A stretch of DNA of 51,749 nucleotides from Planctomyces sp. SH-PL62 (GTDB lineage: Bacteria > Planctomycetota > Planctomycetia > Planctomycetales > Planctomycetaceae), in NCBI GenBank assembly GCA_945905295.1, contig CAMDPX010000019.1, forward strand, positions 1-51,749, written 5' to 3'. The position numbers and the translations under genes are program-made. The number at the start of each line of letters is the position of its first letter. Position 1 is the stretch's first letter. This document shows positions 1 through 51,749 of this stretch, piece by piece. Below the pieces are notes generated by a model. It was not told the DNA's origin. It worked only from the letters and a program-made list of their open reading frames with translations, and did no database searches.

Positions 1-41
1 TCGATCGAATGAACTTCGGCCATGCTGAGCTGATTCGCCAT
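1..41 (-). CDS. istA: IS21-family transposase IstA, N-terminal fragment (runs off window)
   Basis: Only the first 13 codons lie in the window, read on the minus strand from an ATG at 41-39. A good ribosome binding site, AAGGAG, lies at 53-48, six bases upstream. The visible residues, MANQLSMAEVHSI, resemble from memory the start of IS21-type IstA transposases, in which a short helix precedes the helix-turn-helix that binds the element ends. The catalytic DDE domain would lie outside the window. About 80 bases separate the start codon from a plausible element end near 121, which suits an IS21 left end. The call rests on a very short peptide and its context, so another DNA-binding protein is possible. 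Confidence 0.45.
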   Translation of the reverse strand, partial: MANQLSMAEVHSI

Positions 42-121
42 CACAGACTCCTTGAGCAAAAGGTTGCTCAAGTCTGAATGACGAATTCCTTCTCATCTGG
101 CCGGTTTTGACCCGCCCATCA
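1..121 (-). mobile_element. Probable left end of an IS21-family insertion sequence
   Basis: Read on the minus strand from 121, the sequence opens with TG, as IS21-family ends do. It continues with a GGGTCAAAACCGGCC stretch of the kind recalled in the terminal repeats of this family, then reaches a ribosome binding site and the putative istA start. The other end is outside the window, so neither the terminal inverted repeat nor a target-site duplication can be confirmed. The exact boundary at 121 is inferred. Confidence 0.4.
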
Positions 122-142
122 GTGGCCGGGATAACGCGCCCA

Positions 143-3100
143 ATGACAATGGTGGCCATCACGGCGACCGCCACGACCGCCAGCGTCGTCATCACCGGCG
201 ATGCCGCAGCAAACGATCTCGCGGTCGATGCCACCGCGGGGCAGATCGTCATTACCGGTGCCAATTCCACGAGTCTCTCCGTGAGGCTCAACGGAGGTGC
301 CGCCCAGAGCCTCGCCGCCGGCACCCCATTCACACAAACCATCCCAGGCACAATCACCACGATCGACGTCACAGCAAACCTCAATGATGGTGACGACTCG
401 CTCACTGTTTCCTCCAATGCAATTACCAAGCTCAGGACGTTGACCGTCGATCTGGGTACAGGCTCAGATCATGTGGACGTCACGAGCACGAATACGACCG
501 TCACGGGAGCCGTCAAGATCACGACTGGTCCCGCCACGGTCGCCGCCACCGCCGTTGACAACGACAGAGTCGAACTGAATTTCAATGGGACGATCAACAT
601 CGGCGGCGATCTCGGAATTTTTACCGGAACCGACGACGATGAGGTTGTTCTCAACACGTCGACGGGAACGACGCTGACCGCCGCAACCTTAACAACCGAT
701 CTGGGCGAGGGGGCAGACGTGTTGAGTGTCATTGAGGTGGCGGGGTCCACCATGACCATCAACGGAGCGGCGAAGTTTACCACCGGCCCCGCCGCGACTG
801 CGGTGGCTGATAACGACGAAGTGGCGTTTGCAGTTCTCGGCACCATGATCGTCAGAGGCGACCTGAGCTTCACCACCGGCGATGAATCCGATGAGGTGAA
901 CATCGAAGTGGGTGGCAGCGGCAGCTTGACGATTGGCACGGCGACGTTGGCGAGCAAGTTGATGGTCGATCTGGGAATGGGCAGCGACACCATGAATCTG
1001 AATTGCCAAATCGGTTCGATGTTCAAAGTCTTTGGAGACGCCAGCGTCATCGGCGGAGAGGGCAATGACTTCATTGACGTTCTGCACCCCTCCACCACTC
1101 TGGACTTTGCGAAGAATTTGACGATCGACGCGGGAAATGGAGCGAATCACATTTTGTTCGGACGCCGGCAAGTTGACACGGACGAAATGGGGCCGATCTT
1201 CGGCGGAGCCGCAGGAACCTTGCATGTTGGCTCCAACTTGACACTCAATAGCGGCAGCGGACGGGATGAGATTCGTCTATCCGACAGATTATTGATTGAC
1301 GGAAGTTTGCTGATTACGTCCGGTGGTGCGATCGATGAAGCCGACCAAATCTCTATCGAAACGGGGAATGGTATCGTGCCCGAAGTAGATCCCCCAACAG
1401 TTGCGAACATCATTAAGACAGGCGTGATCATCAACACCGGAGATGGCGACGACGCGGTCACGCTACGCGTGATCCAGGGCACCTCCCTGGCGATCTTGAC
1501 CTCCACGACGACCGCTGCTGGTGCCACGACCTTTACGGCCGGCGATCTGAAGATCACGACTGCGGCCGGCAACGATCATGTGAACGTGAATCTGAGCGGA
1601 TCGTTGGACATCGGCAAAGATTTGACGGTGAACACGGGCGTCGATTCCGACGAAGTCTTCATCTCGTTCGGCTCGATGAACACGGTCACGGTGCAAGGTG
1701 ACGCGATGTTCGACACGGGGGCCGGGATGCTTGAAGGTGATGATGAACTGATTGTTTTTGGAGCGTTTAATGGCGTCGACTTTGATCCCAGTCATCTCCT
1801 TTTTAATAAAAAATTGACCATTACGACTGGTGCCGACGATGACCTCGTGAACTTTATCGGGACCGTATGTACGGTGAAGGACGCGACGTCCGTGGAGATG
1901 GGAGACGGCAAAGATATCTTCAGAGTCGAGGACTCATCTGAACGAACGCTGGATCTCCAAAAGAATGTGACGATTAACACCGGCGCGGGAGACGATGTCG
2001 TCGATCTCTCTGGCGGTTCCTCCTTCACCCTGGATATCGGTGGAGATTTGACGATCAACACGGGAACCGAGGATGACCAGGTCGACATCACCGGCAAGCT
2101 GTTGATCGACGGCGTCGTCAGCATCACCACTGGAGCAGGTGAAGACTCTGTGTCGTTAACAACGGGCACGGGTGGGGAGAGTTCCGGCACGCCCGTGGAA
2201 AACCTCTTCAAGAAAGATTTGAAGATCGATACGGGACTGGCAGGAATCGACAACGACTCTGTGTTTGTGGAAGTGGTGTCCGGAACGTCGTTGACGCTCG
2301 GCTCGACCTTAACGGTGCCGACGGCCATCGCTCTATCAATCATCACGGGACTGGGGAGCGATATCGTCGAAATCCACCATAGCGGGACGACTCTCAAAGC
2401 TCTCAAGAGCATCTCGATCGACACTGGGGCGGGGGCTGGTTCGGACCAAGTCTTGTTCAATTTCGAGTCTAACGGCATTGACGATGACGCGAATGCTGCG
2501 ACAGGCGGTCTGTTGGAACTCGGAGCCGATCTGAAGATCCTGACCGGCGGTAGCGACGATCAAGTTCTCATCTCAGATTCTTTGAAGGTGACTGGCGAAG
2601 TGAACATCGACACGGGAAGTGCAGACGACATTGTCAGATTTTTGCTGGGGACCATATTGCCTGAAGGGGCCACCGGCACTCCGATCAGCACGGTCACCAA
2701 AGCATTCAAGGTCGCCACTGGAGTTGGAGCCGATCACCTCAGCCTGGAGATCGCTGGTTCGCTGGAAGTCACCGGCGATCTGAACTTATCGACGGGAGCA
2801 AATTCCGACTTCATCGACGTGACTATTAGAGAAGGTGCCGGCGGCACTCTGCTTGTGCATGGCACCGCCACGATTGACACTGGTTCGACAGAGACGGAAG
2901 GCTTTGACCACTTGCAAATCAATGGGGGAGGGTCGGCAGGCATCACCATCGACAAGACTTTGACGATCACGACCGGCACTGACCATGACGATGTCGTCTT
3001 TTTGAATGTTCCTCTGACGGTAAAAGGTGATGTGTCAATCTCCACGGGCGAAGGTGAGGATTTTCTGTTATTTCAGAATGGAGGACTGCGGCTCAATCTT

Positions 3101-4816
3101 CAAAAGAATGTCACCATCGACACGGGATCCGGCAGCGACTCTCTCGTAATTTCAGGTGATTCGGGAACCCTCGATGTTGGGGGAGATTTTAAGATCAATT
3201 CCGGAGCCAATAGCGACTTCATCTCGATTGTCGAAGAACTGCTGATCGATGGAGCCTTTAGCGTTCTGACGGGTGATGGACGAGACACCTTCCTCTTGAC
3301 GACCGGACAACATTTGGATGCGGAATCGCCATCCGTGAATCTCGTGATGAAAGAACTCACGATCGATACCGGAGCGGATAATGATGTCGTCTCCATTATC
3401 GTTTCGGCATCTGCGCCGCTGACGGTCAATGGGGCCGCGTTGAGCACGAGCGCAACCGGAGTGTCGATCACAACCGGCTCAGGAAGCGACCGGGTGCAGA
3501 TCGAAAACACAGAGGGAGCAGTCTTTAAGACCCTCAAGGATTTCAAGGTCGACACCGGCGTTGGAAACGACTTCGTGGCGTTCAATCACGACGAAAGTAC
3601 AGGACTGCTATTAACGCCCGGATTGTTGGACGTCGGCCTCAACTTCACGGTCTTGACCGGAAACGGCGACGACCGCACGCGGATCTTGGAGACTCTCAAA
3701 GTGGTTGGAGACGTCAACCTCGACACGGGCAACGGAAACGATGAAGTTCGGTTGCTCGCCGGGACCGCCTTGGGATCTGTCGAAGGCGTGCCGGACAACA
3801 CGATCGGCAAGGATCTCAAGATCAACACAGGAGCCGGCGGCGACGACATCACGCTCGACATTCAAGGCTCGCTCCGAGTGACAGGCACCGCCACTGGAAC
3901 CGGTGCGGCGTCGGTCAACGGTGGCGTCGTCATCACGTCCGGAGCTGGAGCCGATCGCGTGAATCTCACGGCCAATGCCGATTTGACGATCCTGAAGGAT
4001 CTCAAAATCGACGCGGGCTTGAATGCGGACGATGTTCATGTCGTCGCGGTTCTCGGATCGATCCTGATCCAAGGGAATGAAACCATCACACTGGGCGATG
4101 CAACCGCGTCCGCGGCCGCCCTCGGCGAAGGCTGCTTTATTCAAGGCACACAAGCCGTACTCGATTCGATTGCTGGTGGCGACCCCGTTCCGCCCGAAGT
4201 CACGTTCACCGTCCAAGGCAACCTGACCATTTCCGGTGGTAACGATGATGATGTGATCGGGGTCGTCGATGTAATGATCGGCAAGTCAACTCCTGCTCCA
4301 ACCGAAGCCAACCCTGATGCGGTGGTCATCACCGGCGGCAATGTGACTGTCAACGCGGGGGGCGGCAATGACGCCGTGGGCGGGTCCGTTTTGACGATCT
4401 TCGGAATCCTGACGGTGAACGGTGGAGCCGGAGACGACACCATCGCCGGAGAACGACTGAGCGTCACCGGCAATACGGTGATCGATGCGGGAGCCGGCAA
4501 AGATCGAGTTGCCATTGGTGGAGAAGACTCGGGTGACACAACCTTTAATGGCAATGTCACCGTCACACTGGGCACTGGCAACGATCAAGTCGATGTCGGG
4601 GCTGGTGTGTCTCAGACTGACGGAAAGACAACCACGATCAATGGCGGTGTCGGAAGTGACGAACTCGACAACGCCTCTGATCTTACCGCAACGCTGCTCA
4701 GTATCACCGACCGCGAGGATGTCGACGTTGACGCGGAGGCAATCCGTAACGCGATCATCCAACTGTTCCAAAACTGCCTGAACGAGTTTGGATCCGCCAT
4801 GACTCCAATTCCCTGA
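143..4816 (+). CDS. Giant repeat-rich surface protein, probably 5'-truncated
   Basis: A protein of about 1557 residues made almost entirely of short repeats of the form 'L-x-v-x-G-D-l-x-I-x-T-G-x-x-x-D-x-V', rich in Asp, Gly and Thr. This suggests a beta-helix or calcium-binding adhesin-like fold on the cell surface. Longer homologous blocks are visible: LDLQKNVTINTG near 1949 recurs as LNLQKNVTIDTG near 3092, exactly 1143 bases (381 residues) apart. A related block starts near 1102. The frame is open from 56, with a TTG at 107 and ATGs at 143 and 149; no good ribosome binding site precedes any of them. No signal peptide or LERLEDR motif is present, unlike the related protein at 36758. The first residues resemble the post-signal start of that protein. 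With an IS end at about 121, the simplest reading is loss of the 5' end. It may be unexpressed. Confidence 0.75.
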   Translation: MTMVAITATATTASVVITGDAAANDLAVDATAGQIVITGANSTSLSVRLNGGAAQSLAAGTPFTQTIPGTITTIDVTANLNDGDDSLTVSSNAITKLRTLTVDLGTGSDHVDVTSTNTTVTGAVKITTGPATVAATAVDNDRVELNFNGTINIGGDLGIFTGTDDDEVVLNTSTGTTLTAATLTTDLGEGADVLSVIEVAGSTMTINGAAKFTTGPAATAVADNDEVAFAVLGTMIVRGDLSFTTGDESDEVNIEVGGSGSLTIGTATLASKLMVDLGMGSDTMNLNCQIGSMFKVFGDASVIGGEGNDFIDVLHPSTTLDFAKNLTIDAGNGANHILFGRRQVDTDEMGPIFGGAAGTLHVGSNLTLNSGSGRDEIRLSDRLLIDGSLLITSGGAIDEADQISIETGNGIVPEVDPPTVANIIKTGVIINTGDGDDAVTLRVIQGTSLAILTSTTTAAGATTFTAGDLKITTAAGNDHVNVNLSGSLDIGKDLTVNTGVDSDEVFISFGSMNTVTVQGDAMFDTGAGMLEGDDELIVFGAFNGVDFDPSHLLFNKKLTITTGADDDLVNFIGTVCTVKDATSVEMGDGKDIFRVEDSSERTLDLQKNVTINTGAGDDVVDLSGGSSFTLDIGGDLTINTGTEDDQVDITGKLLIDGVVSITTGAGEDSVSLTTGTGGESSGTPVENLFKKDLKIDTGLAGIDNDSVFVEVVSGTSLTLGSTLTVPTAIALSIITGLGSDIVEIHHSGTTLKALKSISIDTGAGAGSDQVLFNFESNGIDDDANAATGGLLELGADLKILTGGSDDQVLISDSLKVTGEVNIDTGSADDIVRFLLGTILPEGATGTPISTVTKAFKVATGVGADHLSLEIAGSLEVTGDLNLSTGANSDFIDVTIREGAGGTLLVHGTATIDTGSTETEGFDHLQINGGGSAGITIDKTLTITTGTDHDDVVFLNVPLTVKGDVSISTGEGEDFLLFQNGGLRLNLQKNVTIDTGSGSDSLVISGDSGTLDVGGDFKINSGANSDFISIVEELLIDGAFSVLTGDGRDTFLLTTGQHLDAESPSVNLVMKELTIDTGADNDVVSIIVSASAPLTVNGAALSTSATGVSITTGSGSDRVQIENTEGAVFKTLKDFKVDTGVGNDFVAFNHDESTGLLLTPGLLDVGLNFTVLTGNGDDRTRILETLKVVGDVNLDTGNGNDEVRLLAGTALGSVEGVPDNTIGKDLKINTGAGGDDITLDIQGSLRVTGTATGTGAASVNGGVVITSGAGADRVNLTANADLTILKDLKIDAGLNADDVHVVAVLGSILIQGNETITLGDATASAAALGEGCFIQGTQAVLDSIAGGDPVPPEVTFTVQGNLTISGGNDDDVIGVVDVMIGKSTPAPTEANPDAVVITGGNVTVNAGGGNDAVGGSVLTIFGILTVNGGAGDDTIAGERLSVTGNTVIDAGAGKDRVAIGGEDSGDTTFNGNVTVTLGTGNDQVDVGAGVSQTDGKTTTINGGVGSDELDNASDLTATLLSITDREDVDVDAEAIRNAIIQLFQNCLNEFGSAMTPIP

Positions 4817-4852
4817 GTTGATCATTGCTCGTGAGTCCTTGATCATTCGCGC

Positions 4853-6178
4853 ATGTCCAATACGCTGCGCGAAACCGATCAGGCTCACGTCTGGCACCCG
4901 TTCTCCCAAATGCGGGAGTTCGTCTCCGACGACACTCCCATCATTTCGTCTGCCGCAGGCTTCGAATTGATTGCCACCGACGGACGCCGTTATCTCGACG
5001 GCGTTTCGTCGCTGTGGTGCAACGTGCATGGGCACCGCGTGCCGGAGATCGACCGCGCGATTCGTGAGCAACTCGATCAAGTCGCTCACAGCACGCTGCT
5101 GGGCCTGTCGAACGTGCCGTCGATCCAACTCGCCGCCGAGCTGGTGCGCCGCGCGCCGCGTGGTCTGACGAAAGTCTTCTATTCCGATGACGGTGCGACG
5201 GCGGTCGAGGTCGCGCTCAAGTTGGCGTATCAGTTCCATCGTCAGAAGCCGAGGCCGGAGCCGCGCGATCTGTTTGTCGGCATCGCGAGCGCCTATCACG
5301 GCGACACGGTTGGGACCGTGAGCCTCGGCAACATCGACGCCTTTCATCGCAGCTACGAACGACTGCTGTTCCCGACACTGCGAGTCCCCTGCCCTACCGT
5401 CGCGACGATGACCGAGTCGCTGAATGAACTCGAACGCACACTGCGCGAGAACGCGGACCGCATCGCCGCGCTTGTGATTGAACCGCTCGTGCAAGCCGCC
5501 GCCGGGATCTTGGTGCATCCGCCCGGTTATTTGCGGCGCGTGCGCGAACTCACGCGGCAGCACGGCATCTTGCTGATCGCCGATGAAGTCGCCGTCGGCT
5601 TCGGCCGCACCGGGACGCTCTTCGCTTGCGAGCAAGAGGAGGTCGTCCCCGATTTCCTCTGCCTCTCGAAAGGGATCACCGGCGGCTATCTGCCGCTCGC
5701 AGCGACGCTGACGACTGACGAAATCTACGACGCGTTCCTCGGCGAGCCAGCTTCAGGCCGGACCTTCTTTCACGGGCATACTTACACCGGCAATCCGCTC
5801 GGCTGTGCGGCGGCGCTGGCGTCGTTGGAATTGTTTGAGACCAACCGCGTACACGACAACGTCGCGGAATGTTCGCGGCTGTTGGCTCGGCGATTGGACG
5901 AGATTCGCGATTGGCCGCACGTCGGCGAGATTCGGCAGAAGGGGATTCTGGTCGGCATCGAACTGCTCGCCGACAAGGACAGTCGCCAGCCGTTCGCCCC
6001 GGAGCAACGGATCGGACATCAAGTCACGCTGGCCGCGCGGCGTCGTGGACTGTTCACCCGGTCGCTCGGCGAGGTGCTGACGATCGTCCCCGCGCCCGCA
6101 ATGCCTCCTGAATTGGCCAGTCGCGTGTGCGACTTGTTGTTTGAGTCGATTCACGAAGTGGGCGCGAATCAAAAGTGA
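4853..6178 (+). CDS. bioA: Adenosylmethionine-8-amino-7-oxononanoate aminotransferase
   Basis: A cytoplasmic PLP enzyme of biotin synthesis that converts 7-keto-8-aminopelargonate to 7,8-diaminopelargonate, with S-adenosylmethionine as amino donor. The 441-residue length is normal for BioA. The N-terminal HVWHPFSQM is the BioA-specific signature that separates it from other class III aminotransferases. [15 protein letters not shown] holds the PLP-contacting Asp, and [14 protein letters not shown] around residue 270 holds the Schiff-base Lys. [20 protein letters not shown] matches the conserved family stretch. The ATG at 4853 is 36 bases after the repeat-protein gene; no strong ribosome binding site is visible. 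No other biotin gene lies in the window, so the pathway is dispersed in this genome. A palindromic element follows the stop. Confidence 0.95.
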
Positions 6179-6208
6179 GATAGTCCGCGCACGGAGGGGA
6201 AGACACTG

Positions 6209-6308
6209 CCCCTCCGAGCTTGTCTCGGTGGTTTCGGGCTTGTGCACTACGTACGTGTCTCGTTCGTAGTGCAAAGGCCAGCTTCCACCGAGGCAAGCTC
6301 GGTGGGGG
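6209..6308. repeat. REPIN-like palindrome, family A copy 1
   Basis: The left arm (6209-6250) and right arm (6266-6308) are inverted copies about 42 bases long with a few mismatches. Each arm contains its own small hairpin, CCACCGAG-GCAAG-CTCGGTGG in the right arm. CTAC (6247-6250) and GTAG (6266-6269) face each other across a short centre. It lies between the convergent ends of bioA and the minus-strand membrane protein and may also act as a bidirectional terminator. Two further copies are at 14623 and 15033. Confidence 0.85.
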
Positions 6309-6321
6309 TTGTGTCGATGGG

Positions 6322-7254
6322 TCACGAACGATCCAGCCAAGTGAAGTCCGGCGCGTCGGTGGTCTCCGACGGAAGAGCGTCGCGTCGGCGCGAACGTCTT
6401 CGGTAGATCATCTCAACGGTCACCCCGACGACAAGAAACGTCAGCAGAATTCCGATAGCCAAGTACGTCAGCGAGCCGCTGTATCCGGCAGGCCGCGGTG
6501 CGGGCGACTTGGGCTGAGACAACACGGTCAATGTTTTCGCCAACAACAGCGGAGCGGTGTGAAAGTCGTTCGCGGTCGCGTAGCTGTACCGCTTGAAGAA
6601 GTAGCCCGTGGCGCGGACGCGGAATGGCGGTTTCAAGTCGTCTCCTTGCGGAACGCCAGCCGGCAATTCAGTGAGTACCACGCGATACGGATTGAGACCC
6701 GAATCGGCGGTGAAGAGCCACGCTTCCAGCAACGTCGGCTCATCGGGCGCGGCGGCCATCGGAAGGCAACGGCGAATCTCTCCATCGATAGTCAGCAACT
6801 CGCCGCGATAGCGATCGGCTTGGAGCATCAGGACCGCGAACGGCACGTCGGCCTGCGCGCTCCGTTCGAGTTCGGCGAGCGGCATGTCGCGAACTCTTGC
6901 CAAGAGAGTGTCGTATGCGAGCTTCTCCGCCGCCGTGACGCCGAACGTGTTGTCGGTGACGGACGCGAGCAGCGACTTGTCGATCGGAGTTGCTTGCGAA
7001 CTCGAATCACCCACAACGCGCACGGCGTCGTCGCGCAGCGAAACGGACTCGGATTCGTGCGGTTCGTTCAGCAATCGCTTGAGCCGCCGCGCTTCTTCAG
7101 GCGTCCGGCCGGCCAGCACTGGATCGGGTTTGGGTTGCCGCACCTGCTTCAGCGACCACGACAGGATCAGCAGCGACGGCGCGAGCATCGCCCCCCAGAG
7201 AATCAATCTCCAATTCGGCGCGAGCGGCGGGCGGTCAGTATTTCCAAAACGCAT
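6322..7254 (-). CDS. Conserved membrane protein, paralogue of the gene at 9303
   Basis: Function unknown. The 310-residue protein has an N-terminal membrane segment (about residues 15-35) and a second near the C-terminus (about 262-285) followed by an Arg-rich tail, with a soluble domain of about 220 residues between. Its central part is clearly homologous to the plus-strand gene at 9303-10370: DMPLAELERSAQADVPF matches TRPFAELEKGAIRDVPY, DRYRGELLTIDGEIRR matches DLYRGQPMRIKLHVRR, and ELPAGVPQGDD and TGYFFKRYSY also align. The two homologues bracket the ExbB/ExbD genes, so a role as accessory subunits of that membrane machine is plausible but inferred. The gene is divergent from exbB across 119 bases that contain half of a family B palindrome. 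Confidence 0.8.
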   Translation of the reverse strand: MRFGNTDRPPLAPNWRLILWGAMLAPSLLILSWSLKQVRQPKPDPVLAGRTPEEARRLKRLLNEPHESESVSLRDDAVRVVGDSSSQATPIDKSLLASVTDNTFGVTAAEKLAYDTLLARVRDMPLAELERSAQADVPFAVLMLQADRYRGELLTIDGEIRRCLPMAAAPDEPTLLEAWLFTADSGLNPYRVVLTELPAGVPQGDDLKPPFRVRATGYFFKRYSYATANDFHTAPLLLAKTLTVLSQPKSPAPRPAGYSGSLTYLAIGILLTFLVVGVTVEMIYRRRSRRRDALPSETTDAPDFTWLDRS

Positions 7255-7264
7255 GGCGAAGATT

Positions 7265-7290
7265 GTAGCCGCGCTTCGCCGGAACGCGGG
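7265..7290. repeat. Half of a family B REP-like element
   Basis: GTAGCC followed by a hairpin (CGCGCTTC, loop, GGAACGCGG) matches one arm of the complete elements at 9225 and 16706. The inverted partner is absent, although a degraded CCCCCCGCGTTTCGCG stretch lies about 50 bases downstream. It sits in the divergent promoter region between the membrane protein and exbB. Confidence 0.65.
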
Positions 7291-7373
7291 TCACTCGCCC
7301 GTTTGAAAATCGAGCGTGTCGTCGTCACGATACCCCCCGCGTTTCGCGAGATTCCTCAACACGGAGTTTGCTC

Positions 7374-8216
7374 ATGCTGTCGAATGGGTTCGGGCGAGTG
7401 GCCTGGTGGGCCAAATGGCTGCTGCTGATCGGGGTTTTGTCGGCAGCCGGAACGGTGTTCTCGCAGGAAGAAGAAGCCGCGATGGATGAAGCGGAGAAGC
7501 CGGCCGCGAAAGCCGACGCCGGAGGGGCCGAAGGAGACGCCGCGAAACCAGAGGGCGAAACCGAACAGTCCATGTTGATGTGGCTCATCGAAACCTCCGG
7601 CCTCATCGGAGCGGTGATTCTCGTGATCTCGATCTTCTTCGTGCATCGCGTCGTGACGCTGTTCCTGGAATTTAAGCCGGAGCTGGTGTCCCCTCCCGAC
7701 CTGGTCGAGCAGATCGAAGCGCTCGTCGCGAAGCGAGATTTCAATGGCGTTTATCAGGCCGCCAAGAAGAGCGAATCGGCGTTGGGACAACTGCTGGTGG
7801 CCGGGATGACGGCGATGTCGTCCGGGCTGGGAGAAGCTCGCGAGGCGATGGACCGCACCGGGGAAGCGATCACAGTCCACATGGAAAAACGGATCAGCTT
7901 GCTGGCCGTCATCGGCTCGCTGGGCCCGATGATCGGCTTGCTGGGGACGCTGAAAGGGATGATCGGGGCCTTCAGCGCGATCGCTCTCTCCGGCACGCAA
8001 CTGAAGGCGAGCCAGGTGGCCGGCAACATCTCCGAAGCCCTCGTGCTGACGTTCGAGGGTGTCGCCATCTCGGTGCCGGCCATTTATCTCTTCGCCTTGT
8101 TCAAAGATCGAGTCGCCACTTTGACGGTGGATGTGCAAAACTTGTCGGACGAGTTGATTCGCAAGATGCACACGTCGGCTCAGGCCCGGACGGCACCACC
8201 ACCACCGCAGGCGTAG
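7374..8216 (+). CDS. exbB: MotA/TolQ/ExbB proton channel family protein
   Basis: The channel subunit of a TonB- or Tol-type energy transducer in the inner membrane; with ExbD it uses proton flow to drive a mechanical partner. The ATG at 7374 follows CGGAG by 8 bases, so it is preferred over the in-frame TTG at 7368 and gives 280 residues. An N-terminal signal-like segment ends near the SQEEEAA stretch and is followed by an acidic, Ala-rich linker (about residues 30-60). Membrane segments lie near residues 65-90, 175-200 and 220-245. SLGPMIGLLGTLKGMIGAF and ISEALVLTFEGVAISVPA are the conserved ExbB/TolQ pore segments. The extra N-terminal segment and linker are often seen in ExbB proteins of this phylum. 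It begins a three-gene unit with two exbD genes. The partner (TonB, Tol or other) is not in the window. Confidence 0.92.
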   Translation: MLSNGFGRVAWWAKWLLLIGVLSAAGTVFSQEEEAAMDEAEKPAAKADAGGAEGDAAKPEGETEQSMLMWLIETSGLIGAVILVISIFFVHRVVTLFLEFKPELVSPPDLVEQIEALVAKRDFNGVYQAAKKSESALGQLLVAGMTAMSSGLGEAREAMDRTGEAITVHMEKRISLLAVIGSLGPMIGLLGTLKGMIGAFSAIALSGTQLKASQVAGNISEALVLTFEGVAISVPAIYLFALFKDRVATLTVDVQNLSDELIRKMHTSAQARTAPPPPQA

Positions 8217-8240
8217 GACTGAATCGCAGGGAGATCGCCG

Positions 8241-8687
8241 ATGTCAGGAAGTCACTCCGAAACCGCCGAGCCTGACCTTACCCCCATGCTCGACATGGTG
8301 TTTCAGTTGGTCACCTTTTTCATGCTGGTGATCAACTTTAAGGGAGCGGCGTTGGATCAGGCGCTGCAACTCCCCGTGCTCGGTTCGGCCCGGCCATTGG
8401 AGTGGAAAGGGGAGTACGAACCGCTGGTCCTGAACATCGACGCCGATGGCCACATCAAGGTCTACGGAGCCGTGGTCGATCCAGAGAAACACATCGCTCG
8501 GGAAGCCAACGAACTAAAGGCTCAGTTGCGAGCCGCCGGACAACCCACCACGGGCGAGCTTCCCGTGCCGGTCGTCATGCGCTCCGACAAAGGGACGAAG
8601 TTTCATTTGGTCAATCGCGTCATCCAGCTCTGCCAAGAGAACGGCTATCAACAGTTTTCGCTGAGCGCCATGACTGGCAAGGAATAA
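8241..8687 (+). CDS. exbD: ExbD/TolR family biopolymer transport protein (first copy)
   Basis: A small single-span protein that works with ExbB; its membrane Asp takes part in proton transfer. The 148 residues carry the diagnostic EPDLTPMLDMVFQLVTFFML near the N-terminus, with Asp in the membrane segment, followed by a periplasmic domain. The ATG at 8241 is preceded by AGGGAG with good spacing. It follows exbB by 24 bases and is followed by the second exbD after a single base, which indicates tight co-translation. The two ExbD copies differ strongly outside the membrane segment and probably form a heteromeric complex. Confidence 0.92.
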   Translation: MSGSHSETAEPDLTPMLDMVFQLVTFFMLVINFKGAALDQALQLPVLGSARPLEWKGEYEPLVLNIDADGHIKVYGAVVDPEKHIAREANELKAQLRAAGQPTTGELPVPVVMRSDKGTKFHLVNRVIQLCQENGYQQFSLSAMTGKE

Positions 8688-8688
8688 C

Positions 8689-9207
8689 ATGAGCCGCCGT
8701 CGTCACCGCCGCAAGAACAAGAGTTCGGTCAAACTGAATGTGACCGCGATGCTCGACATGGCCTTCCAGCTTCTGGCATTTTTCATTCTGACGTTCCGCC
8801 CGATGCCGGTCGAAGGTCACTTGTCGCTGAACATGCCGCCGCCGGTTCCGCTGACGAACGTCGCGACCGAAGTGACCGCCGGCAAGGAAGGGAGCGGAAT
8901 CGCCCCGTTGCACGCGCTGCATTTGTTTGTCACCGCGACGGAGACCGGCGAGGTCGCCCAAGTCCGCTTAGAAAGCGCGATCCTGTCGTCGGGCCGGCTG
9001 ACGCCCGGAACTTTGGCCGGCATCGACCGCCGGCTCCAACCGCTGTTCGCGCGCGGCAACGCGATCTACGACCGCATCCAAATCGAAGTCGATCGTGACC
9101 TGCGCTACGAAGAACTCTTGAAGCTGGTCGATGTGTGTGCTCAACAAAAGATGCCCGATGGCAAATCGCTGGGCAAAGTCAGCTTCGTGGAAATGCGGCC
9201 GCGTTAG
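8689..9207 (+). CDS. exbD: ExbD/TolR family biopolymer transport protein (second copy)
   Basis: 172 residues with a basic N-terminus (SRRRHRRKNK) and the family motif KLNVTAMLDMAFQLLAFF, which contains the membrane Asp, then a periplasmic domain ending near SFVEMRPR. The ATG lies one base after the stop of the first exbD and uses an AAGGAA ribosome binding site inside that gene's end. Its periplasmic domain is longer than in the first copy. A family B palindrome follows the stop after 17 bases and separates this unit from the downstream membrane protein. Confidence 0.9.
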   Translation: MSRRRHRRKNKSSVKLNVTAMLDMAFQLLAFFILTFRPMPVEGHLSLNMPPPVPLTNVATEVTAGKEGSGIAPLHALHLFVTATETGEVAQVRLESAILSSGRLTPGTLAGIDRRLQPLFARGNAIYDRIQIEVDRDLRYEELLKLVDVCAQQKMPDGKSLGKVSFVEMRPR

Positions 9208-9224
9208 CTTGATGATTTGACTTT

Positions 9225-9292
9225 GTAGCCGCGTTCGCCAGAACGCGGGGAATGGAATCACGATTCACCCGCATTCTGGCGAATGCGGCTAC
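9225..9292. repeat. REPIN-like palindrome, family B copy (GTAG ... CTAC)
   Basis: It starts GTAGCCGCGTTCGCCAGAAC and ends with the inverted partner finishing GCGGCTAC. Each arm folds as a hairpin (CCGCGTTC-GCCA-GAACGCGG) immediately preceded by GTAG. An ATG at 9252 lies inside the element, which argues against that codon as the start of the next gene. Confidence 0.9.
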
Positions 9293-9302
9293 GAGACTAC
9301 TC

Positions 9303-10370
9303 ATGCGACGTCGCTTGGCACGTCCGTTTGGCAATACCGTCTCACACGCGCGAATCGTGTCGATGCTGATGGGACTGGCGGTGCTCGCCATGCTTTATCA
9401 GCGTGCCAAAGAGCCTCAGTTCTGGCGCTGGATGACCAACGAAAGCCGAGCCGATGCTGAAGACAACCAAACGAAGACATCCCCTCGTCCTGACGGAGTA
9501 AAGTCGCAGGCCAACGCCGCGAACACTTCCGAAAACATCGTCCCCGGCCCGAACGAAACCGATCCCGAAGAACTCGCCAAGCTGCGTTCCAACTTGAAGT
9601 CGATTCAAGATCGGCAACCATTGCAGCCGCACGAGATGCCGGCGTACTGGCGATTGCTCGGATGGAGCCGCACTCGACCGTTTGCGGAGTTGGAGAAGGG
9701 GGCGATCCGCGATGTGCCTTACTCGCACTTGTGGGAGGAGCCGGACCTGTATCGCGGTCAGCCGATGCGCATCAAGTTGCACGTCCGCCGAGTGCTTGCC
9801 TACGACGCCAAAGAGAATCCGCAGGGCTTAAAGAAGGTCTACGAAGTCTATGGCTTCACTGACAACTCGCTGTCGTCTCCGATTGTCGTCATCCTGCCAG
9901 AGAAGCCGCCCGGCGTACCGGTTGGGACCGATGTGGAAGGTGACATTGTCTTCGTCGGTTACTTCCTGAAATGGATGGGATACCGCTCCTTTGAAGATAA
10001 GAAGAAGAACGCACCGTTGCTCGTCGGCCGAGCCAGGCCGCCAGTTCGCTCCGCGGGGGCCGGGCAGACCGGCGGCTGGGAACTCGCGTTCTTGACGTTG
10101 GTCGGCGGAGTTTTCGCACTGACCTTTCTCGGCTGGTTCAGTCTCCGGTTGCTGCGTCGTCCACGTTCGGCCGCGGCCGGTGCCAACGTGATCGCTCCCG
10201 AACGGTTGCCCGACAATTGGATGTCCAACACCACTTCGGAAACGCGCAGCGAATTGACTTCATCAATTCCCGACATCGTCACTGTCACCCCCTTCCTCGC
10301 AGCGACGTCCACCGTGGAGGCTCCTGTCGTGAATCCGGCAACTCCTCCAGCCGCGTCCAGCACCACTTAA
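9303..10370 (+). CDS. Conserved membrane protein, paralogue of the gene at 6322
   Basis: Function unknown. An earlier in-frame ATG at 9252 lies inside the family B palindrome and would encode repeat-derived residues. The ATG at 9303, giving 355 residues and starting MRRRLARPFGN, is therefore preferred, though its ribosome binding site is weak. An N-terminal membrane segment (about residues 18-35) and another near residues 258-285 flank a soluble domain homologous to the minus-strand gene at 6322. Shared motifs include DLYRGQ, the VYGFTDNS region, ILPEKPPGVPVGTD and VGYFLKWMGY. The C-terminal tail is Ser/Thr/Pro-rich. The position downstream of exbD suggests association with the ExbB/ExbD machine (inference). 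Confidence 0.75.
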   Translation: MRRRLARPFGNTVSHARIVSMLMGLAVLAMLYQRAKEPQFWRWMTNESRADAEDNQTKTSPRPDGVKSQANAANTSENIVPGPNETDPEELAKLRSNLKSIQDRQPLQPHEMPAYWRLLGWSRTRPFAELEKGAIRDVPYSHLWEEPDLYRGQPMRIKLHVRRVLAYDAKENPQGLKKVYEVYGFTDNSLSSPIVVILPEKPPGVPVGTDVEGDIVFVGYFLKWMGYRSFEDKKKNAPLLVGRARPPVRSAGAGQTGGWELAFLTLVGGVFALTFLGWFSLRLLRRPRSAAAGANVIAPERLPDNWMSNTTSETRSELTSSIPDIVTVTPFLAATSTVEAPVVNPATPPAASSTT

Positions 10371-10391
10371 CGCGACTGCGCACGATCGCTC

Positions 10392-10443
10392 GTAGTGACC
10401 CGATTGATCGGGTCGGTCTCGACCCCATCAATGGGGTCACTAC
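10392..10443. repeat. REPIN-like palindrome (GTAGTGACC ... GGTCACTAC)
   Basis: Two inverted arms, each itself a hairpin: GACCCGAT-TG-ATCGGGTC on the left and GACCCCAT-CA-ATGGGGTC on the right. GTAG opens and CTAC closes the element. The arms differ by compensated changes, so the hairpins are preserved while the sequence drifts. The rest of the 10371-10650 spacer shows no gene I can support. Confidence 0.85.
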
Positions 10444-10650
10444 AAGCAACGGTGTGCAGTCAGGGGTCAAGCGCAACGTGCGTCGTGCGTCCAAGAGTGC
10501 CCGCCCTGCGACTTCCTCTTGCTGCACTTAGCCGGACGGGATATCAACCCGCCCTCTTCTTAATTCCCCTCGCTGATCCTGCCTGCCTTTCGCGGTCCAT
10601 TCGTTTCCGAGTGAGCCGTCTCTCCCCCTCGCAATCTGATCTCCCAGACC

Positions 10651-11340
10651 ATGAATTGTTCCGTCGATCCGAAATGGATGTCGGTTCGTTGCCGCGCTGG
10701 CGCGACAATCGCCTTGTTGGCGATCTTCAGCAGCGTTGCCGGCTGCTCGTTGGGAGTCATGGCGGGCCGCGCGATCTTCGGCGATCCGAAGCAGGCTTCC
10801 GAGTTTCACGCGCGCACCGGCGTTGACCTGACCAAGACCGAAAAGAAATTGCTGGTCGTGGTGCGGACACCGCAAGCGATCGAGGGGGACATGCCGTCGC
10901 TCGATGTGGATCTGATCGACACGATTTCACGGCGGCTGAAGCTGCATGGCGTGCAGGTCGTGGACCCGGATCTCGTCGCCAAGTGGATCGATCAGAATGG
11001 CGGGCGGTTCGATCATCCCACCGAACTGGCGCGGGAGTTCGACACCAGCTACATCGCGGTCATCGATATCGACACCTTCAGCCTGCACGACGCGAGCAGC
11101 CCCAACCTGTTTCACGGCACGGCGGCCGGTCAGATGCAAGTCTTTGAGGTTCAAGACGTCGCCGGCTCGAAAGAAGCTCTGCAAGTCTTCGGCGGAAACT
11201 TCCGCAATAACTACCCGCCGCATGGTCCCGTGCCGGCGGATTCGCTCTCTCCCAAGATGTTTCAGAAACGCTTCGTCGACAACCTGAGCGACCGGCTCGG
11301 CAGCCGCTTCTACGACTTCCGCATGGGCGACGAAATGTGA
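10651..11340 (+). CDS. Putative lipoprotein (first of a tandem pair)
   Basis: 229 residues with an N-terminal hydrophobic stretch ending in the lipobox-like SSVAGC, so probably exported and lipidated. An internal ATG at 10678 (MSVRCRAG) would give a more typical 23-residue signal peptide. The mature part is mixed alpha/beta and is homologous to the next gene: GVQVVDPDLVAKWIDQNGG aligns with KVKVVNPDRVRAWLDENAD, and SYIAVIDIDTFSL aligns with KYVVYIDLESFNL. The family was not recognised with certainty; the fold suggests a periplasmic or outer-membrane accessory protein of the CsgG/GNA1162 kind, a weak guess. Its stop lies five bases before a repeat element. Confidence 0.75.
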   Translation: MNCSVDPKWMSVRCRAGATIALLAIFSSVAGCSLGVMAGRAIFGDPKQASEFHARTGVDLTKTEKKLLVVVRTPQAIEGDMPSLDVDLIDTISRRLKLHGVQVVDPDLVAKWIDQNGGRFDHPTELAREFDTSYIAVIDIDTFSLHDASSPNLFHGTAAGQMQVFEVQDVAGSKEALQVFGGNFRNNYPPHGPVPADSLSPKMFQKRFVDNLSDRLGSRFYDFRMGDEM

Positions 11341-11345
11341 GTTGG

Positions 11346-11483
11346 AAAACTCGAAATCCGAAAACTCAAGATCCGAATGGCAAGCCGATCATGAACACTC
11401 CGCAATCTCAAATCGCTGATCCGCGAATGCGTTCGCAGCGTTCCCTGTTCGGATTTTGGATTTCGAGTTTCGGATTTCGGATT
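11346..11483. repeat. AT-richer inverted repeat overlapping the start of the next gene
   Basis: AAACTCGAAATCC near 11347 and its inverted copy GGATTTCGAGTTT near 11457 form the core. The flanking motif ATCCGAA / TTCGGAT is repeated several times in both arms. The sequence type, with short iterated 'GAAATCCGAAA' units, is unlike the G+C-rich palindromes nearby. The right arm is translated as part of the signal peptide of the second lipoprotein (LFGFWISSFGFRI). Confidence 0.7.
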
Positions 11484-12122
11484 TGTGTCCTCATGCTGTT
11501 GCCGCTGGCACTGACCGGCTGCTTGAAGCCACTGATCTTCTGGGGCTACCTGCTGGGCGGGCCACCTTCCATTGAGCCAGACTTCGACATCATGACCAAG
11601 AAGTCGATGACGGCGAAGGACGTCTCTGTTGCGGTCGTCTGCTACGCGCCGTTGGAGGTTAAGTACGACTTCTCCGCCATCGACCATGAACTGGCCAAGT
11701 ATCTGACCTTTCGACTGGTCCAGCACAAGGTGAAGGTCGTCAACCCGGACCGAGTCCGCGCGTGGCTGGACGAGAACGCCGACAACTGGGACGAGCCCTC
11801 CGAAATCGGCAAAGCTCTCGGCGTGAAGTACGTCGTCTACATCGACCTCGAAAGTTTCAATCTCTGGGAAGAGAACAGCCACAATCTCTACCGCGGCCAT
11901 GCCGAAGGGGTCGTCAGCGTGTTCGAGATCGACGCGGACGGTGAAGGAGAGAAGATCTACACGAAGGAAATCACCTCGCGATTCCCAACCATCGCCCCGC
12001 GAGCTTCCACCGAAGTCCCCTACGCGACGTTCAAGCAGCAATACCTCTCGCGTCTCAGCGAGGAAATCGGCCGCCTGTTCTACGAACGGTACAGCGGCGA
12101 CGACATTCCCGACGCGACATAG
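11391..12122 (+). CDS. Putative lipoprotein (second of a tandem pair)
   Basis: 243 residues if started at the ATG at 11391; ATGs at 11430 (MRSQRSLFGF) and 11494 are alternatives, and none has a strong ribosome binding site. The hydrophobic stretch VLMLLPLALTGC carries a lipobox, so membrane anchoring is expected. The rest is a paralogue of the preceding gene: SFNLWEENSHNLYRGHAEG aligns with TFSLHDASSPNLFHGTAAG. Both end in a short helical segment with a SRFYDF/GRLFYER motif. The signal region is encoded within the right arm of a repeat element, which suggests that the original 5' end was replaced or extended by repeat sequence. Function unknown. Confidence 0.72.
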   Translation: MNTPQSQIADPRMRSQRSLFGFWISSFGFRICVLMLLPLALTGCLKPLIFWGYLLGGPPSIEPDFDIMTKKSMTAKDVSVAVVCYAPLEVKYDFSAIDHELAKYLTFRLVQHKVKVVNPDRVRAWLDENADNWDEPSEIGKALGVKYVVYIDLESFNLWEENSHNLYRGHAEGVVSVFEIDADGEGEKIYTKEITSRFPTIAPRASTEVPYATFKQQYLSRLSEEIGRLFYERYSGDDIPDAT

Positions 12123-12145
12123 TCGCAAAGGCGGCGAGTCACGGA

Positions 12146-12244
12146 GAGGCTGTGAATTTTTCGTGGAGCACGTTTTCAACGTGCTCGAAAACAGCCCGAT
12201 TAGGCACGTTGAAAACGTGCCCCACGCCATTCATTCACAGCCTC
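12146..12244. repeat. Long palindrome with nested hairpins
   Basis: Outer arms GAGGCTGTGAA and TTCACAGCCTC enclose inner arms that are hairpins themselves: GAGCACGTT-TTC-AACGTGCTC and GGCACGTT-GAA-AACGTGCC. It follows the second lipoprotein stop by 23 bases and could end its transcription. No GTAG is present. Confidence 0.85.
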
Positions 12245-12274
12245 GGAGTGAATCGTCTGCTTTGTTCGGCTGAT

Positions 12275-12350
12275 CCGTGCTCCGGCTTTGCCATCCGTGC
12301 GGAAACAAACCGCAAGAAAAGGCCGCACGGATGGCAAAGCCGGAGCACGG
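12275..12350. repeat. Long palindrome (CCGTGCTCCGGC ... GCCGGAGCACGG)
   Basis: Nearly perfect inverted arms of about 28-30 bases (12275-12303 and 12322-12350) are separated by an A-rich centre. The transcript would form a very stable stem. It lies directly after the previous palindrome, so this spacer has two unrelated elements in tandem. Confidence 0.85.
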
Positions 12351-12652
12351 GTCAAAACCCGAAGCGCGCTGTCGAATCTCTACCACGGACATGCTCTTCG
12401 CATCCGTCGGCCTACGCGCAAACCAACCTGCCACTCCCGGCGACTCTTCGGCGTGGCGAGCAATGATGCCAAATCGCCACACGCCCGACGGACCTGTGGC
12501 GGGAAGCGATGACTTCGTGAAGGTTCCGAGCGGGCAAATTGACTCGGCACGTGCATGGTCTAAGTTTCTGGCACAAATCTGAACCGTCGTTGCGGAGTCC
12601 CCGAACGGCAAATCGGTTCGGCTTCCTTCCAGACGATTTTGAGGCCACGAGC
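12351..12652. other. Spacer upstream of the amidotransferase gene
   Basis: About 300 bases with no gene I can support. The asnB frame is open back to 12539, but the Cys-2 rule for this enzyme family fixes the start at 12653. A weak promoter-like pair, TTGACT at 12539 and TAAGTT about 16 bases later, is visible; the second box matches the consensus poorly. Confidence 0.4.
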
Positions 12653-14608
12653 ATGTGCGGCATCGCGGGAATTCAGCGATTCGATGGGCAACCGGTCGGG
12701 CGTCAGGTACTCGATGCAATGGTCGCGACGCTCGATCATCGCGGGCCGGACGCGAACGGCATTGAGCTGCGCGGTTCGGTCGGACTTGGGCACACGCGGC
12801 TGAGCATTATCGACCTCTCCGGCGGCGTGCAGCCGATGGTTTTGGAGGACGACGAACTGATCGTCACCTTCAACGGAGAAATCTTCAACTACATCGAACT
12901 GCGGCAAGAGCTGATCGCTCACGGCCGGCGGTTCACCACGACATCAGACACCGAAGTGCTGCTGCAAGCCTACGCTCAATGGGGCGAGGACTGCGTGCAG
13001 CACTTCAACGGACAATGGGCCTTCGCCATTTGGGACGCTCGACGCAAGAAACTGTTCTTGTCGCGTGATCGGTTCGGCAAGCTGCCTTTGTTTTACACGG
13101 TCAGCGGCAAGACGTTTTTGTTCTCGTCCGAGGTGAAGGCGATCTTCGCTCATCCGGGTGTGAGCAAGGCGATTGATCCGGTGGGCCTCGATCAGCTCTG
13201 CACGTTCTGGTCGGCTCAGCCGCCGCGGACGATCTTTGCGGGAATCAATCTGCTGCCGCCGGGACACTCGCTGACGGTGCAGGACTGCAAGCTGACGGTC
13301 GCGCGATACTGGGATCTCGATTTCTCTGAGACGCTCGACAACGTGCCGGCTCGTGAACTCGAAGAGCAACTGCTCGATCTGCTGACGGACGCAACGAGGA
13401 TGCGGCTCCGCAGCGACGTGCCGGTCGGAGCGTATCTTTCCGGCGGACTCGATTCGTCGATCACGGCCGCGCTGGCGAAAGACCTGAATCGCGAAAAGCT
13501 CTGCACGTTCTCCGTCGAGTTCGAGAATCCGGAATTCGACGAGAGCGTCTATCAACAAGAGGTTGTGCAACGGCTCGGCACCGAGCATCACACGGTTCGC
13601 TGCTCTCACGACGACATCGGCCGAATCTTTCCGCAGGTCATTCGGCACACCGAGACACCGATTTTGCGAACGGCTCCGGCTCCGATGTTCTTGTTGTCGA
13701 AGCTCGTCCGCGAGTCGGGCATCAAGGTCGTGCTGACCGGCGAAGGGGCGGACGAGGCGTTCGGCGGCTACGACATCTTCAAAGAGGCGAAGCTGCGGCG
13801 GTTCTGGTCGCGGCAGCCGGAGTCGCGCGTGCGGCCGTTGTTGCTCAAGCGGCTGTACCCGTACATGAAAAACATTCAATCGCAGCCGCCGGCTTATCTG
13901 CGAGCGTTCTTCGGAGTAAAGCCGCAGACGGTCGGCCATCCGTTCTTCTCGCATCTACCGCGGTTTGAACTGACCAGCAAACTCAAAGCGTTCTTCACGC
14001 CGGAGGTTCATGCCGCGACGTTCGAGCACGATCCGCTGCTCGAAGCCGAAGGGAATCTGCCGATGAAGTTCGCCGATTGGGATGACTTCTCGCGGTCGCA
14101 GTATCTGGAGGCGCGCGGGTTGATGCCGGGCTACATCCTCTCCTCGCAAGGGGACCGGATGACGATGGCCAACAGCATCGAAGGCCGTTTCCCGTTCCTC
14201 GACCACCGCGTTGTCGAGTTCGCCGCCAAGCTGCCACCGAGACTGAAGATGGCGGGACTCGATGAGAAACACATCTTGAAGAACGCGACTCGCCATCTGG
14301 TCCCGGACTCAATCCGCCAACGATCCAAACAACCCTATCGCGCCCCCGACGCTCAGAGTTTCTTCGACACCGACTCCGGCATGGCGCGCTTCGAGTACGT
14401 CGACGCCCTGCTCTCGCCGTCGGCGATCGCGGATGCGGGACTGTTCGATCCCGATGCGGTCAGCAAGCTGGTCGAGAAGGCTCGCAGCGGAGCCGCAATC
14501 GGCACGAAAGACAACATGGCGCTGGTCGGCATCCTGTCGGCTCAGCTTGTGGTCGAGCAATTTGTGAATGGCCGCCCGGTCGATGTGCCGGAAACGGCGT
14601 GTGTGTGA
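12653..14608 (+). CDS. asnB: Asparagine synthase (glutamine-hydrolysing) family amidotransferase
   Basis: A class II glutamine amidotransferase joined to an ATP-pyrophosphatase synthetase domain, 651 residues. The start is fixed by MCGIAG: Cys-2 becomes the N-terminal nucleophile that releases ammonia from glutamine. GHTRLSIIDLSGG and FNGEIFNY are glutaminase-domain motifs (residues 1-200). SGGLDSS near residue 262 is the PP-loop that binds ATP, and LTGEGADEAFGGY is a second family motif. It could make asparagine. In polysaccharide and PEP-CTERM loci, however, similar enzymes are thought to amidate other carboxylates. It is followed by genes for a carrier protein, an acyl ligase and a NAD-synthase-like enzyme, so a dedicated pathway role is inferred rather than housekeeping asparagine synthesis. 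Confidence 0.92.
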   Translation: MCGIAGIQRFDGQPVGRQVLDAMVATLDHRGPDANGIELRGSVGLGHTRLSIIDLSGGVQPMVLEDDELIVTFNGEIFNYIELRQELIAHGRRFTTTSDTEVLLQAYAQWGEDCVQHFNGQWAFAIWDARRKKLFLSRDRFGKLPLFYTVSGKTFLFSSEVKAIFAHPGVSKAIDPVGLDQLCTFWSAQPPRTIFAGINLLPPGHSLTVQDCKLTVARYWDLDFSETLDNVPARELEEQLLDLLTDATRMRLRSDVPVGAYLSGGLDSSITAALAKDLNREKLCTFSVEFENPEFDESVYQQEVVQRLGTEHHTVRCSHDDIGRIFPQVIRHTETPILRTAPAPMFLLSKLVRESGIKVVLTGEGADEAFGGYDIFKEAKLRRFWSRQPESRVRPLLLKRLYPYMKNIQSQPPAYLRAFFGVKPQTVGHPFFSHLPRFELTSKLKAFFTPEVHAATFEHDPLLEAEGNLPMKFADWDDFSRSQYLEARGLMPGYILSSQGDRMTMANSIEGRFPFLDHRVVEFAAKLPPRLKMAGLDEKHILKNATRHLVPDSIRQRSKQPYRAPDAQSFFDTDSGMARFEYVDALLSPSAIADAGLFDPDAVSKLVEKARSGAAIGTKDNMALVGILSAQLVVEQFVNGRPVDVPETACV

Positions 14609-14622
14609 TCAATCTTCCCTCA

Positions 14623-14727
14623 CCCCACCGAGCTTGTCTCGGTGGCTCGCGGGCCTTTGCACTACTGGCCCGGTCGATGTTCGCGTAGTGCAGAAGCCTG
14701 GAACCACCGAGGCAAGCTCGGTGGGGG
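14623..14727. repeat. REPIN-like palindrome, family A copy 2
   Basis: The left arm (14623-14665) ends CACTAC and the right arm (14685-14727) begins GTAGTGC. Each arm carries the CCACCGAG-CTCGGTGG hairpin with a five-base loop. It lies between asnB and the carrier-protein gene, and its end is 33 bases before that start codon. Confidence 0.9.
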
Positions 14728-14759
14728 CAGTTCAAAAACAAAAGAAGGACCAACTCAAC

Positions 14760-15017
14760 ATGCCGACGATTGAAGCTGACGTTCGTGGATTCGTGACCGA
14801 CAACTTTCTCTTTGGCCGCAAGAACGTGTCGCTCGCCGGCGACGACTCGCTGCTGGAGCAAGGTCTGATCGACTCGACCGGAGTGCTCGAATTGGTCTCG
14901 TTCATCGAGAACAAATTCGAGATCAAAGTCGAAGACGACGACCTCGTGCCAGACAACCTGGACTCGATCAACCGCCTGATCGCGTTCATCGAGAACAAAC
15001 TGGAAGAAGCGAAGTAA
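14760..15017 (+). CDS. Acyl carrier protein
   Basis: An 85-residue acidic protein of normal ACP size. It would hold an acyl or aminoacyl group as a thioester on a 4'-phosphopantetheine arm. The attachment site is Ser39 in GLIDSTGVLELV, at the start of helix II; the motif is DS-T rather than the DSL of fatty-acid ACPs, which points to a specialised carrier. The ATG at 14760 follows AGAAGGA by eight bases. The upstream in-frame extension is palindrome sequence and is discounted. The next gene is an AMP-forming ligase that could load it. The pair lies between two family A palindromes. Confidence 0.9.
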   Translation: MPTIEADVRGFVTDNFLFGRKNVSLAGDDSLLEQGLIDSTGVLELVSFIENKFEIKVEDDDLVPDNLDSINRLIAFIENKLEEAK

Positions 15018-15032
15018 CCCAGTCATCACAAA

Positions 15033-15138
15033 CCCCACCGGGCTTGCCCCGGTGGCTCGCGGGCCTTTGCACTACTTTGTTCGACACTCAATCGAGTAGT
15101 GCAAAAGCCCGTAAACCACCGAGACAAGCTCGGTGGGG
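15033..15138. repeat. REPIN-like palindrome, family A copy 3
   Basis: The left arm starts CCCCACCGGGCTTGCCCCGG and runs to CACTAC (15075). The right arm runs from GTAG (15096) to the end at 15138. In the left arm both strands of the small hairpin differ from copies 1 and 2 in a compensated way (CCACCGGG with CCCGGTGG), so pairing is kept. It separates the carrier-protein and ligase genes. Confidence 0.9.
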
Positions 15139-15153
15139 TGGAGAACATCGACG

Positions 15154-16698
15154 ATGCAACTCGAACAATTTCTTGAACAAACGGCCGTGCGGATGCCGGA
15201 TAAGGTCGCGCTCATTTGCGACAACCGACGAGTGACTTATCGCGAAATCGAGACCGAAGCGAATCAGGTCGCTCACGGCCTGATCGCGAAGGGCGTGCAG
15301 CGCGGCGATCGGGTCGTTCTGTTTCTCGACAACAGCGTCGAGGCCGCGATTGGCGTCTGGGCCGTGCTCAAGGCTGGGGCCGTGTTCGTCATGGCGAACC
15401 CGACCACGAAACCGGACAAGCTCACGTATTTGCTCAACAACTCGCGGGCGTCTTGCATCATCGCTCAAAGCAAGCGGCTGCGGGGCTATGAAGCGATGTG
15501 GGCGGAAACTCCGCATCTGCAAAACGTGATCGTCGTCGGCAGGACCGAAGAGGTCGCCGACTGCACGCATCCGCTGACGAGTTGGGCCGATCTCGTCGCA
15601 GCAAACCAAGACAACACACAGCCTCCGAAGAAACGGTGCATCGACGTCGATCTGGCCGCGCTGGTTTACACATCCGGCTCAACGGGCAATCCCAAAGGGG
15701 TGATGCTGACGCACGCGAACATGGTCGCGGCCAACAAGTCGATCACTACCTATCTGCGGAATACACCCGATGACATCGTCTTGAACGTCCTCCCGCTGAG
15801 CTTCGATTACGGGCTGTATCAATGGCTGATGTGCTGCAATTACGGCGGCACGCTGGTGCTCGAAAAGTCGTTCACTTACCCGCACGCGATTCTCGACAAG
15901 ATCGTGAAGCTGGGGGTCACCGGATTCCCGATCGTGCCGACGGTCGTGGCGATCCTGCTGCAAATGGATCTGACGAAGTACGACCTGTCGAAGTTGCGGT
16001 ACTTCAGCAATACCGGAGCCGCCTTCCCAGTCGAGTACATTTTGAAGCTGCGAAAGCTGCTGCCCGATGTGACGATCTTCTCGATGTTCGGTCTGACCGA
16101 ATGCAAGCGAGTCAGTTATCTGCCTCCCGAGGAGATTGACCGCCGCACCAGTTCGGTGGGCAAAGCGATGCCCAACTGCGAGACGATGATCCTCGACGAC
16201 GACGGCCATGAACTCGGCCCGAACGAAGTGGGCGAGTTGGTTGTTCGCGGCTCGAACGTGATGAAGGGTTATTGGGAAGCTCCTGAGCTGACGGCGATCC
16301 GATTGAAGCCGGGCAAGATCCCGCACGAGATGTGGCTCTACACCGGCGACTTGTTCCGCTCGGACGAAGAAGGTTTTCTGTATTGGGTCGGTCGCAAGGA
16401 CGACATCATCAAGAGCCGCGGCGAGAAGGTCAGTCCGCGCGAAGTCGAAGACGTCCTGCATCAACATCCGCAGATTGCCGAGGCGGCCGTCGTCGGAGTC
16501 GATGACGCAATGCTCGGCCAAGCCGTGCGAGCCATCGTGCGACTGCAACCGGGTGCCGAGTTGACCGTCCGCGACGTTCAGGCTCACTGCCGCAGCTTCC
16601 TCGAAGATTTCATGGTGCCTCAACAAGTCGAGTTCCGCGACGCTCTGCCGAAGACGCCGAACGGAAAGATCGACAAGAAGATTCTGGTTCACGGGTAA
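15154..16698 (+). CDS. AMP-forming acyl-CoA/acyl-ACP ligase
   Basis: A cytoplasmic enzyme of the ANL superfamily, 514 residues, that activates a carboxylate with ATP and transfers it to CoA or, more likely here, to the adjacent carrier protein. Motifs run in order: YTSGSTGNPKGVMLTH (about residues 172-187) for ATP binding, FGLTECKRVSYL, YTGDLFRSDEEGFLYWVGR with the ribose-binding Asp, DDIIKSRGEKVSPREVED, and the C-terminal catalytic Lys in PNGKIDKK. The ATG at 15154 lies just beyond the palindrome; an earlier GTG at 15133 lies inside it and is discounted. The gene follows the carrier protein, as in the acyl-ligase/ACP pairs of PEP-CTERM and exopolysaccharide loci. The substrate cannot be read from the sequence. 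Confidence 0.92.
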   Translation: MQLEQFLEQTAVRMPDKVALICDNRRVTYREIETEANQVAHGLIAKGVQRGDRVVLFLDNSVEAAIGVWAVLKAGAVFVMANPTTKPDKLTYLLNNSRASCIIAQSKRLRGYEAMWAETPHLQNVIVVGRTEEVADCTHPLTSWADLVAANQDNTQPPKKRCIDVDLAALVYTSGSTGNPKGVMLTHANMVAANKSITTYLRNTPDDIVLNVLPLSFDYGLYQWLMCCNYGGTLVLEKSFTYPHAILDKIVKLGVTGFPIVPTVVAILLQMDLTKYDLSKLRYFSNTGAAFPVEYILKLRKLLPDVTIFSMFGLTECKRVSYLPPEEIDRRTSSVGKAMPNCETMILDDDGHELGPNEVGELVVRGSNVMKGYWEAPELTAIRLKPGKIPHEMWLYTGDLFRSDEEGFLYWVGRKDDIIKSRGEKVSPREVEDVLHQHPQIAEAAVVGVDDAMLGQAVRAIVRLQPGAELTVRDVQAHCRSFLEDFMVPQQVEFRDALPKTPNGKIDKKILVHG

Positions 16699-16705
16699 TC
16701 GCAAC

Positions 16706-16775
16706 GTAGCCGCGTTTCGCCAGAACGCGGGCATTCACGAACATCGCCCCCCGCGTTCTGGCGAAACGCGGCTAC
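16706..16775. repeat. REPIN-like palindrome, family B copy (GTAG ... CTAC)
   Basis: GTAGCCGCGTTTCGCCAGAA opens and its inverted copy ending GCGGCTAC closes the element. The two hairpins match those at 9225. It begins seven bases after the ligase stop and ends ten bases before the next start codon, so it fills nearly the whole spacer. Confidence 0.92.
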
Positions 16776-16785
16776 GGACAAACTC

Positions 16786-17775
16786 ATGACAACTGCGACT
16801 TCCGTTTTCTCTCGTCACCTGCTGAAACTCGATGCCGCTGCCGAGGTCGCTCGCATTTGCGACTGGATGCGTGAGACGGTGGCGGTGGACTTCAAACGTA
16901 AGGGCCTCGTGCTCGGCCTGTCGGGCGGGATTGATTCGACCGTCTGCGCCGCGCTGGCCGTGAAAGCGTTCGGACCGAACCGAGTTTTCGGAATCATGAT
17001 GCCCGAACGGGATTCCGAAGCCGACAGCCTCGCGCTGGGTGAACTGCTGGCGGAATCGCTGGGCCTGGAATCCACGATCGAAAACATCACTCCCATGCTC
17101 GATGGAGCCGGCTGCTATCAGCGTCGCGACGCCGCGATTCAATCGGTGATCCCGGAGTATCAGCCGGATTGGAAAAACAAACTCGTGCTGCCACCGCTTC
17201 TCGCTGGAGCACGCTTCAGCCTGTCGAGCATTGTCGTGCAATCCCCCAGCGGCGAACGCAAGCAGGCTCGGCTGACACTCGACGCCTATCAGACAATCGT
17301 CGCCGCAACCAATTTCAAACAGCGCTGCCGAAAGATGATGGAGTACTACCACGCGGATCGGCTCCGCTACGCCGTGATCGGGACTCCGAATCGGCTGGAA
17401 TACGACCAGGGTTTCTTTGTGAAGCAAGGGGACGGCGCGGCCGACATCAAGCCGATTGCTCACCTTTACAAGACGCAGGTCTATCAGTTGGCCGATTACC
17501 TCGGCGTCCCCGAAGTGATTCGGATGCGACCGCCGACGACCGACACGTACTCGCTCCCTCAGAGCCAGGAAGAATTCTTCTTCAGCGTGCCGTACGACAA
17601 GCTCGACTGCTGCCTGTTCGGTTTGAATCACGGCTTCGATGCGGCCGAGGTCGCGGCCGAGATTGGGTTAGGCGTTGAGCAAGTGCGATTCGTCTACAAC
17701 GACATCGTGTCGAAGCGCAAGGCGACCGATTATCTACATCGCTCGCCGGAGTTGATTGAGAACGTGCTGCCTTAG
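16786..17775 (+). CDS. NAD(+) synthase-like ATP-pyrophosphatase
   Basis: 329 residues, related to ammonia-dependent NadE, which amidates nicotinate adenine dinucleotide. LGLSGGIDSTV (about residues 44-54) is the PP-loop. GTPNRLEYDQGFFVKQGDGA and DIKPIAHLYKTQV match the NadE core. It departs from ordinary NadE in three ways. It is about 50 residues longer, with an insertion around residues 110-165. The usual F-T-K-Y-G-D-G is FVKQGDG. The substrate-loop region reads PTTDTYSLPQSQEE. It sits in a run with an asparagine-synthase-type enzyme, a carrier protein and an acyl ligase. It may therefore amidate a pathway intermediate, perhaps with ammonia from the neighbouring amidotransferase (inference). 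A true nadE remains possible. Confidence 0.8.
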   Translation: MTTATSVFSRHLLKLDAAAEVARICDWMRETVAVDFKRKGLVLGLSGGIDSTVCAALAVKAFGPNRVFGIMMPERDSEADSLALGELLAESLGLESTIENITPMLDGAGCYQRRDAAIQSVIPEYQPDWKNKLVLPPLLAGARFSLSSIVVQSPSGERKQARLTLDAYQTIVAATNFKQRCRKMMEYYHADRLRYAVIGTPNRLEYDQGFFVKQGDGAADIKPIAHLYKTQVYQLADYLGVPEVIRMRPPTTDTYSLPQSQEEFFFSVPYDKLDCCLFGLNHGFDAAEVAAEIGLGVEQVRFVYNDIVSKRKATDYLHRSPELIENVLP

Positions 17776-17793
17776 TGATTCGTTTGGCCGAAC

Positions 17794-17816
17794 GCCGTCG
17801 GCCGAAAACCGACGGC
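17794..17816. repeat. Short hairpin GCCGTCGG ... CCGACGGC
   Basis: An eight-base perfect stem with a seven-base CCGAAAA loop. A second pairing, GGCCGA...TCGGCC, overlaps it. It lies between the NAD-synthase-like gene and the GNAT gene. It is smaller than the other elements and has no GTAG. Confidence 0.7.
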
Positions 17817-17841
17817 CGTGATTGCAAACCTGAAAAGTGAC

Positions 17842-18870
17842 ATGCCCACTCTCGCACCATCGACAACCTGGCGAATCACTCAACCGACGGTTGCCGAACT
17901 GCGCGAGCCGCTGCTGGCGCTCTGGCATCGCAACTTGCCGGGTGCGTCGCGGGATCGCTTCGAGTGGCTGTACGGAACCGGCCGGGCGGAGGCGTTGTTG
18001 TTGGGCGAGCGGCCCGTCATCGGGTCGGCGGGACTGATGCGGCGGCGATTCTCCATCGCGGGCGAGTTGACCGAAGGGGGCGCGGCGATCGACTTGAATG
18101 TCGATGAGCAGCAGCGGTCAGTTGGGCCCGCGATGACGTTGGCTCGCGCGGTCATGAAGCTTGCGGATGAAAACGGCGGCTCATGCTTGTATGGCTTTCC
18201 GATCCCGCGCGCGGCCGGAGTCTTGAAACGCTGCGGTTATCGACAGCTCGGCGAAGTCTCGAACTGGACGAGGCTGTTGCGGAGCGAAGCCAAACTGCGA
18301 ACCGTTCTGAAATCATCGCTGGCTGCGAAGCTGGCCGCTCCGCTGGTGGATGCCGCGCTGCGTTGGAAGTCGCCGGAGCGTGCGTGGCGACTGCCGCGGC
18401 AGGTCGTGGTCGAAACTCCGACAACCTTTGACGAGCGATTCAATCGGCTGTGGCGGACAGCGGCTCAGCGATTCGGTGTGCTCGGTGAACGCTCGGCGGA
18501 TTATCTGAGGTGGCGATTCTCGAAGTGCCCCGAACTGAAGTACGCGTGCTTCGCTCTGACAGGACGCGGCTGCGGTGAGTTGCTGGGTTACATCGTCTGG
18601 TATCGCTCGGACGAGTCGATCTGCATCGCCGATTTACTGGCGGTCGATGACGCGGCGACCGAGTTGCTGCTGGCAGAGTTCACTCGGCAAGCTCGCCGGC
18701 TGCGAGCGGACGCGATTCGGCTGGCATGCTTTGCCGCGCCGCGGTTCTATGAGCAGCTCGAGGCAGCCGGCTACTCGCGACGGCAGGATTCGTATCCGGT
18801 TCTCGTGCGGATGCCCGAGACCGTCACTGACTGGTATCTGACAATGGCGGACCACGACACCGATGTGTAG
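17842..18870 (+). CDS. GNAT-type acyltransferase-like protein
   Basis: 342 residues from the ATG at 17842; an in-frame GTG at 17818 overlaps the hairpin region and is less likely. The N-terminal half (about residues 10-150) looks like a GNAT domain, with an AIDLNVDEQQRSVGPAMTL strand-turn-helix and GVLKRCGYRQLGEV typical of the domain's end. The C-terminal half (about 190-320) looks like a second, more degenerate copy, beginning SADYLRWRFSKCPE. Such two-domain GNAT/FemAB-like proteins occur in exopolysaccharide and PEP-CTERM loci next to acyl ligases, where they are assumed to transfer acyl or aminoacyl groups. The TAG stop codon is part of the GTAG that opens the next palindrome. Confidence 0.7.
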   Translation: MPTLAPSTTWRITQPTVAELREPLLALWHRNLPGASRDRFEWLYGTGRAEALLLGERPVIGSAGLMRRRFSIAGELTEGGAAIDLNVDEQQRSVGPAMTLARAVMKLADENGGSCLYGFPIPRAAGVLKRCGYRQLGEVSNWTRLLRSEAKLRTVLKSSLAAKLAAPLVDAALRWKSPERAWRLPRQVVVETPTTFDERFNRLWRTAAQRFGVLGERSADYLRWRFSKCPELKYACFALTGRGCGELLGYIVWYRSDESICIADLLAVDDAATELLLAEFTRQARRLRADAIRLACFAAPRFYEQLEAAGYSRRQDSYPVLVRMPETVTDWYLTMADHDTDV

Positions 18871-18947
18871 GTCAGCCTTTCCAGGCTGACCCGTCCGGAC
18901 AGCCGACCGTATCACACCTCGGAGTCAGCCTGGAAAGGCTGACCTAC
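18867..18947. repeat. REPIN-like palindrome (GTAGGTCAGCC ... GGCTGACCTAC)
   Basis: The left unit is GTAG followed by hairpin GTCAGCC-TTTCCA-GGCTGAC; the right unit is its inverted copy ending CTAC at 18947. The element contains the stop codon of the upstream gene and ends three bases before the start codon of the deacetylase gene. Any ribosome binding site of that gene (GGAAAGG at 18932-18938) lies in its right arm. Confidence 0.92.
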
Positions 18948-18950
18948 AGC

Positions 18951-19940
18951 ATGGTTTCCAAGCGAGATTTGTTGGCTCACACGCTGGACGCGACCGGTTG
19001 CGCTCGCGTGTTGCGAGCCGCGCGGCCGTGGAATGGCGTCTTGATTTGGAACTACCACCGAATCGGTGACGCGGCCGGTTCGTTGTTCGATCCGCATCTC
19101 TTCAGCGCGACGGCGGAGGACTTCGATCGGCAAGTGACGTTTCTCAAGCAGAACTTCGATGTGATCGGCCTGAACGATTTGGATCAGGCCCTGACTCAGT
19201 CGCGCGGCCAATTCGTGATGCTGACGTTCGACGATGGCTACCGCGACAACTTTGAGTTGGCCTTTCCGATCCTGAAATCGCACGGCGTCTCTGCGACGTT
19301 CTTCATCGCCACGGGATTCCTCGATCGTCCGCGTATGCCGGTGTGGGATGAACTCGCCTGGATGTTGCGGACAACCTCTGTGAAGTCGCTGGCGGCGAAC
19401 GAATGGCTGCCGACGTCCGTGTGTCTCGCCGATCAACCTTTCCGGCGGCTGTTGGCCGTTTACAAATCGCTGGGGACGGAATTGACCGAGATGTATCGCG
19501 ACTTCCTCGCGGACGCGCTGGGAACCGGCCGCTGCCCGGAATCATTGGCCAGCGATCAATGGATGACGTGGGACATGCTGCGCGAGATGCAAGCTGGCGG
19601 CATGAGCTTCGGCGGTCACACGGTCAATCATCCGATTCTGGCCAACGCCACGGCGGACCAGCAGGACTGGGAAGTCGGCGAGTGCCAGCGGCGACTGATC
19701 GACGAACTCGGTCGCCCGATCGACGCCTTCAGTTATCCCAACGGCAAGCGCGGCGACTTCAACGAACTCACGCGCGCGGCGTTACGAAGCCACGGCTATC
19801 GCTGGGCCTTCAGCTACAGCGGCGGTCACTGCCACCCCGGCCATCGGGACCATTTCGATCTGCCCCGCACGGCGGTCGAGACTGACATCGACTTGCCGCT
19901 CTTCCGTGCGAAAGCCACGCTACCGCAGCTCTTCTCTTAA
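18951..19940 (+). CDS. Polysaccharide deacetylase (NodB-fold, carbohydrate esterase 4)
   Basis: 329 residues. Enzymes of this family remove N- or O-acetyl groups from surface polysaccharide with a bound metal. LIWNYHRIGD near residue 27 starts the fold. LTFDDGYRDNFE near residue 92 contains the catalytic and metal-binding Asp pair. SFGGHTVNHPILAN holds the metal-binding His residues, and DAFSYPNGKRGDF is a later conserved motif. It resembles the deacetylases of PEP-CTERM/exopolysaccharide loci, which are often cytoplasmic or lack clear signal peptides; none is visible here. The start codon lies three bases after a palindrome whose arm includes the only ribosome-binding-like sequence. It is the last gene of the amidotransferase/carrier-protein run. 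Confidence 0.9.
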   Translation: MVSKRDLLAHTLDATGCARVLRAARPWNGVLIWNYHRIGDAAGSLFDPHLFSATAEDFDRQVTFLKQNFDVIGLNDLDQALTQSRGQFVMLTFDDGYRDNFELAFPILKSHGVSATFFIATGFLDRPRMPVWDELAWMLRTTSVKSLAANEWLPTSVCLADQPFRRLLAVYKSLGTELTEMYRDFLADALGTGRCPESLASDQWMTWDMLREMQAGGMSFGGHTVNHPILANATADQQDWEVGECQRRLIDELGRPIDAFSYPNGKRGDFNELTRAALRSHGYRWAFSYSGGHCHPGHRDHFDLPRTAVETDIDLPLFRAKATLPQLFS

Positions 19941-19996
19941 GTCAGGCGAGCGGGACGGCGTCCACAGGGAGCGAGATAAGAATTCCTGGCAGATAT

Positions 19997-20059
19997 CAGC
20001 CGGAACGCGCTAGCGTCCGGTTCGAGCCGTTACGAACCGGGGCTAGCGCCCAGCGGCTG
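19997..20059. repeat. Palindrome, family C copy 1 (GCTAGC core)
   Basis: CAGCCGGAACGCGCTAGCG on the left is inverted as CGCTAGCCCCGG/GCCCAGCGGCTG on the right. Each arm forms a small stem around GCTA, and the centre reads CCGGTTCG...CGAACCGG. The same family occurs at 48813. It lies 56 bases after the deacetylase stop. Confidence 0.82.
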
Positions 20060-20150
20060 ATTGAGTTGCCAGTCACCAGGATTTGCGCCATGTTGCCGGT
20101 GATTGGCCGCGGATTCTCGTTGAGCTCCCCTCGCGCGGCCACCAATGAAA

Positions 20151-20226
20151 CCGGCGAGCGGGGTGGCGTCAGCCCCCCGATTGATTGGCGACCTCACCGG
20201 GGGGCTGACGCCCCCCCGCTCGCCGG
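20151..20226. repeat. Palindrome (CCGGCGAGCGGGG ... CCCCGCTCGCCGG)
   Basis: Inverted arms of about 29 bases flank a 17-base centre. Each arm contains a hairpin such as GGGGGGC-TGAC-GCCCCCC. With the element at 19997 it occupies much of the 314-base spacer 19941-20254, in which no gene is supported. It ends 28 bases before the ABC gene. Confidence 0.85.
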
Positions 20227-20254
20227 AATGTCTCATGGACGACTGAGGTATTAA

Positions 20255-20992
20255 GTGACTTTGACATCGCCCCCCAACCCGGCCAGCACTCACAGCGTCT
20301 ATCAAGCGCGCGGCATCACGAAGGTCTACCGCATGGGCGAGGTCGAGGTGCATGCCCTGCGCGGCGTGGATTTGGATTTGTACGAAGGAGAATTCATCGT
20401 GCTGCTCGGCCCCTCGGGCAGCGGCAAATCGACACTGCTCAACATTCTGGGCGGGTTGGACGTGCCGACGGCCGGGACGGTGACGTATCGCGGCAAAGAC
20501 CTCACCAGCGACGACGACACGCTGCTGACCAGCTATCGCCGCAATCATGTCGGGTTCGTGTTTCAGTTCTACAACTTGATCCCCAGCCTGACGGCTCGCG
20601 AGAACGTCGCGCTGGTCACGGAGATTGCCAAGAACCCAATGGTGCCGAAGGACGCTTTGGAAATGGTCGGTCTCGGCCATCGGCTGGATCACTTTCCGGC
20701 GCAGTTGTCCGGTGGAGAGCAGCAACGTGTCGCGATTGCCCGCGCAGTCTCGAAGCAACCCGACGTGCTGCTCTGCGACGAGCCGACCGGGGCGCTCGAC
20801 ATTCAGACCGGCATTGTCGTGTTGGAGGTCATCCAGCGAGTGAATCAGGAACTCGGCACAACGACGGCCGTCATCACGCACAACGCAGCCATCGCCGACA
20901 TGGCCGACCGAGTCATTCATCTGGCGGACGGTCATATCACGACCGTCAAACGGAACACGCACAAGATTCCGCCGAGCGAATTGCGGTGGTGA
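20255..20992 (+). CDS. ABC transporter ATP-binding protein, LolD/MacB type
   Basis: 245 residues, a single nucleotide-binding domain. GPSGSGKST is Walker [15 protein letters not shown] the signature, and [12 protein letters not shown] with the D-loop is Walker B; ITHN is the H-loop. The start of the domain ([20 protein letters not shown]) and [16 protein letters not shown] place it in the LolD/MacB/FtsE-like group. These ATPases drive lipoprotein release or mechanotransmission with FtsX-type permeases, not classical import. The start is the GTG at 20255, with GAGG eight bases upstream. No permease gene is adjacent: the next gene is convergent and only seven bases away. Its membrane partner must be encoded elsewhere. 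Confidence 0.9.
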
Positions 20993-20999
20993 CGGGGGC

Positions 21000-22154
21000 T
21001 TACGCAGCGCGACGGAATTGCGATAAGCCGACTCGATTACGGCAGGCATCCGAGATGGTGCCACAAATAAAAGCCACTTGCTCGTCGGTCAATTGAGTAA
21101 ACGTGGGGAGCATGATCGACGTTTGGCTGAGGGAATCGGTGATCGGCAGGTGCTCGCGGCGCTGTCGGGATTCCTCGCGGAACGGCGGCAGCGAATGGAG
21201 TGGGATGAACATCGGGCGTGAGTCGATTCCGGCTTCCGCGAGCTTGGCTGCAAGGTCGTCCCGCGTACCGCCGAATTGGTCTTCATCCACCGTGGCGCAG
21301 TACATCCAGGGTGACAGTTCCGCCCACGGCGCGACTGGTTGAAGGCCGATGCCCGGCACCTGTGATAACAGGCGATTGTAGAGAGCGAAGATCTCCCTCC
21401 GCCGCGCGATGATGGCGTCCCGCCGCTCCAACTGCGCGCATAGGATCGCGGCGGCTAAGTTGGTCAAGCGAAAGTTGTAGCCCGTGACCGGGAAGTAGTA
21501 GCGACGGTCGGGGTCCATCCCCTGGCCGCGCAGAATGCGGATGCGAGTGGCGAGTTGATCGTCGTTGAGGCTGAGCGCGCCACCTTCACCGCTAGTAAAC
21601 AGCTTGTTCCCAAAGAACGAGAAGGTTGCCACGCTCGATAATCCACCGACTGGGCGACCTTTGTATTTGGCGAGCGTGGCTTCCGCGGCGTCCTCAACGA
21701 CCCAAAGCCCATGCACGGCGGCGATGTGATTGATGCGGTCCATATCGGCCGGGTGGCCCATCAGATGGACGCCGATGATGCCGCGCGTGCGGCGCGTGAT
21801 CGCGTCTTCAATCCGTGCGGGGTCGATGCACCAGGTATCGGGGTCAACATCCACAAAGACCGGCTCGGCACCAACGTAGCGCACCGCATTTGCAGTCGCG
21901 ATGTAAGTCAGCGAGGGAACAATCACTTCGTCTCCCGGGCGGACTCCCAGTCCCAAGAGAGCTAAGTGGATCGCAACGGTTCCGTTGCAGCAGGCAATGG
22001 CCGAGCGTGTGTCGCACAAGCCGGCAAACTCTGTCTCAAACCGTTGCAGGTAGGCTCCTGACGAGGAGATCCAGGTGCTACGGATGGCATCGACGACATA
22101 GTTTTCTTCATTGCCAGTGAGATCGGGCTGGGCGACAGGAATGCGAGACTTCAT
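21000..22154 (-). CDS. DegT/DnrJ/EryC1 aminotransferase, perosamine-synthase-like
   Basis: A PLP-dependent sugar aminotransferase of 384 residues that adds an amino group to a 4-keto-6-deoxy nucleotide sugar. CCNGTVAIHLALLGLG and GDEVIVPSLTYIATANA are family motifs. VVEDAAEA is the cofactor-contacting stretch. The Schiff-base Lys is Lys184 in FFGNKLFTSGEGG, a form close to that of GDP-perosamine synthases. The gmd gene in the same strand run (31356) supplies GDP-4-keto-6-deoxymannose, the matching substrate, so GDP-perosamine synthesis is the best guess. The ATG at 22154 is preceded by GGAG with seven-base spacing. It is the last gene of the minus-strand glycan operon. Confidence 0.88.
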   Translation of the reverse strand: MKSRIPVAQPDLTGNEENYVVDAIRSTWISSSGAYLQRFETEFAGLCDTRSAIACCNGTVAIHLALLGLGVRPGDEVIVPSLTYIATANAVRYVGAEPVFVDVDPDTWCIDPARIEDAITRRTRGIIGVHLMGHPADMDRINHIAAVHGLWVVEDAAEATLAKYKGRPVGGLSSVATFSFFGNKLFTSGEGGALSLNDDQLATRIRILRGQGMDPDRRYYFPVTGYNFRLTNLAAAILCAQLERRDAIIARRREIFALYNRLLSQVPGIGLQPVAPWAELSPWMYCATVDEDQFGGTRDDLAAKLAEAGIDSRPMFIPLHSLPPFREESRQRREHLPITDSLSQTSIMLPTFTQLTDEQVAFICGTISDACRNRVGLSQFRRAA

Positions 22155-22208
22155 GGGACACTCCAGGTTTGTTGGAATTTGGCGGATATCACGGACTTTG
22201 AGAAACTC

Positions 22209-23510
22209 TTAGCCGGCGCGGCGGTGCCAGTTGAACCAGCCGGTGATTTTGTTGATCGATGACTCCCGAGTGGCCGTGAGTGTTGAAGAAGTTCGCGACC
22301 ACTCTACATCGCGAGCGAACCGAGCAATCTCGTCCACGACTTTGAAGACGCAGGGGTCATTGGCATTCACACTCAACTCACGCAATCGTTCCGCAGCATG
22401 GTCAATGAGCTGACATGGTGCCGAGCGGCGTTCCCTGAGGGCCGCATCAAAGCCACGCTCATCTAGGTTCCGCTTCCAGACCGCCTGGCAATACTCGTCT
22501 GAGAGTTTCTGAGGGATGGCGTGCTGTTGGCGACGAAGGGAATTGGAATACTCCCGATCCCCGGCCAGGATGCGCTCGATGCACCGCCGTGCTTCCTCTG
22601 GTGACGTGCAACGCCCCAGCGTGATTTCGGGCGTCATTCGGCCGAGCAACGACTCCGCGTAATAAACGACCGGCATCCCGTTGATCGCGGCCTCGATGGG
22701 CGAGTAGTGGACGTGCCTCCGTTCCGTGGAATGGTAGTAGAGGACCGCCGACTCTTGATAAAGGCGAACCAATTCTTCGTTCGAGACGAAGCCAAGCATG
22801 TGGGGATCGTCGACAGGCACGTCTTGGGCACCGACGATCACATGCGGCAGATCGCCAATGAATTCTTTGAACTTGGCGTAGATCGCCGCGTAGTACGAAT
22901 TCGTGACGCAGTTTGGGCACACAAACAGGACGCGCCGATCAACTCCCGTGTAGGAGTTCGCCGTCTTCCAGAAGAAATCCGGGACGCCGATCGGCAAATA
23001 GATTGCGCGATCCGCGATCAACTTGGGTTCGCACTCGGCCAACTGGTCGTAGCCTTGAGCGAACCAAAAGCGGCCCCCCAGTGCCGCAATGTCAGCCAGT
23101 ATCGCCGGGCCATAAAGAAGCTGAAGGACATTCGCGTACGTCTGCGAGTTGTCCAAGCCAAACGCGCGGAACATGATCTGACCTGCGAACGTTCGAAGTG
23201 CTTCCTTCGTCTGTACGCCGTAAGGGATGACATACACCGTCCCGAAGTATCGATTCATCAAAGAAACGATTTCCGTCGGCCAGACGGTTTCATAGAAATC
23301 GAACTGGTTCAGCTTCGATAAAACGTGCTTAGGAATCGTCAGCGTCTGGTCGTATTCGAAATCGACCGTGCCGCTCCGAAATGATGGAGTCTTCGGGATG
23401 GCCTTCGGCGTAAAGACTTCGTAGCCAAGCTCGGTTAAGAGCTGGGCCTCAAAGGGCATCAACGTCTTGTGGTTGAGCAGCCATAAGACACGCTTATTCT
23501 TGTTTCGCAC
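22209..23510 (-). CDS. Glycosyltransferase-like protein of the glycan cluster
   Basis: 433 residues. No close family is recognised, but the layout fits a GT-B glycosyltransferase: an N-terminal half starting RVLWLLNHKTLMPFEAQLL, a linker near RAIYLPIGVPD, and a C-terminal nucleotide-sugar half with RVLFVCPNC, MLGFVSNEELVRLYQESAVL and HYSPIEAAINGMPVVYYAES. The last of these resembles the donor-binding E-x7-E region of GT4-type enzymes. A C-terminal helical tail of about 80 residues follows. The start is the GTG at 23510 with AAGGGA seven bases upstream. It lies between a GT4 gene and the DegT aminotransferase gene, so it probably builds the same glycan. Confidence 0.65.
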   Translation of the reverse strand: MRNKNKRVLWLLNHKTLMPFEAQLLTELGYEVFTPKAIPKTPSFRSGTVDFEYDQTLTIPKHVLSKLNQFDFYETVWPTEIVSLMNRYFGTVYVIPYGVQTKEALRTFAGQIMFRAFGLDNSQTYANVLQLLYGPAILADIAALGGRFWFAQGYDQLAECEPKLIADRAIYLPIGVPDFFWKTANSYTGVDRRVLFVCPNCVTNSYYAAIYAKFKEFIGDLPHVIVGAQDVPVDDPHMLGFVSNEELVRLYQESAVLYYHSTERRHVHYSPIEAAINGMPVVYYAESLLGRMTPEITLGRCTSPEEARRCIERILAGDREYSNSLRRQQHAIPQKLSDEYCQAVWKRNLDERGFDAALRERRSAPCQLIDHAAERLRELSVNANDPCVFKVVDEIARFARDVEWSRTSSTLTATRESSINKITGWFNWHRRAG

Positions 23511-23606
23511 GCGGTGTCCCTTCGCGAGACTGATTGGGACTCAGTGAAATGCCCGCCGGTTGTTGCGCGAGCATCTGTCTGAAAAAAGTCATGAGCATGG
23601 CGGCGG

Positions 23607-24647
23607 TTATCCCAGCAGGGTGTCTAGCGTGTGGTCCCACTCGATGCGGTGTTGTTTCAGTGTTCGATGAGCGGCGTTTCCCAAATCGCGGGCGAGCGAA
23701 CGGTTCGACCAGAGTTCTTCCATCACCGCCGCGACTGACTCGGCTGTCGGGGCAGTCAGGCGGCCGTTGCCATTGTGGATCAACTCACTCATCTCGCCGG
23801 AGTCCGTAAAGCTGAGCACGGCTTTGTGCGCATGAAACGCCTCAAGCGTCACGTCGCCGTCAGAGTCTTCACCCTTTGGAACGTCGATGGCCGCCAATGC
23901 TCCGTTCATCCACTGTGCCTTTTCCTCATCACTGATCGAACCGAGCCGGATCACCTTGTCTTCCAGGCGGTGCGTCGCAATCGAACGGTCTATCCTCAGC
24001 CCATAATCCTCTGAATCCGGTCGGCCTGCCAAGACGAGTTTGATTGGCGAGCGGACATGGCTCATCGCTTCAACCGCCACATGCTGGCGATTGGCGTCCG
24101 TCATTGGAGCGGGACAGAAGAAGTAATCGCCGTATTCGCCGGGACCGAACAGCTCCGGCCGATCCAGAGGTGGATAAAGCACGCTCGTGGCGTCGATGCC
24201 ATTGAATTGCTTGAGCCGCTCCGCCACGGTGCGCGACTTCGTGTAGATCGCCTGAGCCTCGCGCAGATGTTCGTTGTCGGCCTGAAAGATCATCTCTCGC
24301 AACGAACGGTTCTCGACGGTGTCGGGCAGTCCCGACGTCTCCGTTCCCCAAAGTTCGTAGGCCGGCCGGAACTGATGCAGGAGCCACAGTCGTTTGTTCT
24401 TGGCTGGAACGAGATAGGCAGGAAACCGGAGCGCGATCGTCAGGTCGGCCTGACCGCAATTCACGTTGAGCAACCGGCAGGCGAGCATGTGATCGGCGAT
24501 GGCTTGCGGAGGAGTCCACTTGAATGGCAGGCGGACAAGATCGACTTCGTGGCCTCGCGCCACGATGCGCGCGGCGAGACTGTCGGCGAGACGTTCCGCT
24601 CGGCCGCGAACAAAGGGAATCTGCACGTTGACGACGGAGACTCTCAT
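23607..24647 (-). CDS. Glycosyltransferase family 4 protein (second of tandem pair)
   Basis: 346 residues, a retaining GT-B glycosyltransferase probably acting in the cytoplasm on a lipid-linked or growing glycan. The N-terminus VSVVNVQIPFVRGRAERL is the acceptor-side fold. YGDYFFCPAPMTDANRQHVA leads into the donor domain, where IRLGSISDEEKAQW and DSDGDVTLEAFHAHKAVLS carry the region of the conserved Glu. The protein aligns along most of its length with the upstream gene (24644-25693): YELWGTETSGLPDT matches YDLWGTEWCGMPDN. The two arose by tandem duplication. Its ATG overlaps the upstream stop as ATGA, so translation is coupled. Confidence 0.88.
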   Translation of the reverse strand: MRVSVVNVQIPFVRGRAERLADSLAARIVARGHEVDLVRLPFKWTPPQAIADHMLACRLLNVNCGQADLTIALRFPAYLVPAKNKRLWLLHQFRPAYELWGTETSGLPDTVENRSLREMIFQADNEHLREAQAIYTKSRTVAERLKQFNGIDATSVLYPPLDRPELFGPGEYGDYFFCPAPMTDANRQHVAVEAMSHVRSPIKLVLAGRPDSEDYGLRIDRSIATHRLEDKVIRLGSISDEEKAQWMNGALAAIDVPKGEDSDGDVTLEAFHAHKAVLSFTDSGEMSELIHNGNGRLTAPTAESVAAVMEELWSNRSLARDLGNAAHRTLKQHRIEWDHTLDTLLG

Positions 24648-25693
24648 GCGACCATGCTCCCAATCACATGGTCCCAGTTGATGCAGAACTCATTCAGAGT
24701 CGCATTGGCGGCCCGTCCCAACTCCGTGGCCCAGGGCCGGTCTTGCCACAGCCGATTCATCGCCTCGGCCAATGGCTCCGGCTGGGGAGGCACGACAAGT
24801 CCATTGTGGCGATCGCGAATGACTTCATTTGGACCGCCGGAATCACTGAGCGTGATGACGGGCTTGTGTGAGTGGAATGCTTCCAGAGTGACGTAGCCGT
24901 AGGAGTCCTCGTCGTAGGCGAGATAAAGCACGCCACAACTCTCTGCGATCCACCGAGCCTTTTCGGACTCCGAGACCCAACCCAGCATTTGCACGCGGTC
25001 CTGCAAGCCCAGTCGCTGAATCTCTCGCCGCAGCTTTTTCTCGTAGTTGGGGGAGTCGGCTTTGCCGATGATCACCAACCGCAAAGGCGGCCGAACATAT
25101 TGCATGGCCTCAATCGCCAGATGCTGCCGTTTAATGCGCGACAATCGGCTGGGATAAACGATGTAGTCCCCGAAGGGACCAGGTCGAAACGGGTGGTCGG
25201 TGGCGAGCGGCGGATACAGCACTGCCTGCGGTTCGATATTGTTGAACCGCCGCAAGCGATCGGCCACGACCTGAGAATTCGTGAAAATCTTACGGCACTC
25301 ACCGAGATAGAGGTTGTCGGATTGGTGCATCATCGCGCGGTAATGACGACCCTCCTCATTGTCGGGCATCCCACACCACTCGGTGCCCCACAAGTCATAC
25401 GCTTCACGATGATGATGAATGAACCAAGCGACTTTGTTGGGATGCTGAAGCGCATAGGAGGGGTAGCGGATCGTGATCAACAAATCATTGCGGCTGCCAG
25501 CGGACTCCGTGAGATCAAAGAGTCGCAGTGCCATCGTCTGCTCCGGCACTTGTCGCCAATGCGAGTCAAACGGAAACATCACAGTCTCCGTCTCATACCC
25601 GCGCGACACGAACTCCCGCTGCAAGTCGTCGACGATTTTGGTTCCGCCCCCTTTGATGAAGGGAACGTAGGTGGAGGCGACGACAACTCTCAT
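24644..25693 (-). CDS. Glycosyltransferase family 4 protein (first of tandem pair)
   Basis: 349 residues, GT-B fold. VVVASTYVPFIKGGGTKIVD is the Gly-rich N-terminal loop. YPSRLSRIKRQHLAIEAM opens the donor domain. MLGWVSESEKARW and YLAYDEDSYGYVTLEAFHSH contain the E-x7-E-type donor site. It is a paralogue of the next gene and overlaps it by four bases, and it overlaps the small upstream gene by four bases as well. The three genes are thus tightly co-translated. The sugar donor and acceptor cannot be read from the sequence; GDP-linked deoxy sugar or mannose is suggested by gmd in the same run. Confidence 0.9.
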   Translation of the reverse strand: MRVVVASTYVPFIKGGGTKIVDDLQREFVSRGYETETVMFPFDSHWRQVPEQTMALRLFDLTESAGSRNDLLITIRYPSYALQHPNKVAWFIHHHREAYDLWGTEWCGMPDNEEGRHYRAMMHQSDNLYLGECRKIFTNSQVVADRLRRFNNIEPQAVLYPPLATDHPFRPGPFGDYIVYPSRLSRIKRQHLAIEAMQYVRPPLRLVIIGKADSPNYEKKLRREIQRLGLQDRVQMLGWVSESEKARWIAESCGVLYLAYDEDSYGYVTLEAFHSHKPVITLSDSGGPNEVIRDRHNGLVVPPQPEPLAEAMNRLWQDRPWATELGRAANATLNEFCINWDHVIGSMVA

Positions 25694-25914
25694 GCGGTTT
25701 CCCTGTGGCGCAAAATACGGTCTCGTAATCGACGGAATGGTGTCGAGATCAGCCGTTCCACTTTCTTGAGACGCTTCTTGATCGACTTGCCGAGTCGAGT
25801 TCGCATCCGTGTCAACTCTGAGAACAGACTCGTACGACGTGGGGATTGAACAGCGGAAACGACATCGTCGCCGAGTGCTTTTTGCATTCGCCTCAGGACT
25901 TCCTGCTTATTCAT
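25690..25914 (-). CDS. Small highly basic protein, unknown function
   Basis: 74 residues starting MNKQEVLRRMQKALGDD. The C-terminal half is strongly basic and probably helical (RLGKSIKKRLKKVERL, RRLRDRILRHRE), with no membrane segment. The gene overlaps the GNAT gene upstream by eight bases and the glycosyltransferase downstream by four bases, which makes it a genuine co-translated gene rather than noise. It could be an amphipathic membrane-surface tether or a partner of the glycosyltransferases. This is inference; no family is recognised. Confidence 0.6.
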   Translation of the reverse strand: MNKQEVLRRMQKALGDDVVSAVQSPRRTSLFSELTRMRTRLGKSIKKRLKKVERLISTPFRRLRDRILRHRETA

Positions 25915-26386
25915 GAGACTTGTTCCTGAGATCGCAGTAACCGACCAATTGCTCGTCGGTGGGTGGATCGAAAACGTAACCCAGACTCTCATACAGCCGT
26001 CGCGCTTTCAGATTGTCGCGGAACACTCGCAAGCGCACGCGGGGAGCGCCCTGACAACGCGCCATCTGGTGGAGATACAACATAAAAGCACGCGCCAGTC
26101 CGGTTCCGCGTGCCTCTGGATGCAATGCGATTCCCAAGCTGGGAATCTGATAACCCTCGTCCCATCCCCGGAGCATGCCGTACGCCAGCACTCGGTCAGC
26201 GACCGACGCGACGCAGTAGCAATCGCGGCCTTCATGGAGCGAGATCGAATGAGCTTGGTCCGCGGTCAATGGATGAGGGTGAAAGAACTTGTCGTCGCCC
26301 CGTTCGACCAAAGCCTGGAAAAAGTCCCACAGCCACGGGACATGGTGCGAACGCACCACAGAGAATTCCAACGGCGAATCGAGCAT
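25907..26386 (-). CDS. GNAT family N-acetyltransferase
   Basis: 159 residues from the ATG at 26386, which has GAGG six bases upstream; a TTG at 26404 is an alternative. It is a single GNAT domain: IPSLGIALHPEARGTGLARA is strand 4 with the acetyl-CoA pyrophosphate loop (R-G-T-G-L-A), and NLKARRLYESLGYVFD is the final motif. In this setting it may acetylate the amino sugar made by the Gmd/DegT pair, although known perosamine acetyltransferases are mostly of the left-handed beta-helix type. It is translationally coupled to the small basic gene. The 218-base spacer upstream shows nothing recognisable. Confidence 0.82.
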   Translation of the reverse strand: MLDSPLEFSVVRSHHVPWLWDFFQALVERGDDKFFHPHPLTADQAHSISLHEGRDCYCVASVADRVLAYGMLRGWDEGYQIPSLGIALHPEARGTGLARAFMLYLHQMARCQGAPRVRLRVFRDNLKARRLYESLGYVFDPPTDEQLVGYCDLRNKSHE

Positions 26387-26604
26387 CAGCGGCCTCAACG
26401 CCAAACCTCAAGTGCTTGTCATTTCTAGGGAGCGGCTTCTATTTGGGTGCGCAAGAGTGGGTCAAGGGCATTACTTGGCAGGTTGAGATCGAGGTGGAGA
26501 GTCGAAACGTGGCGCGGCCTCCATTGTCGATTCATCACCATTTTTGCCATCGCGTCCCTCGCTGCCGCAGTCCTTTCCAACGAACATTGGCTTGACCAAC
26601 AACA

Positions 26605-27747
26605 TCAACGCAGAGGCACAAGAGAAGGCTTTGTTGCGAGAACATCTACCGGGACGGCGACTGATTCCGTGGTTCTCGGTTGAATCAATCGTGTATGCAC
26701 GCGGGTTGTAAATGCCCTTGCCCCCGACACCAGCAAATGATGCCCGTCCCAGAATTGGTCTGCGGCGATCCAGGTTCTCGCGTCCACCACCGGAATGTCG
26801 AATTCTTTTGAGATGGCCTCGGTAAACTTGGCGACGTGTTGTTGGCCGCTTTCCGAGTACCAACTGCGAAACACATCGCTCTCAGGCATCAACAGCACGG
26901 CGGCGATCCGGATCCTGTGGTCGCGACAACATCTAAAAATCTCTCGGTACGTCGTTTCGGCCTCTGTTGATACCTGCAGCGTCGACATAACGGGCGCATA
27001 TGCTTGTTTGGCGACCGCTTCCGCGTCACGTCGCTGTTCCGGCGTCGGCACTGCGACAGGAAATGCGATCCATCCCGTCCGACTCAATGTCTGCCGCCAG
27101 AACTCAGGCTTAGAACTCGGACTAATGGATTCCACTTGCCATGCTGGCGCATAAAGTCCCAACAACGAGAATCGATGTGCGTGCCAAGGAAAGAGTGCGT
27201 TGTGCTGCAACCACTCCCAGCGATGACGGGGCGCTTGATTCGGTACGATCGTGGCGAGTGCCGCGGTGTCGCCCCAACGCAAGCGGTGAGTTGGAAAGTG
27301 AAACTCACTGGTAAAGTATTGCTTGTCGCTGAGCAGGGAGCCGGGCAATATCTCAACGATCACAGAATCGGGCTTCAGTCCCTGGCGAATGAGGCGTTGC
27401 AGAACCAAATACTGCCACACTGCGGTCCCACCCGTCAGAGAAAGATTTGCCACCGTCGGCGACCGTGTGCTCGTGTCCGCGAGGCACTGAGAATTGGAGT
27501 AATCGGAGTCAAATCCATTGCCGATTCGCGACGACCCCAGAATTACGAGCGACGGGCGTTGTGGGTTTTTCTGGCGCAGCACCCGTAAGCGTTCTAGGCG
27601 ATATCCGTATTCCGGATCGGCGTAGAGAGGTTGCCATCCTTCGACGACAACCAGCAGGAGTATCTGCAGGCCAACGAACAGTCCCGCCCCAAGCAGTACT
27701 GCTTTCTTCGCCCTTCGCGATCTTTGATGGCGTCTGTTGGTCAACAT
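26605..27747 (-). CDS. SGNH/AlgJ-like O-acylation partner protein
   Basis: 380 residues with an N-terminal membrane anchor (about residues 15-35: AVLLGAGLFVGLQILLLVVV) and an exported domain. SLVILGSSRIGNG holds a probable nucleophile Ser in a GSS motif, and DGHHLLVSGARAFTTRV near residue 340 holds the D-x-x-H of SGNH hydrolase block V. Proteins of this layout sit next to MBOAT genes and transfer the acyl group delivered across the membrane onto polysaccharide, as AlgJ/AlgX and PatB do. The ATG is nine bases after the MBOAT stop, and its AGGA ribosome binding site overlaps that stop, so the pair is co-translated. Confidence 0.75.
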   Translation of the reverse strand: MLTNRRHQRSRRAKKAVLLGAGLFVGLQILLLVVVEGWQPLYADPEYGYRLERLRVLRQKNPQRPSLVILGSSRIGNGFDSDYSNSQCLADTSTRSPTVANLSLTGGTAVWQYLVLQRLIRQGLKPDSVIVEILPGSLLSDKQYFTSEFHFPTHRLRWGDTAALATIVPNQAPRHRWEWLQHNALFPWHAHRFSLLGLYAPAWQVESISPSSKPEFWRQTLSRTGWIAFPVAVPTPEQRRDAEAVAKQAYAPVMSTLQVSTEAETTYREIFRCCRDHRIRIAAVLLMPESDVFRSWYSESGQQHVAKFTEAISKEFDIPVVDARTWIAADQFWDGHHLLVSGARAFTTRVHTRLIQPRTTESVAVPVDVLATKPSLVPLR

Positions 27748-27756
27748 TGCGTCATC

Positions 27757-29181
27757 CTAGAACTGAAAGTAGATGAATGCCTTGCCGGAAGCTGGAGCCA
27801 GCAAAGCGGCGGCCAGGGCCATTCCCGCATAGCCTAAAGAGAGCGCTTCGCCCGGAAGGCGTTGTGAATATCGTTTCCACAATCCCGACTCACCGAAAAG
27901 ATGCGCCAGCGCAATGCAACCCAGAGTTGTTGCAAACGCGATGACAGAAACCGGCACAACGGCCCCCTCAACGGCCATGAACATCCGGCGATAAACCTCC
28001 AGCGCCGACGCCATGCTTGGTGCGCGAAACAGCACCCATCCCAGAGAAACGACGAGGAACGTCGCCGCCATTCGCAGGCCGTTTCCAGCATACGATTCAA
28101 GCCCGCGCACCAGCCAGATGCTTCGTTCACAAAGATCGCGGAGTATCCGGTGCCCGATCAGTAACACGGCATGCAGAACGCCCCAGAATACGAACGGCCA
28201 ACTGGCTCCATGCCACAAGCCGCCCAAGGCCATCGTGATCATCAGGTTTCGGTAAGTCAGCCACCGCGTGCCGCGACTCCCACCTAAAGAAATGAAAATG
28301 TAATCGCGGAGCCAGGATGACAGAGAGATATGCCACCGATGCCAGAATTCAGAGATGTTTCTCGCGAGGTATGGCATCCGGAAATTCACGCCCAGCTTAA
28401 AACCGAACATATGAGCGATGCCGATCGCCATATCCGAGTATCCCGAGAAATCACAGTAAATCTGCAGGCTGTAAGCCAGCACGCCCAACCACACCGAGAC
28501 TGTGCCGTACGCTCCCGGGGTCGCGAAAATCGGGTCTGCGATGATCGCCATGCGATCGGCGATCGCCAGTTTCTTAATCAGGCCCAGCAAGAACAGCTCG
28601 GCACCGAATTGCATTCGCATCCAACTCCAACGTTTGTGGAGCGACACCTGAGGCAGAAAATCACGGGCTCGCACGATGGGGCCAGCCACAAGATGCGGAA
28701 AGAACAGAATGAAGAGCATGAAATTAGCGAGGCTTTTTTCCGCTTTGATCCGCCTTAGGTATATGTCCGCCGTGTAGCTGATGGCTTCGAAGGTGTAGAA
28801 GGAGATCCCAATCGGGAGGATGATCTCCAAGCTGGGGATGGATGTTTCCAAACCCATCAATCGCAAAGAAGAAAACAGCGCATCGAGGAAGAAATTCAGG
28901 TACTTGAAGTAGGCCAAGATGCCTAAATTGAAACTGACGCTGAGCAGTAGAAGTGCTTTGCGGATACCGGCGCGTTGCGAGCGTTCAAGTGCATGTGCAA
29001 TCAAGAAATCCATGATCGTCGAGCCGACGATGATCAATGCCAGCCACTGGTTCCAACTCGAGTAAAAGTAAAAGCTGGCTGCCAGCAGTAGATAGACGCG
29101 AAATCGCGTGTGCGAGATTGCCCAATAAAGCCCAAACACAATGAGAAAAAAAAGCAAAAACTCCTGAGAACAGAAGAGCAT
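27757..29181 (-). CDS. MBOAT family O-acyltransferase (AlgI/DltB-like)
   Basis: 474 residues with about ten membrane segments. Proteins of this family move an acyl (usually acetyl) group from a cytoplasmic donor across the membrane for O-acylation of extracellular polymer. MLFCSQEFLLFFLIVFGLYW is a typical AlgI start. FPHLVAGPIVRARDFLPQ, YCDFSGYSDMAIGIAHMFG and FWHRWHISLSSWLRDYIF are AlgI motifs, and GLWHGASWPFVFWGVLHA carries the conserved His. The ATG at 29181 is preceded by AGGAG. It is directly followed by its SGNH-type partner gene. Together they predict an O-acylated glycan product for this locus. Confidence 0.92.
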   Translation of the reverse strand: MLFCSQEFLLFFLIVFGLYWAISHTRFRVYLLLAASFYFYSSWNQWLALIIVGSTIMDFLIAHALERSQRAGIRKALLLLSVSFNLGILAYFKYLNFFLDALFSSLRLMGLETSIPSLEIILPIGISFYTFEAISYTADIYLRRIKAEKSLANFMLFILFFPHLVAGPIVRARDFLPQVSLHKRWSWMRMQFGAELFLLGLIKKLAIADRMAIIADPIFATPGAYGTVSVWLGVLAYSLQIYCDFSGYSDMAIGIAHMFGFKLGVNFRMPYLARNISEFWHRWHISLSSWLRDYIFISLGGSRGTRWLTYRNLMITMALGGLWHGASWPFVFWGVLHAVLLIGHRILRDLCERSIWLVRGLESYAGNGLRMAATFLVVSLGWVLFRAPSMASALEVYRRMFMAVEGAVVPVSVIAFATTLGCIALAHLFGESGLWKRYSQRLPGEALSLGYAGMALAAALLAPASGKAFIYFQF

Positions 29182-29244
29182 GCTTCGCGTCTCCTATCGA
29201 ACAACGAATTCAACCGGGATTGCGGCAGGAGGACTCAACGTTGT

Positions 29245-31182
29245 TCATGCCGCCTTCAATGTGACACTGGCAACCTCGGTGACGTGTCCCCGATCGACTT
29301 GGACAACTCGGGTTGCGAGTGACAGCGTGCTTTGTTGGTGCGTGATCATGATCAACGTGCGACCGCGGCCGTGCTCCAATAGAGCGTCATGAATCAGCTT
29401 TTCACTTTCGAGATCGACCTGATTGGTGGCTTCGTCGAGGATCAGAATTTCGGTGTTGCGCAGCAGAGCACGGGCGAGGGCGATGCGTTGTCGTTGTCCG
29501 CCGCTCAATCGCTGACCGTTGGGGCCAACCGACGTCTCGTAACCTTGGGCGAACTCGCTGATGAAGTCGTGTGCCTTGGCCTTCTTTGCCGCTTCAATGA
29601 CTTCTTCCTCGGTGGCCTCCCAGCGGCCATAGCGGATGTTGTGCAGAATGGATTCGTTGAAGAACTCGGATTGCTGGGAAACGATGGCGATGCGGCTGCG
29701 CAGGTCGTAGAGCGTCAGATCCCTGAGCGACGTATTGTCGATGAGTACCGTTCCCTGCTGCGGGTCGAAGAACCGGCAGACGAGGTTTATCAAGGTGCTT
29801 TTGCCGCCGCCGTTCGGGCCGACGACCGCGAGACGCTCGCCGAAGGGAATCGTGAGATTGACGTTCGTCAGTACGTTGTGCGCCCCGTCATAACTGAACG
29901 TGACGTTTTGAAACTGGATGCAGCGATGTGGTTTCGAAAGCTGTTTCGGTTCGGCCGGATCAACGATTTGCGTTTGCTTGTCGAGCAACGGGTACAGCAA
30001 GTCCGCCGCCGCTGAGCCGAAGTTGATGCCGCTAATGACCCCCGACAGCTTACGCAGCGGTTCTGTGGCACCGATGAGCAGGCCGAAGACCACGCTCAGT
30101 TCGGCGATGGTCATGGGCTGGGCGGTCATGCGAATGCCGAGGATATGGGTTTCCTGCGTGATGACGAGATACGCCGCCGCGCCCAGGCTCGTACACAAAG
30201 CGGCGATGCCGAAGACTTCGGTGATGGGGTTCGCGAGGGCGTTGTAGAAACTGGCCAGGACGCCCATGCGGCGCATCTCTTTGGTCGATTTGCGGAACCG
30301 TTCCTGCTCGAACGATTCCATTGTGTTGGCCTGCACGGTTCCCAATGCGCTGAAGACTTCCAGCATGACGTGGTGAAAGCCCAGCGAACGATCCAATGCC
30401 TGCCGCGCCATTCCTCGAATCTTGCGGTTCAGCCAGACCATGAGCACGAACATCAGGGGCGCAAAGATCAAAGACGCGAGCGTCACGCGCCACGAAACCA
30501 TCAACGCCAGCACGAGGCAGGAAATGATTCGCAACGGCTCAGCGAGGAGCCCGCCATAAAACGAAGTAATCCCCTGAGCCAAGCCATCGGTGGTGTGCGT
30601 GATGCAGGCGGTGAAGCCGCTCGTGCCCAGGGAGTTGAACCCGTGGCGATCCAGCGTGACCGCTTTGCTGAAGATTCGGAGGCGGACGTCTCGAGCAATG
30701 CACTGCGAGACATAGCTGACCAGAACGGTGTTGGCCATGCCGAAGAACTGCTTCAAAATCGTGCCGCAGACCACCAGAGCCAGAACCAAAACCACCGTGG
30801 AAAACGGCTGAGTGGGGAGCCACTTTTGAATCCAGGGTTGCAGGCTCTCGTGCGAGCGAAGACTGGCTTGCTCCGCTTGCAGCTTGGCTCCAAGCAGATC
30901 TTTCTTTAACCGCAGCTTGTGGTAGCTGCCGTCCGTCTTGGGAGGCAAGACCGTCTCTTGATAATCGGTATTTAGTGCGGCGACTTTTTCCCGAGCGGCG
31001 AGAATTCGTTTCTCGTTCCAGGATTGCAGGTTGTCGCCGTGAACCATGGTTTCGATGGCGGGAAAGAGTGCGACGATATTCGCGCCCCACAACGTCGCCA
31101 TGACGAACGAACACAAGATCCCGGCGCTGAGCGGAAGCCAGTGACGCCACGCTTCTCGCAGTGCTCGGTAGAAATTGTTCAT
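29245..31182 (-). CDS. ABC exporter, fused permease and ATPase (MsbA-like)
   Basis: 645 residues from the ATG at 31182, which follows GGGAGG; an ATG at 31215 is less likely. Residues 1-400 form a six-span exporter permease and 420-645 the ATPase. GPNGGGKST is Walker A, LSGGQRQRIALARA the signature, ILILDEATNQVD Walker B and MITHQ the H-loop. Between the first and second membrane segments is an extended outside loop of about 90 residues (about 45-135), absent from E. coli MsbA and largely charged. The cluster context points to export of a lipid-linked glycan unit. A palindrome separates it from gmd, the first gene of the run. Confidence 0.88.
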   Translation of the reverse strand: MNNFYRALREAWRHWLPLSAGILCSFVMATLWGANIVALFPAIETMVHGDNLQSWNEKRILAAREKVAALNTDYQETVLPPKTDGSYHKLRLKKDLLGAKLQAEQASLRSHESLQPWIQKWLPTQPFSTVVLVLALVVCGTILKQFFGMANTVLVSYVSQCIARDVRLRIFSKAVTLDRHGFNSLGTSGFTACITHTTDGLAQGITSFYGGLLAEPLRIISCLVLALMVSWRVTLASLIFAPLMFVLMVWLNRKIRGMARQALDRSLGFHHVMLEVFSALGTVQANTMESFEQERFRKSTKEMRRMGVLASFYNALANPITEVFGIAALCTSLGAAAYLVITQETHILGIRMTAQPMTIAELSVVFGLLIGATEPLRKLSGVISGINFGSAAADLLYPLLDKQTQIVDPAEPKQLSKPHRCIQFQNVTFSYDGAHNVLTNVNLTIPFGERLAVVGPNGGGKSTLINLVCRFFDPQQGTVLIDNTSLRDLTLYDLRSRIAIVSQQSEFFNESILHNIRYGRWEATEEEVIEAAKKAKAHDFISEFAQGYETSVGPNGQRLSGGQRQRIALARALLRNTEILILDEATNQVDLESEKLIHDALLEHGRGRTLIMITHQQSTLSLATRVVQVDRGHVTEVASVTLKAA

Positions 31183-31282
31183 GGAGTCGCAGCCTCCCTG
31201 CTGCAAGCGGAACATCGCACGCGGCGTCTGCTAGGGGTTCAACTGTTTGGAAATCATGAGTAAGAGGCGCTCCGAGAAGTCC

Positions 31283-31345
31283 GTAGCCTGACTCTCCGAG
31301 TCGGGCACTCTGCGAAAAAATGCCCGACTCGGAGAGTCAGGCTAC
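31283..31345. repeat. REPIN-like palindrome (GTAGCCTGAC ... GTCAGGCTAC)
   Basis: Perfect inverted arms of about 24 bases flank a 15-base centre with an A run. Each arm is GTAG plus hairpin CCTGACTC-TCC-GAGTCGGG. It is the only such element inside the minus-strand glycan operon and lies between gmd and the exporter gene, ten bases after the gmd stop. Confidence 0.93.
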
Positions 31346-31355
31346 TCCTGGCGCA

Positions 31356-32748
<1,393 letters not shown>

Positions 32749-33783
32749 GTGTCTCCGGACATCACGTTTCCCGATGCCAGATTTCCGCCACCGTGCGAGT
32801 TGCGAGCCGAGTACGAGCGGCGAGTTCAACTCGGTCAGCGGCGAATGTCCTCCACCACCGCGGTGATCAGTGGATTGGCTCGCGATGTGGCGGGCATCTT
32901 GCCGCTCACGATCGCTCGCATCGAACAGATGGGGGCGATGTTTGCCGACTATCGCGTCGTGATCTACGAGAATGATTCGCGCGATGAAACGGCACGCCTG
33001 CTGACGGACTGGGCCGAGCGAAATCACCGAGTCGATGTCACGATCGAACGCCGCGGCGATCCCATCAATCCCATGACTCGCTGCCTGAAGCGGGCCGAGC
33101 GGATGGCTTACTATCGCAATCAATGTCTGGAAACGATTCGCTCCCGCTATGCCGATTTCGATCACGCCATCATTGTCGATACGGATCTGGCGGGCGGATG
33201 GAGTTGCGACGGATTGGCCAACACGTTCGGCCAAGACGACTGGGATTTCGTGGGTTCCAACGGCGTGATCTTCAAACGTGTCGGTCTGAAGATCAACGTC
33301 TTGATGCAATACGATGCCTGGGCCTTTCGCACCGATGAATCGTTCACGCCGTTCACGACCAGACAGGTCAATGCCATGTGCTTTACGCGTGGAGAACCGC
33401 TCGTCCCCGTAACGTGCAGCTTCGGTGGGTTAGGGGTCTATCTCATGCCGGCGTATCTGGCGGGCCAGTACGGCGGCCACGACGTCGATCATGTCACACA
33501 CCAGCAGGTGGCTCGGCCACGGGGATTCACGCGGACCTTCTTGAATCCCAGTCAAATCGCGATCTATGGCCGCCGCCGTCGGACTTGGGATCCGGTCGTC
33601 TTTCCAATGCTGAGCTTGTGCAGGCGGCTGCCCGGCTTACGCCGCTGGTTGCGAGACCTCCAGTCATCCGAGTGCTTGCCAGACCGTCTGACAACGGACG
33701 AACAAGTCCGCTGCGAACATGTGGCGTGGCCGCTGCCCGCCGAATTGGGCGACGAAGCAACCGCAAGTAGGAAAGCCGCATGA
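32749..33783 (+). CDS. Glycosyltransferase, GT-A-like
   Basis: About 344 residues if started at the GTG at 32749, which has GCGAGG five bases upstream; GTG 32743 and ATG 32845 are alternatives. The fold looks like a GT-A glycosyltransferase: TAVISGLARDVAGILPLT opens the domain, YRVVIYENDSRDETARLL is the nucleotide-side strand, and HAIIVDTDLAGGW contains a DxD-type metal site. The pattern recalls the CAP59/CMT1 mannosyltransferase group (GT69), a tentative match. The C-terminal region has a short basic RRRRTWDPV stretch. It overlaps the next glycosyltransferase gene by four bases (ATGA), so the two form a pair. Confidence 0.7.
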   Translation: MSPDITFPDARFPPPCELRAEYERRVQLGQRRMSSTTAVISGLARDVAGILPLTIARIEQMGAMFADYRVVIYENDSRDETARLLTDWAERNHRVDVTIERRGDPINPMTRCLKRAERMAYYRNQCLETIRSRYADFDHAIIVDTDLAGGWSCDGLANTFGQDDWDFVGSNGVIFKRVGLKINVLMQYDAWAFRTDESFTPFTTRQVNAMCFTRGEPLVPVTCSFGGLGVYLMPAYLAGQYGGHDVDHVTHQQVARPRGFTRTFLNPSQIAIYGRRRRTWDPVVFPMLSLCRRLPGLRRWLRDLQSSECLPDRLTTDEQVRCEHVAWPLPAELGDEATASRKAA

Positions 33784-34928
33784 CCAGTCTGCGCGTGCTC
33801 ATCACAAACTTGACGTTGGCTCACCGCACGGGAACCGAGTTGTACGTGCGAGACTTGGCACTTGGCCTGCAACGGCGCGGGCATCAGCCAGTCGTGTTTA
33901 GTCCAGAACTTGGATCAGTGTCTGACGAACTGCGGCGTCACACGATTCCTGTCGTCGACAACTTGGAGCAAGTTTCGATCGAGCCGGATGTGATCCACGG
34001 TCACCACACCTTTGAAACTATCTTCGCGCTGTTGCGGTTCCCCCGCGCTCCGGCGATCTTCGTCTGCCATGACTTGTCAGCCTGGCACGACACGCCGCCG
34101 CGACTGCCTCAGATCCGGCGTTTTGTGGCGGTGGATGAAACACGCCGAGACCGGCTGGTGGAACGACATGGCACTCCGCCGGATCGCACGGTCATGATTC
34201 ACAACGCCGTCGATCTGAACCGATTTCAGCCGCGTGGTCCTTTGCCGGAGCGGCCCAGGCACGCGTTGGTGTTGAGCAACTATGCGTGTCATCGTGAGCT
34301 TGCCATCATCAAAGCGGCGTGTGCATTGCGTGGCGTCAAGGTGGATGCGGCTGGCAAGCAGTTCGGAAATCCGTCGGCGTCACCGGAAACCCTTCTGCAC
34401 CGATACGACCTGGTTTTTGCGATGGGGCGTTGCGCGATCGAAGCTCTGGCCTGCGGCGCGGCGGTGATCGTGTGCGACGTCGAAGGCTGCGGCCCGCTCG
34501 TGACAAGCGCCGAACTGGACCGATTGCGGGCTATGAATCTGGGACGTCGTTTGCTGCAACAGCCAATGCAACGCGACGTCATCCTTCAAGAAATTGACCG
34601 CTATGACCGCCGCGACGCGGAACTGGTCACAAAACGGATTCGCGAAACTGCCGGACTGGATTGCCTGTTGGACCAATTGCTGGCCGTGTATCACGACGCG
34701 ATCTCCGAAGGCCCCGTCAGCGACGTCGAGGCCGCCTTGCAAGCGGCCGAATGCGAGTTACAGCGCTGGACAACCCTACGGACAAACGGCACGCTGGCTC
34801 GGTATGAAGGCCAAATGCCTCGTTTGCCGTTGATGCTGCGGATGTATCGTTCATTCCGGAAGCGATTGACAAGAATGTGTGTCGTCCTGAGTCGCATGAC
34901 CGACGGACATTCCCAACGAGCGGCCTGA
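33780..34928 (+). CDS. Glycosyltransferase family 4-like protein
   Basis: 382 residues. [20 protein letters not shown] is the GT4 N-terminal acceptor-side motif. [18 protein letters not shown] is the middle strand, and [14 protein letters not shown] is the linker typical of GT4 enzymes. [21 protein letters not shown] is the donor-site helix with the conserved Glu. The first part of the donor domain is shorter than usual. The C-terminal 80 residues are helical and basic. It overlaps the previous gene by four bases and lies 25 bases before glpK. Confidence 0.83.
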
Positions 34929-34953
34929 CGTTAGTGACGAGGGGAGTTTCACG

Positions 34954-36438
34954 ATGGATCCGTCGTTGGTTTTGGCTCTCGATCAAGGGACGACGTCCAG
35001 CCGAGCGATTGTGTTTGATCGATCCGGGTGCGCGGTCGGGACGGCTCAGCAAGAGTTTCCGCAGTTGTTCCCGTCGCCGGGGCATGTCGAACATGACCCC
35101 GAGGCGATTTGGGAGAGCCAGTTGGCGACGGCTCGCGCCGCGCTGGTGAATGCGAAACGGTCGGCGGCCGACATCGCGGCGATTGGCGTCACGAATCAGC
35201 GTGAGACAACGATCCTGTGGGAGCGAGACTCCGGCAAGCCGGTTGCGAACGCGATTGTTTGGCAGAGCCGGATCACTGTGCCGATCTGCGAACGTATGAA
35301 GGCGGACGGGTTGGAGCCGTTGTTCCGACAGAAGACGGGCTTGGTACTCGATGCGTATTTTTCGGGAACGAAGATTCGGCACTTGCTCGACACGATTCCG
35401 GGACTGCGCGGGCGGACTGAGCGTGGCGAAATTCTGTTCGGAACGGTCGATTCGTTTTTGATCTGGCGGTTGACGGGAGGGAAGCGGCATGTCACCGATG
35501 TCAGCAACGCGAGCCGGACGTTGTTGTTCAATCTGCACACGCTCGATTGGGATGACGAATTGCTCAAGCTGCTGGGCGTGCCGCGCGCGATGTTGCCGCA
35601 GGTCGTCTCCTCCAGCGAGGTCATCGGCGACTGCGATGCGAAGTGGCTGGGGAGTTCGATCCCGATTGCCGGAGATGCCGGCGATCAGCAGGCGGCCACG
35701 TTCGGTCAGGCGTGCTTTGATCCGGGCAGCGCGAAGAACACCTACGGCACCGGCTGCTTCTTGTTGATGAACACGGGCTCGAAGCCGGCCGAGTCGCATC
35801 ACGGCTTGCTGACGACGGTCGGCTGGCGGATCAACGGACAGACGGTCTATTGCCTGGAGGGATCGGTGTTCGTGGCGGGCGCGGCGGTGCAATGGTTGCG
35901 GGATGGGTTGGGTTTGATCGCTCACGCTGGCGAGACCGCCGCGTTGGCGACGTCGGTTCCGGACAATGGCGGTGTGTATTTCGTGCCGGCGTTCGTGGGG
36001 TTGGGGGCTCCCTATTGGGATGCGAATGCGCGCGGCCTGATTGCCGGATTGACGCGAGGGACGACGAAGGCCCATCTGGCGCGGGCGGCTCTGGAAGCGA
36101 TGGCGTATCAGACGGCGGATGTGCTGGACGCGATGCGTCAAGATTCGGGGGTCGCGTTGCAATCGTTGCGAGTGGACGGCGGCGCGACCGCGAATGACTG
36201 GCTGATGCAGTTTCAGTCAGATGTGCTCGGAGTCCCGGTGCGCCGGCCCGTGGTGCAAGAGACGACCGCGCTGGGTGCCGCTTATCTCGCGGGCTTGGCG
36301 ACGGGCGTGTGGAGCGACTTGAGCGATGTCTCCAAGAATTGGCAGTTGCAGCGCGAATTTGTGCCGGTGATGCCGGAGATGCAGCGGTCGGAACTGTTGA
36401 CCGCCTGGCAACGCGCGGTGTCGCGTTCGCGGGATTGA
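34954..36438 (+). CDS. glpK: Glycerol kinase
   Basis: 494 residues, an FGGY-family kinase that phosphorylates glycerol to sn-glycerol 3-phosphate in the cytoplasm, feeding phospholipid synthesis or glycolysis. [16 protein letters not shown] is the N-terminal phosphate-binding loop. [20 protein letters not shown] and [10 protein letters not shown] are specific to Glp[15 protein letters not shown] and the [13 protein letters not shown] region are further family signatures, and [19 protein letters not shown] is the C-terminal ATP-site motif. The ATG follows GGGGAG by seven bases. No glpF or glpD is nearby, so it is a lone gene here. Confidence 0.96.
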
Positions 36439-36757
36439 ATGCGCCGGCGAGCCATCACGCTCAGCGGTTGCTCCCGGATTGACCGGCATCATCGCGCGGT
36501 CCGGTACGCCGGGCAGAGGCGTCACGTCCGGCAGGAGTTCGCCGACTGTTGGGACTCGCGCAGGTTCGTGAAATGGCATCTCCGCCGCGCGAAGGGTATC
36601 GAGAGCCGGGATTTCGTTGGACGATTTGCCAAATGGAGTTCTGCGGCATCGTCGTGATCGGCGATCGCGGACTTTCGCCCCAATCCAAAACACGTTGAGT
36701 CCAACAGCCGGTTGGCGAGTCACTCGCGAGCCGCTCTGAAAATCGGGAGATCCAGCG
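36439..36757. other. Spacer between glpK and the RTX protein gene
   Basis: 319 bases without a supported gene. On the minus strand a frame is open across the whole spacer and encodes a Pro-rich stretch (around EPARVPTVGELLPDVTPLPG at about 36475-36560). It could be the remnant of a gene, but there is no start signal, and the frame continues antisense into both flanking genes. A ribosome binding site for the next gene, GGGAG, lies at 36745-36749. Confidence 0.4.
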
Positions 36758-39199
36758 ATGCGCCTGTTTTCGTGGTTGTCTTCGTTCCAACAAACGTTGA
36801 ACCGTAGTCGTGCGCGTCGCTCTCGCCGAAGCATCGCTCGGCTGGAGCGACTGGAAGACCGCCTGGTCCCCACAGTGACGGCAGCGTTTGTCTCTGGCTT
36901 GTTGACGGTGACTTCGGATGCCGGCGGTGATTCCATCACGATCAATGCGCCCGGCGGGTCGGGCGGTCCTGTGAACGTCAACGGTGTACCCGTGGCAGGT
37001 GCCACTCCCGCGGACGTCACCGCCATTTTGGTGACCTGCAGCACCACGGGCGGAAACACGGTGGATCTGAGCGCCGTCACAGCTCCCGGCTTCACACAGT
37101 TGGTGACTTTGCAAGGAGCGGGGGCCGCGGCGCGCATCACAATTCTGGGCGGCGACGGTGCGGACGACATCGTGGGCAGCACGATCAATGACTCGATCTC
37201 AGGGGGCGACGGCGACGACAGCATCAATGGTCTGAGTGGAAACGATGCGATTCAGGCTGGCGTGGCGGCGACTGGCTCCAGTGACAACGACAGCGTGTTA
37301 GGTGGCAGCGGCCACGACACGATTCGCGGCGGCGATGGCAATGACACGATTAACGGCGGCGACGATTCCGACACCGTGTTTGGCGAGGCAGGATTGGATT
37401 CGCTATTCGGCGGCGATGGCGATGACCGTCTTCAAGGTGGCGCGGACGCGGACGTCATCGACGGTGAAGATGGCAGCGACTTCATCCTTGGCGAGGAAGA
37501 CGCAGACACGCTGCTGGGCGGCGACGGCATCGACCAACTCGATGGCGGCATCGGCAGCGATTCGCTGGACGGTGGCGACGGCGCTGACATCGTGAAGGGG
37601 AATGACGGGAACGACATCCTCGTCTGGCACACAGACAGTTTGACCGAAACGCTGGATGGCGGTTCCGGAACCGACACGCTGTCGGTGGTAGGCACCGCGG
37701 GGAACGACTCGATTACGCTTGGTCAGACTGCCGCCGGCAGGTACAAAGTGACCGGAGCCGGTGCGCAGACGGGCAACACGCTGTCGGCCGAGAACATTGC
37801 GGTCGATGGCCTCCAAGGCGATGACACGATCACGATCAACAACGTCACGGCGGCCGTGGCCTCGACGTTTGTCGTGAATGGGAACACGGGTAATGACCGA
37901 ATCCTGGCGAACAATTCCGTGCTCACTCGGTTCACCGTGAGTCTGCTGGGTGGAGACGGCGCGGACAGCATCGTCGGCACGCGGAACCCGGATCGCATCG
38001 ACGGCGGCACCGGCAGTGACTCGATCAACGGGAATGGCGGAAACGACACGATCTTCGGAGACAACGAAGTCACGGCCGCCGATGACGGTGGCGACAGCAT
38101 TCTGGGTGGCGATGGCAACGACCTGATCACGGCCGGAGGTGGGAATGACACGGTCTTCTCGCTCTTGGGTGAAGACACGATCTTCGGCGGCGACGGCAAT
38201 GACCTGCTGAATGGCGACGGCGGCGATGACACGATCTTCGGCGAGGCGGACGAGGACCAGATCTCGGCGGGTGCCGGCAACGACAGCGTCGATGGCGGCG
38301 ACGGCGATGACAGCCTCAACGGCAACAGCGGCCGCGACACCATGCACGGCAACGCCGGCAACGACGTGCTGCGTGGCGATGGGGACAACGATCAGCTCTT
38401 CGGCGACGCGGATAACGACAACATTCAAGGCAATGACGGCGCGGACCACATTGAGGGCTTGGGCGGAAACGACACGCTCGACGGTGGCAACGGCAACGAC
38501 CAAGTCATCGGCGGCGAGGACGACGATCTCATCGGCGGCGGCGCGGGCAACGATACGGTCATCGGTGATGAATTCGGAGGCACTGGCAACGACGGCGCTG
38601 ACTCCGTCTTCGGGAACGCCGGCAACGATACGCTCAGCGGCCAGGGGGGAGATGACTTGCTCAACGGCAATGATGGTGTGGACCGCATTGGTAACGACTC
38701 CGGCGAAGGTGAGACCGGAAACGACAGCATGTTGGGGGGGGCCGGCAACGACACGATCAATGGCGGCGCCGGCAGCGACACGATCGATGGCCAGGACAAC
38801 AACGATTTGATCAACGGCGGTGACGACGACGATACGATCTTTGGACGTGACGGCAACGACATCCTCCAAGGCGGCAGTGGCGATGACGTGATCGATGGTG
38901 GAACCGGCCGAGATGGTCTCTCAGGACAAGCAGGCAACGACAGCCTGCTGGGAGGCACGGGCAACGACAGCCTGATCGGCGGCGATGGCAATGACACCGT
39001 GTTGGGTGGTGACGGCAACGATATCGTGATCGGCGACAGCTATAAGGCGGGAGCCATTCCTGGTGACGATGTCGTGGAAGGCAATGCTGGCGTGGACACG
39101 ATCACCGGCGGTGGCGGCATCAATGTCGTGAACAACCCCGCCGGCTTGGATTACGACGCCGACGAAAAACCGTTCTCGTTCAAACCGACTTGGGAGTAA
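36758..39199 (+). CDS. RTX-type calcium-binding repeat surface protein
   Basis: 813 residues. A basic N-terminus (residues 1-27) leads into SIARLERLEDRLVPT (about 27-41), a motif found at the start of many giant exported proteins of planctomycetes and presumably part of the export or processing signal. A short beta-rich domain follows. From about residue 125 to 800 come dozens of glycine/aspartate nonapeptides such as GGDGNDTINGGDDSDT, the hemolysin-type repeat that winds into a calcium-bound beta-roll. A non-repeat insert lies near residues 290-420. No C-terminal type I secretion domain or enzymatic domain is recognised; the end is KPFSFKPTWE. The ATG at 36758 has GGGAG eight bases upstream. 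A role in the cell surface or matrix is inferred. Confidence 0.88.
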   Translation: MRLFSWLSSFQQTLNRSRARRSRRSIARLERLEDRLVPTVTAAFVSGLLTVTSDAGGDSITINAPGGSGGPVNVNGVPVAGATPADVTAILVTCSTTGGNTVDLSAVTAPGFTQLVTLQGAGAAARITILGGDGADDIVGSTINDSISGGDGDDSINGLSGNDAIQAGVAATGSSDNDSVLGGSGHDTIRGGDGNDTINGGDDSDTVFGEAGLDSLFGGDGDDRLQGGADADVIDGEDGSDFILGEEDADTLLGGDGIDQLDGGIGSDSLDGGDGADIVKGNDGNDILVWHTDSLTETLDGGSGTDTLSVVGTAGNDSITLGQTAAGRYKVTGAGAQTGNTLSAENIAVDGLQGDDTITINNVTAAVASTFVVNGNTGNDRILANNSVLTRFTVSLLGGDGADSIVGTRNPDRIDGGTGSDSINGNGGNDTIFGDNEVTAADDGGDSILGGDGNDLITAGGGNDTVFSLLGEDTIFGGDGNDLLNGDGGDDTIFGEADEDQISAGAGNDSVDGGDGDDSLNGNSGRDTMHGNAGNDVLRGDGDNDQLFGDADNDNIQGNDGADHIEGLGGNDTLDGGNGNDQVIGGEDDDLIGGGAGNDTVIGDEFGGTGNDGADSVFGNAGNDTLSGQGGDDLLNGNDGVDRIGNDSGEGETGNDSMLGGAGNDTINGGAGSDTIDGQDNNDLINGGDDDDTIFGRDGNDILQGGSGDDVIDGGTGRDGLSGQAGNDSLLGGTGNDSLIGGDGNDTVLGGDGNDIVIGDSYKAGAIPGDDVVEGNAGVDTITGGGGINVVNNPAGLDYDADEKPFSFKPTWE

Positions 39200-39252
39200 T
39201 TCCTCGATCGCTGAGCGATCACACGACAGGCTCTTGAACTAATCTGAGACAC

Positions 39253-39286
39253 AACAGCCCGCGCCGATTTGGTGCGGGCTGTTTTT
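39253..39286 (+). terminator. Intrinsic terminator of the RTX gene
   Basis: A 13-base stem, AACAGCCCGCGCC paired with GGTGCGGGCTGTT with one G-U type mismatch, has a five-base loop (GATTT) and a run of five T. It lies 54 bases after the RTX stop and 10 bases before the end of the convergent minus-strand gene. Confidence 0.9.
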
Positions 39287-39295
39287 CATTCACGA

Positions 39296-41356
39296 CTACT
39301 TCAAGACATCCAGCAGGTTGCTGAACTGGTCCGTCCAAAGCGGGCTGGTGGGCGGAGCCTTGTGCGTCAGCGTGTCGCCCATCGCCGACGAGATTTCCGG
39401 CGTCTCCCAGAAAGAGGCATTGCGGCTGAGCAGCATCCAGTGGGCTTCGTATTGAGCCAACTCGGCATTCACCGAGCTGATGATTTTCGCGGCGGGCCAA
39501 TTCAGCTCTTCGGCGAGTCGGCGAATGACCGGTTCCAAATCGAGGTGATGATTCGAGACGTGAATCGCGATGACTCCGTCGTCCCGGATATGGCGACGGT
39601 AGATGGCGAAAGCCTCGCGAGTCAGCAAATGCACGGGGATCGAATCGCTGCTGAAGGCGTCGAGCACTAGCAGGTCGAACGCTTGCGAAGACTCGGCCTC
39701 CAGCATCAGCCGCGCGTCTCCCAACACGAACTCTTGCCGTGCGGCGGAATCCGACAAGAACGTGAATTGCTCGCAAGCCAACCGCAACACGTCGGGGTCG
39801 ATCTCGTAATAGCGAAACGTGTCGCTCGGCGTCCCGTAAGTCGCGAGCGTACCGACGCCCAACCCGACGAAGCCGCACCGCCGATTCGTCGCACGCGTGG
39901 AATTTCGCAAAGCCAGCGCGACCCCTGAAGACTCGCCGTAGTAGGCCGTCGGCCAACGCCGTTTTTCCGGTGACACAAACTGGCGTCCGTGAATCGTGCG
40001 GCCGTGAACCAGTTGAATCTCGGCATGATCCGGGTCGTGTTTGTTTTCTCGCAACACGCGCAGCACACCAAAAAAGTTTCGCGACGTCGCAAGTTCGTCG
40101 TTTTGCGTCTCGCCGGCATACGAGCGAAGCAAGCCAAGGCTCGACACGACGACCGCCGTCCAGGCCCAAATCGGTCGCCCGTATTTGGTGAGGTAGGACC
40201 GCTCGCGATACAGCACCCCCAGCACGCACAACGCACACGCCACCAAGCCCAACTGCAATTCCATCAGCCGCTCGAAAACCAGCGGAGCCAGCAAGCTGAC
40301 GCCGACGCCTCCCGCCGCGCCCCCCGCTGCCATCGCCAAATAGAACGAGGTCAGATGCCGAGGATTCGGTTTGAGCTTCGCCAACTCGCCGTGGCAAACC
40401 ATGCAGCAGACAAACAACGCTCCGAAATGCACACCCAATTGCACGAGGATCGGCAAGCCGCTCCCTTGAAACAGCACCAACGTCACGCAGGTCACGACCA
40501 CGGCCAACGCCATCACGAAACCGTGACGCGGATACCAGCGATCGTGATCGAACACCAAAATCAACGTCAGCAAATACAGCGACAGCGGGATCACCCACAA
40601 GAAGGGAATCACCGCCACGTCCAGGCAAACTTGATTCGTGATCGCCAACAACATCGTCGAAGCACACACGCTCAAGCCAAACCACAAAGACTTGTCGAGC
40701 CACGTCGGTGACGGCTCGTCAGTCGCGAAGGGGTCGGACGAACGCTCCGACGCTCGAAACGCTCGCCATCCACACCACAGGCAACTCACGGCGAAGAGAC
40801 CAAACCCCGCCGACCAAAACTTGGCTTGTGTGTCGTTGGTCATCAACGGCTCAAACACAAACGGATAACTGAGCAACCCGACCAGCGAACCGACATTCGA
40901 CAACGCATACAGTCGATACGGCGTTGCTTCGGGATTCGCCTTCCGCAGCCACGCTTGCAACAGCGGACTGTTCGACGCCAGCACAAAATACGGCAGCCCG
41001 ACGCTCATGGTCAGCATGCCCAAGATGCGTCCAATGGGAGACTCCGAGCCATTCGGTTTCCACGCCACGTCGGGAGCGATCGGCAATGTCGCCGCCGCCA
41101 CGATCAACAGCACCGCATGCACCGCGACCTGTCGCCCCGCCGACCAATACCGAATGCTGAAGTGAGCGTAGGCGTAGCCCAAAAAGAGCAACGACTGAAA
41201 AAACAACATGCACGCCGACCACACGCCCGGCGTCCCGCCAAACCACGGCAAGATGAACTTGCTGATGAGCGGCTGGACCTGAAACACCAAAAACGAACTG
41301 ACCAGCACCGCCACACAAAAATCCCAACCAGGCTGCCGCGACGAGCTCCGAGTCAT
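39296..41356 (-). CDS. Membrane-fused spermidine-synthase-like protein
   Basis: 686 residues from the ATG at 41356 (GGAGAG upstream); a start at 41392 is less likely. Residues 1-430 contain about ten to twelve membrane segments, as in the 'fused MFS/spermidine synthase' family (SFLVFQVQPLISKFILPWFG near the start is typical). The C-terminal part (about 470-680) is a Rossmann methyltransferase-like fold: VGLGVGTLATYG is the nucleotide loop, YYEIDPDVLRLA the acidic strand, and DLLVLDAFSSDSIPVHLLT the active-site stretch of aminopropyltransferases. True polyamine synthesis has not been established for this fused group. It is convergent with the RTX gene and divergent from the kinase gene. Confidence 0.87.
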   Translation of the reverse strand: MTRSSSRQPGWDFCVAVLVSSFLVFQVQPLISKFILPWFGGTPGVWSACMLFFQSLLFLGYAYAHFSIRYWSAGRQVAVHAVLLIVAAATLPIAPDVAWKPNGSESPIGRILGMLTMSVGLPYFVLASNSPLLQAWLRKANPEATPYRLYALSNVGSLVGLLSYPFVFEPLMTNDTQAKFWSAGFGLFAVSCLWCGWRAFRASERSSDPFATDEPSPTWLDKSLWFGLSVCASTMLLAITNQVCLDVAVIPFLWVIPLSLYLLTLILVFDHDRWYPRHGFVMALAVVVTCVTLVLFQGSGLPILVQLGVHFGALFVCCMVCHGELAKLKPNPRHLTSFYLAMAAGGAAGGVGVSLLAPLVFERLMELQLGLVACALCVLGVLYRERSYLTKYGRPIWAWTAVVVSSLGLLRSYAGETQNDELATSRNFFGVLRVLRENKHDPDHAEIQLVHGRTIHGRQFVSPEKRRWPTAYYGESSGVALALRNSTRATNRRCGFVGLGVGTLATYGTPSDTFRYYEIDPDVLRLACEQFTFLSDSAARQEFVLGDARLMLEAESSQAFDLLVLDAFSSDSIPVHLLTREAFAIYRRHIRDDGVIAIHVSNHHLDLEPVIRRLAEELNWPAAKIISSVNAELAQYEAHWMLLSRNASFWETPEISSAMGDTLTHKAPPTSPLWTDQFSNLLDVLK

Positions 41357-41424
41357 TTCACGCTCTCCGACCAGTTTTCTTATCCGGCGCAAACACGCCT
41401 GAACGACGAAAAACTTGCCGAACT

Positions 41425-41646
41425 CTAGGTCACACCCGAACCACGTTGCTCTTTCGCAACACGACTTCGCCTGTCCGGCGTTCCGATGTTGCCGACCAGG
41501 GCGGTCATACCGGTCGTCAGCCGGTAGCAGTCACGCCCATCAGCGGCGAAGAACTTGGTGCCGACAGAGGATGTCTGAGCCAATGGCACTTCGCAGGCGA
41601 GTTTGCCAAAATGGAAATGAGCGGTAGGAGTTCCAGACGCTTGCAC
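41425..41646 (-). CDS. Possible small protein in the kinase upstream region
   Basis: A 73-residue frame starting at a GTG (41646) with a CAGGA-like ribosome binding site. The translation (TAHFHFGKLACEVPLAQ, then GTKFFAADGRDCYRLTTG) has a balanced, protein-like composition but matches no family I recognise. It lies within the spacer 41357-41684 between divergent genes, which otherwise holds nothing clear. It may be chance or a gene remnant. Confidence 0.2.
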   Translation of the reverse strand: MQASGTPTAHFHFGKLACEVPLAQTSSVGTKFFAADGRDCYRLTTGMTALVGNIGTPDRRSRVAKEQRGSGVT

Positions 41647-41684
41647 ATCATCCTGAATTTCACCGTTTTCCTGGGGGACTTACT

Positions 41685-44600
41685 TTGGCATCTCCCGCTG
41701 ATCGGAATTTGCTGTTTGGCATTCTGGCGTTGCAGATGGATTTCATCAGCCGCGACGCGTTGATCGCGGCCATGAATGCTTGGGTGCTTCGTAAAGAGAC
41801 CTTTTTGGGTGATCTCTTGCAGGAGCAGAAAGCTCTTTCGGCGGAACGTGGCCAATTGCTGAACGCTCTCGTGGACGAGCATGTGCGCCAACATGGCAAC
41901 GACCCGCGACAGAGCTTGGAGTCGTTGAGTTCCGCGAGCGACCTGCGTTCGGAGTTGAAAGAAAAGTTGATTGACACGGATCTCCGGCACAGTTTGCAAG
42001 TGGTTGGAGCCGCCAAGACCGCCGACCCGTTGCAAACTCGTCCGTTGGGAGAAGGGACGTCCGCGGGAACTCGGTTCCGCATCTTGCGGCCACATGCCGA
42101 GGGAGGGCTGGGCAAAGTGGCTGTGGCGCGGGACGAGGAATTGCATCGCGAGGTTGCGCTCAAGCAATTGAAGCCGCGACACGCCGACGATCCGGGCAGT
42201 CGCGAACGATTTGTGGTGGAAGCCGAAATCACCGGAGGGTTGGAACACCCCGGCATCGTGCCGGTCTACGGATTGGGCCAAACCGGCGACGGCCGTCCGT
42301 TTTACGTGATGCGATTCATTCGCGGCGACAGCTTGGGTGAGGCGATCACCGCGTTTCATTCGCGATTTGGGAACCAGTCGGATCCGCAAGGCCGTGACAT
42401 TGCGCTGCGCAAGCTGCTCGGACGTTTGATCGACGTCTGCAACGTCATGGAGTACGCGCACAGTCGCGGCGTGCTGCACCGAGATTTGAAGCCGGACAAC
42501 ATCATGCTCGGCAAATATGGAGAAACCTTGGTCGTCGATTGGGGGTTGGCCAAGCCGTTGGGGCAACCGTGCCTGACCGACGCCGACAGCAATTCGGCGG
42601 AATCACCGCTGGTTCCGGCCTCCGGCAATTCGGGCGAAACGCTGCCGGGCAGCACTGTGGGAACTCCCGCTTATATGAGTCCCGAACAGGCAGCCGGGCG
42701 ACTCGATCAGCTTGGCCCCGCCTCGGATATTTATTGCTTGGGGGCGACGTTGTACCACTTGCTGACGGGGCAACCGCCGGTGCGAGACGCGGATCTCGCG
42801 ACCGTCCTTCGTCGAGTGCAACGTGGCGACGTTCCTCGGCCGCGACAACTTCAGACTTGGATTCCTCCGGCTTTGGAGGCTGCATGTTTGAAAGCGATCG
42901 CGCTGCAGCCGTCCGATCGTTACACGTCTCCGGGACAGTTTGCCGATGAACTCGAACGCTGGCTGGCGGACGAACCGATTACGGCCTACTCAGATTCCTG
43001 GCGAGAGCGTCTGGCGAGGTGGAGCCGGCATCATCAAGCGTATGCTCAAGCGATCGGCGTTGCGCTGGTGATTGTGGCGGTGGTCGCGATCGCCGCTGGG
43101 ATCGTCATCAACCGCGCTCTGAAACGAGAATTTTTGACTGAGCAGCGTGCGGAGAAGCGACAACAGTTTGAAGCGGGGTTGAAACAAGAAACTTGGAACG
43201 AAGAGCAACTCAAACGGATGGAGAACATTTCGTCCGAACTGAACGACCTCGGTGAATCAATCGACCGCGATCGGAGGGTTCAAGCTTTGTATGACCGTGT
43301 TGCCGATTCGGTCAGGCGGATCCTGGAGAAACGCCAGTTAGCTGAAGACGACCAGCACGCTGCCGAATCGACCATTGAACTGTTACGGAAGCGGCAGGCG
43401 AAGGATGTTGAAAAGCTGGCAATGGAACTCCAGAGCCGACTTCGTCGCTGGGAAACCGTGATTGAGCAGCAAGCACCGTTCGGTGACACGGCCGTCTCGG
43501 CAGTGTTTGGTTTTGAATCCGTAGTCACCAAGAGCGAATCCGGAGACGCCTTGCAGGTTCCGCAACCGCCGGTTGACAACCTCGTGCGAACCAAATGGCC
43601 ATCAACCGGCAACGTTCGCTGGGATGTGACGTTCTCCGAGAAATGGGGTGATGCCACCCGTGTTGGGTTGGCGCTACAAGTGACTTCCGACAGCCGCTAT
43701 TTGTGCGTGTTGACTTCGGAGCAAGATCCCACCGGACACACTTCCGACAGCAGTGACGACGTGAATGTGGACGATGCCGCTCTGCCGAAGTTGCAACAAA
43801 TTTTGAGTCTTGGCGGGCAACTGTCGTTGCGCTTGCTGCGTAACGAAGACCTGCTGATGGAACGCCTGGTGTCGGTATCAGCCGACAAACCATTGCGGAT
43901 GCGTTTGTCGCGCGAAGGACTCGCGATCTTCGTTCAGATCAATGAGCAACCGCCGGTGCCGTTTATCGACCTGTTCGGCGTGAATCGGACGGATGGCATG
44001 TTTGCCGTGTATTGGCCCACAGGATTGGAGGTCGTGCAACTCAGGGCCGAGAAACAATCACTGCCGCTTCGGCCAAGCCCCTTCGAGTTGGGCGACGACC
44101 TTGTCGCCCACGGCCAGTACCAACAAGCCTTCGATGCGTACAGCGCCGTTGTGGTTGGTCAGGATTCCGATCAGCGCCAGGAACTCGACTTCAAGCTGGG
44201 TGTCTGCCTGGCGGAACTGGAGCGAAATGATGAGGCGGAGAAAAAATTCCAGGCGGTGGCGAAACAACCGGGCAAACAATGGCCAGTGATGGCCGCGTGC
44301 CGCTATTGGTTGTTGCAAGTGTTGTGGAAACAAGACAACCCGTTTGCGGCAGAACAGGTGGTCAACGATCTGACTCGCAATCACTCCTTCGACGAATTGC
44401 TCCCGCTGGTTCCCACGAACTTTCGGCGACAGTTGCTGAGCTGGTATCGCCAGAACGACGCTTACAGCCGAATTGCTTGGGCTCACGATCCAGTCACGCG
44501 CCTAAAACGTGCCAGCCAAATCGAAGAGTTGCTCAACGAAAATCCCTTGCAACGAATCGACACCCACTGGCGAAAAGCGGACGCGTTTCGTGTGACTGGC

Positions 44601-45743
44601 AACCTGACCGGCGCGATTCAGACGCTCGAAGAGTTGCTGAAGAACGACAGCCTGGATTACGGAGAACGAATTGGGCTGTTGCGTGATTACACCTGGGTCA
44701 TGTGCCATGCAAAGGAGTTCGACCTCCCGAAAACCATGCTTCAGCGGTGGCTCGGAAAATCGCCGGAGCAACCGGATCTCGACTACGCGCCGTTGTTAGT
44801 GGAAATGGCTCGCATCGCGGTCGCACAGCGTCAGTGGGCCGAGGCGGATCGGCAGTTGGAAATGTTCTTTGACCTCGCACCTCGCGTGATGTCAAAGCTG
44901 TGCTATGGGGAATACGGCGACGCCTGCTTGCTGCGTGGATTCATCCAATTGGAACTCGGCGATGAGAACGCGGCAGGTATGTGGTGGGAGAAGGCCCATC
45001 GCAAAAACTGGCCCGGCGCGCCGATCCCGGAACGGTCGCTGTTGGTGAACTCGACCAGCGGCAAGAAGCTGCGCGATCAGCATCTTGGTTTGATCGTCCG
45101 ATCTCTGGCCGCGTCACTGAGCAATGATGTGACCGAGAGCGAAACGGACGCGATTGTGTATGAGAATCTGCAAGGAGCCGGACGACTCAATTCGGGGGTT
45201 ATCAAAATCGCCACCAAGGAAATCGAACGTGCGGTCCCTAAGGAATTGATGCGGCAGGCATTTTTGCGGATGTATCAGAGTCCACCCGGCCGCGAAATCG
45301 CTCGGAAGATGGTCTTTCGCGAGTGCGACCTGCTGGACTTCATCGTGGAACCGTTGATCAACTCGATTCTGGAGATTCTGGAAGTGGGGGCGTTTCGGGA
45401 TGAGAAGATGACCGTCGAACTCCGCGAATCGGTGGCGGTCGCGATGCGCGAAATTGTGGACGACCTCCGCAACAAATCAGATCAGATTAGCGACCCTGAA
45501 TTGCTCAGCTTGTTCCGCGCCTACAGTGATGCCAATCCGGGGGCCGAGTGGGATCGAGTTCAAGCGAAATATCGTCCGGCCCAGCTACCGATCATCGCTT
45601 GCGTGCTGGGATGCCGAGCGGAGTCCATTGGAAAGTTCGCGGAAGCCAAGTCGTTCTTTCAGGAGGCGACTCGGAAGGCCGAGATCACTCCGCTCTGGAA
45701 AAACTTCGCAGAGGCCCGAATGAAAGCCTTGACGAAGCCGTGA
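41685..45743 (+). CDS. Ser/Thr protein kinase with transmembrane segment and repeat-type sensor region
   Basis: 1352 residues, starting at a TTG with GGGGGA seven bases upstream. The N-terminus DRNLLFGILALQMDFI and the following 100 residues are common in planctomycete kinases. The kinase domain spans about residues 125-430: EGGLGKVAVA glycine loop, VALKQLK with the ATP Lys, HRDLKPDNIML catalytic loop near 265, VVDWGLAK near 284 with DWG instead of DFG, and GTPAYMSPEQA. A membrane segment follows at about 455-475 (VALVIVAVVAIAAGIVI), then a coiled region and a long C-terminal part with TPR-like helix pairs (about 800-1150). The C-terminal part probably lies outside the membrane as a sensor or scaffold. 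It is followed 52 bases later by an FHA-containing cyclase, a likely phosphorylation-dependent partner. Confidence 0.93.
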   Translation: MASPADRNLLFGILALQMDFISRDALIAAMNAWVLRKETFLGDLLQEQKALSAERGQLLNALVDEHVRQHGNDPRQSLESLSSASDLRSELKEKLIDTDLRHSLQVVGAAKTADPLQTRPLGEGTSAGTRFRILRPHAEGGLGKVAVARDEELHREVALKQLKPRHADDPGSRERFVVEAEITGGLEHPGIVPVYGLGQTGDGRPFYVMRFIRGDSLGEAITAFHSRFGNQSDPQGRDIALRKLLGRLIDVCNVMEYAHSRGVLHRDLKPDNIMLGKYGETLVVDWGLAKPLGQPCLTDADSNSAESPLVPASGNSGETLPGSTVGTPAYMSPEQAAGRLDQLGPASDIYCLGATLYHLLTGQPPVRDADLATVLRRVQRGDVPRPRQLQTWIPPALEAACLKAIALQPSDRYTSPGQFADELERWLADEPITAYSDSWRERLARWSRHHQAYAQAIGVALVIVAVVAIAAGIVINRALKREFLTEQRAEKRQQFEAGLKQETWNEEQLKRMENISSELNDLGESIDRDRRVQALYDRVADSVRRILEKRQLAEDDQHAAESTIELLRKRQAKDVEKLAMELQSRLRRWETVIEQQAPFGDTAVSAVFGFESVVTKSESGDALQVPQPPVDNLVRTKWPSTGNVRWDVTFSEKWGDATRVGLALQVTSDSRYLCVLTSEQDPTGHTSDSSDDVNVDDAALPKLQQILSLGGQLSLRLLRNEDLLMERLVSVSADKPLRMRLSREGLAIFVQINEQPPVPFIDLFGVNRTDGMFAVYWPTGLEVVQLRAEKQSLPLRPSPFELGDDLVAHGQYQQAFDAYSAVVVGQDSDQRQELDFKLGVCLAELERNDEAEKKFQAVAKQPGKQWPVMAACRYWLLQVLWKQDNPFAAEQVVNDLTRNHSFDELLPLVPTNFRRQLLSWYRQNDAYSRIAWAHDPVTRLKRASQIEELLNENPLQRIDTHWRKADAFRVTGNLTGAIQTLEELLKNDSLDYGERIGLLRDYTWVMCHAKEFDLPKTMLQRWLGKSPEQPDLDYAPLLVEMARIAVAQRQWAEADRQLEMFFDLAPRVMSKLCYGEYGDACLLRGFIQLELGDENAAGMWWEKAHRKNWPGAPIPERSLLVNSTSGKKLRDQHLGLIVRSLAASLSNDVTESETDAIVYENLQGAGRLNSGVIKIATKEIERAVPKELMRQAFLRMYQSPPGREIARKMVFRECDLLDFIVEPLINSILEILEVGAFRDEKMTVELRESVAVAMREIVDDLRNKSDQISDPELLSLFRAYSDANPGAEWDRVQAKYRPAQLPIIACVLGCRAESIGKFAEAKSFFQEATRKAEITPLWKNFAEARMKALTKP

Positions 45744-45795
45744 AAAAAAACGGCCAATCACACAACCTTGATGCGCACTCTGTGAGACTAAATTC

Positions 45796-47637
45796 ATGTC
45801 CGTCCTAATCGCCAATTTTTTCCACAACGGCCAGTCTGTTGGCTCGACGGAGTTTGATCATCCGTTGGATTTTGGACGTCAAGGGACACCCGGCGAGGGC
45901 TTGTACTCGTGCATCCGTCGTTCGCAGGCCACCGTTCCGTGTTGCATCTTGGCTCCGGCGGAATCCACGTGGATGTCACGCGTGCATTTGCGGTGTGAGC
46001 CGCTGAGCGATGGACGGGTGCGATTAAGCAATCTCAGCGGAACACTCCCCGTTGAAATTCAGACGGGCAATTGCCCTCAACTGGCACCGGGAGGTTCCGT
46101 GGAATTGGCTTGCCCAATTCTGGTGGCCTGGGGGGACCGAGCGCTGCGGTTGGAATCCGCTGACCATTTGGAAACCTCGGAGCCGGAGGGGGAATTGCAG
46201 AGCTTGTCGAACCCGTCGCTGTTGCCGGGATTGACGTTCTCTAAGTTGCCGTCGCAGTCCGCAACGCTGAGTCGTTCATTAGACAAACCGCTGGAAGTCG
46301 AACAGCTCGTGCGGTGGATGCAGACCGTCACCGCGGTTTTGCAGAGTGCGGCCGGCACGGCTGGGTTCTTTTCCGAGGCCGCGCGAGCTTTGGTCGACCT
46401 AGTCGGCTTGGATGACGGAGCTGTGCTGCTGTTATCGGACGAGCAATGGCGAGTTGAAGCAGTCGAATACGGACCCGGACGTCACACTCAATCGCCGCCG
46501 TCACGACAGGTGCTCGCGAACGTGCGCCGCGAGCGACGCACGTTTTGGAAACTTCCGGCGATGGCGGAACGGCGGGGCAGCCTGGAGCAACTGTCGGCTG
46601 TCGTGGCCGCGCCGATTTGTGATCCTCAGGGACAGGTTCTCGGCGCGTTGTACGGCACACGCTACGCGGCGGATGGCGTCCCTCCGCAGATTCGTCGTGT
46701 GGAAGCGCTGCTGGTGGAATTGTTGGCCGGAAGCGTAGCCGCCGGGCTGGCGAGGCAGCATCAAGAGAGATTGGCGATCGAGGCACAAAGCCGATTCGAG
46801 CAGTTTTTTACCCCCGAACTCGCGCGGCAACTGGCGGCCGAACCAGATCTGCTGGCAGGCAAATGTTGTGAAATCAGCGTGCTGTTTTGTGATATCCGCC
46901 GCTTCAGCCAACTCAGCCAGCACCTGGATCCTCGATTGATGACCGAGTGGATCAACGACGTCATGGGTGAGTTATCCGCCTGTGTGCTCGACCGACAGGG
47001 AGTCCTCGTGGATTACATCGGCGACGAGTTAATGGCGATGTGGGGAGCACCCGTTGAGCAGCCTGATCATGCACGCCTGGCGTGCGAGGCGGCGCTGGAC
47101 ATGATTGAGCGGCTGCCACGACTCAACGCGCGGTGGCGCGAACGGCTGGGTGCGGACATCGACGTAGGAATCGGCATCAACACGGGGACGGCGCATGTGG
47201 GAAATGCTGGGTCGCGTTTCAAGTTCAAATACAGCCCCTTGGGAAACACCGTCAACTTGGCCAGCCGGATTCAAGGAGCCACGAAGCACCTGCGAACTCG
47301 GCTGCTGATTACCGACTCCACGGCACGCGGACTGGACTGCAATTCGGCGGTTCGGCGTGTGGGACAACTTCGAGTGGTCAACATCGATCAGCCGGTCACG
47401 GTCTTCGAACTCTTTGCGCGGCAGACACCAAATACGGCAGAATTGAAGCAGGGCTATGAAGAGGCCCTCGCCGAATTCGAGCGAACTCGTTGCGATCAGA
47501 CGGTTTTGATCCTGAGCCAACTCCGCCAGCGGTTTCCTCAGGATGGCCCCGCGCTTCTGTTGCTGGCTCGCGCGGTCGAGGCGTTGGTCGAATCCCATGC
47601 GAAGGTCGATCCCGTTTGGACGCTCGATTCAAAATAA
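45796..47637 (+). CDS. FHA-GAF class III adenylate/guanylate cyclase
   Basis: 613 residues. The first 120 look like an FHA domain, which binds phosphothreonine (LDFGRQ, then TWMSRVHLRCEPL with the conserved Ser-Arg-x-His). Residues about 150-320 resemble a GAF sensory domain (RALVDLVGLDDGAVLLLSDE, then APICDPQGQVLGALYGTR). Residues about 335-540 are the cyclase catalytic domain: EISVLFCDIRRFSQLS with the first metal Asp, DYIGDELMAMWGAP with the second, and SPLGNTVNLASRIQGATK with the transition-state region. It should make cAMP or cGMP; the substrate is not decided by the sequence. It lies just downstream of a Ser/Thr kinase gene. Confidence 0.92.
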   Translation: MSVLIANFFHNGQSVGSTEFDHPLDFGRQGTPGEGLYSCIRRSQATVPCCILAPAESTWMSRVHLRCEPLSDGRVRLSNLSGTLPVEIQTGNCPQLAPGGSVELACPILVAWGDRALRLESADHLETSEPEGELQSLSNPSLLPGLTFSKLPSQSATLSRSLDKPLEVEQLVRWMQTVTAVLQSAAGTAGFFSEAARALVDLVGLDDGAVLLLSDEQWRVEAVEYGPGRHTQSPPSRQVLANVRRERRTFWKLPAMAERRGSLEQLSAVVAAPICDPQGQVLGALYGTRYAADGVPPQIRRVEALLVELLAGSVAAGLARQHQERLAIEAQSRFEQFFTPELARQLAAEPDLLAGKCCEISVLFCDIRRFSQLSQHLDPRLMTEWINDVMGELSACVLDRQGVLVDYIGDELMAMWGAPVEQPDHARLACEAALDMIERLPRLNARWRERLGADIDVGIGINTGTAHVGNAGSRFKFKYSPLGNTVNLASRIQGATKHLRTRLLITDSTARGLDCNSAVRRVGQLRVVNIDQPVTVFELFARQTPNTAELKQGYEEALAEFERTRCDQTVLILSQLRQRFPQDGPALLLLARAVEALVESHAKVDPVWTLDSK

Positions 47638-47807
47638 TTCGTCACGGCTTCAAAGACAGCCGGAAGAATCGCACTTGGCGGAGTTGGTGATTATGGCAGT
47701 GACTGAGCGGTGTTGTTGCCGTTCGAGGCTGGTTGACTTCGCGACGAAGAATGTGCAAGCTGAGTTCGCACATCCGCACATCCCGGCGATTCCTTCGAGG
47801 TGCCCCC

Positions 47808-48785
47808 GTGATCCTCGCTGTTCACTTCAATTTCGCGACCAAACTTGAAGAACAAGTTCCCATCGAGAGCGTGACGCATGCCTTGGAATTGGTGGCTGCG
47901 ACGCCGGCCGGTCGATTCTGGTGGATTGATTTCGCGGGCGATGCCGTGGATCAAGGAATGGAATTGATGCAGCAGTTGGGCTGCGAACGACCGCAACTGG
48001 TCTCGCTGCTCTCTGACCGTCCGGCCCCTTATTTTTCCGATTTGGACGAATTCGTCGCGTTCACATTGCTCGATGCCGATTGGAGTGTGACCGGCGTCAA
48101 CACACAGCCCTTGGCGGTGTGCATTGGGACCAAATGTCTCGTGACGATGCATCGCGCGCCCTCTCCCGTGATCCAAGCGATGCGTCAGAGTTATGCGCGA
48201 AGTTTTCGCCGGATTGCGCTCTCCCCCGGCTTCCTTTTGTACGCACTGGCCAGCCATCTTTGCGAAACCTACACGCAGATCGTGGGGCAGATCTCTGATG
48301 ACAATCAAACCGTTCAGGACAATCTGTTTAAGCAAGCGAACGAAGACATGTTCGAACGAGTCGCGGAACTGCTGCGGGCGGTGAGTGAATTCCAAAAGGT
48401 TGTGGTTTACGCACGCGAGATTGTGCATGACTTGTCGCTCAGGCGTTCGCCCATGATTCCGGAAACGACGCAGCCGTATCTGGAGAAGAAGGCCAGCCTG
48501 TTGGATCGCCTGAGCGCGGACATTGCCTCGGAGCGGAACCTCCTTTCGGAAACCGTCGGTCTGTACCTGGGCATTGTCACGCACCGGACCAATCACACCC
48601 TGTCGAGACTGACGGTGCTGGGCACGTTAATTTTGCCGCTCACGTTTCTCACCGGGGTTTACGGGATGAATTTCGACGTCATGCCCGAGCTGAAATGGCG
48701 GTACGGCTATTTGGGTTTCTGGGGCGTCGTCGTGACGTTTGGGCTGGGTGTGCTGATCGTGATGAAACGCAAACGTTGGTTCTAA
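47808..48785 (+). CDS. corA: CorA-family divalent metal transporter
   Basis: 325 residues from the GTG at 47808, with a GAGG-like ribosome binding site; upstream in-frame starts at 47733 give an implausible basic extension. CorA proteins are pentameric Mg2+, Co2+ or Zn2+ channels. A large cytoplasmic N-terminal domain with long helices (about residues 150-260) is followed by two membrane segments. The pore signature is YGMNFDVMPEL, with the GMN triplet near residue 286, and the C-terminus is the basic MKRKRWF. LSRLTVLGTLILPLTFLTG is the first membrane segment. It could equally be called ZntB-like; the metal is not fixed by the sequence. It follows the cyclase gene by 170 bases. Confidence 0.92.
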   Translation: MILAVHFNFATKLEEQVPIESVTHALELVAATPAGRFWWIDFAGDAVDQGMELMQQLGCERPQLVSLLSDRPAPYFSDLDEFVAFTLLDADWSVTGVNTQPLAVCIGTKCLVTMHRAPSPVIQAMRQSYARSFRRIALSPGFLLYALASHLCETYTQIVGQISDDNQTVQDNLFKQANEDMFERVAELLRAVSEFQKVVVYAREIVHDLSLRRSPMIPETTQPYLEKKASLLDRLSADIASERNLLSETVGLYLGIVTHRTNHTLSRLTVLGTLILPLTFLTGVYGMNFDVMPELKWRYGYLGFWGVVVTFGLGVLIVMKRKRWF

Positions 48786-48812
48786 CGAACGAGGCCGCAA
48801 TCAATTCCCAAT

Positions 48813-48870
48813 CAGCCGCAGGGCGCTAGCCCCGGTTTGTGTTATCCGAACCGGGGCTAGCGCCCGCTGG
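48813..48870. repeat. Palindrome, family C copy 2 (GCTAGC core)
   Basis: CAGCCGCAGGGCGCTAGCCC on the left is inverted as GGGGCTAGCGCCCGCTGG on the right, the same family as 19997-20059. The central part reads CCCCGGTTTG...CCGAACCGGGG. It lies between the CorA and glucosidase genes. Confidence 0.87.
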
Positions 48871-48972
48871 ACCATAGCTAGCGTGTGGCGAAACGACACA
48901 GAGCTTCCTAACTTAGTCTTCCACCGATGGACCCCTTTGGATTTCGCAAACATTTCACCACGAGAGGGCATC

Positions 48973-51672
48973 ATGTCACATGCACCGACCGAGACCCCGT
49001 TGATCGACACCCCTACAACGACGGCCGAAGAGCTGCGGCTGGCGGCGGCTCATAACCGGAAAGAGGACTGGCAGCGTTGGGGCCCGTATCTCTCCGAGCG
49101 GCAGTGGGGGACGGTGCGCGAGGACTATTCGCCGCACGGTGACTCATGGGGATTCTTTCCGCACGATCACGCGCGCAGCCGCGCGTATCGTTGGGGCGAA
49201 GACGGGCTGATGGGGATCAGCGATCGGCAGGGGCGGATGTGCTTCGCGCTGGCGCTGTGGAATGGCCGCGATCCGATCTTGAAGGAGCGGCTGTTCGGAG
49301 TGACCGGGCCGGAAGGAAATCACGGCGAGGATCCCAAGGAGTTGTACTACTACCTCGATTCGACGCCGACGCACTCTTACATGAAGGCGCTCTACAAGTA
49401 TCCGCAGGCCGAGTACCCCTACGAGCGATTGCTCGACGAGAATCGCCGGCGATCGAAGGCGGAGTTGGAGTTCGAGTTGGTCGATACCGGCATCTTCGAC
49501 GACAACCGGTACTTCGACGTGGTGGCCGAGTACGCGAAGGCATCGCCGCAAGACATCTTGGTCCGCGTCACGATCCACAACCGTGGCCCGGAGGCGGCGA
49601 CTCTGCATGTGCTGCCGACACTCTGGCTGCGCAATACCTGGTCGTGGACCGGCCATGACGAAACCACCGAGAGTCTGCCGGGAATGAAGTACCATTCGGA
49701 CGGAATCGTTGGGGCGTGGCACGAGGCTTTGGGAGAGTATTCGTTGGCGGCGGATGATTCGGTGAGCAAACCAGAATGGCTCTTCACCGACAACAACACG
49801 AATCAGGAACGGCTCTATGGAATGTCCAACAACGGCCAGCATGTGAAGGATGCGTTTCACGAGCGGGTGATCAAGGGCAATCTTGACGCGGTCTCTCCGG
49901 ATCGAGCCGGTACGAAGTCGGCGGCTTGGTACGAATTGCGGGTGGAGGCGAACTCCTCGCAGGTCGTCCGCATGCGGTTCACTCATGATCGTGAGAAGAC
50001 CTGGACTCCTCAGACGGCGTTCGGGGCGGGGTTCGACCAAGTCTTCGCGACTCGACTGCGCGAGGCCGACGAGTTCTATGCCCAGAAACTTTACCGCGAG
50101 TATTCGCCGGAGGCGGCCCGTGTCGCTCGGCAAGGTTATGCGGGGTTGCTGTGGACGAAACAGTTCTATCACTACGTCGTGCCGCAGTGGCTCAAAGGGG
50201 ATGAAGGGCAACCGACTCCTCCGGAGTCACGAAAGAAAGGCCGCAATCGCGATTGGCCGCATCTGTTCAACCGCGATGTGATCTCGATGCCCGACAAGTG
50301 GGAGTATCCGTGGTACGCGGCCTGGGACTTGGCGTTTCACATGGTCCCGTTCGCGCGGCTCGACGGGGAATTCGCCAAGCAGCAACTGCTGCTGTTCCTG
50401 CGCGAGTGGTACATGCACCCGAACGGTCAATTGCCCGCCTACGAGTTCGGCTTTGGCGACGTGAATCCCCCGGTCCATGCCTGGGCCTGCTGGCGCGTCT
50501 ACAAATTGACCGGCAAACCCGGCAAACGTGACCGCCTCTTTCTCGCACGAGCGTTTCAAAAGCTGTTGCTGAACTTCACCTGGTGGATCAACCGCAAGGA
50601 TCTCGAAGGGAACAATATGTTCGGCGGCGGGTTCCTCGGCTTGGACAACATCGGCGTGTTCGACCGCTCGCAACCGTTGCCGACGGGTGGCAGTTTGCAG
50701 CAAGCGGACGGGACCGCGTGGATGGCGTTCTTCTGCTCCACGATGTTGGCGATCGCGCTGGAGCTGGCGTCCGAAGACCCCAGCTATGAGGACATCGCGT
50801 CGAAGTTCTTTGAGCACTTCGTCGCCATCGCCGACGCAATGAACACGCTCGGCGGCAGCGGCCTGTGGGACGAGACCGACGGCTTCTATTACGACCAGCT
50901 CAAGATCGGAGACCACGGCCAGCCGATGCGGATTCGCTCGGTGGTCGGCATCATCCCGCTGTTCGCGGCCGAAATTCTCGATCCGAAGACGCTCGATAAG
51001 CTCCCCGGCTTCAAGCACCGCATGAAGTGGTTCCTGAACAACCGCAAAGACCTCGCGAAACAGATCACCATCTGCGAACAAGACCCGACGGCGGTGGACG
51101 CCAAACACAGCCGTCTGCTGCTGGCGATCCCGTCGCGGGAACGCTTGCAACGCGTGCTGCAACGAGTGCTCGACGAATCGGAGTTCCTGTCTCCTTATGG
51201 ATTGCGGGCGCTGTCCCGGACGCACGCGGCGAATCCATTCGTGTTCAACTCGGGCGGCCAAGAACTGCGAGTCGATTACGTCCCCGGCGAATCGAACACA
51301 GGGATGTTCGGCGGCAACTCGAATTGGCGCGGGCCGATTTGGTTCCCGGTCAATTACCTGCTGGTCGAAGCGCTGGAACGCTATCACCACTTCTACGGCG
51401 ACGACTTCAAAGTCGAATGCCCGACCGGCAGTGGCGTCTTGATGACGTTGAAAGAAGTCGCCACCGAGCTGTCACGCCGAATGTCGAACCTCTTCCTTCC
51501 CGACGCGAACGGACGCCGGCCTTGTCATGGTGACGATGCGCGCTATCAGGACGATCCGCATTGGAAGGATCTCGTGCTGTTCTACGAATACTTCCACGGC
51601 GACACCGGTCGCGGCTGCGGAGCCTCGCACCAAACCGGCTGGACGGCGCTGGTTTTGCGACTGTTGAAGTAA
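48973..51672 (+). CDS. Glycoside hydrolase family 63 glucosidase
   Basis: 899 residues from the ATG at 48973, with GAGAGGG just upstream; the frame extends to 48883 but that part lacks a signal. GH63 enzymes are inverting hydrolases (alpha-glucosidases, mannosylglycerate hydrolase and others). The N-terminal beta-rich half contains DYSPHGDSWGFFPHDHARSR and related stretches. The C-terminal half is the (alpha/alpha)6 barrel, with NGQLPAYEFGFGDVNPPVHA and NSNWRGPIWFPVNYLLVEAL, the latter a strong family signature. No signal peptide is visible, so a cytoplasmic role on small glucosides is likely. The exact substrate is open. Confidence 0.88.
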   Translation: MSHAPTETPLIDTPTTTAEELRLAAAHNRKEDWQRWGPYLSERQWGTVREDYSPHGDSWGFFPHDHARSRAYRWGEDGLMGISDRQGRMCFALALWNGRDPILKERLFGVTGPEGNHGEDPKELYYYLDSTPTHSYMKALYKYPQAEYPYERLLDENRRRSKAELEFELVDTGIFDDNRYFDVVAEYAKASPQDILVRVTIHNRGPEAATLHVLPTLWLRNTWSWTGHDETTESLPGMKYHSDGIVGAWHEALGEYSLAADDSVSKPEWLFTDNNTNQERLYGMSNNGQHVKDAFHERVIKGNLDAVSPDRAGTKSAAWYELRVEANSSQVVRMRFTHDREKTWTPQTAFGAGFDQVFATRLREADEFYAQKLYREYSPEAARVARQGYAGLLWTKQFYHYVVPQWLKGDEGQPTPPESRKKGRNRDWPHLFNRDVISMPDKWEYPWYAAWDLAFHMVPFARLDGEFAKQQLLLFLREWYMHPNGQLPAYEFGFGDVNPPVHAWACWRVYKLTGKPGKRDRLFLARAFQKLLLNFTWWINRKDLEGNNMFGGGFLGLDNIGVFDRSQPLPTGGSLQQADGTAWMAFFCSTMLAIALELASEDPSYEDIASKFFEHFVAIADAMNTLGGSGLWDETDGFYYDQLKIGDHGQPMRIRSVVGIIPLFAAEILDPKTLDKLPGFKHRMKWFLNNRKDLAKQITICEQDPTAVDAKHSRLLLAIPSRERLQRVLQRVLDESEFLSPYGLRALSRTHAANPFVFNSGGQELRVDYVPGESNTGMFGGNSNWRGPIWFPVNYLLVEALERYHHFYGDDFKVECPTGSGVLMTLKEVATELSRRMSNLFLPDANGRRPCHGDDARYQDDPHWKDLVLFYEYFHGDTGRGCGASHQTGWTALVLRLLK

Positions 51673-51699
51673 CGAGGAACGGGGTCGGGAGTCTTTTTC

Positions 51700-51749
51700 A
51701 GGTCGGCCTTAAATCACATCACAACTGTGACATCTTGTGAGGCCGACCT
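51700..51749. repeat. Palindrome at the window's right edge
   Basis: AGGTCGGCCT (51700-51709) is inverted as AGGCCGACCT (51740-51749), with a TCACA...TGTGA pairing inside. It lies 27 bases after the glucosidase stop and may extend beyond the window. It follows a GTCTTTTT stretch. Confidence 0.75.

Follow-up and report, generated by a model that had tools for sequence, protein, structure and literature searches.

The closest described systems are the GTAG REPs and REPINs with their RAYT (TnpAREP) transposases, which combine a GTAG foot, an imperfect hairpin, inverted doublets, high copy number and intergenic placement with a repeat-flanked cognate Y1 gene, the protein having a single Y1 core in which the HUH motif precedes the Tyr. 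GTAG repeats in Planctomycetes and the PVC group, several coexisting REP families (including those of R. baltica) and, in some REP families, doublets with the foot inside (TT) have already been reported (PMC3733652). TnpAY1 class 3 proteins are described as having a median length of 178 aa, the motifs NHVH, W[TA] and YV[VI][AENY]EQ, and a CnGA foot (PMC6006769). Here we compare with these systems a window of 51,749 nt (the whole stretch of DNA that was analyzed) and find that four of its palindrome families are classical GTAG REPINs and that a fifth, family A, flanks a gene for a distinct and apparently undescribed kind of Y1 protein. The host assembly is a planctomycete-like draft (8.6 Mb, 476 contigs), in which contigs may break at repeats.

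Twelve inverted repeats were found in the window at a strict threshold (arms ≥16 nt, ≤12% mismatch), as opposed to none in 19 of 20 dinucleotide-preserving shuffles and one in the remaining shuffle. The number of elements varies with the threshold chosen; the original prediction had counted at least 17, a total that is approached by adding half, nested and weaker elements, namely the pair at 6209 (arms 81% complementary), the half copy at 7265, the nested pair 12126/12264 and the half TIR at 51681. All of the elements named in that prediction were found where it had placed them (Table 1), in gene spacers as judged by eye against the ORF list and the sequence. Its nine GTAG-bearing elements were also recovered in the orientations claimed, five with GTAG and CTAC at the outer ends, one a half copy, and the three family A copies with GTAG at the inner ends. 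Within the window, Rfam at gathering thresholds gave no matches and ARAGORN found no tRNA.

Table 1. Palindromic and repeat elements of the window, with positions counted from its first nucleotide.
Element	Position	Strand	Remarks
Family A doublet, GTAG inside (CTAC/GTAG)	6209..6307	.	8-bp hairpins outside, (N)CAAG loop; 1 mismatch in left stem
Family B single REP unit, GTAG + hairpin	7265..7290	+	
Family B REPIN, GTAG outside	9225..9292	.	Unit at 163 genome places
Family G REPIN, GTAG outside	10392..10443	.	Cognate RAYT L114, same genome
Family D doublet, without GTAG, foot CGTGG	12162..12226	.	D-flanked Y1 genes L110 and L136 in two congeners
Family K palindrome, without GTAG	12271..12354	.	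Sole element in 852-kb sample at ≤4 mismatches
Family A doublet, GTAG inside	14623..14726	.	
Family A doublet, GTAG inside	15032..15139	.	Hairpins differ by complementary stem change: CCACCGGG..CCCGGTGG vs CCACCGAG..CTCGGTGG
Family B REPIN, GTAG outside	16706..16775	.	
Family F REPIN, GTAG outside	18867..18947	.	F-flanked RAYTs L116, L117 and L134 in three congeners
Family J doublet, without GTAG	20151..20226	.	55 units in 852-kb sample; weak Y1 match L064 J-flanked, this genome
Family E REPIN, GTAG outside	31283..31345	.	33 units in 852-kb sample
Family M palindrome, GCTAGC type, without GTAG	48821..48865	.	Cluster of 10 in 852-kb sample
TIR family T1, one unit, GGGGTCGGGAGTC	51681..51699	+	T1 flanks TIRYT-like gene L007

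The expectation that the arms would be repeated throughout the genome was borne out, with the family B unit matching 163 places at ≤3 mismatches compared with none for the reversed control, and with 24, 33, 27 and 27 units of families B, E, F and G, respectively, in an 852-kb sample. GTAG likewise proved to be the most enriched of all 256 tetramers as a hairpin foot (4.15-fold). Because families B, E, F and G each place a 5′ GTAG foot on a short hairpin, occur in high copy and form inverted doublets, we conclude that they are classical GTAG REPINs, and the original inference that the genome hosts several REPIN families holds in large part. Families D, J, K and M differ in lacking GTAG, D and J being REP-like and K and M fitting no assigned type; the family K element groups loosely with four others through shared 11-mers. 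One-sided stem changes outnumber two-sided ones (22 versus 12 in family A, 22 versus 3 in family E), and where both sides have changed, the changes are nearly always complementary, showing selection on the hairpin.

Thirteen PF01797 genes are present in the host genome, and the RAYT model NF047646 matches it 11 times, so that Y1-type transposases are encoded as predicted. Copies of the same repeat lie on both sides of a Y1 gene for families A, G and J in this genome (the J gene being a weak match) and for families F and D in congeners. Among 61 loci examined, a set that took in 45 of 81 such matches in congeners, no Y1 gene was bracketed by units of B, E, K or M, whose cognate genes we infer to have been lost or to have gone undetected. 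Thus, the suggestion that each family might have its own RAYT stands for G, weakly for J, and in congeners for F and D, and finds no gene for B, E, K and M. For family A it fails, as the flanked gene encodes a Y1 protein of two domains in which the Tyr precedes the HUH, outside the RAYT definition.

Family A also departs from the standard GTAG REPIN, in which the foot adjoins the hairpin and lies outside in doublets: GTAG faces inward in 13 of 13 family A doublets and is located ∼20 nt from the main hairpin. In the hairpins flanking homologues of the gene, the 8-bp stems vary while remaining complementary and the (N)C[AG]AG loop is largely constant, except that L074 has perfect 8-bp hairpins with other loops; a [GC]TAG foot occurs in about half of the units of this double-Y1 family. 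A hairpin is missing on one or both sides at 6 of 22 complete double-Y1 loci, and 3 of these 6 have broken genes. Family A hairpins were present in all 11 congeners searched, compared with only 2 of 11 for the double-Y1 gene, and copy number does not simply track the gene, since genome G010, which has such genes, contains 49 units and G005, which does not, contains 62.

The gene flanked by family A, L013, encodes two fused Y1 domains. In all 18 aligned homologues the N-terminal half has a catalytic-type Tyr, followed four residues later by Gln, and no HUH; the C-terminal half keeps the HUH (as DH-u-H, replaced by DHLP in L076), and the chain ends before a Tyr helix. PF01797 was matched in 18 of 18 homologues, which are ∼260–285 aa long with the order Tyr then HUH and have neither a second HUH nor a second Tyr helix. 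L013 possesses the features of the Y1 HUH superfamily (fold, HUH, Tyr, and Gln/Asn at +4), spread over two halves. Both halves have the fold of IS200/IS605 TnpA: in the C-half match, the chain's final residue, 284, aligns with approximately residue 130 of ISDra2 TnpA (catalytic Tyr 132), and the N-half match covers model residues 13–104, ending before the Tyr helix, which was modeled at low confidence with the N-half alone. Compared with each other, the halves gave only a weak score (11.6%). Homologues came mostly from planctomycete MAGs, and the gene was found in at least 4 of 392 genomes of the phylum at E≤1e-15 with few candidates scored per genome.

The double-Y1 family shares the Tyr motif Y---Q, and in part --HH, with TnpAY1 subclass 1.2 (PMC6006769). 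In contrast to L013, with two domains in one chain, subclass 1.2 proteins and IS200/IS605 TnpA (which acts as a dimer) are single domains of ∼150 aa with the HUH before the Tyr; nor is L013 a RAYT with a single core, scoring 22.1 bits against NF047646 (cut-off 80). TnpAY1 class 3 resembles the double-Y1 family in being rare, in occurring in Planctomycetes and Acidobacteria and in being flanked by repeated secondary structures, but was rejected for L013 on motif order, length and foot (PMC6006769). A family A unit encodes the last 23 residues of L013 and, through its GTAG, the stop codon. Shortening of the protein by REP insertion was nonetheless rejected, because homologues that lack the unit terminate shortly beyond the same GEY motif; the insertion therefore does not account for the short C-half. 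No description of the family was found in the open-licence literature searched.

We propose that the palindromes represent non-autonomous REP elements, in which a short hairpin carries a guide foot and which mostly form inverted doublets in spacers. Folded as single-stranded DNA, they are probably moved by cognate Y1 HUH transposases whose genes lie elsewhere in the host genome or in that of a relative. The split residues of the family A protein suggest one composite active site per chain, and the most likely mechanism would join the C-half HUH (H232/H234) to the N-half Tyr (Y141) and metal-ligand Gln, making the double-Y1 chain a putative single-chain counterpart of the IS200/IS605 dimer. Recognition would be of the 8-bp hairpin with its (N)C[AG]AG loop, and guidance may come from the [GC]TAG ∼20 nt 5′ of the hairpin, as its conservation suggests. 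We consider this joint reading, REP elements moved by cognate Y1 HUH proteins with family A served by a double-Y1 kind having a composite site, to be likely. With less assurance, we lean towards the broader view that family A and its relatives form a new class of hairpin-directed single-stranded DNA transposases. In this view each protein would be a natural single-chain heterodimer with exactly one N-Tyr/Gln plus C-HUH site; it would read an (N)C[AG]AG loop that stays constant while the 8-bp stems change freely, and would give rise to foot-inside REP doublets in planctomycetes and related phyla.

One alternative explanation treats the palindromes as ordinary elements of the host (intrinsic terminators or RNA-stability hairpins) that have no link to a transposase. 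Their spacer location, the presence of several in operon-like gene strings and the proposal of REPs as RNA elements (PMC3733652) are consistent with this idea, and a host role may have been acquired after insertion. However, family members number in the tens to hundreds, have 20–25 nt of sequence in common, and keep a foot and a fixed doublet orientation. Y1 genes are also bracketed by these families far more often than under the null, and a purely host origin is very unlikely; terminators as the sole explanation were rejected on the grounds of this repetition and of the association with Y1 genes. A further alternative concerns the GTAG families B and E, which might be moved in trans by the RAYT of another family instead of by a lost or unseen cognate. 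This would account for their absence from both sides of any of the 61 loci and fits the GTAG-foot repeats of the host RAYTs L114 and L010 as well as the reported ability of E. coli TnpAREP to act on REPs other than its own (PMC8266576), but the loci took in 45 of the 81 congener matches and the draft may be broken at repeats, and we regard movement in trans as possible though the less probable course.

Two other readings concern the double-Y1 protein itself. If the C-half acted alone, with Y278 attacking the DNA and the N-half serving as a DNA-binding or structural domain, the invariance of this Tyr (18 of 18) after the HUH of the same half would be explained. However, given the pairing of residue 284 with ∼130 of ISDra2 TnpA, Y278 falls some 8–10 residues short of the Tyr 132 place, and it is precisely the Tyr and Gln(+4) described as nucleophile and metal ligand (PMC6006769) that the N-half retains, so that we view action by the C-half alone as unlikely. 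The protein could instead be a degenerate, inactive relic, or purely a DNA-binding protein found in REP-rich spacers by chance, as might be suspected from its rarity, the loss of the second His in one member and the stops in three genes (L090, L097 and L098). Such decay is hard to reconcile with a split catalytic set conserved across MAGs of the PVC group and Acidobacteria down to 28% identity, or with hairpins whose stems stay complementary and whose loop is largely constant, and we judge it quite unlikely. Should the composite site work as the residues suggest, the family A protein would be a naturally occurring counterpart of the IS200/IS605 dimer with a single site, with which it could be asked whether single-stranded DNA transposition needs one active site or two and why hosts keep RAYT-like enzymes. 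The constant loop on changing stems offers a simple, checkable recognition rule, and with over ten Y1 genes in a single genome and very diverse REPs, the genus is suited to testing co-evolution of hairpin and transposase.

Two minor observations concern other repeats. Genes L008 and L009 share with TIRYTs (TnpAY1 subclass 2.1) GGGGTC inverted repeats and a C-terminal DnaA-like domain (PMC3733652, PMC6006769); these TIRYT-like features lie outside the window, apart from the single T1 unit at 51681. Within it, the ORF upstream of 18867 takes its stop codon from the GTAG of the family F REPIN.

Re-reading of the sequence confirmed that the inverted repeats claimed by the original prediction are present in the window as described. 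A finder set to arms of 16 nt or longer, mismatch no higher than 12% and a span of up to 160 recovered 12 inverted repeats from the window; 19 of 20 dinucleotide-preserving shuffles of the window contained none and the other contained one. The window is one contig of a draft genome (476 contigs, 8,603,566 bases), and the same finder identified 266 inverted repeats in a sample of 851,749 bases comprising the window and the initial 20 kb of each of 40 large contigs, which is not a random draw. These 266 fell into 23 clusters of at least three members, 12 pairs and 29 singletons. Given these counts from one finder, we consider the window typical of its genome.

GTAG near the left end with CTAC near the right end was the commonest shared tetramer of the sampled inverted repeats (58 of 266), followed by AGCC (46 of 266), which is partly nested in GTAGCC. 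We also scored, over 420 kb of the sample and independently of inverted pairs, how often a hairpin immediately follows each tetramer on its 3′ side. GTAG ranked first of 256 tetramers as a hairpin foot (a hairpin at 102 of its 1039 sites, 4.15-fold the mean), and CGTA, which overlaps it, ranked second (2.25). The foot lay outside in doublets (inverted pairs of units) of families B (11/11), E (15/15), C (12/12), F (13/13), G (7/8), H (2/2) and I (3/4). Family A doublets showed the reverse, with the foot inside (13/13), as did 9 of 11 doublets of family L, which is absent from the window. Two-sided stem changes were mostly complementary (A 11/12, B 29/29, F 13/13, G 32/32, E 3/3), and thus the hairpin is the conserved feature, most clearly in B, F and G; one-sided changes numbered 22 in A, 2 in B, 8 in F, 7 in G and 22 in E, all these values counting copies rather than events.

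The available text of PMC3733652 describes GTAG REPs in PVC bacteria, several REP families coexisting in one genome (R. baltica included), repeat-specific REPtrons, TIRYT genes with GGGGWSAS repeats, and GTAG supplying stop codons; that of PMC8266576 describes the use of GTAG by RAYTs and cutting at CT. Families B, E, F and G therefore belong to an already described kind of element. The interpretation of the palindromes as REPINs mobilized by RAYTs was in large part right. Most of the finding is a rich example of a phenomenon already known, its new part being the transposase of family A.

The genome contains 13 genes matching the Y1 model PF01797 (E≤0.001) and 11 matches to the RAYT model NF047646, and many of its Y1 genes have their own palindromes alongside. 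We examined 61 Y1 loci, 16 from this genome and 45 of 81 congener matches. One of 15 probe families occurred within 900 nt on both sides of 14 of the 61, compared with 0.32% of 5000 random intervals, a null drawn from the sample of this genome whereas most of the 61 loci are from congeners. Of the families in the window, A, G and, weakly, J have a Y1 gene of their own in the same genome, and F and D have one in congeners; none was found for B, E, K and M among these loci. A search of the 852-kb sample recovered none of the main units of the arrays at L001–L004; subclass 1.2 generally lacks IS-type structures, according to the available text of PMC6006769.

Y1 loci with the repeats alongside them, and two other repeat regions of the window
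Locus	Coordinates	Repeats	Remarks
L001–L004		private palindrome arrays; both sides in L004 only	four single-domain Y1 genes; Y---Q--HH motif of subclass 1.2
L005		terminal repeat related to GGGGTC type	
L006		GGGGTC type	
L007		T1	
L008, L009		GGGGTC type; GGGGTCGGGT	TIRYT-like; DnaA-like domain at C-terminus
L010		H	
L011, L012		C (GTAGGTTGGGAC)	Y1 proteins of 269 aa; long segment ahead of HUH
L013	1-2490	A, units in both spacers	double-Y1 gene ahead of another gene
L064		J	weak Y1 match
L114		G	
L104, L113		H	congeners
L116, L117, L134		F	congeners
L110, L136		D	congeners
L129		CCGACCC-ACAAG-GGGTCGG hairpins on both sides; sole GTAG hairpin called is on opposite strand	G010; Y1 match; TAG within open frame
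window	37160-39124	period ~27 nt	coding GGDGND-like motifs
window	11347-11484	AT-rich boxes, CGAAATCCGAAA in both orientations	unlike REP families

L013, the gene adjoining family A on both sides, also encodes a weak second Y1 match in frame with the first. A downstream GTAG provides the TAG at which L013 stops, and the gene that follows resembles what we take to be a type I restriction subunit. Homologues were found in 4 of 59 relatives and in at least 4 of 392 phylum genomes (six candidates per genome scored among the matches listed), this genome counted in both. A further search of genome_contigs gave 26 loci, several identical in sequence to those among the 59 relatives; by title these were 19 planctomycetes, 1 Puniceicoccaceae, 1 ‘Verrucomicrobia’, 1 Lentisphaerae, 2 Kiritimatiellae, 1 Acidobacteria and 1 other, the protein's relatives being mostly planctomycete MAGs. 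One of them, L073 (JAPLNX010000246, ‘Planctomycetia bacterium’), matches the protein of the congener G001 at 100% identity over 284 residues. The genome that holds the window is thus probably a planctomycete as well.

The alignment took in 18 of the 26; L083 was omitted for lack of a clean frame, L087, L093 and L096 because a contig end cuts them, L095 as partial, and L090, L097 and L098 because of stops. Invariant in all 18 were D71 G72, K106 G107 R108 L109, G131, Y141, Q145, L172, H188, D231 H232, P245, N254 and Y278, and H234 was kept in 17. HUH was absent from the motif position of the N-terminal half in 18 of 18. The chain stops soon after a [GS][ED]Y motif, ahead of the Tyr helix position, and no aligned homologue has a further Tyr in the tail after this motif; the invariant Y278 could matter. 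From sequence, the function of the double-Y1 protein is putative, with a predicted composite site and a possible reading of the hairpin loop. We found no description in the open-licence papers searched of a Y1 protein with Tyr ahead of HUH on two fused domains.

Hairpins around double-Y1 genes combine a stem of 8 bp with a 4-5-nt loop of sequence (N)C[AG]AG. With up to one stem mismatch allowed, their density was 4.8 per kb at distances of up to 400 nt from the genes (96 hairpins) and 0.23 per kb in the rest of these loci (20 hairpins); among 27 loci examined, 16 of the 22 with >300 nt on each side had them on both sides. When perfect 8-bp/5-nt hairpins were sought without regard to loop at 26 loci, this loop occurred in 58 of 66 near the genes, on 20 different stems, and in 9 of 14 elsewhere. 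Of 94 units at 22 loci, 44 units, spread over 13 of these loci, had [GC]TAG 15-24 nt to the 5′ side of the hairpin, compared with 10 of 94 in the reversed control. Among 60 other Y1 loci, 8 had such hairpins within 700 nt on any side, two of these being family A units; one locus had them on both sides, and there GTAG is on the opposite strand. Three loci later found by protein only (L099–L101) all had hairpins, two of them on both sides, one of these with stems of effectively 7 bp. Within 400 nt of L081, L082 and L098 there was no such hairpin; L089, L090 and L097 had one on one side only, and L074 has perfect hairpins with other loops.

Family A is present in all 11 congeners, but only 2 of them yielded the double-Y1 gene. 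This may reflect loss of the gene, failure to detect it in draft assemblies, or survival of the repeats in its absence. Family A has 179 copies in this genome and 368 in G001. The stem at L078, another double-Y1 locus, has 490 copies in genome G060, but there are just 8 copies in G059 and 2 in G061, and these lie at the gene. Elsewhere in the window, the coding repeats with GGDGND-like motifs resemble, on our reading, calcium-binding RTX repeats.
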